Source: a virus. Taken from it: a stretch of 40,634 nucleotides of DNA. The notes below the pieces were generated by a model that worked only from the letters and a program-made list of their open reading frames with translations, was not told the origin of the DNA and ran no database searches. The translations under genes were made by a program, and so were the position numbers. How positions within the stretch are numbered: the stretch's first letter is position 1; each line of letters begins with the position of its first letter. The stretch is taken from IMG/VR virus record IMGVR_UViG_3300032235_000805, positions 1-40,634 of that record. One strand, 5' to 3'. Shown here piece by piece: positions 1 through 40,634 of this stretch.

Positions 1-45
1 ATCATCAAAATATGGAACTGAATTTAGGTTAGTCTTTTGTGGCAT
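1..45 (-). CDS. Partial tail/baseplate structural protein, DUF4815-like N-terminus
   Basis: Only the first 15 codons lie in the window (ATG at 45-43, then PQKTNLNSVPYFDD), and the gene runs off the left edge. The start MPQKTNLN.PYFDD resembles, from memory, the N-terminus of DUF4815-type tail-fibre/structural proteins that follow gp8 in T4-like cyanophages. It begins 6 nt after the gp8 stop, which fits a late structural operon. The identification rests on a very short stretch. Confidence 0.6.
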   Translation of the reverse strand, partial: MPQKTNLNSVPYFDD

Positions 46-51
46 GGCTTT

Positions 52-1593
52 TTAAAATTGCAAAATAACTTTGATATCTTCTTTTTGATTTGGTGACCTA
101 GTTATTGAAGGTCTATTATCAATATAAATCATCTCGCCAGAATATTTTTCAACTTCTGGAGTTGATATTCCATTTGTAAAAGATTGTCCTAGATTGTATG
201 CTATACTATTTATAGTTGTACTTAAACCAGTAAATGAAGTGTCAATTGGTAAAGTGTTAGTTACTCCATTAATAGATCCTCCGGAAGAAGAAAATCTTAT
301 GAGTTCATATCCATATTGTGGTGTAAAACTTAAATTGCTATTTCCGGTTTGAAATCCAACAGCAGTTCTGTCTTGCCAATACTTTAATACGCCAGTTCTA
401 TTATCATAAGATACAACTCGCCCAACCGCAGTAGTTCCAGTACTCACAGTTTGAGTGATGGTTGAATTCGCTGCAAAAGAAGCAGATGAAAAACTACCTG
501 ACAATTTTACTGCGTATGTATTACTTGCTTTTGATATACTTAAAGCAGTGTCTGTAGTTCCGGGAGAAAGTGGATTTTTTAATACACCTATTCTTGCAAT
601 TTTATTGCCAGTAATAAAATCCGGATTTAAATTATCATTTTCTATTCTGGAATAAATTAATACATTTTTGGCTCCCAAATCTTTATAGATATCATATCCA
701 TGTCCCTTTAATGGTGGAATTATAACTTCAAATGTTGGAAGAACATCTCCTGTTATTCCTGCCGAATTAATGTCAATAGTTCCATAAGTATATCCATATC
801 CACCCTTGGTTACATTAATAGATTCTACTGTTGAGTCGCTTCCAACAATAATAGTGACCTCTGCATCAAAACCATCACCAATAATAGGAACATTACTATA
901 AACTTTTGGTGATCCGAGTCCACTACCTCTATTCAAAATAGTAGCAATTTTTAACTGTCCGCTTATCAGTGGATTTGCATTTGTTCTAATTGCTGAAGTA
1001 TCTGAACTAGTGCTCCAATTTTTTGGCACTGGAATATAATTTATAGAATCAAATTTTATAATATCAGATGGTTTTATTGTAAACAAATATTTCCAGATAT
1101 ATCCATCTCCACTTGATCCTGCACTTTTTGGTTCTAAATCTGTAAATGTTGGTTCATCAATTGATGGTCTTCCAGTTGGATTTTCAGGATCGATGCCATT
1201 TTGTAAGCAAATATAAACCCGATAATCACTGTTAATTACATAAAAATTTGATTCATATAAACTAGTCCTAGAAGATGGAATTGAAAGTCTATTTCTACTT
1301 ACATCATGTCTATACATATCATAAGTTGTTCCAGACTCCCACTCTATCTTCCTTACAACTTGTCTAACATCATCAGAATTAATTTTTTTAAGTGCTATGA
1401 TAGTATCCCAAATATCATGATAATTATCTAAAGAATCAATCGGTGATGGTGGAGTTTGTTCCCAATTGGGATCATAATCTGTTGAATTTGTTAATCCAAC
1501 AAATGAATAATAATTATTGTCCCCAGATTCAAACGATAAGATAAAATTTTCAGCGTTAAATATTCTTAATTGATCTGTTATAATCGCAGACAT
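52..1593 (-). CDS. 8: Baseplate wedge subunit gp8
   Basis: This 513-aa protein is homologous to T4 gp8, a component of the baseplate wedge. Two blocks carry the call: GDGYIWKYLF at residues 162-171 (T4 has GDGYVWEYLF) and SGEMIYIDNRPSI at 485-497 close to the C-terminus (T4 SGEMIYMENRPPI). T4 gp8 is about 334 aa; the extra length lies roughly in residues 210-470, which contain GxGY-type repeats (for example TKGGYGYTYG) like those in the two genes upstream. A late-type promoter lies 19-20 nt before the ATG. It is expressed as part of the late structural block and would act in wedge assembly with gp6 and gp7. Confidence 0.9.
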   Translation of the reverse strand: MSAIITDQLRIFNAENFILSFESGDNNYYSFVGLTNSTDYDPNWEQTPPSPIDSLDNYHDIWDTIIALKKINSDDVRQVVRKIEWESGTTYDMYRHDVSRNRLSIPSSRTSLYESNFYVINSDYRVYICLQNGIDPENPTGRPSIDEPTFTDLEPKSAGSSGDGYIWKYLFTIKPSDIIKFDSINYIPVPKNWSTSSDTSAIRTNANPLISGQLKIATILNRGSGLGSPKVYSNVPIIGDGFDAEVTIIVGSDSTVESINVTKGGYGYTYGTIDINSAGITGDVLPTFEVIIPPLKGHGYDIYKDLGAKNVLIYSRIENDNLNPDFITGNKIARIGVLKNPLSPGTTDTALSISKASNTYAVKLSGSFSSASFAANSTITQTVSTGTTAVGRVVSYDNRTGVLKYWQDRTAVGFQTGNSNLSFTPQYGYELIRFSSSGGSINGVTNTLPIDTSFTGLSTTINSIAYNLGQSFTNGISTPEVEKYSGEMIYIDNRPSITRSPNQKEDIKVILQF

Positions 1594-1612
1594 TGACTTA
1601 TAAACTTTTTTA

Positions 1613-1620
1613 TATTTATT
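1613..1620 (-). promoter_or_regulatory. T4-type late promoter for gp8
   Basis: The minus strand reads AATAAATA, 7 of 8 matches to the T4 late -10 TATAAATA, 19 nt upstream of the gp8 ATG and just after the stop of the preceding gene. Position and sequence match the sites before gp25 and other genes in this window. Confidence 0.7.
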
Positions 1621-1625
1621 CTACT

Positions 1626-4600
1626 TTATATAGAATCAAAATTGTCAATTGCCAATGAATTATATCTTCTAATTACGGGAGTGCTATTTAATCCAACCAC
1701 CCCAAACTGAGTGCCAACATTAAATTCATTTTTAGTTCCTGGAACATTTATTATACCCCAACTATAATCTCCATAATAAGAACTATATCCAAATCCAGAA
1801 ATACCAGAATAAGTACTAATACTAACTATTACTTGAACTACTGATGTAGTTCCTACTCCTAAAACACTGGTTGTTGCACTTGAAACTGAAATCACCTGAT
1901 ATACATTATCTACTCCAGTTGTTCCTATTCCAATTATATTTCCATTCCTATCCAAAGAAGTTACTCCAGATCCTATTTTGGAATTAGAAATTTTAAAGTA
2001 ATAATCTTGTTTTATTTGACTCTGTGTTATTGCAGTGTCTACAATTGATGAATTTCTCAAATAAGAAGAATTTGGAATATACAAATCTAATATCAATCCA
2101 GTAGAAGCAAATCCAACACTTGTCGATTTAATTCCTGAAATGATTCCAAAGTCACCGAGATATGTAACATTATCCAAATACTCTTTCTTTATTGATGGCG
2201 GATCAATTAAAACTATTGGTGGATTTGTTTGAGAATATCCGATCCCTGATGATGTGACGGTAATTGAAGCAACAGAACTACCCGAAATAACTGACGATAA
2301 TATCGCTTTTCCTGTTGTTCCAACTTCAAGTGGACTTTGTATTGAAACTGATGGTTCTGCATAATATCCAAAACCACCATTAACAATATTTACTGATTGT
2401 ATTGTCCCTGCCGAAGATACTGTGACTGTTGCTATAGCTGCAATTAAATTGCTATTGTCTATGATTTCTATTTTGTTTATGAATTTATTTTCTATGTTTT
2501 CATTTTTTGTATCAAATGCAATTTTTACAAAATCAACAAATAACTGAGTAGATCCTATCCCAACCGATTTTATTAGGTTGGATACTGGGAATATATTTGG
2601 TTCATATTCAATTCTACTCTTGTTTACTTGAATTCCATCAATGATGAGATCATTTCTTTGTTTTTGCCAATTAACTGGACGCAACAACTCCAAATTGCCA
2701 GTAACTCCAACTGAATTATATGAATTAGTTTCAACAGTATCTGGAAGTATTATATCCTTTACAATTCTTTGGTTTTGTATTAATTCTGAGGTATTACCAT
2801 TAATTTGTAATAGATCTCCGGATTTAACAGTTTCCAATATATCTACATCAATAACATCAACATTAGGAGTTCCTCTGTAGAATATTATTCTACATTTGTC
2901 TCCGGATTTAGGAGCTTCCGTGAATGTAATTGTACTTCCGCCATTAAAAACGTATGCAACATCAGGTTTTTGTAGTACATCATTTATGAATATAAGTAAA
3001 TTATATTGTAATTTTATCTTTGATTGCTTTTTAGCAATAATAGAAATTCTGTCGTTATTATTTAATAGTGGGAAAGTTTTTCTGGAACCATTAAACAAAG
3101 TATCAATATCATCTAGTTTTTGTAGTTCACCTAAAGACCAACCACTAAAATTATCATCGTATATTCTTTCTACAGTAAGAGAGAATTCTGTAAATGGTTT
3201 TGTAGAATCTGTTGGTATTCCACTTAAACCACCACTTTCTACAGTTAAAATATCACCAACATTATATGAATATCCATAATTTGTAATTGTAAAATCAATA
3301 ACACTTGATCCCTGACCTACGACTATATCTATTTTTGCTTGAGTTCCAACGCCACTACTTGCACTAGAATACTTCAAATTTAAATCAGAATATGATAATG
3401 GTGCATCGAATACAACCTCAGGTGGATTTGTTGATGTATATCCAGTTCCGGGATTTGTAATAGCAATACTTACGATTCTTCCATTACTAACGGAAGCAGT
3501 TCCAATATATTGAATATTAGGTGTCCCTACACTTGAAGTTTGAACTCCAACTCTAACAACAGGTTGAACCAAAGATCTGTATCCAGATCCACTATTTCCT
3601 ATACTAATTGATTGTATTGTACCTGCGACAGAAACTACAGCAGTTCCTCCAGCAGATATTAGGGGTTGATATCCAAAACCATTACTAGATGCAACAGATA
3701 CTATTAGACCTCCTCTCGGAACACTTGCATTATTTGAATCGTATAGAGCAGAAGTTGCAGTTCCGGTAAAATTCAGACTTGTTTCGGATGATAATTCAGA
3801 TAGTGTATAATCATTCTCTGGTGATTGAAAAATATTGTTTATAAGAATTACTGCATTAGATGTTGAAAATCCAGATATATTTTGATTATTAGAAGTTAGT
3901 TCAAAATCTTTTATTGCCGCATTAAAACCTGAGTTGATGTCATCAAAAATATAATTTGTATTATAAGTGCTTTCATTAGAATTTGGAATTCCAGATCTTA
4001 TAAATGCCCTTCCTTGGAAAGTAGATCTGATATTAACATCACCATTAATGTCATCATATATTGGTCCATAAGGAGCTTCTGAAAAATATATTTTACTTCC
4101 AATAATATTGTAATTTCCCTTTAATTTTGTGATTAAAGAATTGCTGGAATGTGATTCTAAACCAGTTCCAAGTAAAGGTCTTTGAACTTCTACAAGATTT
4201 GAAGTTCCTATTCCAACAGTAGATATTTTCATTATCTCATTATTAATTTTTATCAAATCTCCCGCAAAAAATGAAGTAATTCCTGAAAATTCTAATGTTG
4301 TATCTATTAATTCTATACTATCAGTAAGTAATGAAGTAATAGCTGTAGAAACAATAGGAGATTGAATGATCTCATCAATTAATATTAAACATTTTGAATT
4401 TTGATTTGTTGATGTTAAATAATGATTATTACCGACCCCAACAGAAGTTAAGTCTATTAACTTTGGTGAAGAAGTTAAAGCATCTTTTGGTGAAGTGCAA
4501 AATCCAACTAATTTGTCATTAAATTTGTATACATATAAATCTCCTCCTAATTTATTTGTAAGTCCTATTCCAGAAACATATGTTTCCGCTATTCCTACGG

Positions 4601-6131
4601 CAAACGATGAATTATAACCGGATGAAGAAGAATTGGATATTCTAGAAAATGTGACAGCGATTCCAGAATTTATTTGAGAACTAAGAGTGCTGGCTAAAGA
4701 AACCTTATTTAAGACTATGTTCGTTATTGGCAAATATTCATTATTATTGTTAAAATAAGTATCAGAATTCAAACCAGTAGTAGATGAAACTTCTAAAATA
4801 TTTGTTCCTATTCCTGCCACTGATGTTGTTTGTGTCGTGACAACATTAACAAAGTCGAACGCTCCTGTGTTGTATACTACTTTTTCTCCACTAACAAAGT
4901 AATGATTTGGTATGTAAACTAAGTCAGTATCTAAATTAATTCCTGAAGGACTTGATGTTGTAGATTCTTTTTTACCACTGAATGATCTTTCAAAAATTGG
5001 TATAGTTCTATAATTCAAATTAAAATCTTTTTTAAATGAAATATCACTTGATGATGAAAATTTACTTAACCCCGTAGATAATTCTGCATTTTTAAAGTTA
5101 ATGGAAACTGGAAATGAAGAAAATTCCACATAAGACACAGTATGTTTTAATATAGATATTTCAACATCTATATTTGGTTTGGGTGTAAAAAATATCTCAG
5201 TGATTGAACTAGTAGCACAGTCAAATTCTCCCAAAGATTCTCCTGATGTACTGACATTTCCATATTCAGTAATAGTGCAATCCGAATTACTGTTTAATAC
5301 AATTAATTCTGAAAGTTGTACGTGATTATTAGTAGTATCTGTTACCTGAACAACAAAATACCCCATATTATAGTTTGAGGTATAATCAGTTACCAATTCT
5401 GCAACCGGAGAAAATGAAGCTGCTATTGAAACTACTTCTGACTTAACATCAGCGTATTTTAAAGGTCTGGATCCTACTGCAGTGTAATTCGTATTAGCTA
5501 TGGAAACTGAAATAACATTGCAGTCAAGATTGTCAGAGACATTGGAATTGAAAATAATATCTACATTTGAACCAGAAAAGGATGTATCATAAGTTCCAAT
5601 TCCAACCTGAGATAAGTAAGAATCATTTGATAAACTAATTCTACCAAATTCTGAAAAAAATATATCAGATCCGTTGGAAACCAAGTTTATTTCATTATAT
5701 TCATATGTCTCCCTATTAGATGAAGAAAACTCTACCAATAATTTAGCAGAAGTAAATTTTGATGGAATCGTGTATATTGTTTGTGATGAATTAATTCCTA
5801 TATTTGAATGAGTAGTAGCTATACTAACTGCATTGCCAAAATCATAATAATCAGAATCCAATATATTTTGTTTAGTATCATAGGATATAAAACTGTAACC
5901 ATATTCATTATCCCTAGAATCTAATGAAATAAACTCTAATACGGCTAACCCATCATTTGTTTTAATATCAAAACTACCAAGTTCATCTTCGGTAAACATT
6001 TTTGCATATTGATTTAAATATATTTCGCTACCATCTGTTAAAAGAGTTATCACGGAAGATTGCCTTCTTCCTTCAAATCTATCATCTTTTACACCCAAAA
6101 ATATTTTTTTTGCCCTTACCTTAGTTGCCAT
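1626..6131 (-). CDS. Large virion structural protein with GxGY repeats (baseplate/tail-fibre associated)
   Basis: This 1501-aa protein lies between the gp7-like gene (8-nt gap) and gp8, so it is almost certainly a virion protein of the baseplate or fibre attachment region. It begins MATKVRAKKIFLGVKDDRFEG and is rich in Ser, Thr, Asn, Gly and Ile with few Cys or Trp, as in beta-rich fibre proteins. Repeated modules of the form (I/V)xNxGxGYxxxxxPxV occur: SIGNSGSGYRSLVQPVV, ITNPGTGYTSTNPPEVV, VNGGFGYYAEPSV and VTSSGIGYSQTNPPIVL. There is no T4 protein I can equate with it; by position it could replace part of T4 gp9/gp10. No separate late promoter was seen immediately upstream. Confidence 0.75.
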   Translation of the reverse strand: MATKVRAKKIFLGVKDDRFEGRRQSSVITLLTDGSEIYLNQYAKMFTEDELGSFDIKTNDGLAVLEFISLDSRDNEYGYSFISYDTKQNILDSDYYDFGNAVSIATTHSNIGINSSQTIYTIPSKFTSAKLLVEFSSSNRETYEYNEINLVSNGSDIFFSEFGRISLSNDSYLSQVGIGTYDTSFSGSNVDIIFNSNVSDNLDCNVISVSIANTNYTAVGSRPLKYADVKSEVVSIAASFSPVAELVTDYTSNYNMGYFVVQVTDTTNNHVQLSELIVLNSNSDCTITEYGNVSTSGESLGEFDCATSSITEIFFTPKPNIDVEISILKHTVSYVEFSSFPVSINFKNAELSTGLSKFSSSSDISFKKDFNLNYRTIPIFERSFSGKKESTTSSPSGINLDTDLVYIPNHYFVSGEKVVYNTGAFDFVNVVTTQTTSVAGIGTNILEVSSTTGLNSDTYFNNNNEYLPITNIVLNKVSLASTLSSQINSGIAVTFSRISNSSSSGYNSSFAVGIAETYVSGIGLTNKLGGDLYVYKFNDKLVGFCTSPKDALTSSPKLIDLTSVGVGNNHYLTSTNQNSKCLILIDEIIQSPIVSTAITSLLTDSIELIDTTLEFSGITSFFAGDLIKINNEIMKISTVGIGTSNLVEVQRPLLGTGLESHSSNSLITKLKGNYNIIGSKIYFSEAPYGPIYDDINGDVNIRSTFQGRAFIRSGIPNSNESTYNTNYIFDDINSGFNAAIKDFELTSNNQNISGFSTSNAVILINNIFQSPENDYTLSELSSETSLNFTGTATSALYDSNNASVPRGGLIVSVASSNGFGYQPLISAGGTAVVSVAGTIQSISIGNSGSGYRSLVQPVVRVGVQTSSVGTPNIQYIGTASVSNGRIVSIAITNPGTGYTSTNPPEVVFDAPLSYSDLNLKYSSASSGVGTQAKIDIVVGQGSSVIDFTITNYGYSYNVGDILTVESGGLSGIPTDSTKPFTEFSLTVERIYDDNFSGWSLGELQKLDDIDTLFNGSRKTFPLLNNNDRISIIAKKQSKIKLQYNLLIFINDVLQKPDVAYVFNGGSTITFTEAPKSGDKCRIIFYRGTPNVDVIDVDILETVKSGDLLQINGNTSELIQNQRIVKDIILPDTVETNSYNSVGVTGNLELLRPVNWQKQRNDLIIDGIQVNKSRIEYEPNIFPVSNLIKSVGIGSTQLFVDFVKIAFDTKNENIENKFINKIEIIDNSNLIAAIATVTVSSAGTIQSVNIVNGGFGYYAEPSVSIQSPLEVGTTGKAILSSVISGSSVASITVTSSGIGYSQTNPPIVLIDPPSIKKEYLDNVTYLGDFGIISGIKSTSVGFASTGLILDLYIPNSSYLRNSSIVDTAITQSQIKQDYYFKISNSKIGSGVTSLDRNGNIIGIGTTGVDNVYQVISVSSATTSVLGVGTTSVVQVIVSISTYSGISGFGYSSYYGDYSWGIINVPGTKNEFNVGTQFGVVGLNSTPVIRRYNSLAIDNFDSI

Positions 6132-6139
6132 GTTAGTTT

Positions 6140-9100
6140 TTAAATATTAAATGAAGTTACAAATGTTCTTGATAATGATGTGTTAAAATCTACACTTATA
6201 TCATCGATACTTAGTACTAGATTTCCAATTGATTCTGAGTAATCTTGAAGAATAACTGAATTAAATATTATCTCATCACTAGTTAAAGCATTTTCAATAT
6301 AAAAATTATTTTCAGATACTAAATCAAAGTCTTGTATGCAATCAACATCAACTATACTATTTACATCAGATAATCCTGAAAAAAGTCCATAATCTTGACT
6401 TGTGGATATTCCACTAAAGCTTCCTGGAGAAGAATTTAATATCAAATCGCTAAATTTTTTAAATCCAAGTGTATGATTTAAATTACTAACAATATCGTTC
6501 CATTCTTGTAAAGGAACTTCTGATTTTAAAGAATATGAAAGATATTGATAATAATCACTATCTTGAACTCTTTGTAAATTATCATTTAAAAATCCAGTAT
6601 TGGATTTCCACCCAGATTTAACTATTGATGAAGCATCTACATAACAAAAAGACTCACTAGATAAAACTTCTTTAACAAAAGCTTCGGATTTTGATGCCTT
6701 TCCGTAGATCAAAGAATCTAAAACAAAATCTTTTGTTGTTTCTATTGTCAAGTATTCATTCTTAGGGTCCCACCTTAATACTTTACCGACAGTATTATCG
6801 GATTCAACTTCTTCTCCAATAATAAAAGAATTTTTTTCAAGAACAATATTGAAAGTTGGGAAAGAACTTTCAGAAATTACTCTTCCGGAAGAATTTTCCC
6901 CATCAAAAGTGCCCGGAACCTCTGAAGAAAGTAGATAATCTCCCAAATAATATTCAATTGATGCATTTGATCCCCCTAAACTTGTGTTTACACCAACTAC
7001 AGGGAATGTTGAATATTCATAATTTTTTGAATTGTATCCTTTATCTAAAGAATCTAAAATAGATACTCCTTCGATTAAAACGTTATCTCCTATTGAAAAA
7101 GGAAATTCATTTGGATCACTAAATTGTTTATTAAGAACAACGGAAACTATTTTAGTTGTATTATTAAATGATATAGAACTAATTCCAACTCCATTTGAGT
7201 TATTTGTTGGTATAATTTTTGGAGTAACTCCATAAAGATTATCATTTTTAATAATACTTAAGAAATTGGTTTTAGGACCATAACTCAAAATTATATTTTC
7301 TATGACTTTGTTAGTAAAACCATCAAGTACTACAAAATCTGGTGGAACAGTATAATCCTTTCCATAAGATATAATCTCAACAGATTTTATAGAAGATAAT
7401 GGTTCAACTCTTAAAATAGATGGGAATTTAACAAGAGGTCTAATAGTAGTATCTACAGAATAATTAAATCCAATATCATCTATTTCCAAAATCGTTATAT
7501 TTCCTATAGTATTGCTTTGTGGAAGAATTATAGCCCCACTTCCATTTAAAGATGTTATTGATGATATTGATGGAAGTCTTTGGTAAGAATTTCCAGAAGA
7601 TTTTATTTGTATTGATTCAATATTACCAGATTCGCTTGTCGAATTTGTAATATATCTAAAGGTAGCATTTGAATCTGAGTAAGAATCAAAATACAACTCT
7701 TTTTGATTTTCAAAAATAAATGAAGTTGATCCTATTCCACTAATAGTTTTATTTCCATTTAATTCACTGGAAATTAAATTCAATGTATTGTTTGAATAAA
7801 CTTCATCATCAGTTATAATATCGTTCTTACCTATTGTGGTTGGAATTAATTTGTAAAAAAGATTATCTGGAAAATCAAAGTCTATTTGAAACTCAAGTTT
7901 TGCATAAGAATCTATTCCAACTTGACCTGATTTAATTATTTTGGAAGAACCATCTAAATTTATTGGGAAATATTTTGTAGAAAATGCTTCATCAGAAAAT
8001 ATTTCTAAGTCAAACGAAGAAGTTCTACCAATACCTACTGATTGTTGAGATAAAGAAGAGTCTGATAAATCAAATATAACTTTTTGGTTTCTTTCTACGT
8101 TTATTTTTGGATTGATCTGATATAAAGTTCCAAATGAAGTTGACGAAATGCCGACAATTGATTTAGTATCAGAAACTGCCCCATAATATGAATGAGACAA
8201 TCTAATTCTATCCGAATCATATACTATTGCATAATATATTTCTTGGTTTTCTAATCCTTGTGCGGGAGAAGATGACACATGAATTAATTTTTGTCCGTTA
8301 ACAAATCCATGATTCTGTATTGATATTAAATTGTTGGTTAAATCAATAGTAGAAAAATATTTTGGATCTACTACTAGTCGTTTGTGGAAATTGTTATACT
8401 GAACTTCTATTGTTTTTGTAGTTGTTGGAAAAACTTCAAAAACAACTTGATCGTTCACTTCAAGTGAATGTGTGGAAGCAAGAGATACAGTTATTGATGT
8501 TTTTGTTAGATTTGCCTTAGATACATCATCAAAATTTGTGACAAAACTATGATTTTCCCCAGATCCAGAATTTGTAAAGAATAATGTTGATCCAGTTTGA
8601 GATATTCCTACAAATCCTCCAGAGGTTCCCACTCCAACTTTAATAGTTGATATTCCAATTAAATTATCAGAAATCCTAGCAGCATATACTTTAGAATTAT
8701 TCAATAGATTAAATGTACCAATTCCACTATTTGAAACTGTTATTGAAGATCCGCCATTAGTTTTATAAAATAATTCATCTCCGGTTTTTAAATTGTGATT
8801 TTCTATGTAAATTGTTTTTTCCGGAATAATTATAGAGGTTATTCCTAATCCGGGATTTGAAAAATTAATTGTATGTCCGAATCCAACAATAGTTCCTATA
8901 CCTAAAGATTCTACTGGATTAAAATAAATTTCTCTGTTTAGATTATAATTTTTATTTTTTAATTGACTTGTTGAGTCAAGATAGAATTTTCTAGGTTTTG
9001 AGTATAGTGTAGAATAAGCAGTGTGTGCTGATGAAACTGTAGAATTTTGTCCTCGTAAAACTTTTACCCTCGATGATTTTTTATCAATGGATAAAATTTT

Positions 9101-12100
9101 AACATCCTCTGAACCAACATATAAAATATCATTTTCTCTAATATTATCATCAGTAATATTTGAAATATTAAAATATGTAATTATTCCGGTAACATTTGTA
9201 TTTCCTATAGATGTATTTAAAATAAATCTTTCAGAAATTATTCCAACTTTAAATGATTCTTGTAAAGATGGATCATAATCAGTTAGTGAATTTAAATAGA
9301 TTACATCTCCATTGGTTAAATTATGGGGAGATGAAGAAAATCCTATTATTTTATTTGGTGTTGATGATGGATATAATTCTACATCATATATTTTAGTTGA
9401 AGTTTGCGAAATACCTGTTATTGTTTTTCCGCCAATAAAACTTACACTAGCACTGGCAGCAGATCCACCACTCTCGGAATTGTCAAAAATTAATCTATCA
9501 TTTACTTTATAATTTTCTCCCTCAGATATTATTTTAATAAAATCTATTTTTCCTTTCGAAGAATTTTTTATCCTAATGTTTTGAGTTAAAAAATTGTCAG
9601 AATTTAAGAAATATTCATAATAAGAATTTTTATTGTTTACATTATAAGAATTTGTATTTCTTAGTATATTTTTCTCAATAAAATCAAAGTTTTCTTGATT
9701 TATTTTTGAATCAAAATTAAAATCAATTGGTGTTGACTTATAATTTTCCCCAATAATATATGGGAATTTTGGTTCTTTTTCCCCAGCAAAAATTCCTTTA
9801 GTTTCTTCTGCAGGATTTTCACTAAGAGTCATAAAATAAGCATAAGTTCCATTTGGAAATTCTGGAGTAACACAAAATCTACCATTGTTTTCATCCAAAT
9901 CTCCATCATTCTCAAATACAAAATCTTCGATAAAATACCCAGCGGGAAAAATGTTTTTATCTGGTCTGTAATTTTGATTATCTATAGGATCGCCATATCC
10001 ACTACGAATTTGTCTAACTCTTTTATTTGATGGAGAATCGTATCCATATGGACCATATATTGGATTTCCATCATAAGCCCAACCCAATAGAGGTGAGTGG
10101 TACTTTTCTTTATTAGTTGAAAAATCATTTTCATAATCACTTCTATATTTCTTTCGTTCTGAATCGAAATTTTCGGAATATATTTTTTTCCTTAGAGATC
10201 TTGGAGCATATAAATGGGTATATTGTAATCCATATGTTTTATTGTTTCCTTCATAAATTACACCATCATCGGAAGATATCTTCTTAGTTTCAACTAATTT
10301 TTTAAATTTATTGATAGACCAAATTTTTGGAACAAAAAATAACTGACAACCAGAACCAGAAGAAATAACATCCACAAATGTATTTTTCTGTTCGTAGTTA
10401 ATTCCTCCAGACAATACTTTAACCTCAACTAATTCTCCGTTACTTATGATTGGAGATAAAATTGCACCTATACCAAATCCTCTAATTACCAGATCTGGTG
10501 TAGAATTATAATCCTTTCCCTTCTCCTTTACAATTACACTTACTATTTTCCCATTAGAAATTATTGGAGATACTACAGCACCTGAACCAGAATTTAAAGT
10601 GTAACTTGGTTGTTTATTAAAATTAATGATATCTGCAGATCCATATCCAGTTCCACCTTCACGCACAAATGCTGAATCAATTTTACCCCTAAAAAACGGT
10701 TGGACTTTTGCAGCAAAACTCAACCCAGTTGTAGTATAAACTCCAACTTGACCGGTAATATTAACTTCAATTGGTTCATAGTTGAAAATGTGATTTCCTG
10801 TTCCTGTGGATTTAAAATCTACATATTGATTTGTTCTATAATAAAAATCAACTGCTGTGCTTCCAATTCCAATGTTTGAAAGCTTAAATGATGTATCATT
10901 TACTTTAGTAACAATATATTTTCCAGTATCCAACCCACTTATATTTGTATTCCCACCATAATAGTAGATGAGTTCTCCACTTAAATATGGATGCTTGTAA
11001 ACATTTACAGTATCATTTGCCGTGTTTATTCCGGATGATGAAACTGTTATTTCTTTATTTTTATACCCACTTCCAGGATCAAGAACAACTAATGAACTAA
11101 TTTTTTTCTTTTTGATTGATGATCTAAATCTGTGATTTCCTGTACCAAAAGAAGTTATGTCAACAGTGTTTATTCCAACTAAAGAATCATCATATGTGTT
11201 ATGTAATCTTATAGTATAGTCATCAATAACCTTGGTAAAATATTTTGCCTCTGTTGTTAATCCACCTATTTTTCCACTGTCGTCTGCAAGGTATATTATT
11301 GATTCACCAGTTTTAAATTTATGAAAGGTGGAAAATCCTAAAGTATTTGAGGTTAGATTTATTTTTTCATTTGAAGATGAAGAATTAAAATCAACATAAT
11401 AATCATAATCTACTGTTTGTAGTGCAATTGTAGCACCTTCACCAGAACCACCAGAAACTGTAATTGTTGGATTATCAATATAATCAAACCCACCATCAAT
11501 CAAATCTATTTTTTCTAAAGATCCTTCTACCCAACAACATCCACTTGCTCCAATAGAAGTATTATTTGGTAATGAAATTTCTAACTTTGGTGGATTTATA
11601 ATATCATATCCTTTACCGGGAGAAATAACATCTATACTTTCTATTGGACCATAATAAACTACATCCTTTGATTTATAATTGCTTATTTCAACACCATTGA
11701 CTAATATTCCTGTTGTACCATTTTTTGTTTCATATTTTTCCCCATCATTTTGTGGATTTCTTAATAATTTAATGCATCTCTGTGAATCTATTGTTGATGG
11801 AGTATTACTTACTTTTGAAAATACTAAAGGATTGAGAAAATTAGAACTATCAGTTAATGATGTTGAAGCAATACTAATGAATTTTCCGGCATCTATATTA
11901 GATCTACTTCTAGATAATTTTATTTGAGTATTATCAACCTTTTTAACAAAATATACACCTGTTTGTATTCCTAAACTATTAGAGTCAGTTGTTGAATCTG
12001 TTCTGGAGTATACGACAGCATCACCTGTTATAAATCCGTGACTATCACTATCATTTACTATTTTTAAAGTTTCGCCAGAAAATGGTCCATTCAAAATTAC

Positions 12101-13843
12101 TTTTAAATCTTTAAATTCTGAATTTAAATTTTGAGAATAAAATGGAAGAGATGATGAAGTTACATATAAATCATCACTACCAAAATCTTTATATACATTT
12201 AATACATCTGCAACAAAATTATTTGAGAATTTGGATATTAATTTTTTTACCGTGAAGAATTTAGAAATCTCATACCCATTTGTTTGAATTTTAAATCTTT
12301 TTTGTGGTATACTTCCAGTGGGAGTTGTTACATTAAACCCATCAATTACTGAAACTTCCCTTTTTCCAGTTGATTTGTTAATGTATTCTATTTCTACAGA
12401 ATCTCCTTGATATATTCCATTATTATCAAAAGTTTCTATAGTGTACTCAAACCCCCCTTCATCTATAAAATTAGAAACTTCACACTTAACTGTTCTATTA
12501 AAAATCCATTTACTATCTAATACATCATCTTTATTATATCCAAGATATACAACTTTACCGATATCATTTTTTTCATAATAGATGCTATCCTTTGGAGGTT
12601 CTACTCCGGATAAAACACCTGTTATCCTGAATCTTATTTCTTCCCCATCATTTCTTACAGATTTATTAGAATATCCATAAGCATAAGTGTTTAAACATAT
12701 TTCTAATCCTCTATTTAAAATCTCACTTACTCCACTACAATTTAAAAATTCATTTACAGTTGTCCCATTGTATTGAATAGTATAAGTTACTCCGCCACTG
12801 ATTACTGTCAATTCTCCATTTTTTGGAAATCCTATTGTAGAATCTACAATAATCGATGTTGAATTAATAGAAACTTCATCTAAGATGCTTGTCTTTGGAT
12901 GAATTTTTAATTCACCAAAAACAGATCCAGAAACATTCACATCTTTATTAAAGTCATAATCCACCATCAAAATATAATATTCTTTATTATTCCTTATAAT
13001 TTTTTGTACGTCATTTACTGTTCCAAATGATTTTGGAATAACATTATATTCATCCTGAAAAATTGTTTGATTTATAAGATTCTCTGGATTTCCTTGAATT
13101 GATTCGACTACAATATTTTTTGTTACTCTATATTTCGCGTCTGATGGTTTTATAAGATAATCAGCAGGTCTAATTACCTCAACATCTTTGCCATATAAAA
13201 CTCTAAAGAGTATTTCAAAAGATCCATCCGTGCCTTTTGATGAATAGAAATCTTTAGATTGTTTTAAAAATAAATTTTGATTTATGCCAGAGTATAAATT
13301 TCTATTTTCAAATCCATATAAAAATTGTTTTTTTGATTTATTAAAAAATTCTACTAAAAATAGATTACTAATATTGGTTACTGTCTTATTTGTTCCGTCT
13401 AAATTGGTAGAAGTGTGTTCCTGAATTTCTGTAGAGGAGAAAATAAAGTCCTCAGAATTTGGAGTAGAATATTCTGTTATCCCACTAAATCCTCTCGCAC
13501 ACTCTTCAAAAGTTGTTGAAGTCTTAGATTTATAAAGAATAATTTCGTCATCAATAGAAATTAATCCATATGTTTTTGGAAATCCTTCAGTGCTAGAAAC
13601 ATTAATCACATTATCAGAAAATCCAACATCTGATATTAGATTTGTGCTTGAAACTAAATTAGTTAAATTATTAATCTTAATATATTGGTCTATATTTTGT
13701 AAAATATCGTAGGCAGATCCTTTAGACTCCAACGATTTATAATATTCCTTTAATAAATCAGATACTAAAGGATAATCCTCTCTAACAAATCTAGGAAGTT
13801 GACTTTCTACAATAGAACTGATTTTAACTCTTGTATTTTCCAT
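6140..13843 (-). CDS. 7: Giant gp7-like baseplate wedge initiator with YHYH-type domain and GxGY repeats
   Basis: 2567 aa, against about 1032 aa in T4 gp7. Residues about 190-222 (SKDFYSSKGTDGSFEILFRV then LYGKDVEV) resemble the T4 gp7 segment SYDFYSTKGIEASYKFLFKV then LYNEEVEI. A block at about 2425-2465 (SDYYQYLSYSLKSEVP, W, then LGFKKF) resembles a region further along in T4 gp7 (SRSYYVMKIKSNLPSSRW, then VGFGF). The two homologous pieces seem to be separated by about 2200 residues of inserted material, including many GxGY modules and, near residues 1254-1270, WAYDGNPIYGPYGYD, the signature of YHYH-domain proteins. It sits directly between gp6 (3-nt gap) and another structural gene, as gp7 does in T4. 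The gp7 homology is by eye and should be confirmed by profile search. Confidence 0.8.
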   Translation of the reverse strand: MENTRVKISSIVESQLPRFVREDYPLVSDLLKEYYKSLESKGSAYDILQNIDQYIKINNLTNLVSSTNLISDVGFSDNVINVSSTEGFPKTYGLISIDDEIILYKSKTSTTFEECARGFSGITEYSTPNSEDFIFSSTEIQEHTSTNLDGTNKTVTNISNLFLVEFFNKSKKQFLYGFENRNLYSGINQNLFLKQSKDFYSSKGTDGSFEILFRVLYGKDVEVIRPADYLIKPSDAKYRVTKNIVVESIQGNPENLINQTIFQDEYNVIPKSFGTVNDVQKIIRNNKEYYILMVDYDFNKDVNVSGSVFGELKIHPKTSILDEVSINSTSIIVDSTIGFPKNGELTVISGGVTYTIQYNGTTVNEFLNCSGVSEILNRGLEICLNTYAYGYSNKSVRNDGEEIRFRITGVLSGVEPPKDSIYYEKNDIGKVVYLGYNKDDVLDSKWIFNRTVKCEVSNFIDEGGFEYTIETFDNNGIYQGDSVEIEYINKSTGKREVSVIDGFNVTTPTGSIPQKRFKIQTNGYEISKFFTVKKLISKFSNNFVADVLNVYKDFGSDDLYVTSSSLPFYSQNLNSEFKDLKVILNGPFSGETLKIVNDSDSHGFITGDAVVYSRTDSTTDSNSLGIQTGVYFVKKVDNTQIKLSRSRSNIDAGKFISIASTSLTDSSNFLNPLVFSKVSNTPSTIDSQRCIKLLRNPQNDGEKYETKNGTTGILVNGVEISNYKSKDVVYYGPIESIDVISPGKGYDIINPPKLEISLPNNTSIGASGCCWVEGSLEKIDLIDGGFDYIDNPTITVSGGSGEGATIALQTVDYDYYVDFNSSSSNEKINLTSNTLGFSTFHKFKTGESIIYLADDSGKIGGLTTEAKYFTKVIDDYTIRLHNTYDDSLVGINTVDITSFGTGNHRFRSSIKKKKISSLVVLDPGSGYKNKEITVSSSGINTANDTVNVYKHPYLSGELIYYYGGNTNISGLDTGKYIVTKVNDTSFKLSNIGIGSTAVDFYYRTNQYVDFKSTGTGNHIFNYEPIEVNITGQVGVYTTTGLSFAAKVQPFFRGKIDSAFVREGGTGYGSADIINFNKQPSYTLNSGSGAVVSPIISNGKIVSVIVKEKGKDYNSTPDLVIRGFGIGAILSPIISNGELVEVKVLSGGINYEQKNTFVDVISSGSGCQLFFVPKIWSINKFKKLVETKKISSDDGVIYEGNNKTYGLQYTHLYAPRSLRKKIYSENFDSERKKYRSDYENDFSTNKEKYHSPLLGWAYDGNPIYGPYGYDSPSNKRVRQIRSGYGDPIDNQNYRPDKNIFPAGYFIEDFVFENDGDLDENNGRFCVTPEFPNGTYAYFMTLSENPAEETKGIFAGEKEPKFPYIIGENYKSTPIDFNFDSKINQENFDFIEKNILRNTNSYNVNNKNSYYEYFLNSDNFLTQNIRIKNSSKGKIDFIKIISEGENYKVNDRLIFDNSESGGSAASASVSFIGGKTITGISQTSTKIYDVELYPSSTPNKIIGFSSSPHNLTNGDVIYLNSLTDYDPSLQESFKVGIISERFILNTSIGNTNVTGIITYFNISNITDDNIRENDILYVGSEDVKILSIDKKSSRVKVLRGQNSTVSSAHTAYSTLYSKPRKFYLDSTSQLKNKNYNLNREIYFNPVESLGIGTIVGFGHTINFSNPGLGITSIIIPEKTIYIENHNLKTGDELFYKTNGGSSITVSNSGIGTFNLLNNSKVYAARISDNLIGISTIKVGVGTSGGFVGISQTGSTLFFTNSGSGENHSFVTNFDDVSKANLTKTSITVSLASTHSLEVNDQVVFEVFPTTTKTIEVQYNNFHKRLVVDPKYFSTIDLTNNLISIQNHGFVNGQKLIHVSSSPAQGLENQEIYYAIVYDSDRIRLSHSYYGAVSDTKSIVGISSTSFGTLYQINPKINVERNQKVIFDLSDSSLSQQSVGIGRTSSFDLEIFSDEAFSTKYFPINLDGSSKIIKSGQVGIDSYAKLEFQIDFDFPDNLFYKLIPTTIGKNDIITDDEVYSNNTLNLISSELNGNKTISGIGSTSFIFENQKELYFDSYSDSNATFRYITNSTSESGNIESIQIKSSGNSYQRLPSISSITSLNGSGAIILPQSNTIGNITILEIDDIGFNYSVDTTIRPLVKFPSILRVEPLSSIKSVEIISYGKDYTVPPDFVVLDGFTNKVIENIILSYGPKTNFLSIIKNDNLYGVTPKIIPTNNSNGVGISSISFNNTTKIVSVVLNKQFSDPNEFPFSIGDNVLIEGVSILDSLDKGYNSKNYEYSTFPVVGVNTSLGGSNASIEYYLGDYLLSSEVPGTFDGENSSGRVISESSFPTFNIVLEKNSFIIGEEVESDNTVGKVLRWDPKNEYLTIETTKDFVLDSLIYGKASKSEAFVKEVLSSESFCYVDASSIVKSGWKSNTGFLNDNLQRVQDSDYYQYLSYSLKSEVPLQEWNDIVSNLNHTLGFKKFSDLILNSSPGSFSGISTSQDYGLFSGLSDVNSIVDVDCIQDFDLVSENNFYIENALTSDEIIFNSVILQDYSESIGNLVLSIDDISVDFNTSLSRTFVTSFNI

Positions 13844-13846
13844 TTA

Positions 13847-15751
13847 CTAATTTCTTACTAGATTGCTATTTGAATAACTTGAAGATACTATGTAATTTTT
13901 TCCTGAAGTATCAGAACCCGATTCGGTATTGTCAGGAATAATATCAACAATTAATTTATTAATATCTAGTTCCAAATAAAGATCCTGAATACCAAAAACA
14001 TCATTTGATTCTGGAGAAGCACTTATTTCAATAATAGGAGTTCCGCCTTGTGTTTTTTCTGTAGAAATAATATTAATTGGATCTATTATTATTTCTCCCT
14101 TCACATAATCTATTGAACCAACTTCATATCTAGAAACTACTGATTCTGTTTCTGAAATCAAATAGAATAAAAATATAGATCCAGTTTTTTTATCTGAGTT
14201 AGGAATATCGCCAAAATAAACAGTTTGTGATATTCCACCAACTTTGAATCCAGAAGATTTAATATTAAATCCATCAGAATTTTTAATATGAAATTGGTTT
14301 TTAAAGCAAATTTCATATTGAGCGAATTGATTTAGAGAAACATTCAAATCTCTACGAATTTGAACTTTTGAAATATTTGAAGTAATGGAAGAATCTGTAG
14401 AATCAATTAATTTTTGATATTGACTATATTTAAACCTAGCTCCATATTTATTAAACTCTTCGGAGTTTGCGTATTTGGTTACATTGTTAATTATTTTTGT
14501 TTTTATTGAATCATTGCTTTGTATTGAATTTAAATTACAGTAAACATTTGATTCCAATTCAATATACAGATATTTTACATCCAATATTTCTGGAACAATT
14601 CCTGCAACAGCATATTTTTTTAATTTACTTTTTATATTATCTTTAATCGCATTCGATATAAAAGATCCATAAAAAGGTTTTATTGTTATAAAAACTTTCC
14701 CGTACTGTGGTGGATCTAAATCTTCACCACCAAAAGCACTAACTGATTCTGCTTGTGGATATATTTTTGGAATAAGAGATTCGTAATCTGATGCAGTTAC
14801 GGCTCTATTTTGAGAAGAATATAATCTAGGTGCAAAATTTTTGATCGAATTCACAGATTCTATTTCAGATCCACCATTGGATGAAATATTTGTTGTGATT
14901 AAAGAAACACCTTTTGAAAATGAATTATTTTTTTGATCTACTAAAACACCTGAAAATCCAAATGATGAGAAATTGTTTCCTTCAGAACCATTACCTATCA
15001 AGTATGAAACTTCAATATAATTATTTTCTTTTAATTTTTCTCCAAAAACACCATCACCAAATAATAATTCATATTGTTCGTCTTCTATTTCTTGAATAAA
15101 GAATACTTTAGAAGAAGAAGTTACATCTAAAATTGAATTTGAGTTTACAAATTTTCTTGTGGAGGTACTATTGATACTATCTCTAACCGTTACATTTAAA
15201 GTTTCAGTATCTATTCCACTATTTTCTAAAACAAATCTTTGATTGCTATTGTTAACAGAACTTACGACAAAATCATTCTTAGCATAAGATCCTTCATAGA
15301 TGTCTATTGCATCAAATGTTGCGATTCCATCCACTACAGGAACAGTAATATCATCTAAAATAGAAAAAACATAACTAGATCTTCCAAAATTGGATGTATT
15401 ACAAACAGATCCTTTTTTCAGAGTTACCGTTTTAACTAAAGGGTTTTGAACTTCAACGAAAAAACTTATATTTGATTTTGCCGATTTTCTTGATCTTGGA
15501 ACATATCCAATATTTCTTGCTAGAGAGACAACATTTTCTCTTAAGGTAGCACTATCAATAAAAACCTCATTACTAACCATATTTGCATTATATGATGCAA
15601 TATATGTGTTATATGCTAAAGTATCAATTAAAATCGAAAGATTAGATCCTTCAAAATCATAATCAGTAAAATTCGAATTAGATCTTAGATAATCTTTAAT
15701 AGAAGATTTGATCTGATCAAAATCTAAATTTGTAAAATTGACTAATGACAT
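13847..15751 (-). CDS. 6: Baseplate wedge subunit gp6
   Basis: 634 aa, close to T4 gp6 (660 aa). The N-terminal YDFEGSNLSILIDTLAYNTY (about residues 32-51) matches the T4 gp6 pattern YDFEGSRLNVLCDLLAYNT, followed by the expected segment on insertion of residues ATLRENVVSLARNIGYVPRS. gp6 dimers link neighbouring baseplate wedges around the hub. Its start overlaps the gp25 stop (TAATG), as expected for translational coupling, and gp25-gp6 order is as in T4. Confidence 0.93.
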   Translation of the reverse strand: MSLVNFTNLDFDQIKSSIKDYLRSNSNFTDYDFEGSNLSILIDTLAYNTYIASYNANMVSNEVFIDSATLRENVVSLARNIGYVPRSRKSAKSNISFFVEVQNPLVKTVTLKKGSVCNTSNFGRSSYVFSILDDITVPVVDGIATFDAIDIYEGSYAKNDFVVSSVNNSNQRFVLENSGIDTETLNVTVRDSINSTSTRKFVNSNSILDVTSSSKVFFIQEIEDEQYELLFGDGVFGEKLKENNYIEVSYLIGNGSEGNNFSSFGFSGVLVDQKNNSFSKGVSLITTNISSNGGSEIESVNSIKNFAPRLYSSQNRAVTASDYESLIPKIYPQAESVSAFGGEDLDPPQYGKVFITIKPFYGSFISNAIKDNIKSKLKKYAVAGIVPEILDVKYLYIELESNVYCNLNSIQSNDSIKTKIINNVTKYANSEEFNKYGARFKYSQYQKLIDSTDSSITSNISKVQIRRDLNVSLNQFAQYEICFKNQFHIKNSDGFNIKSSGFKVGGISQTVYFGDIPNSDKKTGSIFLFYLISETESVVSRYEVGSIDYVKGEIIIDPINIISTEKTQGGTPIIEISASPESNDVFGIQDLYLELDINKLIVDIIPDNTESGSDTSGKNYIVSSSYSNSNLVRN

Positions 15752-16152
15752 TATCGTACTGACTGTAGTGCAAACGTAAGTTGTTGTGGCAAGGCATCAA
15801 TTCCAATAATGTAATATCTTACTGTAACATTAAATTCATAATTATCATAATTTGGAGAAACATCTACACTAATTAAATCAACTCTAGGTTCATAATTTTC
15901 TATAGTATTTCTTATTTCATCTTGAATGATTGATGCGGAAACATCATCAATATTTTCAAACAAACTATTAGAAATTCTAGAACCTAGATTTTGATTGAAA
16001 AATTTTTCTCCGGGTATAGTGAAAACAAGATTTTGTATCGAGCGTGATATTGCAGTTTCATTCTTAATATCAATTAGGTCATAATTTAAAGGATTTACCT
16101 GCAATGACAGACTGATATCTTTAAATTGTTTACTAATTCGCTCTACTGGCAT
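15751..16152 (-). CDS. 25: Baseplate wedge subunit gp25 (lysozyme-like fold)
   Basis: 133 aa, essentially the same length as T4 gp25 (132 aa). The central segment NETAISRSIQNLVFTIPGEKFFN followed by LGSRISNSLFE is characteristic of the gp25/GPW family of baseplate proteins, which contact the sheath and trigger contraction. A late promoter sits 22 nt upstream. It is the first gene of the late baseplate block in this window. Confidence 0.94.
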   Translation of the reverse strand: MPVERISKQFKDISLSLQVNPLNYDLIDIKNETAISRSIQNLVFTIPGEKFFNQNLGSRISNSLFENIDDVSASIIQDEIRNTIENYEPRVDLISVDVSPNYDNYEFNVTVRYYIIGIDALPQQLTFALQSVR

Positions 16153-16174
16153 TCAATGCACTTTAATTCTATCT

Positions 16175-16182
16175 TATTTATT
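16175..16182 (-). promoter_or_regulatory. T4-type late promoter for gp25
   Basis: The minus strand reads AATAAATA (consensus TATAAATA), 22 nt before the gp25 ATG, and overlaps the TAA stop of the upstream 84-aa gene. Confidence 0.75.
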
Positions 16183-16435
16183 AGAGATTTTTTGATTCAT
16201 AGAGAGGTTCTGTTCCATATTCCCAGTCATCATAATCTTCATCATTACGAATTTTTGAATGAATTTCATTTTGATGGTAAAAATCATGTTTTTTCGGAGT
16301 CAGATCATCATTTGCAATCTCACGAAGCATTTTTTGCTTCTCAATTTGCTCCTCCCACCCATACTCTGATGATAAAAACTGAGTTCCCCACTCATTTTTC
16401 ATGAAATTTTGGTTTTTATCGACTTTTTTAGTCAT
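16181..16435 (-). CDS. Hypothetical protein, acidic, 84 aa
   Basis: Not recognised. It is hydrophilic and rich in Asp, Glu, Lys, Tyr and Trp, with no membrane segment. A good ribosome binding site (AGGAG, 6 nt before ATG) supports the start; the site abuts a small hairpin CTGATT/AATCAG at 16444-16461 that could modulate translation. It lies between the 213-aa conserved-looking gene and gp25, and its stop codon overlaps the gp25 late promoter. Confidence 0.75.
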   Translation of the reverse strand: MTKKVDKNQNFMKNEWGTQFLSSEYGWEEQIEKQKMLREIANDDLTPKKHDFYHQNEIHSKIRNDEDYDDWEYGTEPLYESKNL

Positions 16436-16467
16436 TTTTGCTCCTGATTCGTTAAAATCAGAACTTT

Positions 16468-17109
16468 TTACGGGGTTGCTATCCCGATTTTTGTAATTTC
16501 GTACATAAAATCGTCAGATGTCTCAATCTTACGAAGATTTTCAACGGAATATTCGTTTAAATCAATTTCATAACCTGGATTTTTAGTAATTCTGTTACGA
16601 GTCCATGCATCATCATACCATAATATTTTATTATTAGGGTATGCGTAAAAATTTCCATCGTCCATCTTAAAAAAGTGAGCACATTTATGCTCTGGGGTCT
16701 CACTAAAATTAGTATTTAAAGTAGATTTGGATTCCCACGACCAGTCAAGAGTAAACATGTAAGTTCCCTCATTCTTTTCTCCTTTGTAATTGATAAGTTC
16801 AGCTCTTAAATTTGCTAACCTTGAACGAACTTGAACGTCAACATAAGGAGAAAAGCAATCCCACCACATACATTCTTGTAATTCTGGAGTAGGTGCATCA
16901 GGTTTCCAACAGAATGCATGAATAGGTCTTCTAGTCCAGTTTACTCCGTTTTCTAAAAACGCTTCAAAGAGGGGTACGTGCTTCTCTAAGGACGCTACAG
17001 AGTGAACGTCGCATAAAGTTACCTCACCATGACCTTTTTTATGATTGTAAAGAAATTCATTACGAATATAACATGTAAAAGTTGGTAAGTTGTGATTTAG
17101 ATATGCCAT
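16468..17109 (-). CDS. Hypothetical protein, 213 aa
   Basis: Long uninterrupted ORF with unusually many Trp, His and Cys residues (for example WKPDAPTPELQECMWWDC). Soluble, no signal peptide. It resembles, by impression only, conserved hypothetical proteins next to the baseplate genes in cyanomyoviruses. It begins just after a leftward terminator, so it probably has its own promoter, but I do not see a convincing one. Confidence 0.8.
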   Translation of the reverse strand: MAYLNHNLPTFTCYIRNEFLYNHKKGHGEVTLCDVHSVASLEKHVPLFEAFLENGVNWTRRPIHAFCWKPDAPTPELQECMWWDCFSPYVDVQVRSRLANLRAELINYKGEKNEGTYMFTLDWSWESKSTLNTNFSETPEHKCAHFFKMDDGNFYAYPNNKILWYDDAWTRNRITKNPGYEIDLNEYSVENLRKIETSDDFMYEITKIGIATP

Positions 17110-17118
17110 ATAAAGATA

Positions 17119-17147
17119 ATAAAAAAGCAGGATGTTACTCCTGCTTT
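17119..17147 (-). terminator. Intrinsic terminator
   Basis: On the minus strand AAAGCAGGA, loop GTAACA, TCCTGCTTTTTT: a 9-bp perfect stem followed by six T. It ends the unit containing the 46-aa basic protein. Confidence 0.88.
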
Positions 17148-17154
17148 ATCTATA

Positions 17155-17295
17155 TTATTTTCCTTGACCTCGATACTTCTTTTTACGTCCATTACGAGAT
17201 GTTGCACTCAATAGTGTACGTGGAGAGCGCCCCTGACGAGTTTTCTTAGGAGCTCCGGGTTCAAAAAGAACTTTATTACTACCACCTTTAGCCAT
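17155..17295 (-). CDS. Small basic protein, 46 aa
   Basis: MAKGGSNKVLFEPGAPKKTR then a Lys/Arg-rich tail with GRKKKYRGQGK. The strong positive charge suggests nucleic-acid or capsid-interior binding, but the function is unknown. Its ATG overlaps the last codons of the 52-aa gene upstream, and a terminator follows 8 nt after the stop. Confidence 0.85.
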   Translation of the reverse strand: MAKGGSNKVLFEPGAPKKTRQGRSPRTLLSATSRNGRKKKYRGQGK

Positions 17296-17446
17296 TTAAA
17301 ATTTCCTCCAATTCAATTTCATTAGGATCAATGTCTTCACCCGAGTAAAAACGATCAGCAAAGTCTTCAAAGATCTCAGTACAGTCTTCCATACTGAGAT
17401 TTGTATAAATTTTACGCCCCTTATAAAGTACGTTAAATTTTCTCAT
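17288..17446 (-). CDS. Hypothetical acidic protein, 52 aa
   Basis: MRKFNVLYKGRKIYTNLSME then an acidic stretch DCTEIFEDFADRFYSGED and IELEEIL. Its ATG overlaps the TGA of the glycosyltransferase-like gene (ATGA), and it overlaps the next start by 8 nt, so the three genes are translationally coupled. Function unknown. Confidence 0.85.
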   Translation of the reverse strand: MRKFNVLYKGRKIYTNLSMEDCTEIFEDFADRFYSGEDIDPNEIELEEILNG

Positions 17447-18219
17447 CAAATAATACGAGTCTTTTCATGCCCCACACGAATACGAGGGTCACACCAGATA
17501 TCAAACCCTGCTTCTTTTGCATCAAGGCAGAATGAAACATCTTCCCCACACATATCTTGAACTGCACCAGATTCAAATACTTGCATCTTTGGAGCGAACC
17601 AAGGGTATTCGAGATTCTCAAATACTCCATTCTTAATTAGTACCCAACCAAACCCAGTGTAATCAACTGTGAAAGGCTTTCTACGCTTGGAAATAGATTC
17701 CACAGTTTCATGATTCATTACACCACCATTTCTGCGGAAATCATCTTCTTCCAACCAGTGTGCGACAGAGGTTGTGTGTCCGTCTTCAGTTGCATACCAT
17801 CCAGCAACAACTTCCTTCTCTTCACCTTCGGCATTCAATGCTAGATCACAGAGTTGCCAGAATTTGTTAGAATCAAAAACGATATCACTATCAATCCAGA
17901 GTTGATAATCATATTGCAGTTTTCCATCCCAAGGAATTTGTTTTGGTCCTCGGAGAACATTTGCACCAAGACATTTGCAACGTGCAAAATTAACCATCGA
18001 TGAGTAGTCTTGTGAAATTTGAATACTCATTCCATTCTGCACTAGGTCAAAGCAAAGTTGTACGAATGCTTTGAGAAAAATAAAAGAACAACCACGACCA
18101 GGAAGACAAAAAACAATTGACTTGCCCTTCATGCGTTCTTTAATAGAACCATAATCCCACTCCGCTTCAGGTTTTTGTGGAGTAGGTGCGTTTGCCTTAA
18201 CAGTAAATCCTTTTGCCAT
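17446..18219 (-). CDS. Glycosyltransferase-like protein (GT-A fold)
   Basis: 257 aa. After a 30-residue leader, KSIVFCLPGRG starts a nucleotide-sugar binding fold. LWIDSDIVF at about residues 107-115 is a DxD metal/sugar-nucleotide motif, and GEDVSFCLDAKEAGFDIWCD near the C-terminus resembles the acidic catalytic/acceptor segment of family 2 glycosyltransferases. Substrate unknown; it may modify virion proteins or host surface glycans. Translationally coupled to two small genes downstream. Confidence 0.75.
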   Translation of the reverse strand: MAKGFTVKANAPTPQKPEAEWDYGSIKERMKGKSIVFCLPGRGCSFIFLKAFVQLCFDLVQNGMSIQISQDYSSMVNFARCKCLGANVLRGPKQIPWDGKLQYDYQLWIDSDIVFDSNKFWQLCDLALNAEGEEKEVVAGWYATEDGHTTSVAHWLEEDDFRRNGGVMNHETVESISKRRKPFTVDYTGFGWVLIKNGVFENLEYPWFAPKMQVFESGAVQDMCGEDVSFCLDAKEAGFDIWCDPRIRVGHEKTRII

Positions 18220-18269
18220 AAGTTAAAATAACCTTCAAACTCAATTTTAACAGTCTATATATGTGTTTG

Positions 18270-18470
18270 TCAATGAGAAGAATTTAGAATAATATCTTTA
18301 TTTGTAATCAATTCTTCGTACTGTAAATCTTCTTTTTTAATATTCATATCAATAAGTTCAACCATTCTGTGTAACATCTCCCAAACTTCAGAGAATTTTT
18401 TCTCTGAAAGGCTGTGATAAATGCACCGATCCTTTGCGTATATGTGATATATTTTTTCAGGGGTTTTCAT
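18270..18470 (-). CDS. Hypothetical protein, 66 aa
   Basis: MKTPEKIYHIYAKDRCIYHS is a coherent N-terminus typical of small cyanophage proteins, followed by a predicted helical region (EKKFSEVWEMLHRMVELID). No known domain. About 50 nt separate it from the glycosyltransferase-like gene downstream. Confidence 0.75.
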   Translation of the reverse strand: MKTPEKIYHIYAKDRCIYHSLSEKKFSEVWEMLHRMVELIDMNIKKEDLQYEELITNKDIILNSSH

Positions 18471-18492
18471 AAAATTTTTTTTCCGGATTTTT

Positions 18493-18663
18493 TTATTTCC
18501 TCAGTGCATTATATATGACTACTATCAGAATACCAAGCGGAGCTCCGATAATCCGAAAAACATTTCCAGGATATCGTATCAACCATCCCGCAAAGACTAC
18601 TTTCCAGAAATTCCAATAAGGGCGGCGAAATGAATATCTGCGGGGGTTTTTGAGACTTATCAT
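18493..18663 (-). CDS. Small membrane protein, 56 aa
   Basis: MISLKNPRRYSFRRPYWNFW precedes a segment KVVFAGWLIRYPGNVFRIIG and a hydrophobic stretch APLGILIVVIY, so a basic N-terminus with a C-terminal membrane segment is likely. This frame is preferred over an overlapping 67-aa frame because of its composition and the GGAAG just before the ATG. Function unknown. Confidence 0.65.
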   Translation of the reverse strand: MISLKNPRRYSFRRPYWNFWKVVFAGWLIRYPGNVFRIIGAPLGILIVVIYNALRK

Positions 18664-18708
18664 ACTTCCGGAAAAATTTTATGAGACTGATATTTAAAGG
18701 TCGATTTG

Positions 18709-18812
18709 TCACCTCTGTAGGTTAGGGTAGTGATCGATTTTTATATACGGGCAACGCGCCGCGGCGCCATAAGAAACGCCCGCAAAACACTGCCGAATCA
18801 CTATCACCACCA
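18709..18812 (-). ncRNA. Structured leader or small RNA candidate
   Basis: Immediately downstream of a strong minus-strand promoter the transcript contains nested complementarity: TAGTGAT near its 5' end pairs with ATCACTA near its 3' end, CGGGC pairs with GCCCG inside that, and the centre is a perfect 12-bp palindrome GCGCCGCGGCGC (18756-18767). This is far more GC-rich than the surroundings. A 37-codon frame (MLCLVVIVIRQC...) crosses it but starts inside the promoter -10, so I do not call it coding. Confidence 0.4.
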
Positions 18813-18841
18813 AGCATAACATAAGTGCCCCCCAGTGTCAA
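18813..18841 (-). promoter_or_regulatory. Sigma70-type promoter with extended -10
   Basis: Minus strand: TTGACA (18841-18836), 17-bp spacer, TATGCT (18818-18813) preceded by TGT, giving an extended -10. The last part, CTTATGTTATGCT, is identical to that of the plus-strand promoter at 20470-20499. It would drive the structured leader and the 56-aa, 66-aa and glycosyltransferase-like genes. Confidence 0.7.
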
Positions 18842-18863
18842 CCAGAGGGCACACAGTAGACTA

Positions 18864-19004
18864 TCAGAACTCGATCACATCTGCAGTCGGTTCAGCATAA
18901 GCAACTGCCTGCTGATTGTCATCGGTGAGTGCATCCAGAATCGACAGAATCTCAGTGCCAGTGTTACCTTGTGCCAGCATCGAAAGCATCACGGTCTTAG
19001 ACAT
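18864..19004 (-). CDS. Hypothetical protein, 46 aa
   Basis: MSKTVMLSMLAQGNTGTEIL then SILDALTDDNQQAVAYAE. A small helical, acidic protein of a type I associate with T4-like cyanophages; function unknown. It is preceded by a copy of the leader repeat GAGTGTTAGTTAGTGTGTG (plus-strand reading) 12 nt before the ATG. Confidence 0.8.
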   Translation of the reverse strand: MSKTVMLSMLAQGNTGTEILSILDALTDDNQQAVAYAEPTADVIEF

Positions 19005-19016
19005 AATAACGAAGAA

Positions 19017-19253
19017 GAGTGTTAGTTAGTGTGTGCCTAGTTTATACTCATACGACAGGAGTGAGTGATATCAGGCAGCGATATCTTCAGGGAGAAGATT
19101 AACTACTGCTTGCACACCAGCGATATGCAAAGTGGTGACGAATCGGTAGGCACTGCTATAATCAGGAAACGCTACAGTACGCTCCACATTGTCCTGAACG
19201 TTAGTAAAGGTGACGGTGCGTGATTCAGTCAATTGAGTGTTAGTTAGTGTGTG
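19017..19253 (-). repeat. Two 19-bp direct repeats in gene leaders
   Basis: GAGTGTTAGTTAGTGTGTG occurs perfectly at 19017-19035 and 19235-19253 (plus strand). On the coding strand it reads CACACACTAACTAACACTC just upstream of a start codon. A shortened relative (GTGTGTTAGTTA) lies at about 19585-19596 before the 92-aa gene. It may be a duplicated translation leader. Confidence 0.8.
19071..19232 (-). CDS. Hypothetical protein, 53 aa, probable TTG start
   Basis: The open frame extends to an ATG at 19280, but that would place the leader repeat inside the coding region. A TTG at 19232 immediately after the repeat gives MTESRTVTFTNVQDNVERTV, very like the start of the 56-aa gene at 23768 (MTETFTVRFT). 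The rest is PDYSSAYRFVTTLHIAGVQA and an acidic end. Function unknown. If the ATG is used the protein is 69 aa. Confidence 0.65.
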   Translation of the reverse strand: MTESRTVTFTNVQDNVERTVAFPDYSSAYRFVTTLHIAGVQAVVNLLPEDIAA

Positions 19254-19300
19254 AACTGTAAGTGTCTTTATAGGGCGCATCTTATTCCCTTGACTGATGC

Positions 19301-19579
19301 CTACTGTGCGGTACTGATGTTCATCTTGACCTTGTAATCCTCCCAGAGAGTAATAGCATCCTGCAGGGTCTGAACGTTAGCGAACATGTTAAAGTTCTCA
19401 CTGAGATCTAACTGACCTGTCATACCAAGGTAGTTAACGAACCCAAGGATTTGCATATCTTGCTCGTACTCATAAGGGGCAAAGATACGACCGAATTCTT
19501 CATAACGAAAATCAGAACTTACGATCAGCGACCACACATAGTAGAAAGGACGACGAATAGCGTAGGGGATGAAGTTCAT
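19301..19579 (-). CDS. Hypothetical protein, 92 aa
   Basis: MNFIPYAIRRPFYYVWSLIV is aromatic and weakly hydrophobic; the rest is acidic and helical (QTLQDAITLWEDYKVKM). It may be membrane-associated through its first 20 residues. No recognised family. It belongs to the unit headed by the intergenic element at 19892-19927. Confidence 0.75.
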   Translation of the reverse strand: MNFIPYAIRRPFYYVWSLIVSSDFRYEEFGRIFAPYEYEQDMQILGFVNYLGMTGQLDLSENFNMFANVQTLQDAITLWEDYKVKMNISTAQ

Positions 19580-19624
19580 TGAAAGTGTGTTAGTTAAGGA
19601 CGAATGAGTGAGTGTTACTTAAGA

Positions 19625-19876
19625 TCAGAGATCTTGCAGCATTTCGTTGAGTTCGAAGTGGTTGATCTTGGGATCGTTCCACTTCACACCATCAGGACTT
19701 TCTTTCGAACCACAATCATACAACAGTTCACACAGTTCAGTATAATCAGCACAAGTCTTTGCGGCATCATACAGACCCTCATCATTTTGAATCCAGAGAC
19801 TAACATTCCAGGTCTCATAATTCGTCCAACCGTTATAGGTGGTATCTGCGATGTTGGTCTGGTAGGTGGTAGGCAT
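19625..19876 (-). CDS. NYETWNV-type conserved small protein (DUF7249-like)
   Basis: 83 aa. The motif NGWTNYETWNVSLWIQNDE (about residues 15-33) resembles a family of small proteins found in cyanobacteria and phages (NYETW.V.LWI.ND); the molecular function is unknown. The ATG lies 16 nt downstream of the TATAAG hexamer of the element at 19892. Confidence 0.75.
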   Translation of the reverse strand: MPTTYQTNIADTTYNGWTNYETWNVSLWIQNDEGLYDAAKTCADYTELCELLYDCGSKESPDGVKWNDPKINHFELNEMLQDL

Positions 19877-19891
19877 GTTTTGGAAGTTGTG

Positions 19892-19927
19892 CTTATACTA
19901 CTGGTACACTTTCAAGGCCCCAGAGTT
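19892..19927 (-). repeat. Intergenic promoter-like element, copy 1
   Basis: Minus strand: ACTCTGGGGCCTTGAAAGTG then TACCAGTAG and TATAAG, 12 bp between TTGAAA and TATAAG. It precedes the 83-aa gene, and it follows the stop codon of the 55-aa gene upstream. Confidence 0.85.
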
Positions 19928-20095
19928 TCATTCAACCAACTGCAGACGATCTATAAACTCCTGCAGATATTCGGTGGGGTCATGACCTAACTCTGCGATA
20001 CGGTTTAACTCATTTAAGACTGTGCTAAACTGTTTCACATAAGGCACGCGGATTCTGTCAGTTTTACCCAGAAAAGTGTAGTTTTTAGGTCTCAT
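19928..20095 (-). CDS. Hypothetical protein, 55 aa
   Basis: MRPKNYTFLGKTDRIRVPYV then a helical acidic C-terminus (TVLNELNRIAELGHDPTEYL). An upstream in-frame ATG would add eight residues (63 aa) but would place a 12-bp inverted repeat inside the coding region, so the inner ATG is preferred. Function unknown. Confidence 0.7.
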   Translation of the reverse strand: MRPKNYTFLGKTDRIRVPYVKQFSTVLNELNRIAELGHDPTEYLQEFIDRLQLVE

Positions 20096-20146
20096 AGTTT
20101 TGTCCCAAAATAGCATCAATATCTATACAGTTTCGGGACAAAACTA
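20095..20146. repeat. Perfect 12-bp inverted repeat before the 55-aa gene
   Basis: TAGTTTTGTCCC at 20095-20106 and its exact complement GGGACAAAACTA at 20135-20146, 28 nt apart. The left arm touches the start codon of the 55-aa gene, so on the mRNA it could form a hairpin that hides the start, or on DNA it could be a paired operator. Confidence 0.75.
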
Positions 20147-20168
20147 ATTGGTATAAAATGATACTAAC

Positions 20169-20342
20169 TCACCATCGATCAGGTGCATTTAGGTCCTCAA
20201 CATACGCATCACACTTCTCTGCAGGTTCCAGCTTAAATAACTTCTCCCAGTCAATCTGATGCGGATCGAAGTCACCGAACACTGATAGATCCAGAGTGAC
20301 CCTATAACGCTGCTTCTGTGCTTGTTGATATGCAACCGACAT
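20169..20342 (-). CDS. Hypothetical protein, 57 aa
   Basis: MSVAYQQAQKQRYRVTLDLS then VFGDFDPHQIDWEKLFKLEP and an acidic end. It looks like a beta-strand/helix miniprotein, similar in style to the 53- and 56-aa MTE-type proteins nearby. It has a good ribosome binding site (AGGAG, 8 nt before the ATG) and a near-consensus sigma70 promoter upstream. Function unknown. Confidence 0.8.
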   Translation of the reverse strand: MSVAYQQAQKQRYRVTLDLSVFGDFDPHQIDWEKLFKLEPAEKCDAYVEDLNAPDRW

Positions 20343-20369
20343 AAGTGTTCTCCTAGGTGTTATGGAACT

Positions 20370-20398
20370 ACTATAAGATGTCTGGGGGTCAATGTCAA
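20370..20398 (-). promoter_or_regulatory. Sigma70-type early promoter, leftward
   Basis: Minus strand TTGACA (20398-20393), exactly 17 bp, TATAGT (20375-20370). It lies 28 nt before the 57-aa gene start, whose leader carries AGGAG. Confidence 0.85.
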
Positions 20399-20469
20399 GA
20401 CCTTGGGGGTATTTATGTGGGGGTGTGGAGTTTTTGTGCGGGGATTGTGAGGATTTTGTGACCCCGGAG

Positions 20470-20499
20470 TTGACAAAAGTGCGGTCCTTATGTTATGCT
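20470..20499 (+). promoter_or_regulatory. Sigma70-type extended -10 promoter, rightward
   Basis: TTGACA (20470-20475), 18 bp, TATGCT (20494-20499) preceded by TGT. It points to the GIY-YIG gene about 200 nt away; shares CTTATGTTATGCT with the promoter at 18813-18841. Confidence 0.65.
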
Positions 20500-20666
20500 C
20501 GGTAAGATCACAAGACCTAGAGACATTTAAATGACTCATAAGTATCGGTCCTCACAGACACTTAAAGACCTTATTGATTCTCATTAAATAACACTTATTG
20601 AGAATGATTTAACGCACAAGATTATATTTATTTCACCATTTAACCCTTCATTTTTATCATCTACCC

Positions 20667-20674
20667 TATAAATA
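20667..20674 (+). promoter_or_regulatory. Perfect T4-type late promoter for the homing endonuclease
   Basis: TATAAATA, an 8/8 match to the T4 late -10, 22 nt before the GIY-YIG ATG. It is the only exact copy I noticed and the only one on the plus strand. Confidence 0.8.
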
Positions 20675-20696
20675 AAAACATATTTGTGTTACTTTA

Positions 20697-21470
20697 ATGG
20701 CATCAATCTACATCATTGAGAATAAGGAAAACGGCAAAAGATATGTGGGTAAAACTACTCTATCAAACCCATATGATAGATGGAGACAACACAAATACAA
20801 TGCTAAAAGTAACTACAATCATATGGTAATCAGTGATGCAATTAGTAAGTATGGAATAGACAATTTTACCTTCTATGTAATAGAAACTTGTGATGATGAA
20901 GTTGTCAATGAAAGAGAAACATATTGGATAAACAAGTTCAATACTTATAAAAATGGATATAACTCAACTCTTGGTGGTGAAGGTGTAAAAAGAGACATAG
21001 AGTTAGCATATCATCCAGACACAATTTCAATCAGTTGCTATACACTAGATGGAAAACATATTAGAGATTATAAGAGTAGAGGTGCAGCAGGTAAAGAGTT
21101 AGGAATTAAAAGAAGTTCTATCACTGCTTGTATTAAAGGAAAGACATTTCAAGCTGGTGGATATAGATGGAGTTGGAAAGATAGTGAGTTAATTGATATT
21201 AAAAAGAGAACAAATACAAGAACTAAAATATACGGTATTCATAAAAATGGCGATAGAAAAGTGTGGGATAGTCAAGCAGATTGTGCCGAAGATATAGAAG
21301 GAAATAGAAAAGTTAATGCTAATGTAAGACGCTCAATCATAAGTCCCAACTATAACAAATTTGAGTGTAAGAATTGGTATCTATTCAGAGAAAATGTTGA
21401 TGAGTTTATAGCAGCAACTCCAAACAGATTTAATAGTGAAACGGGGAGAAAGGCAGCGTTAAAAGCATAA
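20697..21470 (+). CDS. GIY-YIG homing endonuclease with NUMOD DNA-binding modules
   Basis: 257 aa. The GIY-YIG nuclease core is IYIIENKENGKRYVGKT (residues 4-20), with a conserved Arg in DRWRQHK (R28/R30) and the likely metal-binding Glu in ERETYWI (E74). GYNSTLGGEG (88-97) is typical of phage freestanding GIY-YIG enzymes. A NUMOD1-like unit follows (SCYTLDGKHIRDYKSRGAAG, then IKRSSITACIKG and GGYRWSW), and a second repeat-like part starts at IYGIHKNGDRKVWDSQADCA. It is the only convincing plus-strand gene and is AT-rich, consistent with a mobile gene inserted between leftward units. It has both an upstream sigma70-like and a late promoter. Freestanding rather than intron-borne: no broken gene flanks it. 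Confidence 0.9.
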   Translation: MASIYIIENKENGKRYVGKTTLSNPYDRWRQHKYNAKSNYNHMVISDAISKYGIDNFTFYVIETCDDEVVNERETYWINKFNTYKNGYNSTLGGEGVKRDIELAYHPDTISISCYTLDGKHIRDYKSRGAAGKELGIKRSSITACIKGKTFQAGGYRWSWKDSELIDIKKRTNTRTKIYGIHKNGDRKVWDSQADCAEDIEGNRKVNANVRRSIISPNYNKFECKNWYLFRENVDEFIAATPNRFNSETGRKAALKA

Positions 21471-21494
21471 AAAAAGGATGCTGATTAGGCATCC
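21469..21494 (-). terminator. Intrinsic terminator, leftward
   Basis: Minus strand GGATGC, loop CTAATCA, GCATCC, followed by seven T. It ends the leftward unit 21506-22368 and prevents antisense transcription into the homing endonuclease, whose stop codon abuts the T tract. Confidence 0.88.
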
Positions 21495-21505
21495 ATACGT
21501 TATAC

Positions 21506-21733
21506 TCAATCTAGTGCTAGTCTGTGTCTTGCATAATTCTTTGCGTCCTTTCTTGACTTGAATCGTGCTAATTGACCGTCAAATCTTAATGGTTCAAACT
21601 TATACCTAACACGATTCTTGTGTATAACCTTTCGACTATAAAAGTACAGTGAAAAACTACCTTCTTGCTTCTCATCTTTCGTCTTCTCCTTGTTAACAAT
21701 GAACGGAAGATTAACAGTGGTGAGTGTAATCAT
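21506..21733 (-). CDS. Hypothetical basic protein, 75 aa
   Basis: MITLTTVNLPFIVNKEKTKD then a strongly basic C-terminal half (RKVIHKNRVRYKFEPLRFDG, RFKSRKDAKNYARHRLALD). Could bind nucleic acid. It is the last gene of its unit, directly before a terminator, and starts 5 nt after the stop of the 56-aa gene. Confidence 0.75.
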   Translation of the reverse strand: MITLTTVNLPFIVNKEKTKDEKQEGSFSLYFYSRKVIHKNRVRYKFEPLRFDGQLARFKSRKDAKNYARHRLALD

Positions 21734-21737
21734 TGTT

Positions 21738-21908
21738 TCAGTCTTGGGAATGAAGAATGTCGATCATTTGTTGATGAAACTGATCTGCTTCTACCTCACA
21801 TTGATGGGATTGAGTTGCATCTTCGATCTCGTATTGTTTCATACTCAGAGTATGCATAACATCATTGAGAAGATTAGTCAGTGCATCAATCTTTTGTGCT
21901 TCAGTCAT
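21738..21908 (-). CDS. Hypothetical protein, 56 aa
   Basis: MTEAQKIDALTNLLNDVMHT followed by a helical, Glu/Gln/His-rich segment (EDATQSHQCEVEADQFHQQM); probably a coiled-coil. Its start overlaps the end of the 50-aa gene upstream. Function unknown. Confidence 0.75.
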   Translation of the reverse strand: MTEAQKIDALTNLLNDVMHTLSMKQYEIEDATQSHQCEVEADQFHQQMIDILHSQD

Positions 21909-22053
21909 CATTAGGATTTACTTCTTTCAGGACTTGAGTGAACAGATCTATCGCTGCTTGGTTAGCATTGATACGTTTGAGATCTTGAATGTAAAACTCA
22001 AGTGCTTCAATGATTGCATCTTGTTTGAGTTCTTCCCAAGTTGGATTAGTCAT
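21901..22053 (-). CDS. Hypothetical protein, 50 aa
   Basis: MTNPTWEELKQDAIIEALEF then YIQDLKRINANQAAIDLFTQ. All-helical composition. It overlaps the next gene by 8 nt and starts 3 nt after the 103-aa gene's stop, so it is part of a coupled series. Function unknown. Confidence 0.78.
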   Translation of the reverse strand: MTNPTWEELKQDAIIEALEFYIQDLKRINANQAAIDLFTQVLKEVNPNDD

Positions 22054-22056
22054 AGT

Positions 22057-22368
22057 TCAGTTCAGTTTGATGCTATTGTTAAAGGGAACTTCTCCATCCT
22101 TGGTTGATACAAACCAGTTGAAGTTCTTTTGATATACATACTCTCCATTTCCGTGTGCTTGGAGAATAGCATTCAGACGTGATTTAGTAGTGTTTGATTG
22201 ATGTCCGCCATCAAACAATTCCAACCAAGTCTCACCAACCATTGCAATCAGATTGCTATACAGATAGACGAAACTTACGCCTTCAATGTTAATCACTTCC
22301 GTATTGTCTTTCTTCCAATCAACCTCTTGATTGATTGCACGATTCATTTGGGTTTCGATCTTACGCAT
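22057..22368 (-). CDS. Hypothetical protein, 103 aa
   Basis: MRKIETQMNRAINQEVDWKK then a beta-rich part (EVINIEGVSFVYLYSNLIAM) and a C-terminal GNGEYVYQKNFNWFVSTKDG. No recognised domain. It is the first gene after the intergenic element at 22399 with a leader AACTAACAAACAAATG. Soluble. Confidence 0.8.
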   Translation of the reverse strand: MRKIETQMNRAINQEVDWKKDNTEVINIEGVSFVYLYSNLIAMVGETWLELFDGGHQSNTTKSRLNAILQAHGNGEYVYQKNFNWFVSTKDGEVPFNNSIKLN

Positions 22369-22398
22369 TTGTTTGTTAGTTTGAGTTGGGTGGGAGGT

Positions 22399-22437
22399 CT
22401 TATACTAGTAGGACACTTTCAAGGCCCCAGAGTTACT
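22399..22437 (-). repeat. Intergenic promoter-like element, copy 2
   Basis: Minus strand GTAACTCTGGGGCCTTGAAA then GTGTCCTACTAG and TATAAG. It starts 1 nt after the TGA of the 59-aa gene and lies 30 nt before the 103-aa ATG. Confidence 0.88.
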
Positions 22438-22438
22438 A

Positions 22439-22618
22439 TCAGGCAGCGAGTGCAGATTCAAAACAAACTTCACGCTCTTCGATCAAAGCATAATCATAGT
22501 CACCTTCCTCCAATTGCTTAGAGTATGCTTCGGCAGCAGACTTGCAATCAAACAGTCGCAGGGAATCGAAGTGTTCACCTTCATATTCCCAACCACCGAT
22601 CACAGCATAGACTTTCAT
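22439..22618 (-). CDS. Conserved-looking small protein, 59 aa
   Basis: MKVYAVIGGWEYEGEHFDSL then RLFDCKSAAEAYSKQLEEGD. The pattern MKVYAVIGG.YEGE.FDSLRLFDCKSAA.AY recurs, from memory, in cyanophages and cyanobacteria; function unknown. The open frame extends to an ATG at 22639 that overlaps the promoter-like element; the ATG at 22618 is preferred because it lies just after the shared leader AATGAACCAA. Confidence 0.78.
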   Translation of the reverse strand: MKVYAVIGGWEYEGEHFDSLRLFDCKSAAEAYSKQLEEGDYDYALIEEREVCFESALAA

Positions 22619-22634
22619 TTGAGGTTGGTTCATC

Positions 22635-22673
22635 ATCATACTACTAGGACAATTTCAAGGCCCCAGAGTTACT
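22635..22673 (-). repeat. Intergenic promoter-like element, copy 3
   Basis: Minus strand GTAACTCTGGGGCCTTGAAA then TTGTCCTAGTAG and TATGAT, 12-bp spacing; the hexamer overlaps an ATG that I think is not the real start. Confidence 0.88.
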
Positions 22674-22678
22674 ATCAA

Positions 22679-22831
22679 TCAATGTTCGGGTGAGATAATA
22701 TCAGCAACTGTGTGTAGAATGGATGCAGTAGTCTGCCTTACTGATGGGGAGAAAACTAATGCAACAATGAAAACTAAAGTAACAACTTTCACTCTATCTG
22801 GTGATTTGAATGTTAGACTTTTTCGTGACAT
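22679..22831 (-). CDS. Small membrane-anchored protein, 50 aa
   Basis: MSRKSLTFKSPDRVKVVTLV and FIVALVFSPSVRQTT: a basic N-terminus followed by a single hydrophobic stretch (about residues 15-30), typical of a signal anchor, and a short polar tail ending SPEH. Its ATG directly follows the TGA of the 109-aa gene upstream (TGAATG). Function unknown. Confidence 0.72.
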   Translation of the reverse strand: MSRKSLTFKSPDRVKVVTLVFIVALVFSPSVRQTTASILHTVADIISPEH

Positions 22832-23161
22832 TCAAACTCCCAATTCAATCATACGATTTACAATCTTGGAACGAGCAATAGTCTTACCGTTCAGAGTGTA
22901 AGAGAAGCGAACTCCTCCCTTTACAGTCGGAGAGCAACGACAATAGAGTTTTACCTCGTTAATCTTATCTCCGTTCTGATTGTGAAGAGGAAAGTAATAC
23001 GAACACTCACCTGCAATATATGATGCTTTGGAGCGAACATCAACAACTACAGTAGCATTCAGGCGATCAATAATACCATTGCGAGCATCATAATTGTCTC
23101 GGGCAAGTTTGGATGTCAGATTGATGCTATCTTGAATGCGGTCGATGTTATCTTGGATCAT
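22832..23161 (-). CDS. Hypothetical protein, 109 aa
   Basis: An N-terminal helix (MIQDNIDRIQDSINLTSKLA) is followed by a beta-rich domain with Cys residues (GECSYYFPLHNQNGDKINEV, KLYCRCSPTVKGG). An in-frame ATG at 23176 overlaps the upstream element; the start at 23161 follows the AATGAACCAA leader and is preferred. Function unknown. Confidence 0.78.
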   Translation of the reverse strand: MIQDNIDRIQDSINLTSKLARDNYDARNGIIDRLNATVVVDVRSKASYIAGECSYYFPLHNQNGDKINEVKLYCRCSPTVKGGVRFSYTLNGKTIARSKIVNRMIELGV

Positions 23162-23171
23162 TTGGTTCATT

Positions 23172-23210
23172 ATCATACTACTAGGACACTTTCAAGGCCC
23201 CAGAGTTACT
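23172..23210 (-). repeat. Intergenic promoter-like element, copy 4
   Basis: Minus strand GTAACTCTGGGGCCTTGAAA then GTGTCCTAGTAG and TATGAT. Followed by AATGAACCAAATG as in copies 3 and 11. Confidence 0.9.
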
Positions 23211-23217
23211 GTTAGTT

Positions 23218-23430
23218 TCAGTCCTTGATACTTTCCATCAACATCTCTAGCGTCTCCTCATCATACAATTCCTGAATCTCGGAGATAAGTTCTTTCTCAC
23301 TGTATTTGTTAAACTCAACAACGAGACTATCATATGCAAACTGGACTAGAGTATCCATATCCATGCCATCAATCACATAGTTGGCATAGTTATCAATCAG
23401 AGCGGAAAGTTTTTCGTTGGAAAGTGTCAT
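23218..23430 (-). CDS. Hypothetical acidic protein, 70 aa
   Basis: MTLSNEKLSALIDNYANYVI then DGMDMDTLVQFAYDSLVVEF and an acidic C-terminal helix. Start ATG at 23430 sits after ACAAACAAAATG, a leader also seen before the 60-aa gene at 24148; in-frame ATGs at 23460 (overlapping the upstream TGA) and 23466 would lengthen it. Function unknown. Confidence 0.75.
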   Translation of the reverse strand: MTLSNEKLSALIDNYANYVIDGMDMDTLVQFAYDSLVVEFNKYSEKELISEIQELYDEETLEMLMESIKD

Positions 23431-23456
23431 TTTGTTTGTAGGATTAGGAAGGGAAA

Positions 23457-23591
23457 TCATTTGCAATAATTGGGGTCTATTTGACAGAAACGATCTGCTT
23501 CTGATTCTTGATACTCATTTACGGTCGCATATGCTGCATTACCTACCTTAAGTCCAAGTGCCAGAGTAACAATCAAAAAGGCAATTCGCAT
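23457..23591 (-). CDS. Secreted miniprotein with signal peptide, 44 aa
   Basis: MRIAFLIVTLALGLKVGNAA is a clear Sec signal peptide: Arg, a hydrophobic core, and a likely cut near AYA at residues 20-22. The remaining mature peptide of about 22 residues has two Cys (FCQIDPNYC). It would act in the periplasm or thylakoid lumen, perhaps with a disulfide. Too short for family assignment. Confidence 0.72.
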   Translation of the reverse strand: MRIAFLIVTLALGLKVGNAAYATVNEYQESEADRFCQIDPNYCK

Positions 23592-23597
23592 CACAAA

Positions 23598-23768
23598 TCA
23601 ATCAACGACAGAGTAACAAGCAACAGAGGAAGGAATACCACTTAAGGATAGAGAACCATTGCGGGCATCGCAATAATCTTGTGCGTCATCTTCGCTGTAG
23701 AAAGGTCCAATATACTCGGGAGAATCAAGGGCATCAGAAGTGAATCGAACGGTAAAGGTTTCAGTCAT
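23598..23768 (-). CDS. Hypothetical protein, 56 aa
   Basis: MTETFTVRFTSDALDSPEYI then GPFYSEDDAQDYCDARNGSL. Beta-hairpin then helix layout, like the 53-aa protein at 19071-19232. The ATG at 23768 lies 4 nt after the upstream TGA; the open frame to 23816 would overlap that gene. Function unknown. Confidence 0.75.
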   Translation of the reverse strand: MTETFTVRFTSDALDSPEYIGPFYSEDDAQDYCDARNGSLSLSGIPSSVACYSVVD

Positions 23769-23772
23769 ACTA

Positions 23773-23964
23773 TCAGTCAAATCGTGAGGAAGTCCAACCA
23801 TCAGTGAAACCTTCATAATGTCTCACAGAACTGCTAATCTGTTCTTCAGTGAGTGCAAATTGAACCCATTTGCCGTTATCGTATATTTCATAACGAAACC
23901 ACCCGTATTCATTAGAGGGAGTGATTTGATAGGTTTTGTTTGTATCAGGAGAGGTAAATGTCAT
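23773..23964 (-). CDS. Hypothetical protein, 63 aa
   Basis: MTFTSPDTNKTYQITPSNEY then GWFRYEIYDNGKWVQFALTE and a C-terminal helix. Beta-rich and aromatic. Start at 23964 is 1 nt after the TGA of the 60-aa gene, better than the ATG/alternative start at 23991 inside it. Function unknown. Confidence 0.76.
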   Translation of the reverse strand: MTFTSPDTNKTYQITPSNEYGWFRYEIYDNGKWVQFALTEEQISSSVRHYEGFTDGWTSSRFD

Positions 23965-23965
23965 T

Positions 23966-24148
23966 TCAGAGACCATTGATAAAGTCAGCAAGAGCGTCTT
24001 TGTATTCAGTTTCAGTCTCGAAAGTACGACCGTAGATTGTACGCGGATAGGTCACGTTTTGTTGACCTACTGCAGCAACATTATGGCAGTCTTGTTCGTC
24101 ATAACCCATCTCAATCAGGTTTTGAACGTAAGGGTTGTTGTTTGTCAT
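23966..24148 (-). CDS. Hypothetical protein, 60 aa
   Basis: MTNNNPYVQNLIEMGYDEQD resembles UBA-like three-helix starts (ENLIEMGY), then CHNVAAVGQQNVTYPRTIYG. The resemblance to UBA is weak and only by motif. Leader CTAACAAAATG is shared with neighbours. Function unknown. Confidence 0.74.
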   Translation of the reverse strand: MTNNNPYVQNLIEMGYDEQDCHNVAAVGQQNVTYPRTIYGRTFETETEYKDALADFINGL

Positions 24149-24160
24149 TTTGTTAGTTTA

Positions 24161-24307
24161 TCAGTCGGAAACTTTTAGAAGGTCGTTGAGTTTATCTAAC
24201 AGAGGTTCAATATCAAACCCCCAGACCTCTTTTACCTCATCCCAATCATCATGAAAATCAATGAGAGTGAGAATGTTTTGAATGTCGTCTTTAGTGAGAG
24301 TTTGCAT
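24161..24307 (-). CDS. Hypothetical acidic protein, 48 aa
   Basis: MQTLTKDDIQNILTLIDFHD then DWDEVKEVWGFDIEPLLDKL. Short acidic helical protein. An ATG at 24325 overlaps the hexamer of the upstream element (giving 54 aa, MSDTQTMQTL...); the internal ATG is preferred if that element is a promoter. First gene of a coupled series of six. Confidence 0.75.
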   Translation of the reverse strand: MQTLTKDDIQNILTLIDFHDDWDEVKEVWGFDIEPLLDKLNDLLKVSD

Positions 24308-24320
24308 CGTTTGGGTGTCG

Positions 24321-24359
24321 CTCATACTACTAGAACACTTTGAAGGCCCCAGGAGTTAC
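24321..24359 (-). repeat. Intergenic promoter-like element, copy 5
   Basis: Minus strand GTAACTCCTGGGGCCTTCAA then AGTGTTCTAGTAG and TATGAG; TTGAAA is TTCAAA here, and an extra C lies before TGGGG. The element begins within the TAG stop of the 60-aa gene. Confidence 0.86.
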
Positions 24360-24541
24360 TAACTCGCTGCAAGGTTGGGAATAAAGCACCATTCATAACT
24401 TCCGTCTTCTGGGTTAGTTCCATCCACAACAAATTCACTGTAAATTGCATCTGATGTGGCATAATCTTCTTGATCTACAAAGAACTCAAGACGCTCCAGA
24501 AGTGTGGAGGACATTGCATCGATCAGGAATTGTTTTGTCAT
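24359..24541 (-). CDS. Hypothetical protein, 60 aa
   Basis: MTKQFLIDAMSSTLLERLEF then FVDQEDYATSDAIYSEFVVD and a C-terminal SYEWCFIPNLAAS. Soluble. It ends exactly at the next intergenic element. Function unknown. Confidence 0.76.
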   Translation of the reverse strand: MTKQFLIDAMSSTLLERLEFFVDQEDYATSDAIYSEFVVDGTNPEDGSYEWCFIPNLAAS

Positions 24542-24577
24542 TTGTGTGTAAAGAAAGTGTGCTGCTAAATTAGACGA

Positions 24578-24721
24578 TCAGTTAAACTTTGCGTTTACAC
24601 CAATTACCTTTGCTGTAGGATTTCGTGCTGTTGCTGTCTCGCGGGCATCTTTAGGAGAGTTTGCATACACTTCCTCCTTAAAGACTTTGCCACCGACGTA
24701 TAGTTGAACTTCATACTTCAT
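24578..24721 (-). CDS. Hypothetical protein, 47 aa
   Basis: MKYEVQLYVGGKVFKEEVYA then NSPKDARETATARNPTAKVI. A small beta-hairpin plus helix; the pattern VxAxSPxDAxxxAxARNPxAxVIGV is coherent for a real protein. Second gene after the element at 24948. Function unknown. Confidence 0.78.
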   Translation of the reverse strand: MKYEVQLYVGGKVFKEEVYANSPKDARETATARNPTAKVIGVNAKFN

Positions 24722-24727
24722 AATCAA

Positions 24728-24952
24728 TCAAACAGGAAGAACACAGAAAGTTCCACACCATTTGCGAACCCATTGTAGAGTTTCATCGTAAGAAGTGCGG
24801 GGTTTCGACATAGGCATCGACACATTCTTTTCGGGATTGTATGCAATAGCAACGAACTTGTCTTCTACTTGCTGAATCCACATTTGATTGACTTTACCTT
24901 CCTTCCAATTTGTGTGGTAGGAGTAGATTTCGGAAACGATGTTGTTTGTCAT
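24728..24952 (-). CDS. Hypothetical protein, 74 aa
   Basis: MTNNIVSEIYSYHTNWKEGK then VNQMWIQQVEDKFVAIAYNP. Its apparent ATG overlaps the hexamer of element copy 6 and, unlike other cases, there is no nearby downstream in-frame ATG; the next (24883) would give 51 aa beginning MWIQQVEDKF. So either the short form is real or the element acts in RNA rather than as a promoter here. Function unknown. Confidence 0.72.
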   Translation of the reverse strand: MTNNIVSEIYSYHTNWKEGKVNQMWIQQVEDKFVAIAYNPEKNVSMPMSKPRTSYDETLQWVRKWCGTFCVLPV

Positions 24953-24984
24953 ACTACTAGGACACTTTCAAGGCCCCAGGGTTA
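24948..24984 (-). repeat. Intergenic promoter-like element, copy 6
   Basis: Minus strand TAACCCTGGGGCCTTGAAAG then TGTCCTAGTAG and TATGAC, hexamer overlapping an ATG. Confidence 0.87.
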
Positions 24985-25009
24985 GTAACATCAAGTTGCA
25001 TGAGTAACT

Positions 25010-25492
25010 TCAATTGCTACTATTTTGAACTTGAGTCGGTGTATCTGGAGCATCAAATCCTTTCTTGATTTCATCACCTTTCACAAACCCAATTCCACCC
25101 GCAAGAAGTGTTAATGCGAGAACGATTGCAGCTTTTGTGTGACCCTTATTATCATCTCTTGATGTATATTCATCAACACTTTGACCTGTTACTTTCTCAC
25201 CAATCCATAGACCAGTAGCACCACCCAAACCCATCAAAATCCAAGGAGTAAATGCAAAGAACGCCCACGCAGCAGCAACTAATCCAATCAACCCTACAGT
25301 TCCGCTCACATCACCGATGCCAGAACCTGATGAAGAACTGTTGCTGCTTACTTGACGCAAATTACGAATAAAGATGGGATCGTATAGTCGCTCAATCTCT
25401 TCCCTTGCAACATACAATGCACCCGCTTCTACGGTTACAGAATAGATTGAACCTGATGAAGTTGTTTTAATGTCTGCTTTGTAAGTTGCCAT
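25010..25492 (-). CDS. Membrane protein, 160 aa
   Basis: An N-terminal soluble part (MATYKADIKTTSSGSIYSVT, EEIERLYDP) is followed by a Ser/Gly-rich linker and two or three hydrophobic segments: TVGLIGLVAAAWAFFAFTPW with ILMGLGGATGLWIG, and KAAIVLALTLLAGGIGFV. The C-terminal tail is polar. Start at 25492 overlaps the upstream TGA by one base (TGATG). Last gene of the unit headed by copy 7. It may remodel the host membrane, but the function is unknown. Confidence 0.82.
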   Translation of the reverse strand: MATYKADIKTTSSGSIYSVTVEAGALYVAREEIERLYDPIFIRNLRQVSSNSSSSGSGIGDVSGTVGLIGLVAAAWAFFAFTPWILMGLGGATGLWIGEKVTGQSVDEYTSRDDNKGHTKAAIVLALTLLAGGIGFVKGDEIKKGFDAPDTPTQVQNSSN

Positions 25493-25746
25493 CACCAAGT
25501 ACCTCTTTGAACGTGAATTTTACGAATTTCGGAGTAAATGAACTGCTGAAGTTTAGGATCGGTAGTATTATCAAAAGCATAATACAGACGATTCAGATAA
25601 TCATCTTGTGTGAGACCTATGTTACCATCACCACCAATGTCATTGAGTGATGAACCTGCCTTAACTTTGCTTTTTCCAAAGTTACCAGAAACACGTCCAG
25701 ATGTACGAAGTTTGGGACGAATCTTTGAAAGGTTAGAGTTAGTCAT
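25492..25746 (-). CDS. Hypothetical protein, 84 aa
   Basis: A basic, Ser/Gly-rich N-terminal half (MTNSNLSKIRPKLRTSGRVS, GNFGKSKVKAGSS) precedes a helical half (LTQDDYLNRLYYAFDNTTDP). The N-terminus looks disordered. Its start overlaps the end of the zinc-ribbon gene (ATGA). Function unknown. Confidence 0.78.
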   Translation of the reverse strand: MTNSNLSKIRPKLRTSGRVSGNFGKSKVKAGSSLNDIGGDGNIGLTQDDYLNRLYYAFDNTTDPKLQQFIYSEIRKIHVQRGTW

Positions 25747-25949
25747 CGTGGAAACTTGTGATTACAATCAGGACACAACCAGTGGTTGATTCGGTCTTCA
25801 TGGAGCAACTCAACTCCTATCACACGACTATAGAAATAGGGAGGAGAATAGCGTTCCCAGTATTCTTGTGGAATGAGTTTATCAACCCAATTTGCGCCAC
25901 ATTCAGGGCAATTCTCTAGTTTTGTGATGTCAGTGTAAGAGTAAGTCAT
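25743..25949 (-). CDS. Zinc-ribbon protein, 68 aa
   Basis: Two CPxC knuckles, C14-P-E-C17 and C59-P-D-C62, would bind one zinc. Between them is an aromatic stretch (EYWERYSPPYFYSRVIG). It could bind nucleic acid or host protein. Overlaps both neighbours by 4 nt. Confidence 0.83.
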   Translation of the reverse strand: MTYSYTDITKLENCPECGANWVDKLIPQEYWERYSPPYFYSRVIGVELLHEDRINHWLCPDCNHKFPR

Positions 25950-26155
25950 TCAGGATGCCTTAAGTTATACTTACTAATCAACAAATCTCTTACACATTCG
26001 CGGTCAATACTGTCACCAGCAAACTCATCACCTTTCAGTTTAAGAATCTTAATGTGAGTGGAAGTTGCTTGTTTGATGAGTTTAAGTGTAGCACCCATAG
26101 GATACAATCCATCAGCACCATAAAAACTCAAAACATAATCGTAGAAGTCAGTCAT
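25946..26155 (-). CDS. Hypothetical protein, 69 aa
   Basis: MTDFYDYVLSFYGADGLYPM then GATLKLIKQATSTHIKILKL. Start at 26155 lies 1 nt after the upstream TGA; the longer frame to 26197 would overlap that gene heavily. No known family, but the composition and the ATGA coupling support a real gene. Confidence 0.77.
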   Translation of the reverse strand: MTDFYDYVLSFYGADGLYPMGATLKLIKQATSTHIKILKLKGDEFAGDSIDRECVRDLLISKYNLRHPE

Positions 26156-26156
26156 T

Positions 26157-26357
26157 TCAGTTACTTTCCGCGATGTTGTTTGTAATAGAACGGGCAAACT
26201 TCACAAAACCATAAGGAGTTACACCATCAACAAAGTAAAAATCAAGAATGTCAGTCTGTTTGTAAGTATTCACAATCAGCAGACAAGCATCATACAGTGC
26301 GGCAAGATGCTCCTCTTTAGTGTGAAACTGGATTGCATTGTAGGATGGGAGAGTCAT
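26157..26357 (-). CDS. Hypothetical protein, 66 aa
   Basis: MTLPSYNAIQFHTKEEHLAA then LYDACLLIVNTYKQTDILDF. Helical first half. Its first codon overlaps the TGA of the upstream gene (ATGA). Function unknown. Confidence 0.77.
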   Translation of the reverse strand: MTLPSYNAIQFHTKEEHLAALYDACLLIVNTYKQTDILDFYFVDGVTPYGFVKFARSITNNIAESN

Positions 26358-26557
26358 TTCAGTTCTTGCAGGACAGAGATAAAGGTTTCAATACAATCTT
26401 TAGGAATGTGAAAAGATTTTCCTACTTGAGTTTCTTCACCTTCACGAAGTTCATAGTAAGAAACCTCTACTGTACCATATTCATCAGTATTGAATTGATA
26501 GAACCAACCATCATTTTCGTGATGAATGTTGATTTCGTGAGTGATTTGGTAAGTCAT
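26354..26557 (-). CDS. Hypothetical protein, 67 aa
   Basis: MTYQITHEINIHHENDGWFY then QFNTDEYGTVEVSYYELREG and a C-terminal helix. The start MTYQIT also begins the ferredoxin at 38465 but this protein has no Cys cluster. ATG at 26557 chosen because longer frames run into the upstream gene. Function unknown. Confidence 0.77.
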   Translation of the reverse strand: MTYQITHEINIHHENDGWFYQFNTDEYGTVEVSYYELREGEETQVGKSFHIPKDCIETFISVLQELK

Positions 26558-26564
26558 AATCAGT

Positions 26565-26741
26565 TCAGAGATTGTTCCAGAGAGCATTAGCAACTACATC
26601 AGCAGCACCCGCTACATTATCACGCACAATCAGTCGCAGAGTTTCTGCACCTTGCGGATTTTTGTGCATTTCGCGGATGTTATCTGCGGTGCGTGGATCA
26701 TTAGCAGCATCCACAATCATTTCAGCGATTTGGTTAATCAT
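26565..26741 (-). CDS. Hypothetical protein, 58 aa
   Basis: MINQIAEMIVDAANDPRTAD then NIREMHKNPQGAETLRLIVR and DNVAGAADVVANALW. Entirely helical. An ATG at 26762 overlaps the upstream element (65 aa form). Heads a seven-gene coupled unit. Function unknown. Confidence 0.77.
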   Translation of the reverse strand: MINQIAEMIVDAANDPRTADNIREMHKNPQGAETLRLIVRDNVAGAADVVANALWNNL

Positions 26742-26757
26742 TTGACTTTGTGCGGTT

Positions 26758-26794
26758 CTCATACTACTAGAACACTTTCAAGGCCCAGAGTTAC
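26758..26794 (-). repeat. Intergenic promoter-like element, copy 7
   Basis: Minus strand GTAACTCTGGGCCTTGAAAG then TGTTCTAGTAG and TATGAG; one G of the GGGG run is missing. Confidence 0.87.
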
Positions 26795-26796
26795 TA

Positions 26797-27693
26797 TCAC
26801 CAACTTTTGGTTGCCACGAAGTTGGCGTGAGAGAATGTTTCACGATCCACTACTTTATAGGTGCCAAACTTGTTGGTGATGACAAAACCCTCGTGAAAGG
26901 ATTGCACGTCCCACAAATAACACTCAATCTCATCCTCCTCGTGAATAAAAAGGAACAAATCTGCCTTGATAGATGCAACCAACTTCCACAAACGAATCAG
27001 GTTCTTATCACAATCACATTTTTCTGCAATTTCATCCTCACAGATGACCCGTTGCTCCCTGATGCAGGAGTTAATCTCTTTTTTGATTTGTGATGCTTTC
27101 TTTTCACTCACAAAGTCACATAGAGTTGACATTTGCTTGGCAAACTTACACACATCCTCCAAATCCTCACGATAAGGACTCAACGATGCTTCAGGTTGCA
27201 TCAACTTCACATTCTCGCAGTCAGGAACATCTACACCAAACGATGCAACACACTCCCGCAGATTAGGACCAGAATAGGTAGTGTGAGGGGCAAAGATAAT
27301 TGCCTCTTCTACTACACTAGGAAACTTGTAAGTGATAGTGTTGGGGCGATAAGTGTCGTTCCCACCGTATCCGATGAAGTCACCTTGTATGATACCACCA
27401 ATTCGGGGCAGATTGTCGAAGCAGGCAATAAGAATCTCTGCAACGCGAACAGTGTCACCGTGATTACGCAATATGTCTTCAATACTATAATTAACCTTGA
27501 TTTTTTTCTTGTTGAATACAGACTTGGTGCCAACAAAAAACTTATCAGTCTCGGGGTCTGTGCCGAAGACTATAGCAGGACTTCCATCAATCTTGACGCT
27601 TACTGTGCTCTCTGCCTCCACAAACCAATCCAGAACAGTAAGATCACCTGTTAAGATGCAGTCTTCAGGATGTTCGAGGTGCTTATTTTGCAT
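26797..27693 (-). CDS. Ligase-fold nucleotidyltransferase-like protein (DUF6267-like)
   Basis: 298 aa from the preferred start (303 from the ATG at 27708, which overlaps element copy 8). In the longer numbering, VSVKIDGSPAIVFG holds K39-x-D-G42, the motif I lysine of DNA/RNA ligases and capping enzymes that accepts AMP or GMP. GGIIQGDFIGYGG (104-116) could be motif III, EGFV (273-276) motif IV, and K280 or K285 motif V. Together these suggest a covalent nucleotidyltransferase, perhaps a nucleic-acid or protein-modifying enzyme. From memory, similar cyanophage proteins are called DUF6267. A cysteine-rich insert lies between. Alone in its unit between elements 7 and 8. Confidence 0.72.
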   Translation of the reverse strand: MQNKHLEHPEDCILTGDLTVLDWFVEAESTVSVKIDGSPAIVFGTDPETDKFFVGTKSVFNKKKIKVNYSIEDILRNHGDTVRVAEILIACFDNLPRIGGIIQGDFIGYGGNDTYRPNTITYKFPSVVEEAIIFAPHTTYSGPNLRECVASFGVDVPDCENVKLMQPEASLSPYREDLEDVCKFAKQMSTLCDFVSEKKASQIKKEINSCIREQRVICEDEIAEKCDCDKNLIRLWKLVASIKADLFLFIHEEDEIECYLWDVQSFHEGFVITNKFGTYKVVDRETFSHANFVATKSW

Positions 27694-27703
27694 TGGTTTG
27701 GTC

Positions 27704-27742
27704 TTCATACTACTGATACACTTTCAAGGCCCCAGGAGTTGC
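27704..27742 (-). repeat. Intergenic promoter-like element, copy 8
   Basis: Minus strand GCAACTCCTGGGGCCTTGAA then AGTGTATCAGTAG and TATGAA, overlapping an ATG; another in-frame ATG follows 15 nt later. Confidence 0.86.
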
Positions 27743-27750
27743 TAACTCAA

Positions 27751-27954
27751 TCAAACTTCAACCAGTTTCTGCAAACGATTGCGAATGTCAAAGAGTTCCA
27801 TTTCATCCATATCTGCAGCATCAAGATCTACAGGAGCAAACTCTTCCAGATTTACACTACCATCTTGCATAATGGGTGCATAGTACAGTTCATCACCATC
27901 TTCTTGAGACAGAGTGTAAACGCAACCGTGGTCGGGGTAAGTAACAAAAATCAT
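27751..27954 (-). CDS. Hypothetical acidic protein, 67 aa
   Basis: MIFVTYPDHGCVYTLSQEDG then DELYYAPIMQDGSVNLEEFA and a helical C-terminus. Very acidic (possible DNA mimic, but nothing specific). Single-gene unit after copy 9. Function unknown. Confidence 0.78.
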   Translation of the reverse strand: MIFVTYPDHGCVYTLSQEDGDELYYAPIMQDGSVNLEEFAPVDLDAADMDEMELFDIRNRLQKLVEV

Positions 27955-27976
27955 CGGAGTTTCACGAAAATGAGTG

Positions 27977-28014
27977 GTTATACTACAGGAACACTTTCAA
28001 GGCCCCAGAGTTAC
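27977..28014 (-). repeat. Intergenic promoter-like element, copy 9
   Basis: Minus strand GTAACTCTGGGGCCTTGAAA then GTGTTCCTGTAG and TATAAC, 22 nt before the 67-aa ATG. Confidence 0.88.
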
Positions 28015-28015
28015 T

Positions 28016-29092
28016 TTAATTCAGTGCCATCTGTAGTGCATTTTGCTGTTGCTTAAGATGCTGTGGTAGCATCTTCCAGATAGTTTTCTCAATGATGTCA
28101 AACCTAAGATTAAATGCACCATTTGTGGACGCAAATGATACTTCAAACCAGGCAATATCTTTCATTACATCATCAAGAACTTCTTTGTCAGTAAGTGATA
28201 CAATTCCATAACCCCTACGATGAGGCAAATCCTCAAAATGTGAGTAGACTTTCATACAATCTTCACCAAAACAAGTTGATGGCAAATAATAGTCACAAGA
28301 GTAAAGATGTTGCTTGTTTCTTGTACTTCCAGGTGTGCCACCATCAGATAGAGAATAGATCTTGATAATGTTACTCAAATCAACACGTTCTTCTTCTACT
28401 TTGTGATGCTTCGCCCAGATTTGAAAAACTACATTTACGGATACAGATTTTCCACCAGGATAATGGAAATTAGAGTCTACAGTTTCAGTATGAATCAGGT
28501 TCATACCTTTGACTCTTGATTTACAACTACCTTTGCCGTTGCTATCAAACAACTGTGGTAGAATGAAGCACACAAAGTCAGAGAACTGTGCTGCGTGATT
28601 GATGAACTTAAGAGCTAAATGTCCTCGCAGTCCGAATGGTGGATTTCCGATACAAATGTTCTTCTCAGTATCAGGTTTCCAACGTAAAAAGTCTTGCTTT
28701 TCTACACCATCACATCGTGGTTCAATATCAACACCAACACGCTGATAGATGGGTAGAATGTTATAGAAACTTCCGTCACCTGCTGATGGTTCGATAAATT
28801 TGTATTCACGCAAATCTACACCAAGATCACCTAAAATCTTGAGTGTCTGATTGTAGCAATACTCAGCAGTATTGGAATCGGTGAAGAACTGATCCTTCTC
28901 CTTTTCTGTGAAGTTAGAATAAAGAACTGGAACATCTGCCAACCTACACAAATCAAAGTAATATTGTGGAGGAACTTCTTTCTTCTCCATCCAGCGGTTC
29001 ACTGTACCTTTGTGAAGGTACAGTTCTTGGCACACTGAATCAATACCAAACTTTTGATAGATGGGAAGAAAAAAGTCGTAGATGTTATTCAT
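28016..29092 (-). CDS. DNA methyltransferase with N-terminal helix-turn-helix
   Basis: 358 aa. SAM-binding motif I is FIEPSAGDGSF (residues 99-109), the acidic motif II region GVDIEP follows (121-126), and the catalytic motif IV is NPPFG (150-154), typical of N6-adenine (or N4-cytosine) DNA methylases. The first ~55 residues hold a helix-turn-helix-like segment (IDSVCQELYLHKGTVNRWME), unusual as an N-terminal fusion and possibly a self-regulator. The ATG overlaps the stop of the nuclease-like gene by one base (TGATG); a TTG just upstream is not needed. Together they look like a restriction-modification pair. Confidence 0.88.
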   Translation of the reverse strand: MNNIYDFFLPIYQKFGIDSVCQELYLHKGTVNRWMEKKEVPPQYYFDLCRLADVPVLYSNFTEKEKDQFFTDSNTAEYCYNQTLKILGDLGVDLREYKFIEPSAGDGSFYNILPIYQRVGVDIEPRCDGVEKQDFLRWKPDTEKNICIGNPPFGLRGHLALKFINHAAQFSDFVCFILPQLFDSNGKGSCKSRVKGMNLIHTETVDSNFHYPGGKSVSVNVVFQIWAKHHKVEEERVDLSNIIKIYSLSDGGTPGSTRNKQHLYSCDYYLPSTCFGEDCMKVYSHFEDLPHRRGYGIVSLTDKEVLDDVMKDIAWFEVSFASTNGAFNLRFDIIEKTIWKMLPQHLKQQQNALQMALN

Positions 29093-29694
29093 CAACTAAA
29101 ATGCTTAACAAGGTGAGCGACAACCCCAGTGTCGTCAGGGTTATTTACGTCATAACAGAAAGTATAACCTGCTTTGATAGAATTTGCAACAGTAACGCGG
29201 GAGAAATCAAACTTCCACTTATCTTCCTGAGATTCGCGGAGAGTTGCTTTCTTTCCAAAGATAGGATCTTTCTCATTCTGAAACAGTTTCTCCATGTTAG
29301 CAGGAGTCAGAACTGTGATGTAGATTTTATCATAATCTACATCAACGAACGTCAGTTTGTCCCAGACAGATTTAGCGTAGATGTTCTCATGTTGCCAGTT
29401 GGCACTCTTAGTACACGAAAATGCAGTCTTTACTTCATTCTTGAGTTTTTTAATTAGATTGACAAGAATATCATAAGTTCCACCATCTTCGGGGCGGGTG
29501 TTACAATCACCATCCCATTTAGATTCAATCTTAGCAACCTCAGTAATGATACGGAAGAGAAACTTTTCTCCCCAACGACCACGTTCATCATTAGTGATGA
29601 GAGTGAGAGATTCAAATGGAGAACCTTTCCAATCTTGACTGCTGTTATCGACTGCCTCTTTAATGGTTTCGTTGAGAATGGAAAGAACTGACAT
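29092..29694 (-). CDS. PD-(D/E)XK-like nuclease, candidate restriction endonuclease
   Basis: 200 aa. GGTYDIL then NEVKTAF places D75 and E87-x-K89 at the spacing of a PD-(D/E)XK active site, and an upstream Glu in RGRWGEKFLF (E44) fits the first helix of that fold. This is a motif-level call without known homologue. Immediate overlap with the methyltransferase downstream, and shared element copy 10 upstream, support a functional pair. A phage nuclease could alternatively degrade host or competitor DNA, with the methylase protecting the phage. Confidence 0.66.
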   Translation of the reverse strand: MSVLSILNETIKEAVDNSSQDWKGSPFESLTLITNDERGRWGEKFLFRIITEVAKIESKWDGDCNTRPEDGGTYDILVNLIKKLKNEVKTAFSCTKSANWQHENIYAKSVWDKLTFVDVDYDKIYITVLTPANMEKLFQNEKDPIFGKKATLRESQEDKWKFDFSRVTVANSIKAGYTFCYDVNNPDDTGVVAHLVKHFS

Positions 29695-29704
29695 AATTTA
29701 ATCG

Positions 29705-29743
29705 GTTACACTACAGAAACAATTTAAAGGCCCCAGAGTTAGT
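29705..29743 (-). repeat. Intergenic promoter-like element, copy 10 (divergent)
   Basis: Minus strand CTAACTCTGGGGCCTTTAAA then TTGTTTCTGTAG and TGTAAC. The most diverged of the long copies; heads the nuclease-methyltransferase pair. Confidence 0.82.
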
Positions 29744-29744
29744 A

Positions 29745-29921
29745 TCACTCTGGGAGTTGTGCCATTGATTTACTCTTTCTGTGGTCGTTGATATATTTCC
29801 GTGCAGAACTTTCGGTCCTACACAGTTTCTCAAGTTGCAGACCATTATGAATAATGAGATACTGATTCCCACAAGGAATAGCAGCATACTCATCCTTATA
29901 CATTGTGAATCCTTCTTTCAT
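29745..29921 (-). CDS. Hypothetical protein, 58 aa
   Basis: MKEGFTMYKDEYAAIPCGNQ then YLIIHNGLQLEKLCRTESSA. A compact beta-rich start and a helical, basic end. This frame is chosen over an overlapping hydrophobic frame (29711-29893) because its ATG overlaps the TGA of the 328-aa gene (ATGA) and its stop abuts element copy 10. Function unknown. Confidence 0.78.
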   Translation of the reverse strand: MKEGFTMYKDEYAAIPCGNQYLIIHNGLQLEKLCRTESSARKYINDHRKSKSMAQLPE

Positions 29922-30904
29922 TCCACGATAACCAAACCATTTTTCAGTTTCTGTTCTTCAACACCAATTTTTTGGGAGATTGAACCAATAATATTCCAAG
30001 GATGAATGCTAAGCATACTCATACGTTTGACTGCATATTGCATAACCAAATCATCGTACTCTTTAAGTTCATCAATAGTTTCTTTTTGGCGATTATCAAG
30101 TTCTTCATGAGAGCAAGCATCGCTATCAAATAGTGCAAGATCCATAGTTACGCCATTTTTAACAAAGTTCCTCATAATTTGAGGGTAAAGTCGTGCAACG
30201 CGAGTAGAATCTTTGGTATTGAGAAGATCAGCACCGATACCATTATCAGTAAGAAACTGCTGTGCTTCATCGCGATTGAAAGATTCGATTACACCTTTGC
30301 GTGTAAAGTCTTTACAGATTTTGTTAGAAACACCATCAATCTTTTGACCGCTCCAATTAAGATCAAGGGTACGAATCCACTTTGAAATAGATTGCTTGCT
30401 TTGATCTTTGCGATTCTGGAATCGCTTACGACCAAGTTCTTCTACTTCCTTGTCACTAATTACTTTTTGCCCTTTACCTTTGTTTGCAGATGCACGGAAG
30501 TCGTCAAGACAATCATTAAAACACTCTTGAAACTCACTGCGAGTGGATTCATCTTCAACATACTCGGCAAAAATCCACTCCTTGTATCCAATTTCAAGCA
30601 GATTTTTAACTCGATTAAATCCATTCATCAAGTTATCATTTGGATAAATTGATGGAGTAAGTTCAGTAATATCAATGCCTTTACGGAGAGAACTTTGAAG
30701 TGTTTCGTTGTCTCCAGTTCCAGCAATCCTTACACTATTGTCTGTGCTTCCTTCAGAGTCTTTAGTGTTAATTTGAGTTAGCAGACGCCAGCAATATCCA
30801 TTAAACTTCCAACCAGGAACTTTCAAAGGTTCGGGAAGTTTAGATTCAATTTTAGTGCGAAGTTGAGGCGAAACGCCTTTAACGGGAATAGGAATAATAG
30901 TCAT
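29918..30904 (-). CDS. Hypothetical protein, 328 aa, possibly ParB-like
   Basis: Begins MTIIPIPVKGVSPQLRTKIE. A central segment PSIYPNDNLMNGFNRVKNLL then EIGYKEWIFAEYV recalls the NG..R motif of ParB/Srx-like nucleases, but that is a weak match. A helical, basic part follows (KRFQNRKDQSKQSISKWIRT). The start at 30904 is preferred to the longer frame to 30964 because a sigma70 promoter lies between them. It might be a regulator or part of the nearby nuclease-methyltransferase module. Function unknown. Confidence 0.8.
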   Translation of the reverse strand: MTIIPIPVKGVSPQLRTKIESKLPEPLKVPGWKFNGYCWRLLTQINTKDSEGSTDNSVRIAGTGDNETLQSSLRKGIDITELTPSIYPNDNLMNGFNRVKNLLEIGYKEWIFAEYVEDESTRSEFQECFNDCLDDFRASANKGKGQKVISDKEVEELGRKRFQNRKDQSKQSISKWIRTLDLNWSGQKIDGVSNKICKDFTRKGVIESFNRDEAQQFLTDNGIGADLLNTKDSTRVARLYPQIMRNFVKNGVTMDLALFDSDACSHEELDNRQKETIDELKEYDDLVMQYAVKRMSMLSIHPWNIIGSISQKIGVEEQKLKNGLVIVE

Positions 30905-30935
30905 TGTGTTTATGCTAAAAGCAACTACAGATGTT

Positions 30936-30964
30936 AGTTTAACAACTTTGGATAGGGATGTCAA
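30936..30964 (-). promoter_or_regulatory. Sigma70-type promoter for the 328-aa gene
   Basis: Minus strand TTGACA (30964-30959), 17 bp, TAAACT (30941-30936), about 32 nt before the ATG at 30904. Confidence 0.7.
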
Positions 30965-30982
30965 GCCCTATTCGTCACAGTT

Positions 30983-31246
30983 TCAAAAGGTTTTATAAAG
31001 TGCATTATTTTTCCAATATGGAAAATGCTCTGCTATAAAATCATATCCCATAAGTTTATTGATTTTTTTACCACTACTGGCAATATGATTTCCTATAATG
31101 TGACGCTTACTACCTTCCCAATAACTATCAGGAAGACCCATAAGTTCAGCCCATTCTATCACAGATTTAGTTTTCTTACCAATACCCAACTCAGCACAAA
31201 GAAGTAGAGTTTTCTTGACAGTTTCGTGAGTAAGATTGTCTAACAT
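30983..31246 (-). CDS. Hypothetical protein, 87 aa
   Basis: MLDNLTHETVKKTLLLCAEL then GIGKKTKSVIEWAELMGLPD and GSKRHIIGNHIASSG. The order WAELMGLPD...SKRHIIGN recalls the C-terminal motifs IX-X of cytosine-5 methyltransferases (GFPD...IGN), perhaps a fragment or a target-recognition-like module, but I give this little weight. Upstream TTTTTTTGAAAGTGTAATTATG resembles a worn-down copy of the intergenic element. Confidence 0.72.
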   Translation of the reverse strand: MLDNLTHETVKKTLLLCAELGIGKKTKSVIEWAELMGLPDSYWEGSKRHIIGNHIASSGKKINKLMGYDFIAEHFPYWKNNALYKTF

Positions 31247-31350
31247 AATTACACTTTCAAAAAAATCGATGATTTGGATGCAGTGGATGACCTATGGCAC
31301 CTCTGCGGTAGAATTGAAGAAAAATCAGGTTTTGTCCCCAGTCAGGGCCT

Positions 31351-31370
31351 TGAGTCTAAGGTGAGACTCA
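31351..31370 (-). terminator. Hairpin at the end of the helicase gene, possible terminator
   Basis: Perfect inverted repeat TGAGTCT, loop, AGACTCA; on the minus strand the first three bases are the helicase stop codon. No T tract follows, so it may protect the 3' end or be a weak, factor-dependent terminator. A second GC-rich fold (GGCCCTGACTGGGG) lies just downstream. Confidence 0.45.
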
Positions 31371-32600
31371 CCGCCTCACCACCGACACGGCAGGTTCGCC
31401 CTTTTCAAAGATCGTATCAACAACTGCCTGCACCGAGCGAGCAGTAGCAATACCAACCTTGGAATACACAGGGATACACACAAGACCGAACGATTTGCTA
31501 TACTGCTCCAGTGCTCCAGGTTGGATACGTCCATCGCGGAGACCTTTGGCATCATCGTGATGCAGTCGGATGCAGCGTCCGATAGTCTGGGAGATGCCAA
31601 TAAAGTCCATATTCCGCATAAACAAGACTGCCTCAAGTCCAGACACATTGATGCCCTCACTCAAGATGCTATGGTGCAGAACAACAAACTTCTTGTCGTT
31701 ATCCTTACCCCAGGCAGAGAGGGTGTCAAAGAATACCTCACGGTTCACTTTCTTGCCGTCAATGACAGCACCAGTCTTGGCAGTGATATACATCCAAGAG
31801 TAACCACGCTGCTGTAGTTCGTGGCAGAAGTCAGTTTCAGACACCAGAGACACGATTTGCTTGGTTGCTTTAGCACAAACAAGAATCTTGCCTACAGCAT
31901 TGTCATCAATCGTTTCCAGCAGATTCTCCGCATCGCGATCAAAGTTGGTCTGCTTTCCCTTCACCATCTCCAGTTGCTTGACGATAACTTTAGGGGGCAC
32001 AATGTATCCACCCTCAACAAGTTCAGGAGCAGGAACTTTGCAGATTACCTGACCGTAAACAACAGCATCATTCATCCCAGGTTTACCCATAGCAAGACTA
32101 TGTTTGGGAGTTGCAGTAAAGAAGTAGCAGCGTCGTGCATTAGCAGCAAAGTGCTCTGTTGCAGGGAAGAAGTGACGCTGAACGCTGTTATGTGCCTCAT
32201 CAAAGTAGATCGTATCCACATCAATCTCTGCTGCTTGGAGGCGAGACAGAGAGTGATAGGTGGTTACAATCAGTTTGTGATTATCAGCATTGGCATCAAC
32301 CCACTTGCGGATTACGCGAGGATGAGTAGAGGATTCGTGATGAGTTTCGCCGCTGTGAACGTGAAATACAGCAGCATTGGTGATAAACTCAAGGAATTCG
32401 GAAGAGAGTTGCTCTGCCAGCAGAATGCGGGGAGCAACAACTACAATAGTCTGGGGAGTTTCAGACTGCAACTGGCGAAGACAATCGTAGATCATCTTCA
32501 GAGTCTTGCCACCGCCAGTAGGAACAATGATCTGCCCTTTGTCGTGCTTAAGCATAGCAGCAACGCCACGCTTTTGATGGGGGCGGAGGTTGATTTGCAT
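31368..32600 (-). CDS. SF2 DNA/RNA helicase (DEAH, UvsW-like type)
   Basis: 410 aa from the preferred ATG. Motifs in order: Q-like LRPHQKRGVAAML, Walker A VPTGGGKT, Ia VVVAPRILLAEQL, DEAH box, TAT in FFTATPKHS, a C-terminal RecA domain with ILVCAKATKQ, LHHSILSEGINV, and motif VI QTIGRCIRLHH. It is shorter than T4 UvsW but similar in layout; it would remodel branched DNA or act as a type-I-like translocase. The start could also be one of three ATGs overlapping element copy 11; the one after AACCAA is preferred. Confidence 0.9.
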   Translation of the reverse strand: MQINLRPHQKRGVAAMLKHDKGQIIVPTGGGKTLKMIYDCLRQLQSETPQTIVVVAPRILLAEQLSSEFLEFITNAAVFHVHSGETHHESSTHPRVIRKWVDANADNHKLIVTTYHSLSRLQAAEIDVDTIYFDEAHNSVQRHFFPATEHFAANARRCYFFTATPKHSLAMGKPGMNDAVVYGQVICKVPAPELVEGGYIVPPKVIVKQLEMVKGKQTNFDRDAENLLETIDDNAVGKILVCAKATKQIVSLVSETDFCHELQQRGYSWMYITAKTGAVIDGKKVNREVFFDTLSAWGKDNDKKFVVLHHSILSEGINVSGLEAVLFMRNMDFIGISQTIGRCIRLHHDDAKGLRDGRIQPGALEQYSKSFGLVCIPVYSKVGIATARSVQAVVDTIFEKGEPAVSVVRR

Positions 32601-32610
32601 TTGGTTCATC

Positions 32611-32647
32611 ATCATATTATAAGGACACTTTGAAGGCCCCAGGGTTT
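32611..32647 (-). repeat. Intergenic promoter-like element, copy 11
   Basis: Minus strand AAACCCTGGGGCCTTCAAAG then TGTCCTTATAA and TATGAT, followed by the shared leader GATGAACCAAATG. Confidence 0.85.
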
Positions 32648-32650
32648 CAA

Positions 32651-32842
32651 TTATTCTGCTTGAGTTTTCAGGGATTGAAGGTCTCTAATGACTTGTTGCA
32701 TCGCAGAGCGAGAATATCCAGTCGCATAAGGATAACCTTCAATACCAGGATTGTTAGGAGCAGTATAGCATACATTCACAGCACTTTCAAGACCTTCAAT
32801 CAACCTTTCAAGTGCAGTTTCTGGGATTTTAATGTATTTCAT
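32651..32842 (-). CDS. Hypothetical protein, 63 aa
   Basis: MKYIKIPETALERLIEGLES then AVNVCYTAPNNPGIEGYPYA and a C-terminal helix. Two helices around a Tyr/Pro loop. The gene is preceded by the terminator at 32877, so it may need its own promoter (weak TTTACA seen at about 32862). Function unknown. Confidence 0.76.
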   Translation of the reverse strand: MKYIKIPETALERLIEGLESAVNVCYTAPNNPGIEGYPYATGYSRSAMQQVIRDLQSLKTQAE

Positions 32843-32876
32843 TAGTTCAAGTGGTTTGATATGTAAAGACTAAAAT

Positions 32877-32907
32877 AGAGCACTTCTAGAGGCATCTAGA
32901 GTGCTCT
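32877..32907 (-). terminator. Long hairpin, probable terminator
   Basis: Minus strand AGAGCACTCTAGA, loop, TCTAGAAGTGCTCT with one bulged base, then ATTTTAG. A 13-bp stem right after the 77-aa gene; the T tract is only four long. Confidence 0.65.
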
Positions 32908-32919
32908 GGTGACAGAGTA

Positions 32920-33153
32920 TCAACCGCCAAACATCTCATCAAGGAGATTATTCATTTCGCGGATTTCACCTTGTCGGTCAATCAAGTTACGCATCTGAAT
33001 GAGGCGATCTTGTTCCATCTTGAGTATAAGAAGTGCGTCACCAATGTGATGCAGTTTGTTGTTAATCTCTACACGATCCAGACCATCAACAGTGGTAACT
33101 AAATGTTCCATTCCATTGATGATTCTGGGTTCGTCAGTAACAGTGAAGGTCAT
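32920..33153 (-). CDS. Hypothetical coiled-coil protein, 77 aa
   Basis: MTFTVTDEPRIINGMEHLVT then a heptad-like helical region (HIGDALLILKMEQDRLIQMR, REMNNLLDEMFGG). Single-gene unit between element copy 12 and a terminator. Function unknown. Confidence 0.78.
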   Translation of the reverse strand: MTFTVTDEPRIINGMEHLVTTVDGLDRVEINNKLHHIGDALLILKMEQDRLIQMRNLIDRQGEIREMNNLLDEMFGG

Positions 33154-33165
33154 TCAAAAATCTTG

Positions 33166-33202
33166 CTTATACTACTGGAACACTTTGAAGGCCCCAGAGT
33201 TA
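33166..33202 (-). repeat. Intergenic promoter-like element, copy 12
   Basis: Minus strand GTAACTCTGGGGCCTTCAAA then GTGTTCCAGTAG and TATAAG, 13 nt before the 77-aa ATG. Confidence 0.88.
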
Positions 33203-33204
33203 CA

Positions 33205-33816
33205 TTACTTTGGTGTGTAGTCGTGCTTGAGTTGAACTTGTTCTGGTTTCTTACCTTGCTTTTCTGCTTCAGATTGTCTTACAAGAGTTTCAAGTTTTCT
33301 GTGCCCTGCTCTAGTAATCTCCTTTCTTTTCTCTCTTGACATACCAACAACAGCACGTTTTGGTTGCCCTTCAGGTCTCTTATCTACTTCAGTTTTCTTT
33401 GTCTTGAGAAGTTGTGATGCAGTTTTTGTTGCTTCCTTTGCTTTAGGTTGAGATGCTGCTGGTGCAGATCCACCACCTTTCTTTGCAGCAATTCTTGCTA
33501 ATGCTGCCTTCTTTCTTTCTTCTTTTGCTGCTTCTGCTGCCTTTGCTTTTACATCAGCACTTCCACGTTCTTGAGTTGGTTGCTGAACTCTTGTGGATGC
33601 TTGTCTTTGAGTGCCAATATCCTTTCTTGGTTTATAGTCTGTTGGTTTTCTTTCTTCTCCAGGCTTTGCCTGTGCCATTCTACGCTTTTCAGGAGCAGTC
33701 TTTTTACGTTCAGCACCGATACGACCGCCTTCACCAGTTCTTCTAATTTGAGAAGAACCCATAACCTCCTTGTCGTATACTTCGGCAAGAATCATAAACT
33801 CCTGAAAAGTCTTCAT
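33205..33816 (-). CDS. Basic internal-protein candidate with T4-like capsid-targeting N-terminus
   Basis: 203 aa, extremely rich in Lys, Arg, Ala and Gln, low complexity and probably disordered (AAEAAKEERKKAALARIAAK). The N-terminus MKTFQEFMILAEVYDKEV matches the T4 internal-protein capsid targeting sequence MKTYQEFIAEA, and LAE fits the T4 gp21 protease cleavage rule (L/I-A/G/S/T-E). A late-type promoter lies 24 nt upstream although neighbours are early-type. I infer a protein packed in the head, cleaved, and perhaps injected with DNA. Homology is from memory of T4 IPI-III; T4 internal proteins are similarly small and basic. Confidence 0.8.
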   Translation of the reverse strand: MKTFQEFMILAEVYDKEVMGSSQIRRTGEGGRIGAERKKTAPEKRRMAQAKPGEERKPTDYKPRKDIGTQRQASTRVQQPTQERGSADVKAKAAEAAKEERKKAALARIAAKKGGGSAPAASQPKAKEATKTASQLLKTKKTEVDKRPEGQPKRAVVGMSREKRKEITRAGHRKLETLVRQSEAEKQGKKPEQVQLKHDYTPK

Positions 33817-33840
33817 CTGTATCTAAAAACTACCTTGAGT

Positions 33841-33848
33841 TATTTATC
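33841..33848 (-). promoter_or_regulatory. T4-type late promoter before the internal-protein candidate
   Basis: Minus strand GATAAATA, 7/8 match to TATAAATA, overlapping the TGA of the 72-aa gene, 24 nt before the ATG. Confidence 0.68.
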
Positions 33849-34065
33849 AGTCAGAATCCTCAAGTAGACCTAGTGCCTTATCTGCTGCAGATTTAGAACC
33901 TACAAAAACTTGTTTCGTTTCATAAAAATAACGAACACGTTCACGACGAGCAGCAATCAAAATGTCGTATTCTTCTTGTTGCTGTTTAGTAAACTTAAAA
34001 TCTTGCTTACGCCAAGCATCTTTCAGTTCGTTGAGATGAGGCAGAACATTTACAGTTTGAGTCAT
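33847..34065 (-). CDS. Hypothetical protein, 72 aa
   Basis: MTQTVNVLPHLNELKDAWRK then QDFKFTKQQQEEYDILIAAR and a C-terminal QVFVGSKSAADKALGLLED. Basic helical core. Its TGA overlaps the following late promoter. Function unknown. Confidence 0.8.
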   Translation of the reverse strand: MTQTVNVLPHLNELKDAWRKQDFKFTKQQQEEYDILIAARRERVRYFYETKQVFVGSKSAADKALGLLEDSD

Positions 34066-34067
34066 AA

Positions 34068-34205
34068 TCAGTAATCGTAATTGGAGTTCAAATAGGTGTT
34101 AAAGGATTTTGAATTATCTTCCTCCTCAAAGAGACCTTCATTCATCTCTTCAACAAAGTCAAAGGAAGAAAACTCCTCTACTGAAAGATCATCAAAGTCG
34201 TCCAT
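34068..34205 (-). CDS. Hypothetical acidic protein, 45 aa
   Basis: MDDFDDLSVEEFSSFDFVEE then MNEGLFEEEDNSKSFNTYLN. One third acidic residues with regularly spaced Phe; probably disordered or a DNA/partner mimic. First gene after copy 13, and its TGA lies 2 nt before the next ATG. Function unknown. Confidence 0.76.
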   Translation of the reverse strand: MDDFDDLSVEEFSSFDFVEEMNEGLFEEEDNSKSFNTYLNSNYDY

Positions 34206-34218
34206 TTGAGTTTGAGTG

Positions 34219-34254
34219 CTTACATTATTAGGACACTTTCAAGGCCCCAGAGTT
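34219..34254 (-). repeat. Intergenic promoter-like element, copy 13
   Basis: Minus strand AAACTCTGGGGCCTTGAAAG then TGTCCTAATAA and TGTAAG, 14 nt before an ATG. Confidence 0.86.
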
Positions 34255-34258
34255 TTTA

Positions 34259-34450
34259 TCAGCGAGACAGTATTGCTTTCATTCTAGCTTTCTTTGCTGC
34301 TAGTTGTGCTCCTGCTTCGTGCTCCATTTCTCCGTGTGCTTGACGGATTTGCATACCTTTCCAACGTGCAGATTGTCTTGCAACTTGTTTGTTATACTCA
34401 TTGGGTTGCATTGTTGGATGCTGTTCCATAAACTGCTGGAAGGTTTTCAT
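34259..34450 (-). CDS. Small basic protein with MKTFQQFM N-terminus
   Basis: 63 aa. MKTFQQFMEQHPTMQPNEYN shares the first eight residues with the 203-aa internal-protein candidate and with T4 capsid-targeting sequences, but lacks the L/I-x-E cleavage site. The rest is basic and helical (RQSARWKGMQIRQAHGEMEH, AKKARMKAIL). A late-type promoter lies 19 nt upstream. Plausibly a second packaged protein. Confidence 0.76.
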   Translation of the reverse strand: MKTFQQFMEQHPTMQPNEYNKQVARQSARWKGMQIRQAHGEMEHEAGAQLAAKKARMKAILSR

Positions 34451-34469
34451 TTCTACTACACTTTTTGAG

Positions 34470-34477
34470 TATTTATT
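34470..34477 (-). promoter_or_regulatory. T4-type late promoter before the 63-aa MKTFQQFM gene
   Basis: Minus strand AATAAATA, overlapping the TAA stop of the 48-aa gene, 19 nt before the ATG. Confidence 0.68.
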
Positions 34478-34619
34478 TCACAAGTATCTTTATATCCCTT
34501 GCACCTTGCTTTTCTATTACACTCTGCCAAAAAGCAGCATCATCAATTGTGAGGAAGGTTGCTGTTTGTTTAGAGTAACCCTTCTTTTTGGGTTGGAGAT
34601 ACTGTACCAGGTACTTCAT
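34473..34619 (-). CDS. Hypothetical protein, 48 aa
   Basis: MKYLVQYLQPKKKGYSKQTA then TFLTIDDAAFWQSVIEKQGA and a beta end. It overlaps the end of the membrane-protein gene upstream by 50 nt in another frame; a longer start at 34658 is unlikely for that reason. The style (beta, loop, helix, beta) is that of a real small domain. Function unknown. Confidence 0.68.
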   Translation of the reverse strand: MKYLVQYLQPKKKGYSKQTATFLTIDDAAFWQSVIEKQGARDIKILVK

Positions 34620-34824
34620 AAGGATTTTCAATAAAGATTTCAATTTTTGTATCATCATTCCAGTGCCTAATCACACCTGCAACGATGAAGCAGTTTGTAA
34701 TCAAATAAGTAGCAAAAATCACGGTGCGAATGACCGCAACCGTGTCGCTTTCTTTATCACATTTAGATGCTTTCTCTCCAATGGACTTCGCCCACCATCG
34801 CCACCAGTTGTTACTCTTTTTCAT
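34570..34824 (-). CDS. Single-span membrane protein, 84 aa
   Basis: A basic Trp-rich N-terminus (MKKSNNWWRWWAKSIGEKAS) is followed by one membrane segment (VIRTVIFATYLITNCFIVAG, about 31-50) and an acidic/proline tail. Its ATG overlaps the TGA of the 58-aa gene (ATGA). Function unknown. Confidence 0.78.
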   Translation of the reverse strand: MKKSNNWWRWWAKSIGEKASKCDKESDTVAVIRTVIFATYLITNCFIVAGVIRHWNDDTKIEIFIENPYEVPGTVSPTQKEGLL

Positions 34825-34997
34825 TTTCCATCTGCTAGTACAACATTCTTAAAATCAGATTGATAAACAACTACGCGAACATCTTGTGAACGGTGAGGAC
34901 CTTTATTGACAAGAATTGAAATAGATTGATCTGATGCAAATGCTACTATTCCAGAAATAGTTTTGTAAATTACTTCAGTTCCTTCAGTAAAGATCAT
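34821..34997 (-). CDS. Hypothetical protein, 58 aa
   Basis: MIFTEGTEVIYKTISGIVAF then ASDQSISILVNKGPHRSQDV and RVVVYQSDF. All-beta, SH3/OB-like layout (GTEV.YKT..G.V.F...QSISILV). It may be a small nucleic-acid or RNA-polymerase binding protein, but this is only fold-style reasoning. Overlaps both neighbours by 4 nt. Confidence 0.79.
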   Translation of the reverse strand: MIFTEGTEVIYKTISGIVAFASDQSISILVNKGPHRSQDVRVVVYQSDFKNVVLADGK

Positions 34998-35293
34998 ACG
35001 AAAAATGCCTCCAATCCTTGATAGTTAATAGACATAGAAGTCCAGGGACGAGTATCACTGAACTTTACTTCTTTGCCAACTGTTGTACTATTTACAGGAC
35101 TAAAGAACTGACACTTTTTGTAGTTGTAGAACCCCCAGATGGTGCGTGTAAGTTTACCATTATTGTAATCAAACCTACGCTTGCAAACCAACCAAACAGA
35201 AAACACATTACGCTTGAACTCTTCAACTTCATAATAATACCCTTCAGGTGCTTTATGCTTGAATTGAGGAATCAAATCAATGGAGAGTTTCAT
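34994..35293 (-). CDS. Hypothetical protein, 99 aa
   Basis: MKLSIDLIPQFKHKAPEGYY then YEVEEFKRNVFSVWLVCKRR and a C-terminal Tyr/Trp-rich part. Beta-rich and aromatic. Coupled at both ends (TGATG and ATGA). Function unknown. Confidence 0.79.
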   Translation of the reverse strand: MKLSIDLIPQFKHKAPEGYYYEVEEFKRNVFSVWLVCKRRFDYNNGKLTRTIWGFYNYKKCQFFSPVNSTTVGKEVKFSDTRPWTSMSINYQGLEAFFV

Positions 35294-35460
35294 CAGCAGT
35301 CATAATCACGCTCGGTAGACAGTAGAGTAATCATAGTTTTGAGTTTAGCAATCTCTTGCTCTTGCTCTTCAATTTTAGACTGAAGACGTTGAATTTGTGT
35401 TTGATACTGTTCTTTCAAATCAAAGAGCATTTTGTTTGTATGTGCTACGTTGTGCGTCAT
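35293..35460 (-). CDS. Coiled-coil protein, 55 aa
   Basis: After MTHNVAHTNKM, a continuous coiled coil (LFDLKEQYQTQIQRLQSKIE, EQEQEIAKLKTMITLL). The inner ATG at 35430, preceded by ACAAACAAA, is an alternative start giving 45 aa. Its TGA overlaps the next ATG by one base. Function unknown. Confidence 0.74.
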   Translation of the reverse strand: MTHNVAHTNKMLFDLKEQYQTQIQRLQSKIEEQEQEIAKLKTMITLLSTERDYDC

Positions 35461-35462
35461 AA

Positions 35463-35705
35463 TCAGGTCGTAAAGGATTCAACAACAATAGATTCTAGAT
35501 CTTCAGAGAGAGCATAAGTTCTCGCATTCAGAATATTCTCACGAAGAGTTGTATAATACTTCTCATAGAAAGAAGCATCATCTTCGGCAGTAATCAAATC
35601 AAAACATTCATTATCGTTTTCTGCAATCACATTCCAGAGTCCACCATACTCACTGGAAGGAAATGGAATGTAATGATCTACGATATAAAGAAACTTTTGT
35701 GCCAT
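35463..35705 (-). CDS. Hypothetical protein, 80 aa
   Basis: MAQKFLYIVDHYIPFPSSEY then GGLWNVIAENDNECFDLITA and helical acidic parts. Beta-alpha layout, soluble. The stop lies 2 nt before the coiled-coil gene start. Function unknown. Confidence 0.79.
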   Translation of the reverse strand: MAQKFLYIVDHYIPFPSSEYGGLWNVIAENDNECFDLITAEDDASFYEKYYTTLRENILNARTYALSEDLESIVVESFTT

Positions 35706-35731
35706 TGTGTTTTGTAAATTACTCCTTAAGT

Positions 35732-35830
35732 TTAGAACTGATTGTTGTCTTTGTCAATATCTGAAGTGACAATAAGTGCTGCTCCCATAGTTGCAAGAAC
35801 GCCAAGTGCAAATCCAAGAATGAATGTCAT
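35732..35830 (-). CDS. Tiny membrane protein, 32 aa
   Basis: MTFILGFALGVLATMGAALI then VTSDIDKDNNQF. One hydrophobic helix of about 20 residues and an acidic tail. The ATG overlaps the TAA of the 45-aa gene (TAATG). Such miniproteins in phage often alter membrane-bound host complexes, but nothing here shows the target. Confidence 0.7.
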   Translation of the reverse strand: MTFILGFALGVLATMGAALIVTSDIDKDNNQF

Positions 35831-35967
35831 TAGTAAAATTCTGCAAGATAATAATCTACAGTAATCTCAAGTTTTGCTGCTTCACTCTCAACTTCTTTCC
35901 AAAAATCTTCTGCTACTTTACTCATTTCTGCTTGTTTAATAAGGTCGCGGAGTCGTTTGGAGATCAT
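35830..35967 (-). CDS. Hypothetical protein, 45 aa
   Basis: MISKRLRDLIKQAEMSKVAE then DFWKEVESEAAKLEITVDYY. Two amphipathic helices, soluble. Overlaps the membrane-protein genes on both sides (ATGA and TAATG). Function unknown. Confidence 0.76.
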   Translation of the reverse strand: MISKRLRDLIKQAEMSKVAEDFWKEVESEAAKLEITVDYYLAEFY

Positions 35968-36122
35968 TTGATTTGATTACTAGGAGGATTCTTGAGATTT
36001 TCTACTGCTTTTGTGCGATAGTATGAATTATAAAGACTTTCATCTCGTTGGATTAGAAACGCATTCCAACCAAGAATAACTGCGAAACCAATCAATCCAG
36101 CGATCACATATTTAGAATTCAT
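35964..36122 (-). CDS. Small membrane protein, 52 aa
   Basis: MNSKYVIAGLIGFAVILGWN then AFLIQRDESLYNSYYRTKAV. An N-terminal membrane helix with a polar cytoplasmic or periplasmic tail. Coupled by ATGA overlaps. Function unknown. Confidence 0.74.
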   Translation of the reverse strand: MNSKYVIAGLIGFAVILGWNAFLIQRDESLYNSYYRTKAVENLKNPPSNQIK

Positions 36123-36241
36123 TGTTTAATCTCAATAGTTGATTTCAAGAGTTCATTATCGCGTTTATTCTTATAATAACTCATAAAAATATCACAGACA
36201 CAATAACCAAAGGCAAATGCTGCCATAAAAGTAGTAATCAT
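36119..36241 (-). CDS. Tiny membrane protein, 40 aa
   Basis: MITTFMAAFAFGYCVCDIFM then SYYKNKRDNELLKSTIEIKQ. A hydrophobic half with CxC (CVC) and a basic half. Start overlaps the TGA of the 128-aa gene (ATGA). Function unknown. Confidence 0.72.
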   Translation of the reverse strand: MITTFMAAFAFGYCVCDIFMSYYKNKRDNELLKSTIEIKQ

Positions 36242-36624
36242 ACTGCAAGTGCTTCAGAGGGGATTTCAACGATTTCGGGCAGTTTGGCATCATCAAACTG
36301 ATGCATATTATAGCACACCCACTCACCGTTGCGGAAGACATATGCATACTCTTCGCTGTTATCAGGCAGAAGATACTCGCAAAGGTCAGCATCAAGGCGA
36401 GGAGGGCAATTATCACCACGAGCAGAATAATACTCAGGTTGGTGGTCGTCATTCCAAGCAACAGACATATCACCACCGTCAATCAGTTCGGCAGCAAGTT
36501 CTTTGCTATTGTAATGCGTCTTCAAGATGCGACCCAACCAAGACTCATAACCGTCCCAGTGGTGATATGCAGAAAGAATCGAACCATCAGCAAGTTCAAG
36601 ACCGATGCGAGAGCGGGTTGCCAT
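36238..36624 (-). CDS. Conserved-looking phage protein, 128 aa
   Basis: MATRSRIGLELADGSILSAY then HHWDGYESWLGRILKTHYNS and LIDGGDMSVAWNDD. The pattern MATRSRIG.E..DGS..S.YHHWDGYP..LG..L..HYN recurs in many phage and bacterial hypothetical proteins (from memory), with unknown function; the conserved His-His-Trp-Asp could bind metal or nucleotide. Heads the longest coupled unit after copy 14. Confidence 0.83.
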   Translation of the reverse strand: MATRSRIGLELADGSILSAYHHWDGYESWLGRILKTHYNSKELAAELIDGGDMSVAWNDDHQPEYYSARGDNCPPRLDADLCEYLLPDNSEEYAYVFRNGEWVCYNMHQFDDAKLPEIVEIPSEALAV

Positions 36625-36635
36625 TTCAAGTGTTG

Positions 36636-36666
36636 CTTACATTACTGGAACACTTTCAAGGCCCCA
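36636..36666 (-). repeat. Intergenic promoter-like element, copy 14
   Basis: Minus strand TTTTGGGGCCTTGAAAGTGT then TCCAGTAA and TGTAAG; the left part is replaced by T-rich DNA after the CP12 stop. It lies 12 nt before the 128-aa ATG. Confidence 0.84.
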
Positions 36667-36677
36667 AAAATAAAAAC

Positions 36678-36890
36678 TCAATCCTCATAAACTCTACATT
36701 CTAGAGCATCTGGATGAGTGTCACAATATAGCTCAAGAGCAGTTGGATCGTGATCGTCATCGGGGTGATTTGCTTTATATAATTTAAGCGATTCCAGTTC
36801 TTCCTCGGTATGTCGTCTTGCTTGAGGAGAAATCATAGGATCACTCAAAATATCCTCATCCTTTTGAATATGCTTGTCTATGCTATCCAT
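36678..36890 (-). CDS. cp12: CP12, Calvin-cycle inhibitor (auxiliary metabolic gene)
   Basis: 70 aa, the size of cyanophage CP12. It has helical acidic N-terminal SIDKHIQKDEDILSDPMISP, and the C-terminal ELYCDTHPDALECRVYED, where C56 and C65 (CX8C) form the redox switch that binds GAPDH and PRK. The N-terminal Cys pair of many plant CP12 is absent. In infection CP12 is thought to shut down the Calvin cycle and leave NADPH and pentose for nucleotide synthesis. A late-type promoter lies 21 nt upstream. Confidence 0.92.
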   Translation of the reverse strand: MDSIDKHIQKDEDILSDPMISPQARRHTEEELESLKLYKANHPDDDHDPTALELYCDTHPDALECRVYED

Positions 36891-36911
36891 TGTTTTGTAT
36901 CGTGTTGATAA

Positions 36912-36919
36912 TATTTATT
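36912..36919 (-). promoter_or_regulatory. T4-type late promoter before CP12
   Basis: Minus strand AATAAATA, adjacent to the upstream TGA and 21 nt before the CP12 ATG. Confidence 0.6.
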
Positions 36920-37084
36920 TCAACCACCTTTTTCTTTAAGACTTCTTACAAGATATTCAGTGAAAGTTTCCATTTTTTCAGGAACAACTTGAGAAATATC
37001 GTGATTGATTGCATTCTTAAGAGCAACCATTTCATTAAACTCTGAATCAGTGAGTTTATCAATGTTTTTTGATGGAAGGGTCAT
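36920..37084 (-). CDS. Hypothetical protein, 54 aa
   Basis: MTLPSKNIDKLTDSEFNEMV then ALKNAINHDISQVVPEKMET and a basic end. Helical. No ribosome binding site of note; the 88 nt upstream hold no better gene (only an 11-codon frame). Function unknown. Confidence 0.77.
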   Translation of the reverse strand: MTLPSKNIDKLTDSEFNEMVALKNAINHDISQVVPEKMETFTEYLVRSLKEKGG

Positions 37085-37172
37085 GGTTCGCAAATATTGT
37101 GTTCTAATCCTAACATATTATCTATCAAACTAATGAGTTCTTAATAATATCTTCGGAATTACTTAACACTTC

Positions 37173-37397
37173 TTAATCATTAAAGAAAGAACCAAAAGAA
37201 CCACTACTCCCTGGTTTCCTATCGTCCAACATATCCATCAAATCTTCAAACTTCTTACATTGTTCCATATCAAGAAGAAGTTGTGAAAGTTGTTTAACTA
37301 CCAATGGTTTCTCATTTGCAGCAGCAGACTTAATCGCAGCACGAAGATGCGATTCTGCTTCTAAAAGATGCTCTAGAGTTTGTTTACTTAATGCCAT
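37173..37397 (-). CDS. Hypothetical helical protein, 74 aa
   Basis: MALSKQTLEHLLEAESHLRA then AIKSAAANEKPLVVKQLSQL and a Gly/Ser tail (KPGSSGSFGSFFND). Its start overlaps the end of the AbrB-like gene by 14 nt in another frame. Function unknown. Confidence 0.79.
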   Translation of the reverse strand: MALSKQTLEHLLEAESHLRAAIKSAAANEKPLVVKQLSQLLLDMEQCKKFEDLMDMLDDRKPGSSGSFGSFFND

Positions 37398-37851
37398 TTA
37401 CTTTCCTCAATTCAAAACTACCATTACCACAATCAATCCATTCTACTTGGTCTCCTTCTTTAAGGTTTGCTGCTTCCAGCAAGTCATCAGGAAACTCAAC
37501 ATAACACTCTCCACTTAATCCATCAACCTGAACGGGAAGAGACCACTTCATAACTTTATCTTTAGGATACAAGTTTCCATTCTTATTGACAACAAAATTG
37601 TTATCTACGTATTGCCAAGAGGTATCACCATCATCATACAAATTATCAAAATTTACAGGACGATGACCGTTCAGAAGTTCAAGAAGTTCAGAACACCTAC
37701 TAGTGCAATGTTTGTAAGTATAATAGTTTTCTCGAACTACTTCCTTAATTACATCATAAATTTCTTTCGGTGTTGCTTCACTACATGAAATTGCATCGTG
37801 TAACCAGTTCTCCAGATTTTCAAGAGAATACTTTTTGTAATCAAAGTCCAT
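37384..37851 (-). CDS. AbrB/SpoVT-like domain protein, 155 aa
   Basis: The N-terminal 90 residues are unrecognised, helical and include a CX3C (CTSRC). The C-terminal about 50 residues (KWSLPVQVDGLSGECYVEFP, DDLLEAANLKEGDQVEW, ELRKV) have the swapped-hairpin AbrB/MazE pattern: strand, PxxLL helix, LKEGDxVxW strand. Such domains bind DNA as dimers, so this may be a phage transcription regulator of host or phage promoters. The start at 37851 follows the upstream stop by 2 nt. Confidence 0.78.
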   Translation of the reverse strand: MDFDYKKYSLENLENWLHDAISCSEATPKEIYDVIKEVVRENYYTYKHCTSRCSELLELLNGHRPVNFDNLYDDGDTSWQYVDNNFVVNKNGNLYPKDKVMKWSLPVQVDGLSGECYVEFPDDLLEAANLKEGDQVEWIDCGNGSFELRKVNGIK

Positions 37852-37853
37852 AA

Positions 37854-38175
37854 TCAATCTCTAGGTTTTGGTTTAGAACATTCAAGACAATAGTGGGAAA
37901 AACCACTGCGAAAGTATTTTACCACCTGAAAGTGGTTACTGTCAAGTGGTTTCTCCTCACCACAGTTAGAGCACTTTCGTAGTCCCGATACCTGAATTTC
38001 CCCAGATACGGCGTTCTTTCTTACGCAGTTTTTTAAGTTCTTTGTAAAGTTCTTTGATTTGCTGATAAGCATCCTCTGGTGAGATTTTATCTGCAATTTC
38101 AAGTCCTGCAATGAGTCCAACTTTATCACCAAATCTTGCAAGTGCTCTCTCATATTCAGTAAGGTTCTCATACAT
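37854..38175 (-). CDS. Zinc-finger protein interrupted by a +1 frameshift
   Basis: The first frame (ATG at 38175) reads [20 protein letters not shown] through KKLRKKERRIWGNSGIGTTK and stops at 37966 (69 aa). The next frame reads GLRKCSNCGEEKPLDSNHFQ to YCLECSKPKPRD, with CxxC...CxxC zinc knuckles. Removing one base of the CCCC run at 38000-38003 would join them into a coherent 106-aa protein (RRIWEIQVSGLRKCSNCGE). This may be an assembly error, a true mutation or programmed frameshifting. As it stands the 69-aa product is the safest call. Confidence 0.7.
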
Positions 38176-38465
38176 CAGAGGTTTTCCTCTTGCTCTGTTT
38201 CAATTACACAATCACTCAAAGGATATGCAACACAAAGCATAGAGAAACCTTCATTCATTTGATCGTCATCAAGGAAAGATTGTTCGGAATTATCCACTTC
38301 ACCTTCCACAACTTTACCAACGCAAGCAGAGCAAGCACCAGCACGACAAGAAGAAGGAAGATCTACACCTGCTTCTTCAGCAGCATCAAGAATGTATTGA
38401 TCTTCAGCACAGTCAACAACATTTTCTGTGCCGTCAGGGGAACGAAGAGTAATCTGATAAGTCAT
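38175..38465 (-). CDS. petF: Plant-type [2Fe-2S] ferredoxin (auxiliary metabolic gene)
   Basis: 96 aa, the normal length. Cluster ligands C40, C45, C48 and C78 have the CX4CX2CX29C spacing, in [20 protein letters not shown]. It carries electrons from photosystem I to ferredoxin-dependent enzymes such as bilin reductases and ribonucleotide or nitrogen assimilation enzymes. Overlaps its neighbours by one (TGATG) and four nt. Known as an auxiliary gene in some cyanophages. Confidence 0.95.
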
Positions 38466-38689
38466 TGTAGTTTTTCGGTGTTAAAAGGTAATTTATAAGG
38501 TTCGCAAGATAGAATATCAATTCTTGCTTCTAAACTGTTAGCAATCTCATACAAAGTGTTATTGAGATTGATATTTTCTGCCTCAAGTTCTTCAATTCTT
38601 GATTCTAGTTGAGTAATTTTGTCAAGAATAGAGTATTCTGTTTCTGTAAATTGATAAGGTCTCAAGAAGTCGGTAACCCATTTAAACAT
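38462..38689 (-). CDS. Coiled-coil protein, 75 aa
   Basis: [20 protein letters not shown] then [20 protein letters not shown], a clear leucine-heptad helix, and a polar tail. It precedes ferredoxin with an ATGA overlap. Function unknown. Confidence 0.78.
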
Positions 38690-38929
38690 CAGATTAACCC
38701 CACTTCTTTTAGGTATGCCCTGTATCTCATAAACCCACCAAGACGAACTGGCCTATTCAAAGACCAGCAACATTCTTGATATGAATTAAACTCAAACCAC
38801 GGAGTTGTCGGATCCAGTGTTGGGAACTGACTGTTGTTCGTGTAGTTGTTTAATTGCTTCCAAAACTTCAGGTGTTTCATCCCATTCAAAAATTGTGCCA
38901 GATTTGGTTTCATATGTACGGATAGTCAT
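38689..38929 (-). CDS. Hypothetical protein, apparently frameshifted, 79 aa if joined
   Basis: From the ATG at 38929: MTIRTYETKSGTIFEWDETP, EVLEAIKQLHEQQSVPNTGS, stop at 38792 (45 aa). The +1 frame holds PTLDPTTPWFEFNSYQECCW then SLNRPVRLGGFMRYRAYLKE, also very coherent, ending at 38689. Removing one base in the plus-strand GGG at 38822-38824 would give HEQQSVPTLDPTTPWFEF and an uninterrupted 79-aa protein. Alternatively two overlapping small genes. Confidence 0.62.
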
Positions 38930-39135
38930 AGTTTCTTAAAACAAACGGAATTAAATTTGCCATAAACTCCTCTTAAAAAGAGGTTAGTATGCCAGGTATG
39001 GACTTCTACCTTTTCAATGTAATAGATTGCTCCTTCTATAAGAAATTTAGATGGATCATCATTGCTGCCCCAATTATTTTGTTCTGGAGAGCATCCAAGA
39101 TAAATTACCCTCTCACCTTTCCTAAAGTTTTCCAT
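38926..39135 (-). CDS. Hypothetical protein, 69 aa
   Basis: MENFRKGERVIYLGCSPEQN then NWGSNDDPSKFLIEGAIYYI and a beta-rich end. RKGERVIYLG and EGAIYYIEKVEV suggest an SH3-like barrel. Coupled to the next gene by ATGA. Function unknown. Confidence 0.79.
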   Translation of the reverse strand: MENFRKGERVIYLGCSPEQNNWGSNDDPSKFLIEGAIYYIEKVEVHTWHTNLFLRGVYGKFNSVCFKKL

Positions 39136-39334
39136 CCACAGTAGAAGAATAAGTCACTCCACTATCATTTATAGCACCTTCTTGCTTCCATTTCAAGTAA
39201 TATCGCGTACTCCTAACACATTCTTCTTCGGTCAGTGAGGTGATAATACCAGTACCATCTTCGTAATGAGATTGCCAAGTTCCCCAGCGTTTTTGCTCCA
39301 CATAGAAACAATCATCAATCAGTTGTTTTTTCAT
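39122..39334 (-). CDS. Hypothetical protein, 70 aa
   Basis: MKKQLIDDCFYVEQKRWGTW then QSHYEDGTGIITSLTEEECV and a C-terminal beta part. Soluble. It overlaps its upstream neighbour by 20 nt and its downstream neighbour by 14 nt, both in different frames. Function unknown. Confidence 0.77.
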   Translation of the reverse strand: MKKQLIDDCFYVEQKRWGTWQSHYEDGTGIITSLTEEECVRSTRYYLKWKQEGAINDSGVTYSSTVDGKL

Positions 39335-39479
39335 TCAATAAACTCAATTGGCGTTCAAACTCATATTTTAGTGGTAGAAGATGAGAAGACATAAATCCCT
39401 CATACATATTGCCTTCCATAAGTTTAGCAATATTTTCCACTTGCGTCAAGGCAAGAATAAGATTAACTTTATTAGTCAT
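39315..39479 (-). CDS. Hypothetical protein, 54 aa
   Basis: MTNKVNLILALTQVENIAKL then MEGNMYEGFMSSHLLPLKYE and a helical end. ATG overlaps the upstream TGA (ATGA). Helical throughout. Function unknown. Confidence 0.77.
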   Translation of the reverse strand: MTNKVNLILALTQVENIAKLMEGNMYEGFMSSHLLPLKYEFERQLSLLNEKTTD

Positions 39480-39790
39480 TTTGACTTTTTATTGCGAGTA
39501 GTGTTTCGATCGGAAGCCACGCTGGGTTTTCGTTTTTGAACTGCACCAGAACTTCGGTTATTACTTGGTTTAGTTGCTTGTCGTACTTTTGTCTTGTTTG
39601 CTTTACTTGGTTTAGGGGGTTTTTCATCTCTGTACTGAACTTTAATTTCTTTTGGTTTAAGTTTATATCGGGTAATGTGTTTTTGCAAGTGCTCTTCACA
39701 TTCAAACCAACAAATTGTAGCATTCTTTCCTTCACCAAACTCAAGTCGGTAAGGATAATTTTCGTAAGGAAAGAGTGAAGTATCAATCAT
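39476..39790 (-). CDS. Hypothetical protein with basic tail, 104 aa
   Basis: MIDTSLFPYENYPYRLEFGE then GKNATICWFECEEHLQKHIT is a compact folded part; residues after 48 are basic and disordered (KPPKPSKANKTKVRQATKPS). The tail suggests nucleic-acid binding. This frame is preferred to the overlapping 39472 frame because of the coupling ATGA at its stop and its composition. Function unknown. Confidence 0.78.
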   Translation of the reverse strand: MIDTSLFPYENYPYRLEFGEGKNATICWFECEEHLQKHITRYKLKPKEIKVQYRDEKPPKPSKANKTKVRQATKPSNNRSSGAVQKRKPSVASDRNTTRNKKSK

Positions 39791-40148
39791 CAATCAAATC
39801 CCCCACAAGGTCATTAAGTCTATCAACAATGTCTTCAGTTAGTGGATATGTTTTGACTTTTCCCGTTTCAACATCATCTGCCATCTGCATTAGACTTTCA
39901 AGAAACTCTTTTGGAAGAATATCATCATCTCCCAAATAAGACCAAAAGTAACTATAACATTCCTCATATGGGTCGTCATAAAACATCAAGGCATAATCCT
40001 TATAGTTTCCTGTCATCAGGTCTCTCCAATTACGAAAAGACATACCGATAGTTTGCCACCCCGTCATCCAACAGTGACCGATCCAATATTCCCACCAGTT
40101 CAAAGTATTTTTCTTTCTGTCTGTTCCTCTGACTGGTGTGCTAAACAT
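39783..40148 (-). CDS. Hypothetical protein, 121 aa
   Basis: MFSTPVRGTDRKKNTLNWWE then YWIGHCWMTGWQTIGMSFRN and a strongly acidic C-terminal half. Very rich in Trp and Tyr. Start at 40148 lies within the end of the upstream gene (8-nt overlap). Function unknown. Confidence 0.78.
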   Translation of the reverse strand: MFSTPVRGTDRKKNTLNWWEYWIGHCWMTGWQTIGMSFRNWRDLMTGNYKDYALMFYDDPYEECYSYFWSYLGDDDILPKEFLESLMQMADDVETGKVKTYPLTEDIVDRLNDLVGDLIDD

Positions 40149-40314
40149 AATGAGGTTTCTCTGTATCAAACTGGTAGAATTTAACGTCTTTCATATCAAG
40201 ACACATAAGAATTGTAGTATGTTCTCGGTGTTCTCGTGGTGTTCCTTTATACAACCATCGTCTTTGGTACGCACAGCACCAGATGTTATGGAAGATTTTA
40301 GATTTCTCTGTCAT
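40141..40314 (-). CDS. Hypothetical basic protein, 57 aa
   Basis: MTEKSKIFHNIWCCAYQRRW then LYKGTPREHREHTTILMCLD and a polar end. Basic, with CC and RRW. Overlaps its upstream neighbour by 17 nt. Function unknown. Confidence 0.76.
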   Translation of the reverse strand: MTEKSKIFHNIWCCAYQRRWLYKGTPREHREHTTILMCLDMKDVKFYQFDTEKPHYV

Positions 40315-40453
40315 CTTCTACCTTATTAAGGTGTTCCATAATGACTCGAACAAAGTCTTCTTCGGTCCAGGTGTTGAGAATACTTTCCGTAGGAGAATTC
40401 TCATCCCAGGAGATGGTAAGTGATTTGTCTTCATTTTCTTTTACTTGTATCAT
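40298..40453 (-). CDS. Hypothetical acidic protein, 51 aa
   Basis: MIQVKENEDKSLTISWDENS then PTESILNTWTEEDFVRVIME and HLNKVED. A beta-strand followed by an acidic helix. First gene after the sigma70 promoter at the right end. Function unknown. Confidence 0.8.
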   Translation of the reverse strand: MIQVKENEDKSLTISWDENSPTESILNTWTEEDFVRVIMEHLNKVEDDREI

Positions 40454-40503
40454 TTCTTGCAGTCCAGAAAGTAATAATATCTTTATTTGTTGAGTATGAG
40501 AGT

Positions 40504-40532
40504 ATTATAGGGCAAAAGGCACCTGTTTTCAA
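40504..40532 (-). promoter_or_regulatory. Strong sigma70-type promoter at the right end
   Basis: Minus strand TTGAAA (40532-40527), exactly 17 bp, TATAAT (40509-40504), 51 nt before the first ATG. The upstream context GGGGCACTTGAAAACAGGTG partly recalls the intergenic element, but here the spacing is canonical. The remaining sequence to 40634 shows no gene. Confidence 0.87.
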
Positions 40533-40634
40533 GTGCCCCTGTTCCAGTTTATAAAATGTCCTATCCTATCCTTTTTCTTTTAGAAGTATCTATTCCTCTT
40601 CTCATTTGATACCTTGAAAGATTTCCAGCATTAG

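Follow-up and report, generated by a model that had tools for sequence, protein, structure and literature searches.

A promoter-like element with a lineage-specific box in a small-gene cluster of T4-like cyanophages, and a candidate virion protein that may read it

The window analysed here, the whole stretch of 40,634 nucleotides from IMG/VR virus record IMGVR_UViG_3300032235_000805, is a record of a T4-like cyanophage. Fourteen copies of a short element were recovered in it at all of the places predicted for them, each on the minus strand, in a single orientation and at the start of a gene block. Running leftwards, the first copy (columns 0-33 of the element; 36632-36665) bears the box GGGGCCTTG, a 12-bp spacer and the -10 hexamer TAATGT, which recurs in the second (34215-34248). 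TAGTAT occupies this position in the third (33162-33195), sixth (27973-28006), thirteenth (22395-22428) and fourteenth (19888-19921), TAATAT in the fourth (32607-32640), located 5' of a uvsW-like helicase gene, and TAGTGT in the fifth (29701-29734), the copy whose 16-mer holds two mismatches. The seventh (27700-27733) lies 5' of a phrog_455 gene and the eighth (26754-26787) has a box opening with TGGGCC; these share with the fourth, tenth (24317-24350), eleventh (23168-23201) and twelfth (22631-22664) an in-frame ATG at column 25, which in the ninth (24944-24977) is the sole in-frame ATG of the downstream gene as far as column 88. Compared with GGGGCCTTSAAAGTGT, 11 copies show no mismatch, two show one and one shows two. 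As originally described, a stop codon precedes every copy (14/14), beginning 9-35 nt before the box when upstream reading frames of at least 40 codons are considered. A matrix built from the 14 copies scores them at 44.7-67.1, against -6.9 and -16.3 for the best other sites in the window on the minus and plus strands, respectively, and the pattern read backwards has no match over the window with up to two mismatches. Terminator-like sites between 19500 and 37500 number 15 (11.3 expected), one of which overlaps an element copy.

By comparison, the element resolves into a 9-bp box (columns 0-8), a 12-bp spacer AAAGTGTCCCTA and a -10 hexamer TAGTRT (columns 21-26). The form TA(A/G)T(A/G)T is present at columns 21-26 in 14 of 14 window copies and is the best conserved downstream hexamer. 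The hexamer first proposed as the -10 (TATAAG or TATGAT, columns 24-29) is rejected because its last base varies (G in seven copies, C in three, T in three and A in one), and the corrected -10 starts three bases earlier. Columns 19-24 (TATAGT) were also considered and set aside, as T19 and A20 reach a frequency of only about 0.5 in box types other than GGGGCC. The original prediction of a phage-specific promoter-like class, with a layout like that of T4 middle promoters and a place at block starts, thus survives in its main part and loses both its hexamer and its near-dyad as a functional feature, the latter being confined to this box type and not retained in other lineages.

Comparison across related phages, one of the checks first proposed, found the spacer and -10 in further cyanophage contigs, in SynMITS9220M01 and in S-SM2; both are present in diverged form in S-B05, RN05-S and P-TIM68. 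A BLAST search with the window element against the phage collection gave no match, and the proximal half of the element was traced by way of SynMITS9220M01. No copy was found in a scan of Syn9. The sequence of the box varies between lineages and is mostly of one type within a locus, with mixed types in loci L158, L303, L310, L315, L316 and L323. The same arrangement of box, spacer and -10 is found among the other box types, in 215 distinct copies, with base frequencies of.99 for T21,.96 for A22, 1.0 for T24 and.98 for T26, values favoured by the collection of these copies by core pattern with up to four mismatches. In SynMITS9220M01, S-SM2, S-B05 and RN05-S (180-209 kb scanned in each), the copies are grouped in one small-ORF region, outside of which a single match lies in S-SM2 and another in S-B05.

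The claim that these sites are not of the sigma70 type has held, as among the 53 matches listed there is no -35/-10 pair on any of the 14 copies, nor a TTGACA-like hexamer 16-18 bp before the -10. The same result bears on a rival in which a repressor blocks the cluster through the box, which would then act as an operator or stoperator-like site overlapping an ordinary promoter. Asymmetric, oriented and dispersed sites near gene starts do recall the stoperators of mycobacteriophages, and lineage-specific box types would suit immunity types; however, with no sigma70 pair on the copies, a promoter lacking an activator would have little to work with, and this explanation is quite improbable. Also considered was a promoter of a T7-type single-subunit phage RNA polymerase starting at columns 23-25, for which CCCTATAGT resembles the T7-family promoter cores, a start at column 25 would account for the ATG there, and the turnover of boxes is comparable to that among T7, T3 and SP6 promoters. 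It is largely refuted by a search for the polymerase family PF00940, which gave no match in 13 records (including six, from IMG/VR, that are possibly partial) or in P-TIM68 and AG-345-O18, whereas the T7 control scored 9.9e-110.

The ATG at column 25, inside the -10, invites a reading at the level of RNA, namely a leader for mRNA processing or for translation without a Shine-Dalgarno sequence, in which this ATG serves as the start codon on long transcripts. Of the 156 ATG-bearing copies, 148 have it in frame and open, and in an overlapping set it is in frame in 162 of the 169 such copies with a called ORF; families of the MKNTHLEHPED type begin at column 25 and offer no alternative ATG within the examined stretch, and a single GGGGCC-type copy folds as RNA with a z of -2.1. 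In 43 of the 148 copies a second start codon is absent up to column 75, so that transcription starting at columns 31-34 would express the gene only through readthrough. A transcription start shortly beyond the element is at odds with this in-frame ATG, except where translation uses readthrough mRNA. Against an RNA-level element, column 25 holds no ATG in 128 of 240 copies, whose genes start at varied distances. Conservation as RNA structure only, which would have spoken against a promoter, was not seen: hairpin pairs 2-16 and 3-15 can form in 27% and 49%, respectively, of the 215 copies of other box types. No base pairs kept across lineages were found among these copies, and the hairpin was dropped together with the near-dyad; Rfam at the gathering score returned no match over the whole window. 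Some orthologous genes in element-lacking relatives follow sigma70-like -10 motifs, and upstream of the phrog_455 and uvsW orthologues of such phages TATAAT, TATCTT or TATACT could be recognised by eye, promoter-like motifs at about the equivalent place. An RNA-level role is accordingly considered unlikely.

The layout, in which an activator box replaces the -35 about 12 bp before a sigma70-type -10, is that of a T4 middle promoter, where the MotA box likewise lies about 12 bp from the -10; the likeness is one of layout only. By inspection the cyanophage box differs from the MotA box and exists in many lineage types, while the spacer is conserved. The MotA N-terminal domain (PF09114) was found in none of seven cyanophage records (T4 control, 3.2e-63), and PF09158 in none of eight in a search run without a T4 control. 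MotA and AsiA act at T4 middle promoters (PMC5780444), and marine cyanomyoviruses are reported to be without AsiA (PMC2984593 and PMC5780444). A putative middle promoter has been proposed for the cyanophages P-SSM4 and Syn9 and described as not found in P-SSM2, S-PM2 and S-RSM4 (PMC2984593). By its description it would likewise be a phage-specific, non-late class in cyanomyoviruses, but a scan of Syn9 gave no copy of the element described here.

The activator that the original prediction had left unnamed now has a candidate, a basic protein of 203 amino acids encoded within the same cluster (33205-33816, minus strand). Its distribution goes with that of the element, and its phylogeny with the type of box. 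Its N-terminus, MKTFQEFMILAEVYD, presumably resembles the head-targeting signal of T4, and an MKT..F..EA-like N-terminus, which we take to be like that of the T4 internal head proteins, is visible in the alignment of homologues. A late-promoter-like TAAATA (33841-33846, minus strand) stands 30 nt before its ATG. Of 36 homologues for which the upstream DNA is long enough, several being nearly identical, 34 have the motif at a distance of 22-32 nt ahead of the start codon; the homologues of RN05-S and S-B05 lack it. The protein, present in 10 phage records representing eight phages (including S-SM2, ADO97407.1; SynMITS9220M01, QJT70066.1; and P-TIM68, AIR93418.1), has no match in Pfam or PHROGs at E up to 1. 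The AlphaFold model (mean pLDDT 67.9, pTM 0.26) has no confident fold, and so shows no DNA-binding domain.

Loci picked by the protein carry the element in 79 of 80 cases (the best 80 of 455), with 421 copies forward and none in reverse, against three in a reversed-sequence control; among the 35 of these loci new to the dataset, it is present in 34. In locus L327 the protein is present and the element was not found. Two of three predictions drawn from the protein were borne out: P-TIM68 and AG-345-E15, both overlooked by the element searches, proved to contain 13 copies and three boxes (two with a -10), respectively, and S-B43, predicted to have the protein, lacks it in a record that looks rearranged. 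Changes of box type number 28 on the uvsW tree against 16 on that of the protein, 29 against 14 for phrog_455, and 29 against 13 for the adjacent frame (33850-34098). The protein tree requires fewer changes in 21 of 21 comparisons with neighbouring frames, also at equal length, although tree noise amounts to about three steps (17 and 14 for the protein and its own trimmed copy) and several short control frames differ from the protein by no more than that. The neighbour at 35463-35705 was rejected as the factor, its 19 records including P-SSM2, where the cluster stretch has no core match. These figures weigh on a rival that accepts a promoter of this layout and assigns its box to some other phage or host protein, the basic protein being a head protein that merely tracks the genome backbone more closely than its mobile neighbours do. 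The lack of a confident fold or DNA-binding domain and the record of S-B43 suit this rival, as do trees that took in cluster genes only, such that another gene could fit equally; the presence of the element at protein-picked loci, the predictions borne out and the extra changes demanded by the adjacent gene count against it, and it is judged a serious if rather doubtful alternative.

The preferred reading, held at a probability of roughly 0.5, is a phage-specific promoter whose box would be read by the 203-aa protein, putatively packed into the head and injected to open the cluster. One promoter would serve each block of small genes, with host RNA polymerase reading the -10 TAGTRT (columns 21-26) where no -35 hexamer is present, and a phage factor bound to the 9-bp box (roughly -33 to -25) would recruit the polymerase across the constant 12-bp spacer for a start at columns 31-34. 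The basic protein of about 200 residues is the likeliest such factor, and its late motif and head-targeting-like N-terminus suggest that it may be synthesised late, enter the head and be injected, opening the cluster as the next infection begins. Judged from sequence, these would probably be activator-dependent promoters of T4-middle-like layout, working without MotA and served by a virion-delivered factor. That the injected, late-made head protein is itself the sequence-specific activator, with box and key co-evolving in each lineage, is put forward tentatively. Copies in one genome would switch type together because the box must match the factor, and the tracking of box type by the protein suggests that the virus may carry the key that fits its switches.

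If true, every phage lineage would come with a key matched to its locks. A factor of this kind, if injected, would be the phage equivalent of activators carried in virions, such as VP16 of herpesviruses, and might account for gene control that differs by lineage when cyanobacteria are co-infected. The way in which T4-like cyanophages, which lack motA and asiA, turn on their early and middle genes is described as unclear (PMC2984593 and PMC5780444). A concrete promoter-like class and a named candidate factor are now at hand in phages with public genomes, and the matched natural variants of box and protein permit box-swap tests.

Among the literature matches listed, neither element nor protein is described, and work on the Syn9 transcriptome and on the T4 promoter-early-stem-loop cassettes (PeSLs) may hold a description. 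Unlike MotA, the candidate factor is preceded by a late motif and probably travels in the virion. It shares with the T4 internal head proteins (IPI-III and Alt) a basic character and a late-promoter motif, known here from sequence alone, but its phylogeny is coupled to a promoter box type, a coupling that is not known for the T4 internal proteins. A virion-packed protein that would start early transcription recalls the virion RNA polymerases of N4 and jumbo phages, although the candidate here is a small basic protein and not a polymerase. Short conserved repeats just 5' of many genes are likewise seen in the start-associated sequences of cluster K mycobacteriophages and the intergenic repeats of halovirus HF2, which have other hosts and other sequences. 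The T4 PeSLs are repeated intergenic promoter cassettes that partition a hyperplastic region of small genes (PMC4503421), whereas the cyanophage element has neither a conserved stem-loop nor a sigma70 -35; the arrangement in ACG-2014f, which lacks the element, is closer to that of the PeSLs.

All 14 copies of the element listed in the original prediction were found again in the window, exclusively on the minus strand, and each does follow a stop codon as had been claimed, that of the upstream open frame beginning 9-35 nt before the box. Matrix scores separate the copies (from 44.7) from the best other site in the window (-6.9) by more than 50 units, and the reversed pattern gave 0 matches there. 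By PHROGs, the virus record that makes up the window encodes a DNA helicase as well as baseplate wedge proteins; 418 phage records, with Synechococcus, cyanophage, Prochlorococcus or marine virus in their names, contain relatives of the helicase. A GIY-YIG/NUMOD homing endonuclease gene (20697-21470, plus strand) lies within the leftward cluster, and an opposite-strand endonuclease is also present in the clusters of RN05-S and S-B43.

An IMG/VR scan with the 16-mer of the window returned 95 stretches, seven of which, chance-like in appearance, were excluded from column statistics. Numbering from the first base of the box (column 0), the 334 distinct copies kept conserve T21 (.97), A22 (.94), T24 (.99) and T26 (.95) of the -10. 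In SynMITS9220M01 (M01), a phage that came from a Synechococcus culture, an identical spacer and -10 follow a different box, CTCACCTCT. Scanning for AAAGTGTCCCTATAGTRTRA yielded at least 120 stretches with many box types, including GGGCCCCTG, GGGACGTGY, CTCACCTCT, GAGGCTTCT and GGATCGTCC, and further variants occur in S-SM2, S-B05, RN05-S and AG-345-O18. A motif search in related phages had been proposed. A 9-bp box, 12-bp spacer and TAGTRT are common to 215 copies of other box types, collected with at most 4 mismatches to the core (the spacer/-10 pattern shared across types). Both the repeat and its architecture are firm. GTCC is displaced by one base in S-B05-like phages, and the spacer and -10 have diverged in P-TIM68. 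In the latter (L273, 17148-26049), a Shine-Dalgarno-like AAGGA follows 5 of the 13 copies; element leaders of other lineages are A/C-rich and G-poor.

M01, S-SM2, S-B05 and RN05-S, each scanned over 180-209 kb, carry 10-11 copies of their own pattern on one strand within a single 9-14 kb cluster. Outside it, S-SM2 and S-B05 each have one extra match; that of S-B05 sits immediately upstream of its displaced phrog_455 gene. Syn9 gave 0 element matches, and core matches are scattered in Bellamy (2) and S-SKS1 (3). Judged by eye, phrog_455 orthologues are preceded by TATAAT (Syn9) and TATCTT (Bellamy), uvsW by TATACT (Syn9, Bellamy) or TATAAT (S-SKS1), and some cluster genes of ACG-2014f, P-SSM2 and S-PM2 by another kind of unit, whose -10 is TATACT- or TATAAT-like. 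It is mainly because the element occupies the place of promoter-like sequence in relatives that it is called a promoter, a role that these sequence comparisons make likely. The unit of ACG-2014f (L349, 1300-17200), a cyanophage negative for the basic protein described below, is dispersed and intergenic, with at least 12 copies, and comprises TGTGACAGTT, AAGTGGCACA, frequently a GC-rich stem, TGCTATACTA and CATACC.

One feature fits a promoter poorly. Some copies have an ATG at columns 25-27, inside the -10 (for example, the copy at window 24977). Of 169 such copies with a called ORF, 162 have this ATG in the reading frame of the gene that follows (no ORF was called for 11 of 348 copies overall). 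A second set, which shares some copies with the first, gave 148 of 156; 43 of these 148 have no further start codon by column 75. The next in-frame ATG falls at column 40 in 53 of 133 genes with such an internal ATG. With transcription starting at columns 31-34, those 43 genes would have to be expressed from readthrough mRNA. This leaves two possibilities: a start site farther upstream, or the use of both transcript types.

When ORFs of the element-bearing M01, S-SM2, S-B05 and RN05-S were compared with those of the element-lacking Syn9, Bellamy and S-SKS1, one basic protein, about 200 aa long (window 33205-33816, minus strand), was conspicuous among the shared ORFs, and tblastn placed it in only 10 phage records, representing 8 phages. 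Given this restriction, the element was predicted beforehand in P-TIM68 and AG-345-E15, and the protein in S-B43. As predicted, P-TIM68 has 13 copies, and AG-345-E15 has three boxes, of which two have a TANTRT -10; the protein was not found in S-B43, and that prediction failed. Overall, it is present in 19 of 30 records searched and was not found in Syn9, Bellamy, S-SKS1 or S-PM2 (element scan of 8.2 kb only), nor in six element-bearing IMG/VR records, of which G012, G015 and G016 are short and G001, G004 and G006 end near the expected place. Compared with RN05-S, cluster genes are scattered to distant parts in the S-B05 (L214) and S-B43 (L275) records, which may reflect assembly rearrangement.

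Among the best 80 of 455 IMG/VR loci chosen by relatives of the protein, 79 carry the element and 76 at least two copies (421 forward, 0 reverse; reversed-sequence control, 3), a co-occurrence raised by genome proximity because the protein gene sits inside the cluster. Element scans had also reached 45 of these loci; 34 of the other 35 carry it (165 forward, 0 reverse). Seven protein-positive records have 13-32 dispersed enriched 10-mers in their clusters. Eight protein-negative phages (nine stretches) gave 0-1 in five cases, 3 in P-SSM2, 13 in S-SCSM1 and 54 in ACG-2014f, those of the last two being other motifs, none matched by the core.

Among the 95 labelled loci, 92 of which hold two or more copies, 85 have a uniform box type. 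The window is among the 10 mixed loci solely through one substituted copy, and six others that combine different box types (L158, L303, L310, L315, L316, L323) are possibly recombinants in transition. To count changes of box type, trees were built for the protein and for 21 other window frames, namely those of 63 tried that occur in no fewer than 15 of the same loci (they represent about 17 distinct genes, with four of the frames nested or overlapping). Fewer changes fell on the protein tree in 21 of 21 comparisons, likewise with the protein trimmed to control length: 16 against 28 for uvsW (69 loci; minimum 10), 14 against 29 for phrog_455 (59 loci) and 13 against 29 for the adjacent frame (64 loci). 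When the protein was compared with a trimmed version of itself, the counts were 17 and 14 changes, so differences of about three steps, as with several short control frames, mean little. The result was the same in an earlier run on nine selected genes, and the first, with five, had one tie. The C-terminal part alone fits box type nearly as well as the whole protein and holds most of the most informative columns. At the level of sequence, the match between box type and a single protein is well supported, though not proven.

Searches of Pfam and PHROGs with the protein gave no family match, and its AlphaFold model consists of separate helices at low confidence. Invariant residues include R64, D66, G68 and R84-G85-S86, and the aligned N-terminus reads MKT..F..EAYD, which we take to resemble the signal that targets T4 internal proteins to the head. 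The existence of a signal of this kind is documented (PMC3012670). In 34 of 36 homologues, the T4-like late promoter core TAAATA stands 22-32 nt before the ATG. We infer that the protein may be packaged, injected and then activate the cluster. Taken as a whole, the best explanation, at roughly even odds (about 0.5), would be that the element is an activator-dependent promoter and this packaged, injected protein its candidate factor. Late-like TAAATA sequences also occur on the minus strand at window 34475 and 36917, before small ORFs at 34259-34450 and 36678-36890, respectively.

Follow-up and report, generated by a model that had tools for sequence, protein, structure and literature searches.

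Why should two nearby genes of a virus encode proteins whose bodies are mutually unrelated but whose first residues are nearly the same? The two genes, A and B, lie on the minus strand of virus record IMGVR_UViG_3300032235_000805, a stretch of 40,634 bases that was analyzed whole and is called the window here. B comes first in the order of transcription, and A is farther downstream. We consider the window to be a fragment of a T4-like cyanophage, because the gp6-like protein of its baseplate shares 57-59% identity with those of Synechococcus and Prochlorococcus T4-like phages and because it has a gp8 domain. An earlier note on this DNA had described two basic proteins starting with MKTFQEFM and MKTFQQFM, each behind a late-type promoter, and both reading frames, their N-termini and the promoter boxes are as it said (Table 1). 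We propose, with high confidence, that A and B are late-made internal (core) proteins of the phage, which are loaded into the prohead through a T4-type targeting sequence.

Table 1. Coordinates of the two tagged genes, their leaders and their promoter boxes in the window
Feature	Position	Strand	Description
Gene A	33205-33816	-	203 aa, tagged, basic, pI 10.32; starts MKTFQEFMILAE
Capsid-targeting tag of A	33781..33816	-	MKTFQEFMILAE; predicted prohead-protease cut after E12
Late-type promoter box of A	33841..33848	-	GATAAATA, starts at 33848
Gene B	34259-34450	-	63 aa, tagged, basic, pI 10.36; starts MKTFQQFMEQ
Capsid-targeting tag of B	34424..34450	-	MKTFQQFME; cut after E9 possible, weak
Late-type promoter box of B	34470..34477	-	AATAAATA, starts at 34477

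In the mechanism we suggest, A and B would be expressed late from promoters of the gp55 type (NATAAATA). The leader of 7-12 residues, aromatic at positions 4 and 7, would attach them to the prohead scaffold while the shell is still open. A gp21-type prohead protease would then cut behind a hydrophobic-x-Glu site, in A after MILAE. Judged from the sequence, both proteins are probably trimmed in this way, A more surely than B, which would perhaps be cut after FME or be left uncut. The basic bodies would stay among the packaged DNA and, by analogy with T4, are probably ejected with it at infection.

Both the shared start and the shared promoter stand out against the rest of the window. Among 80 non-overlapping ORFs, only A and B begin with M[KR][TS][FY]xx[FY]. 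Shuffled N-termini gave a mean of 0.0125 such starts, and two or more were never obtained in 2000 shuffles. Two such starts are therefore not expected by chance. The NATAAATA boxes lie 25-32 nt upstream of the starts of A and B. Since only 6 of the 80 ORFs have this box within 60 nt upstream (gp8- and gp25-like genes among them), the probability that both tagged genes have it by chance is about 0.005. The ORFs adjoining A and B are without a late box, and to this extent the earlier description of early-type neighbors stands; the sigma-70-like matches in the window (37 vs 29±6.5 expected) are no proof of early promoters. In the window (33817-33850) and upstream of the relatives of A, this box frequently forms part of an imperfect inverted repeat, e.g., CTAAATACTAAAAAGTAGTGTTTAG, that reaches towards the start codon of A. 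A late-type box is also present upstream of a GIY-YIG homing endonuclease gene with NUMOD domains at 20697-21470 on the plus strand, where the surroundings are mostly on the minus strand.

The closest known parallel is found in the internal proteins of T4. Like IPI, IPII and IPIII, A and B have a leader of the MKT[FY]xEF type, in which positions 4 and 7 are aromatic. The statement that T4 internal proteins begin MKTYQEFIAEA is right for IPII and IPIII in the T4 record, but IPI begins MKTFKEFTSTTTPVSTITEA, a form that is closer to the tags of A and B. Targeting experiments in T4 have shown that ten residues suffice, with residues 4 and 7 driving targeting and residues 8 and 10 driving processing, and that a position-10 variant is targeted yet uncut (PMC9026906). 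By analogy with this variant, B may be targeted without being cleaved. In alignments of three unrelated families (A, the short form of B and the cytidylyltransferases), positions 4 and 7 are invariably aromatic. In the T4 proteins and in A, a hydrophobic-x-Glu follows after a variable spacer, with the glutamate at E10 in IPII and IPIII, E19 in IPI and E12 in A. As in T4, the proteins are small and basic with mutually unrelated bodies, and the genes lie outside the main structural cluster. There are also differences. The bodies of A and B have no detectable similarity to the T4 internal proteins beyond the tag, and the cut site of B is weak. A late box is directly upstream of A and B, whereas no TATAAATA is found within 60 bp of the T4 ip genes. 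In addition, the relatives of the window carry the tag on enzymes and multi-domain proteins too.

The earlier note had seen MILAE at the right place for cleavage in A. In a test of sequence only, A has the (L/I)xE prohead-protease site in the range of 10-19 residues, as LAE at residues 10-12. This agrees with the gp23 processing sites predicted by analogy with T4, which are LTE/A, LAE/A and LTE/A in three isolates and LTE/A, LME/S, LTE/S and LYE/S in the window's own clade (slash, cut). On the same analogy, LAE of A fits and FME of B would fit poorly. Just behind the gp23 propeptide is a GPVAG(F/Y)DPxMG motif, which is also present in L260 and S-CREM2 ORF160 proteins, one of about 78 aa; ORF160 (L143:28342-29235) is present in S-CREM2 virions.

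Relatives of A occur in 70 viral contigs and in the isolates S-SM2, SynMITS9220M01 and P-TIM68, and its phage matches are confined to cyanophages and to virus records from marine single cells. Conservation is highest in the leader, with 94% in residues 1-7, compared with 72% across residues 13-90 and 55% in the remainder. M1, T3, F4 and F7 are invariant in an alignment of 30 diverse sequences from sources other than isolates. Between F7 and the glutamate, the relatives differ in length (FIAE, FCAE, FMILAE, FMSICE), and the (A/V)(x)YD after it is kept. A variable spacer with a kept (A/V)(x)YD is the pattern expected of a leader with a cut site. A late box is upstream in 97% of the 73 A-family ORFs. 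The body is rich in Lys, Arg and Ala, and in the AlphaFold model it is mostly low-confidence or helical, with a C-terminal helix. This model (mean pLDDT 66, pTM 0.27) is too weak to support a fold search.

The coding of the A leader raises the question of whether the tag acts at the nucleotide level, as a signal for expression, and not as a targeting peptide. Codons 5-6 (window 33799-33804) are CAG GAG in 80 of 87 A-family copies, as against a predominance of CAA and GAA at most other conserved Gln/Glu codons of the gene. An internal start at Met8 (CAGGAG-TTT-ATG) was rejected, since CAGGAG persists where residue 8 is Val or Ile. However, the remaining tag codons change synonymously, which points to selection on the peptide. 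In other tagged families, codons 5-6 are CAAGAA, CAGCAG or AGAGAG. We therefore regard a nucleotide signal as very unlikely, and we keep to a targeting peptide.

B has relatives in 68 viral contigs, and a tblastn search of annotated phages gave none. Residues M1-F7 and E9 are invariant in 11 short-form sequences, and a late box precedes 88% of the 52 B-family ORFs. Behind the tag, AlphaFold predicts one long helix. In many relatives, residues 9-63 of B form the C-terminus of longer proteins, which themselves start with the tag (MLTFREFYGICEG, MKTFQQFNED). The only cleavage candidate in B is FME at residues 7-9, which is no classical (L/I)xE, and in the long relatives of B the customary position is taken by ICE.

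The earlier note had suggested looking for the tag in sister genomes, and it is common there, with 33 matches to ATGNNNACNTTYNNNSARTTY in 12 large sister contigs and 0 in the reversed control. Among the wider relatives, a late box ([ACT]TAAATA within 75 nt upstream) is present in 126 of 144 distinct tagged ORFs and in 112 of 1519 other ORFs, mostly beginning 25-34 nt before the start codon of the tagged ORFs. Tagged ORFs have a median pI of 10.3, compared with 6.7 for the others, and 142 of the 144 have hydrophobic-x-Glu within residues 7-16 (27±4 when shuffled). Because relatives of A and B, with 73 and 52 ORFs, dominate these counts, a view by family is fairer. The tagged bodies fall into about 13 groups, all basic, of which 8 have a late box; several tagged families are without a late box of their own. 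One additional hit in this grouping was set aside as an antisense chance ORF of the window, which is acidic and has neither box nor cleavage site. The large share of the A and B families could suggest plain descent of one gene family, with the common N-terminus as its remnant. We give this even less credence than the nucleotide signal, because the body groups have no mutual BLASTP similarity once the first 13 residues are removed and the tagged set includes a cytidylyltransferase, a SAM lyase and a kinase. One contig alone (G004) encodes A, long B, the SAM lyase and the cytidylyltransferase.

An exchangeable leader is also indicated by the way in which the proteins have grown. In the SAM-lyase family, MK[TS]Fxx-F is immediately ahead of the domain in 42 of 50 distinct copies. 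In 6 copies with inserted modules, it is the longer ORF that starts with the tag (MKTFQEFTTEA, MRTFQEFMEIAE, MKTYQEFTTEA, MKTFIQFMNES, MKTFQQFTTEA). Copies L219 and L238 have an extra N-terminus before an internal tag remnant. The module insertions in the B and SAM-lyase families usually fall behind the tag, which is thus nearly always fixed at the N-terminus while the bodies change.

Published virion proteomes connect this leader with the virion. The S-CREM2 proteome was published with coordinates (PMC10665884). S-CREM2 virions contain a cytidylyltransferase (MKNFSSFLTEA), a SAM hydrolase (MKDFDSFLEEF) and a kinase (VKRFDAFLTEE), as well as ORFs starting with MKDLHSFLTEQ, MNFSEFNES and MQTFSMFFSED. 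Besides the cytidylyltransferase, the tagged and virion-detected proteins are ORF6, 13, 14, 15 and 136, and most of the tagged virion genes have late boxes. The SAM hydrolase is ORF6 (L140:3837-5081), which matches the Pfam SAM lyase (E=2e-19). Cytidylyltransferases detected in the virions of S-CREM2, S-SCSM1, S-SZBM1 and S-SM1 all start with the tag. In a comparison that drew on isolate records and contig searches, M1, F4, F7 and E10 (numbered by the first sequence) are invariant in seven cytidylyltransferases. The enzyme is found in 5 of 6 sister contigs tested, always tagged, and a scan of viral contigs with the S-CREM2 protein gave one locus only. As a separate observation, the conserved cyanophage cytidylyltransferase/NMNAT (T4-GC190) has the tag in every copy read (L143:24608-25468 of S-CREM2, L150-L154, L146, L261-L265). 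The tag of A and B is of the same type as that on the virion NMNAT/cytidylyltransferase, APH-like kinase and SAM lyase of S-CREM2, S-SCSM1, S-SZBM1, S-SM1 and S-CRM01. Tags of these Synechococcus-phage virion enzymes include MKNFSSFLTEA, MKSFLQFLKEA, MKKFSAFLNEA, MRFRQFIIEA, MISFDQFLSEK and MKDFDSFLEEF, often with a late box. Their bodies are enzymatic, whereas those of A and B have no recognizable domain.

Genome-wide, the association between tag and virion is p=0.009-0.02 in S-CREM2, which is support and not proof because the pattern was settled after the S-CREM2 tags had been seen. In S-SCSM1 it is p=0.07-0.13 and in S-SZBM1 p=0.26-0.45. We did not retain the association as a general rule, as it is significant on its own only in S-CREM2 among these three phages. 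Tagged S-SZBM1_191 and _192 and a 106-aa protein of S-SCSM1 are not among the reported virion proteins; virion mass spectrometry easily misses small proteins. The S-CREM2 virion protein annotated as Cas9, ORF12 (L140:7704-10313), has the tag-like stretch LRFASFMAEA at residues 17-26. Pfam gave no match to it at E<=0.1 and its sole PHROGs hit is phrog_3561, of unknown function, so that the Cas9 annotation is doubtful. S-CRM01 g128 has an extended N-terminus similar to that of ORF12 (LSLDSFIKEAAP). Taken with residues 4 and 7, the cleavage site, the late boxes and the unrelated bodies, the tagged proteins in relatives' virions give good support to the earlier proposal of proteins packed in the head.

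A and B could still be transient scaffold or core components like T4 gp67, gp68 and gp22, which are targeted to the prohead, degraded at maturation and never injected. The tag would equally carry a core protein into the prohead, and A is a long basic protein with low model confidence over most of its length. Residence in the prohead core, as proposed for A and B, is shared with the three T4 proteins, and gp22 and gp67 are cut by gp21. To our knowledge, however, none of the three has such a tag. Unlike what we propose for A and B, they are essential for building the head and have mostly gone once it has matured (PMC9026906), and the relatives' tagged proteins listed in the virion reports persist in mature virions. 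A transient role is thus improbable, and we infer that A and B are themselves packaged, cleaved and ejected.

What they would do after ejection is a refinement of this packaging reading and not an alternative to it. All three T4 internal proteins inhibit Type IV restriction (PMC12373910), and IPI, IPII and IPIII are all anti-restriction proteins (PMC12373910, PMC9391042). Since the tag is also found on a SAM lyase (PF23780, E=7e-17 in relatives), an enzyme of a type known to counter restriction, whose S-CREM2 homologue is reported in virions, an anti-defense role of A and B is plausible by analogy. On the other hand, searches of Pfam and of the PDB sequences with A and B found nothing, PHROGs gave no significant match, and the body of A is conserved and rich in Lys, Arg and Ala, unlike fast-diversifying inhibitors. 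We consider specific action against host defense, as that of T4 IPI-III against GmrSD, possible but on the less likely side. As a first guess, the bodies would be DNA-bound head or entry proteins, with inhibition of host defense second.

Capsid-targeted internal proteins are already known, and a review has suggested that the capsid-targeting signal lets T4-like phages load varied proteins (PMC9026906). In the open-access literature, we found no report of the signal in cyanophages or on their virion enzymes, and the passages on these enzymes in the source papers do not mention a targeting sequence. NMNAT, kinases, SAM hydrolase and the Cas9-annotated protein are repeatedly found in cyanophage virions with their entry route unexplained, and the authors could not exclude carry-over (PMC10665884). 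A T4-type leader would explain their presence, and it predicts further packaged proteins, here A and B. We lean towards the view that T4-like cyanophages use one short exchangeable leader as a general head-loading signal for changing effectors (SAM lyase, NMNAT, kinase, Cas9-annotated protein and A/B-type proteins), which would be delivered with the genome. If so, the sequence would allow head payloads to be predicted in marine and freshwater cyanophages alike, and the injected anti-restriction strategy of T4 would apply also to the abundant viruses that infect cyanobacteria of the sea and of fresh water. If packaged, a SAM lyase could counter restriction ahead of any phage gene expression.

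T4-like viral contigs commonly encode proteins with a SAM-lyase domain (PF23780) and the tag, usually behind a late box, with 282 candidate loci (e.g., L161:1023-1532, L164, L175-L254). The clade (L160, L163, L168, L171) also repeatedly encodes a tagged protein of 51 aa, MKTFKQFQEDWSDKYKKSIDCSSPKGFSQRAHCAARKKR, whose gene has no late box of its own.
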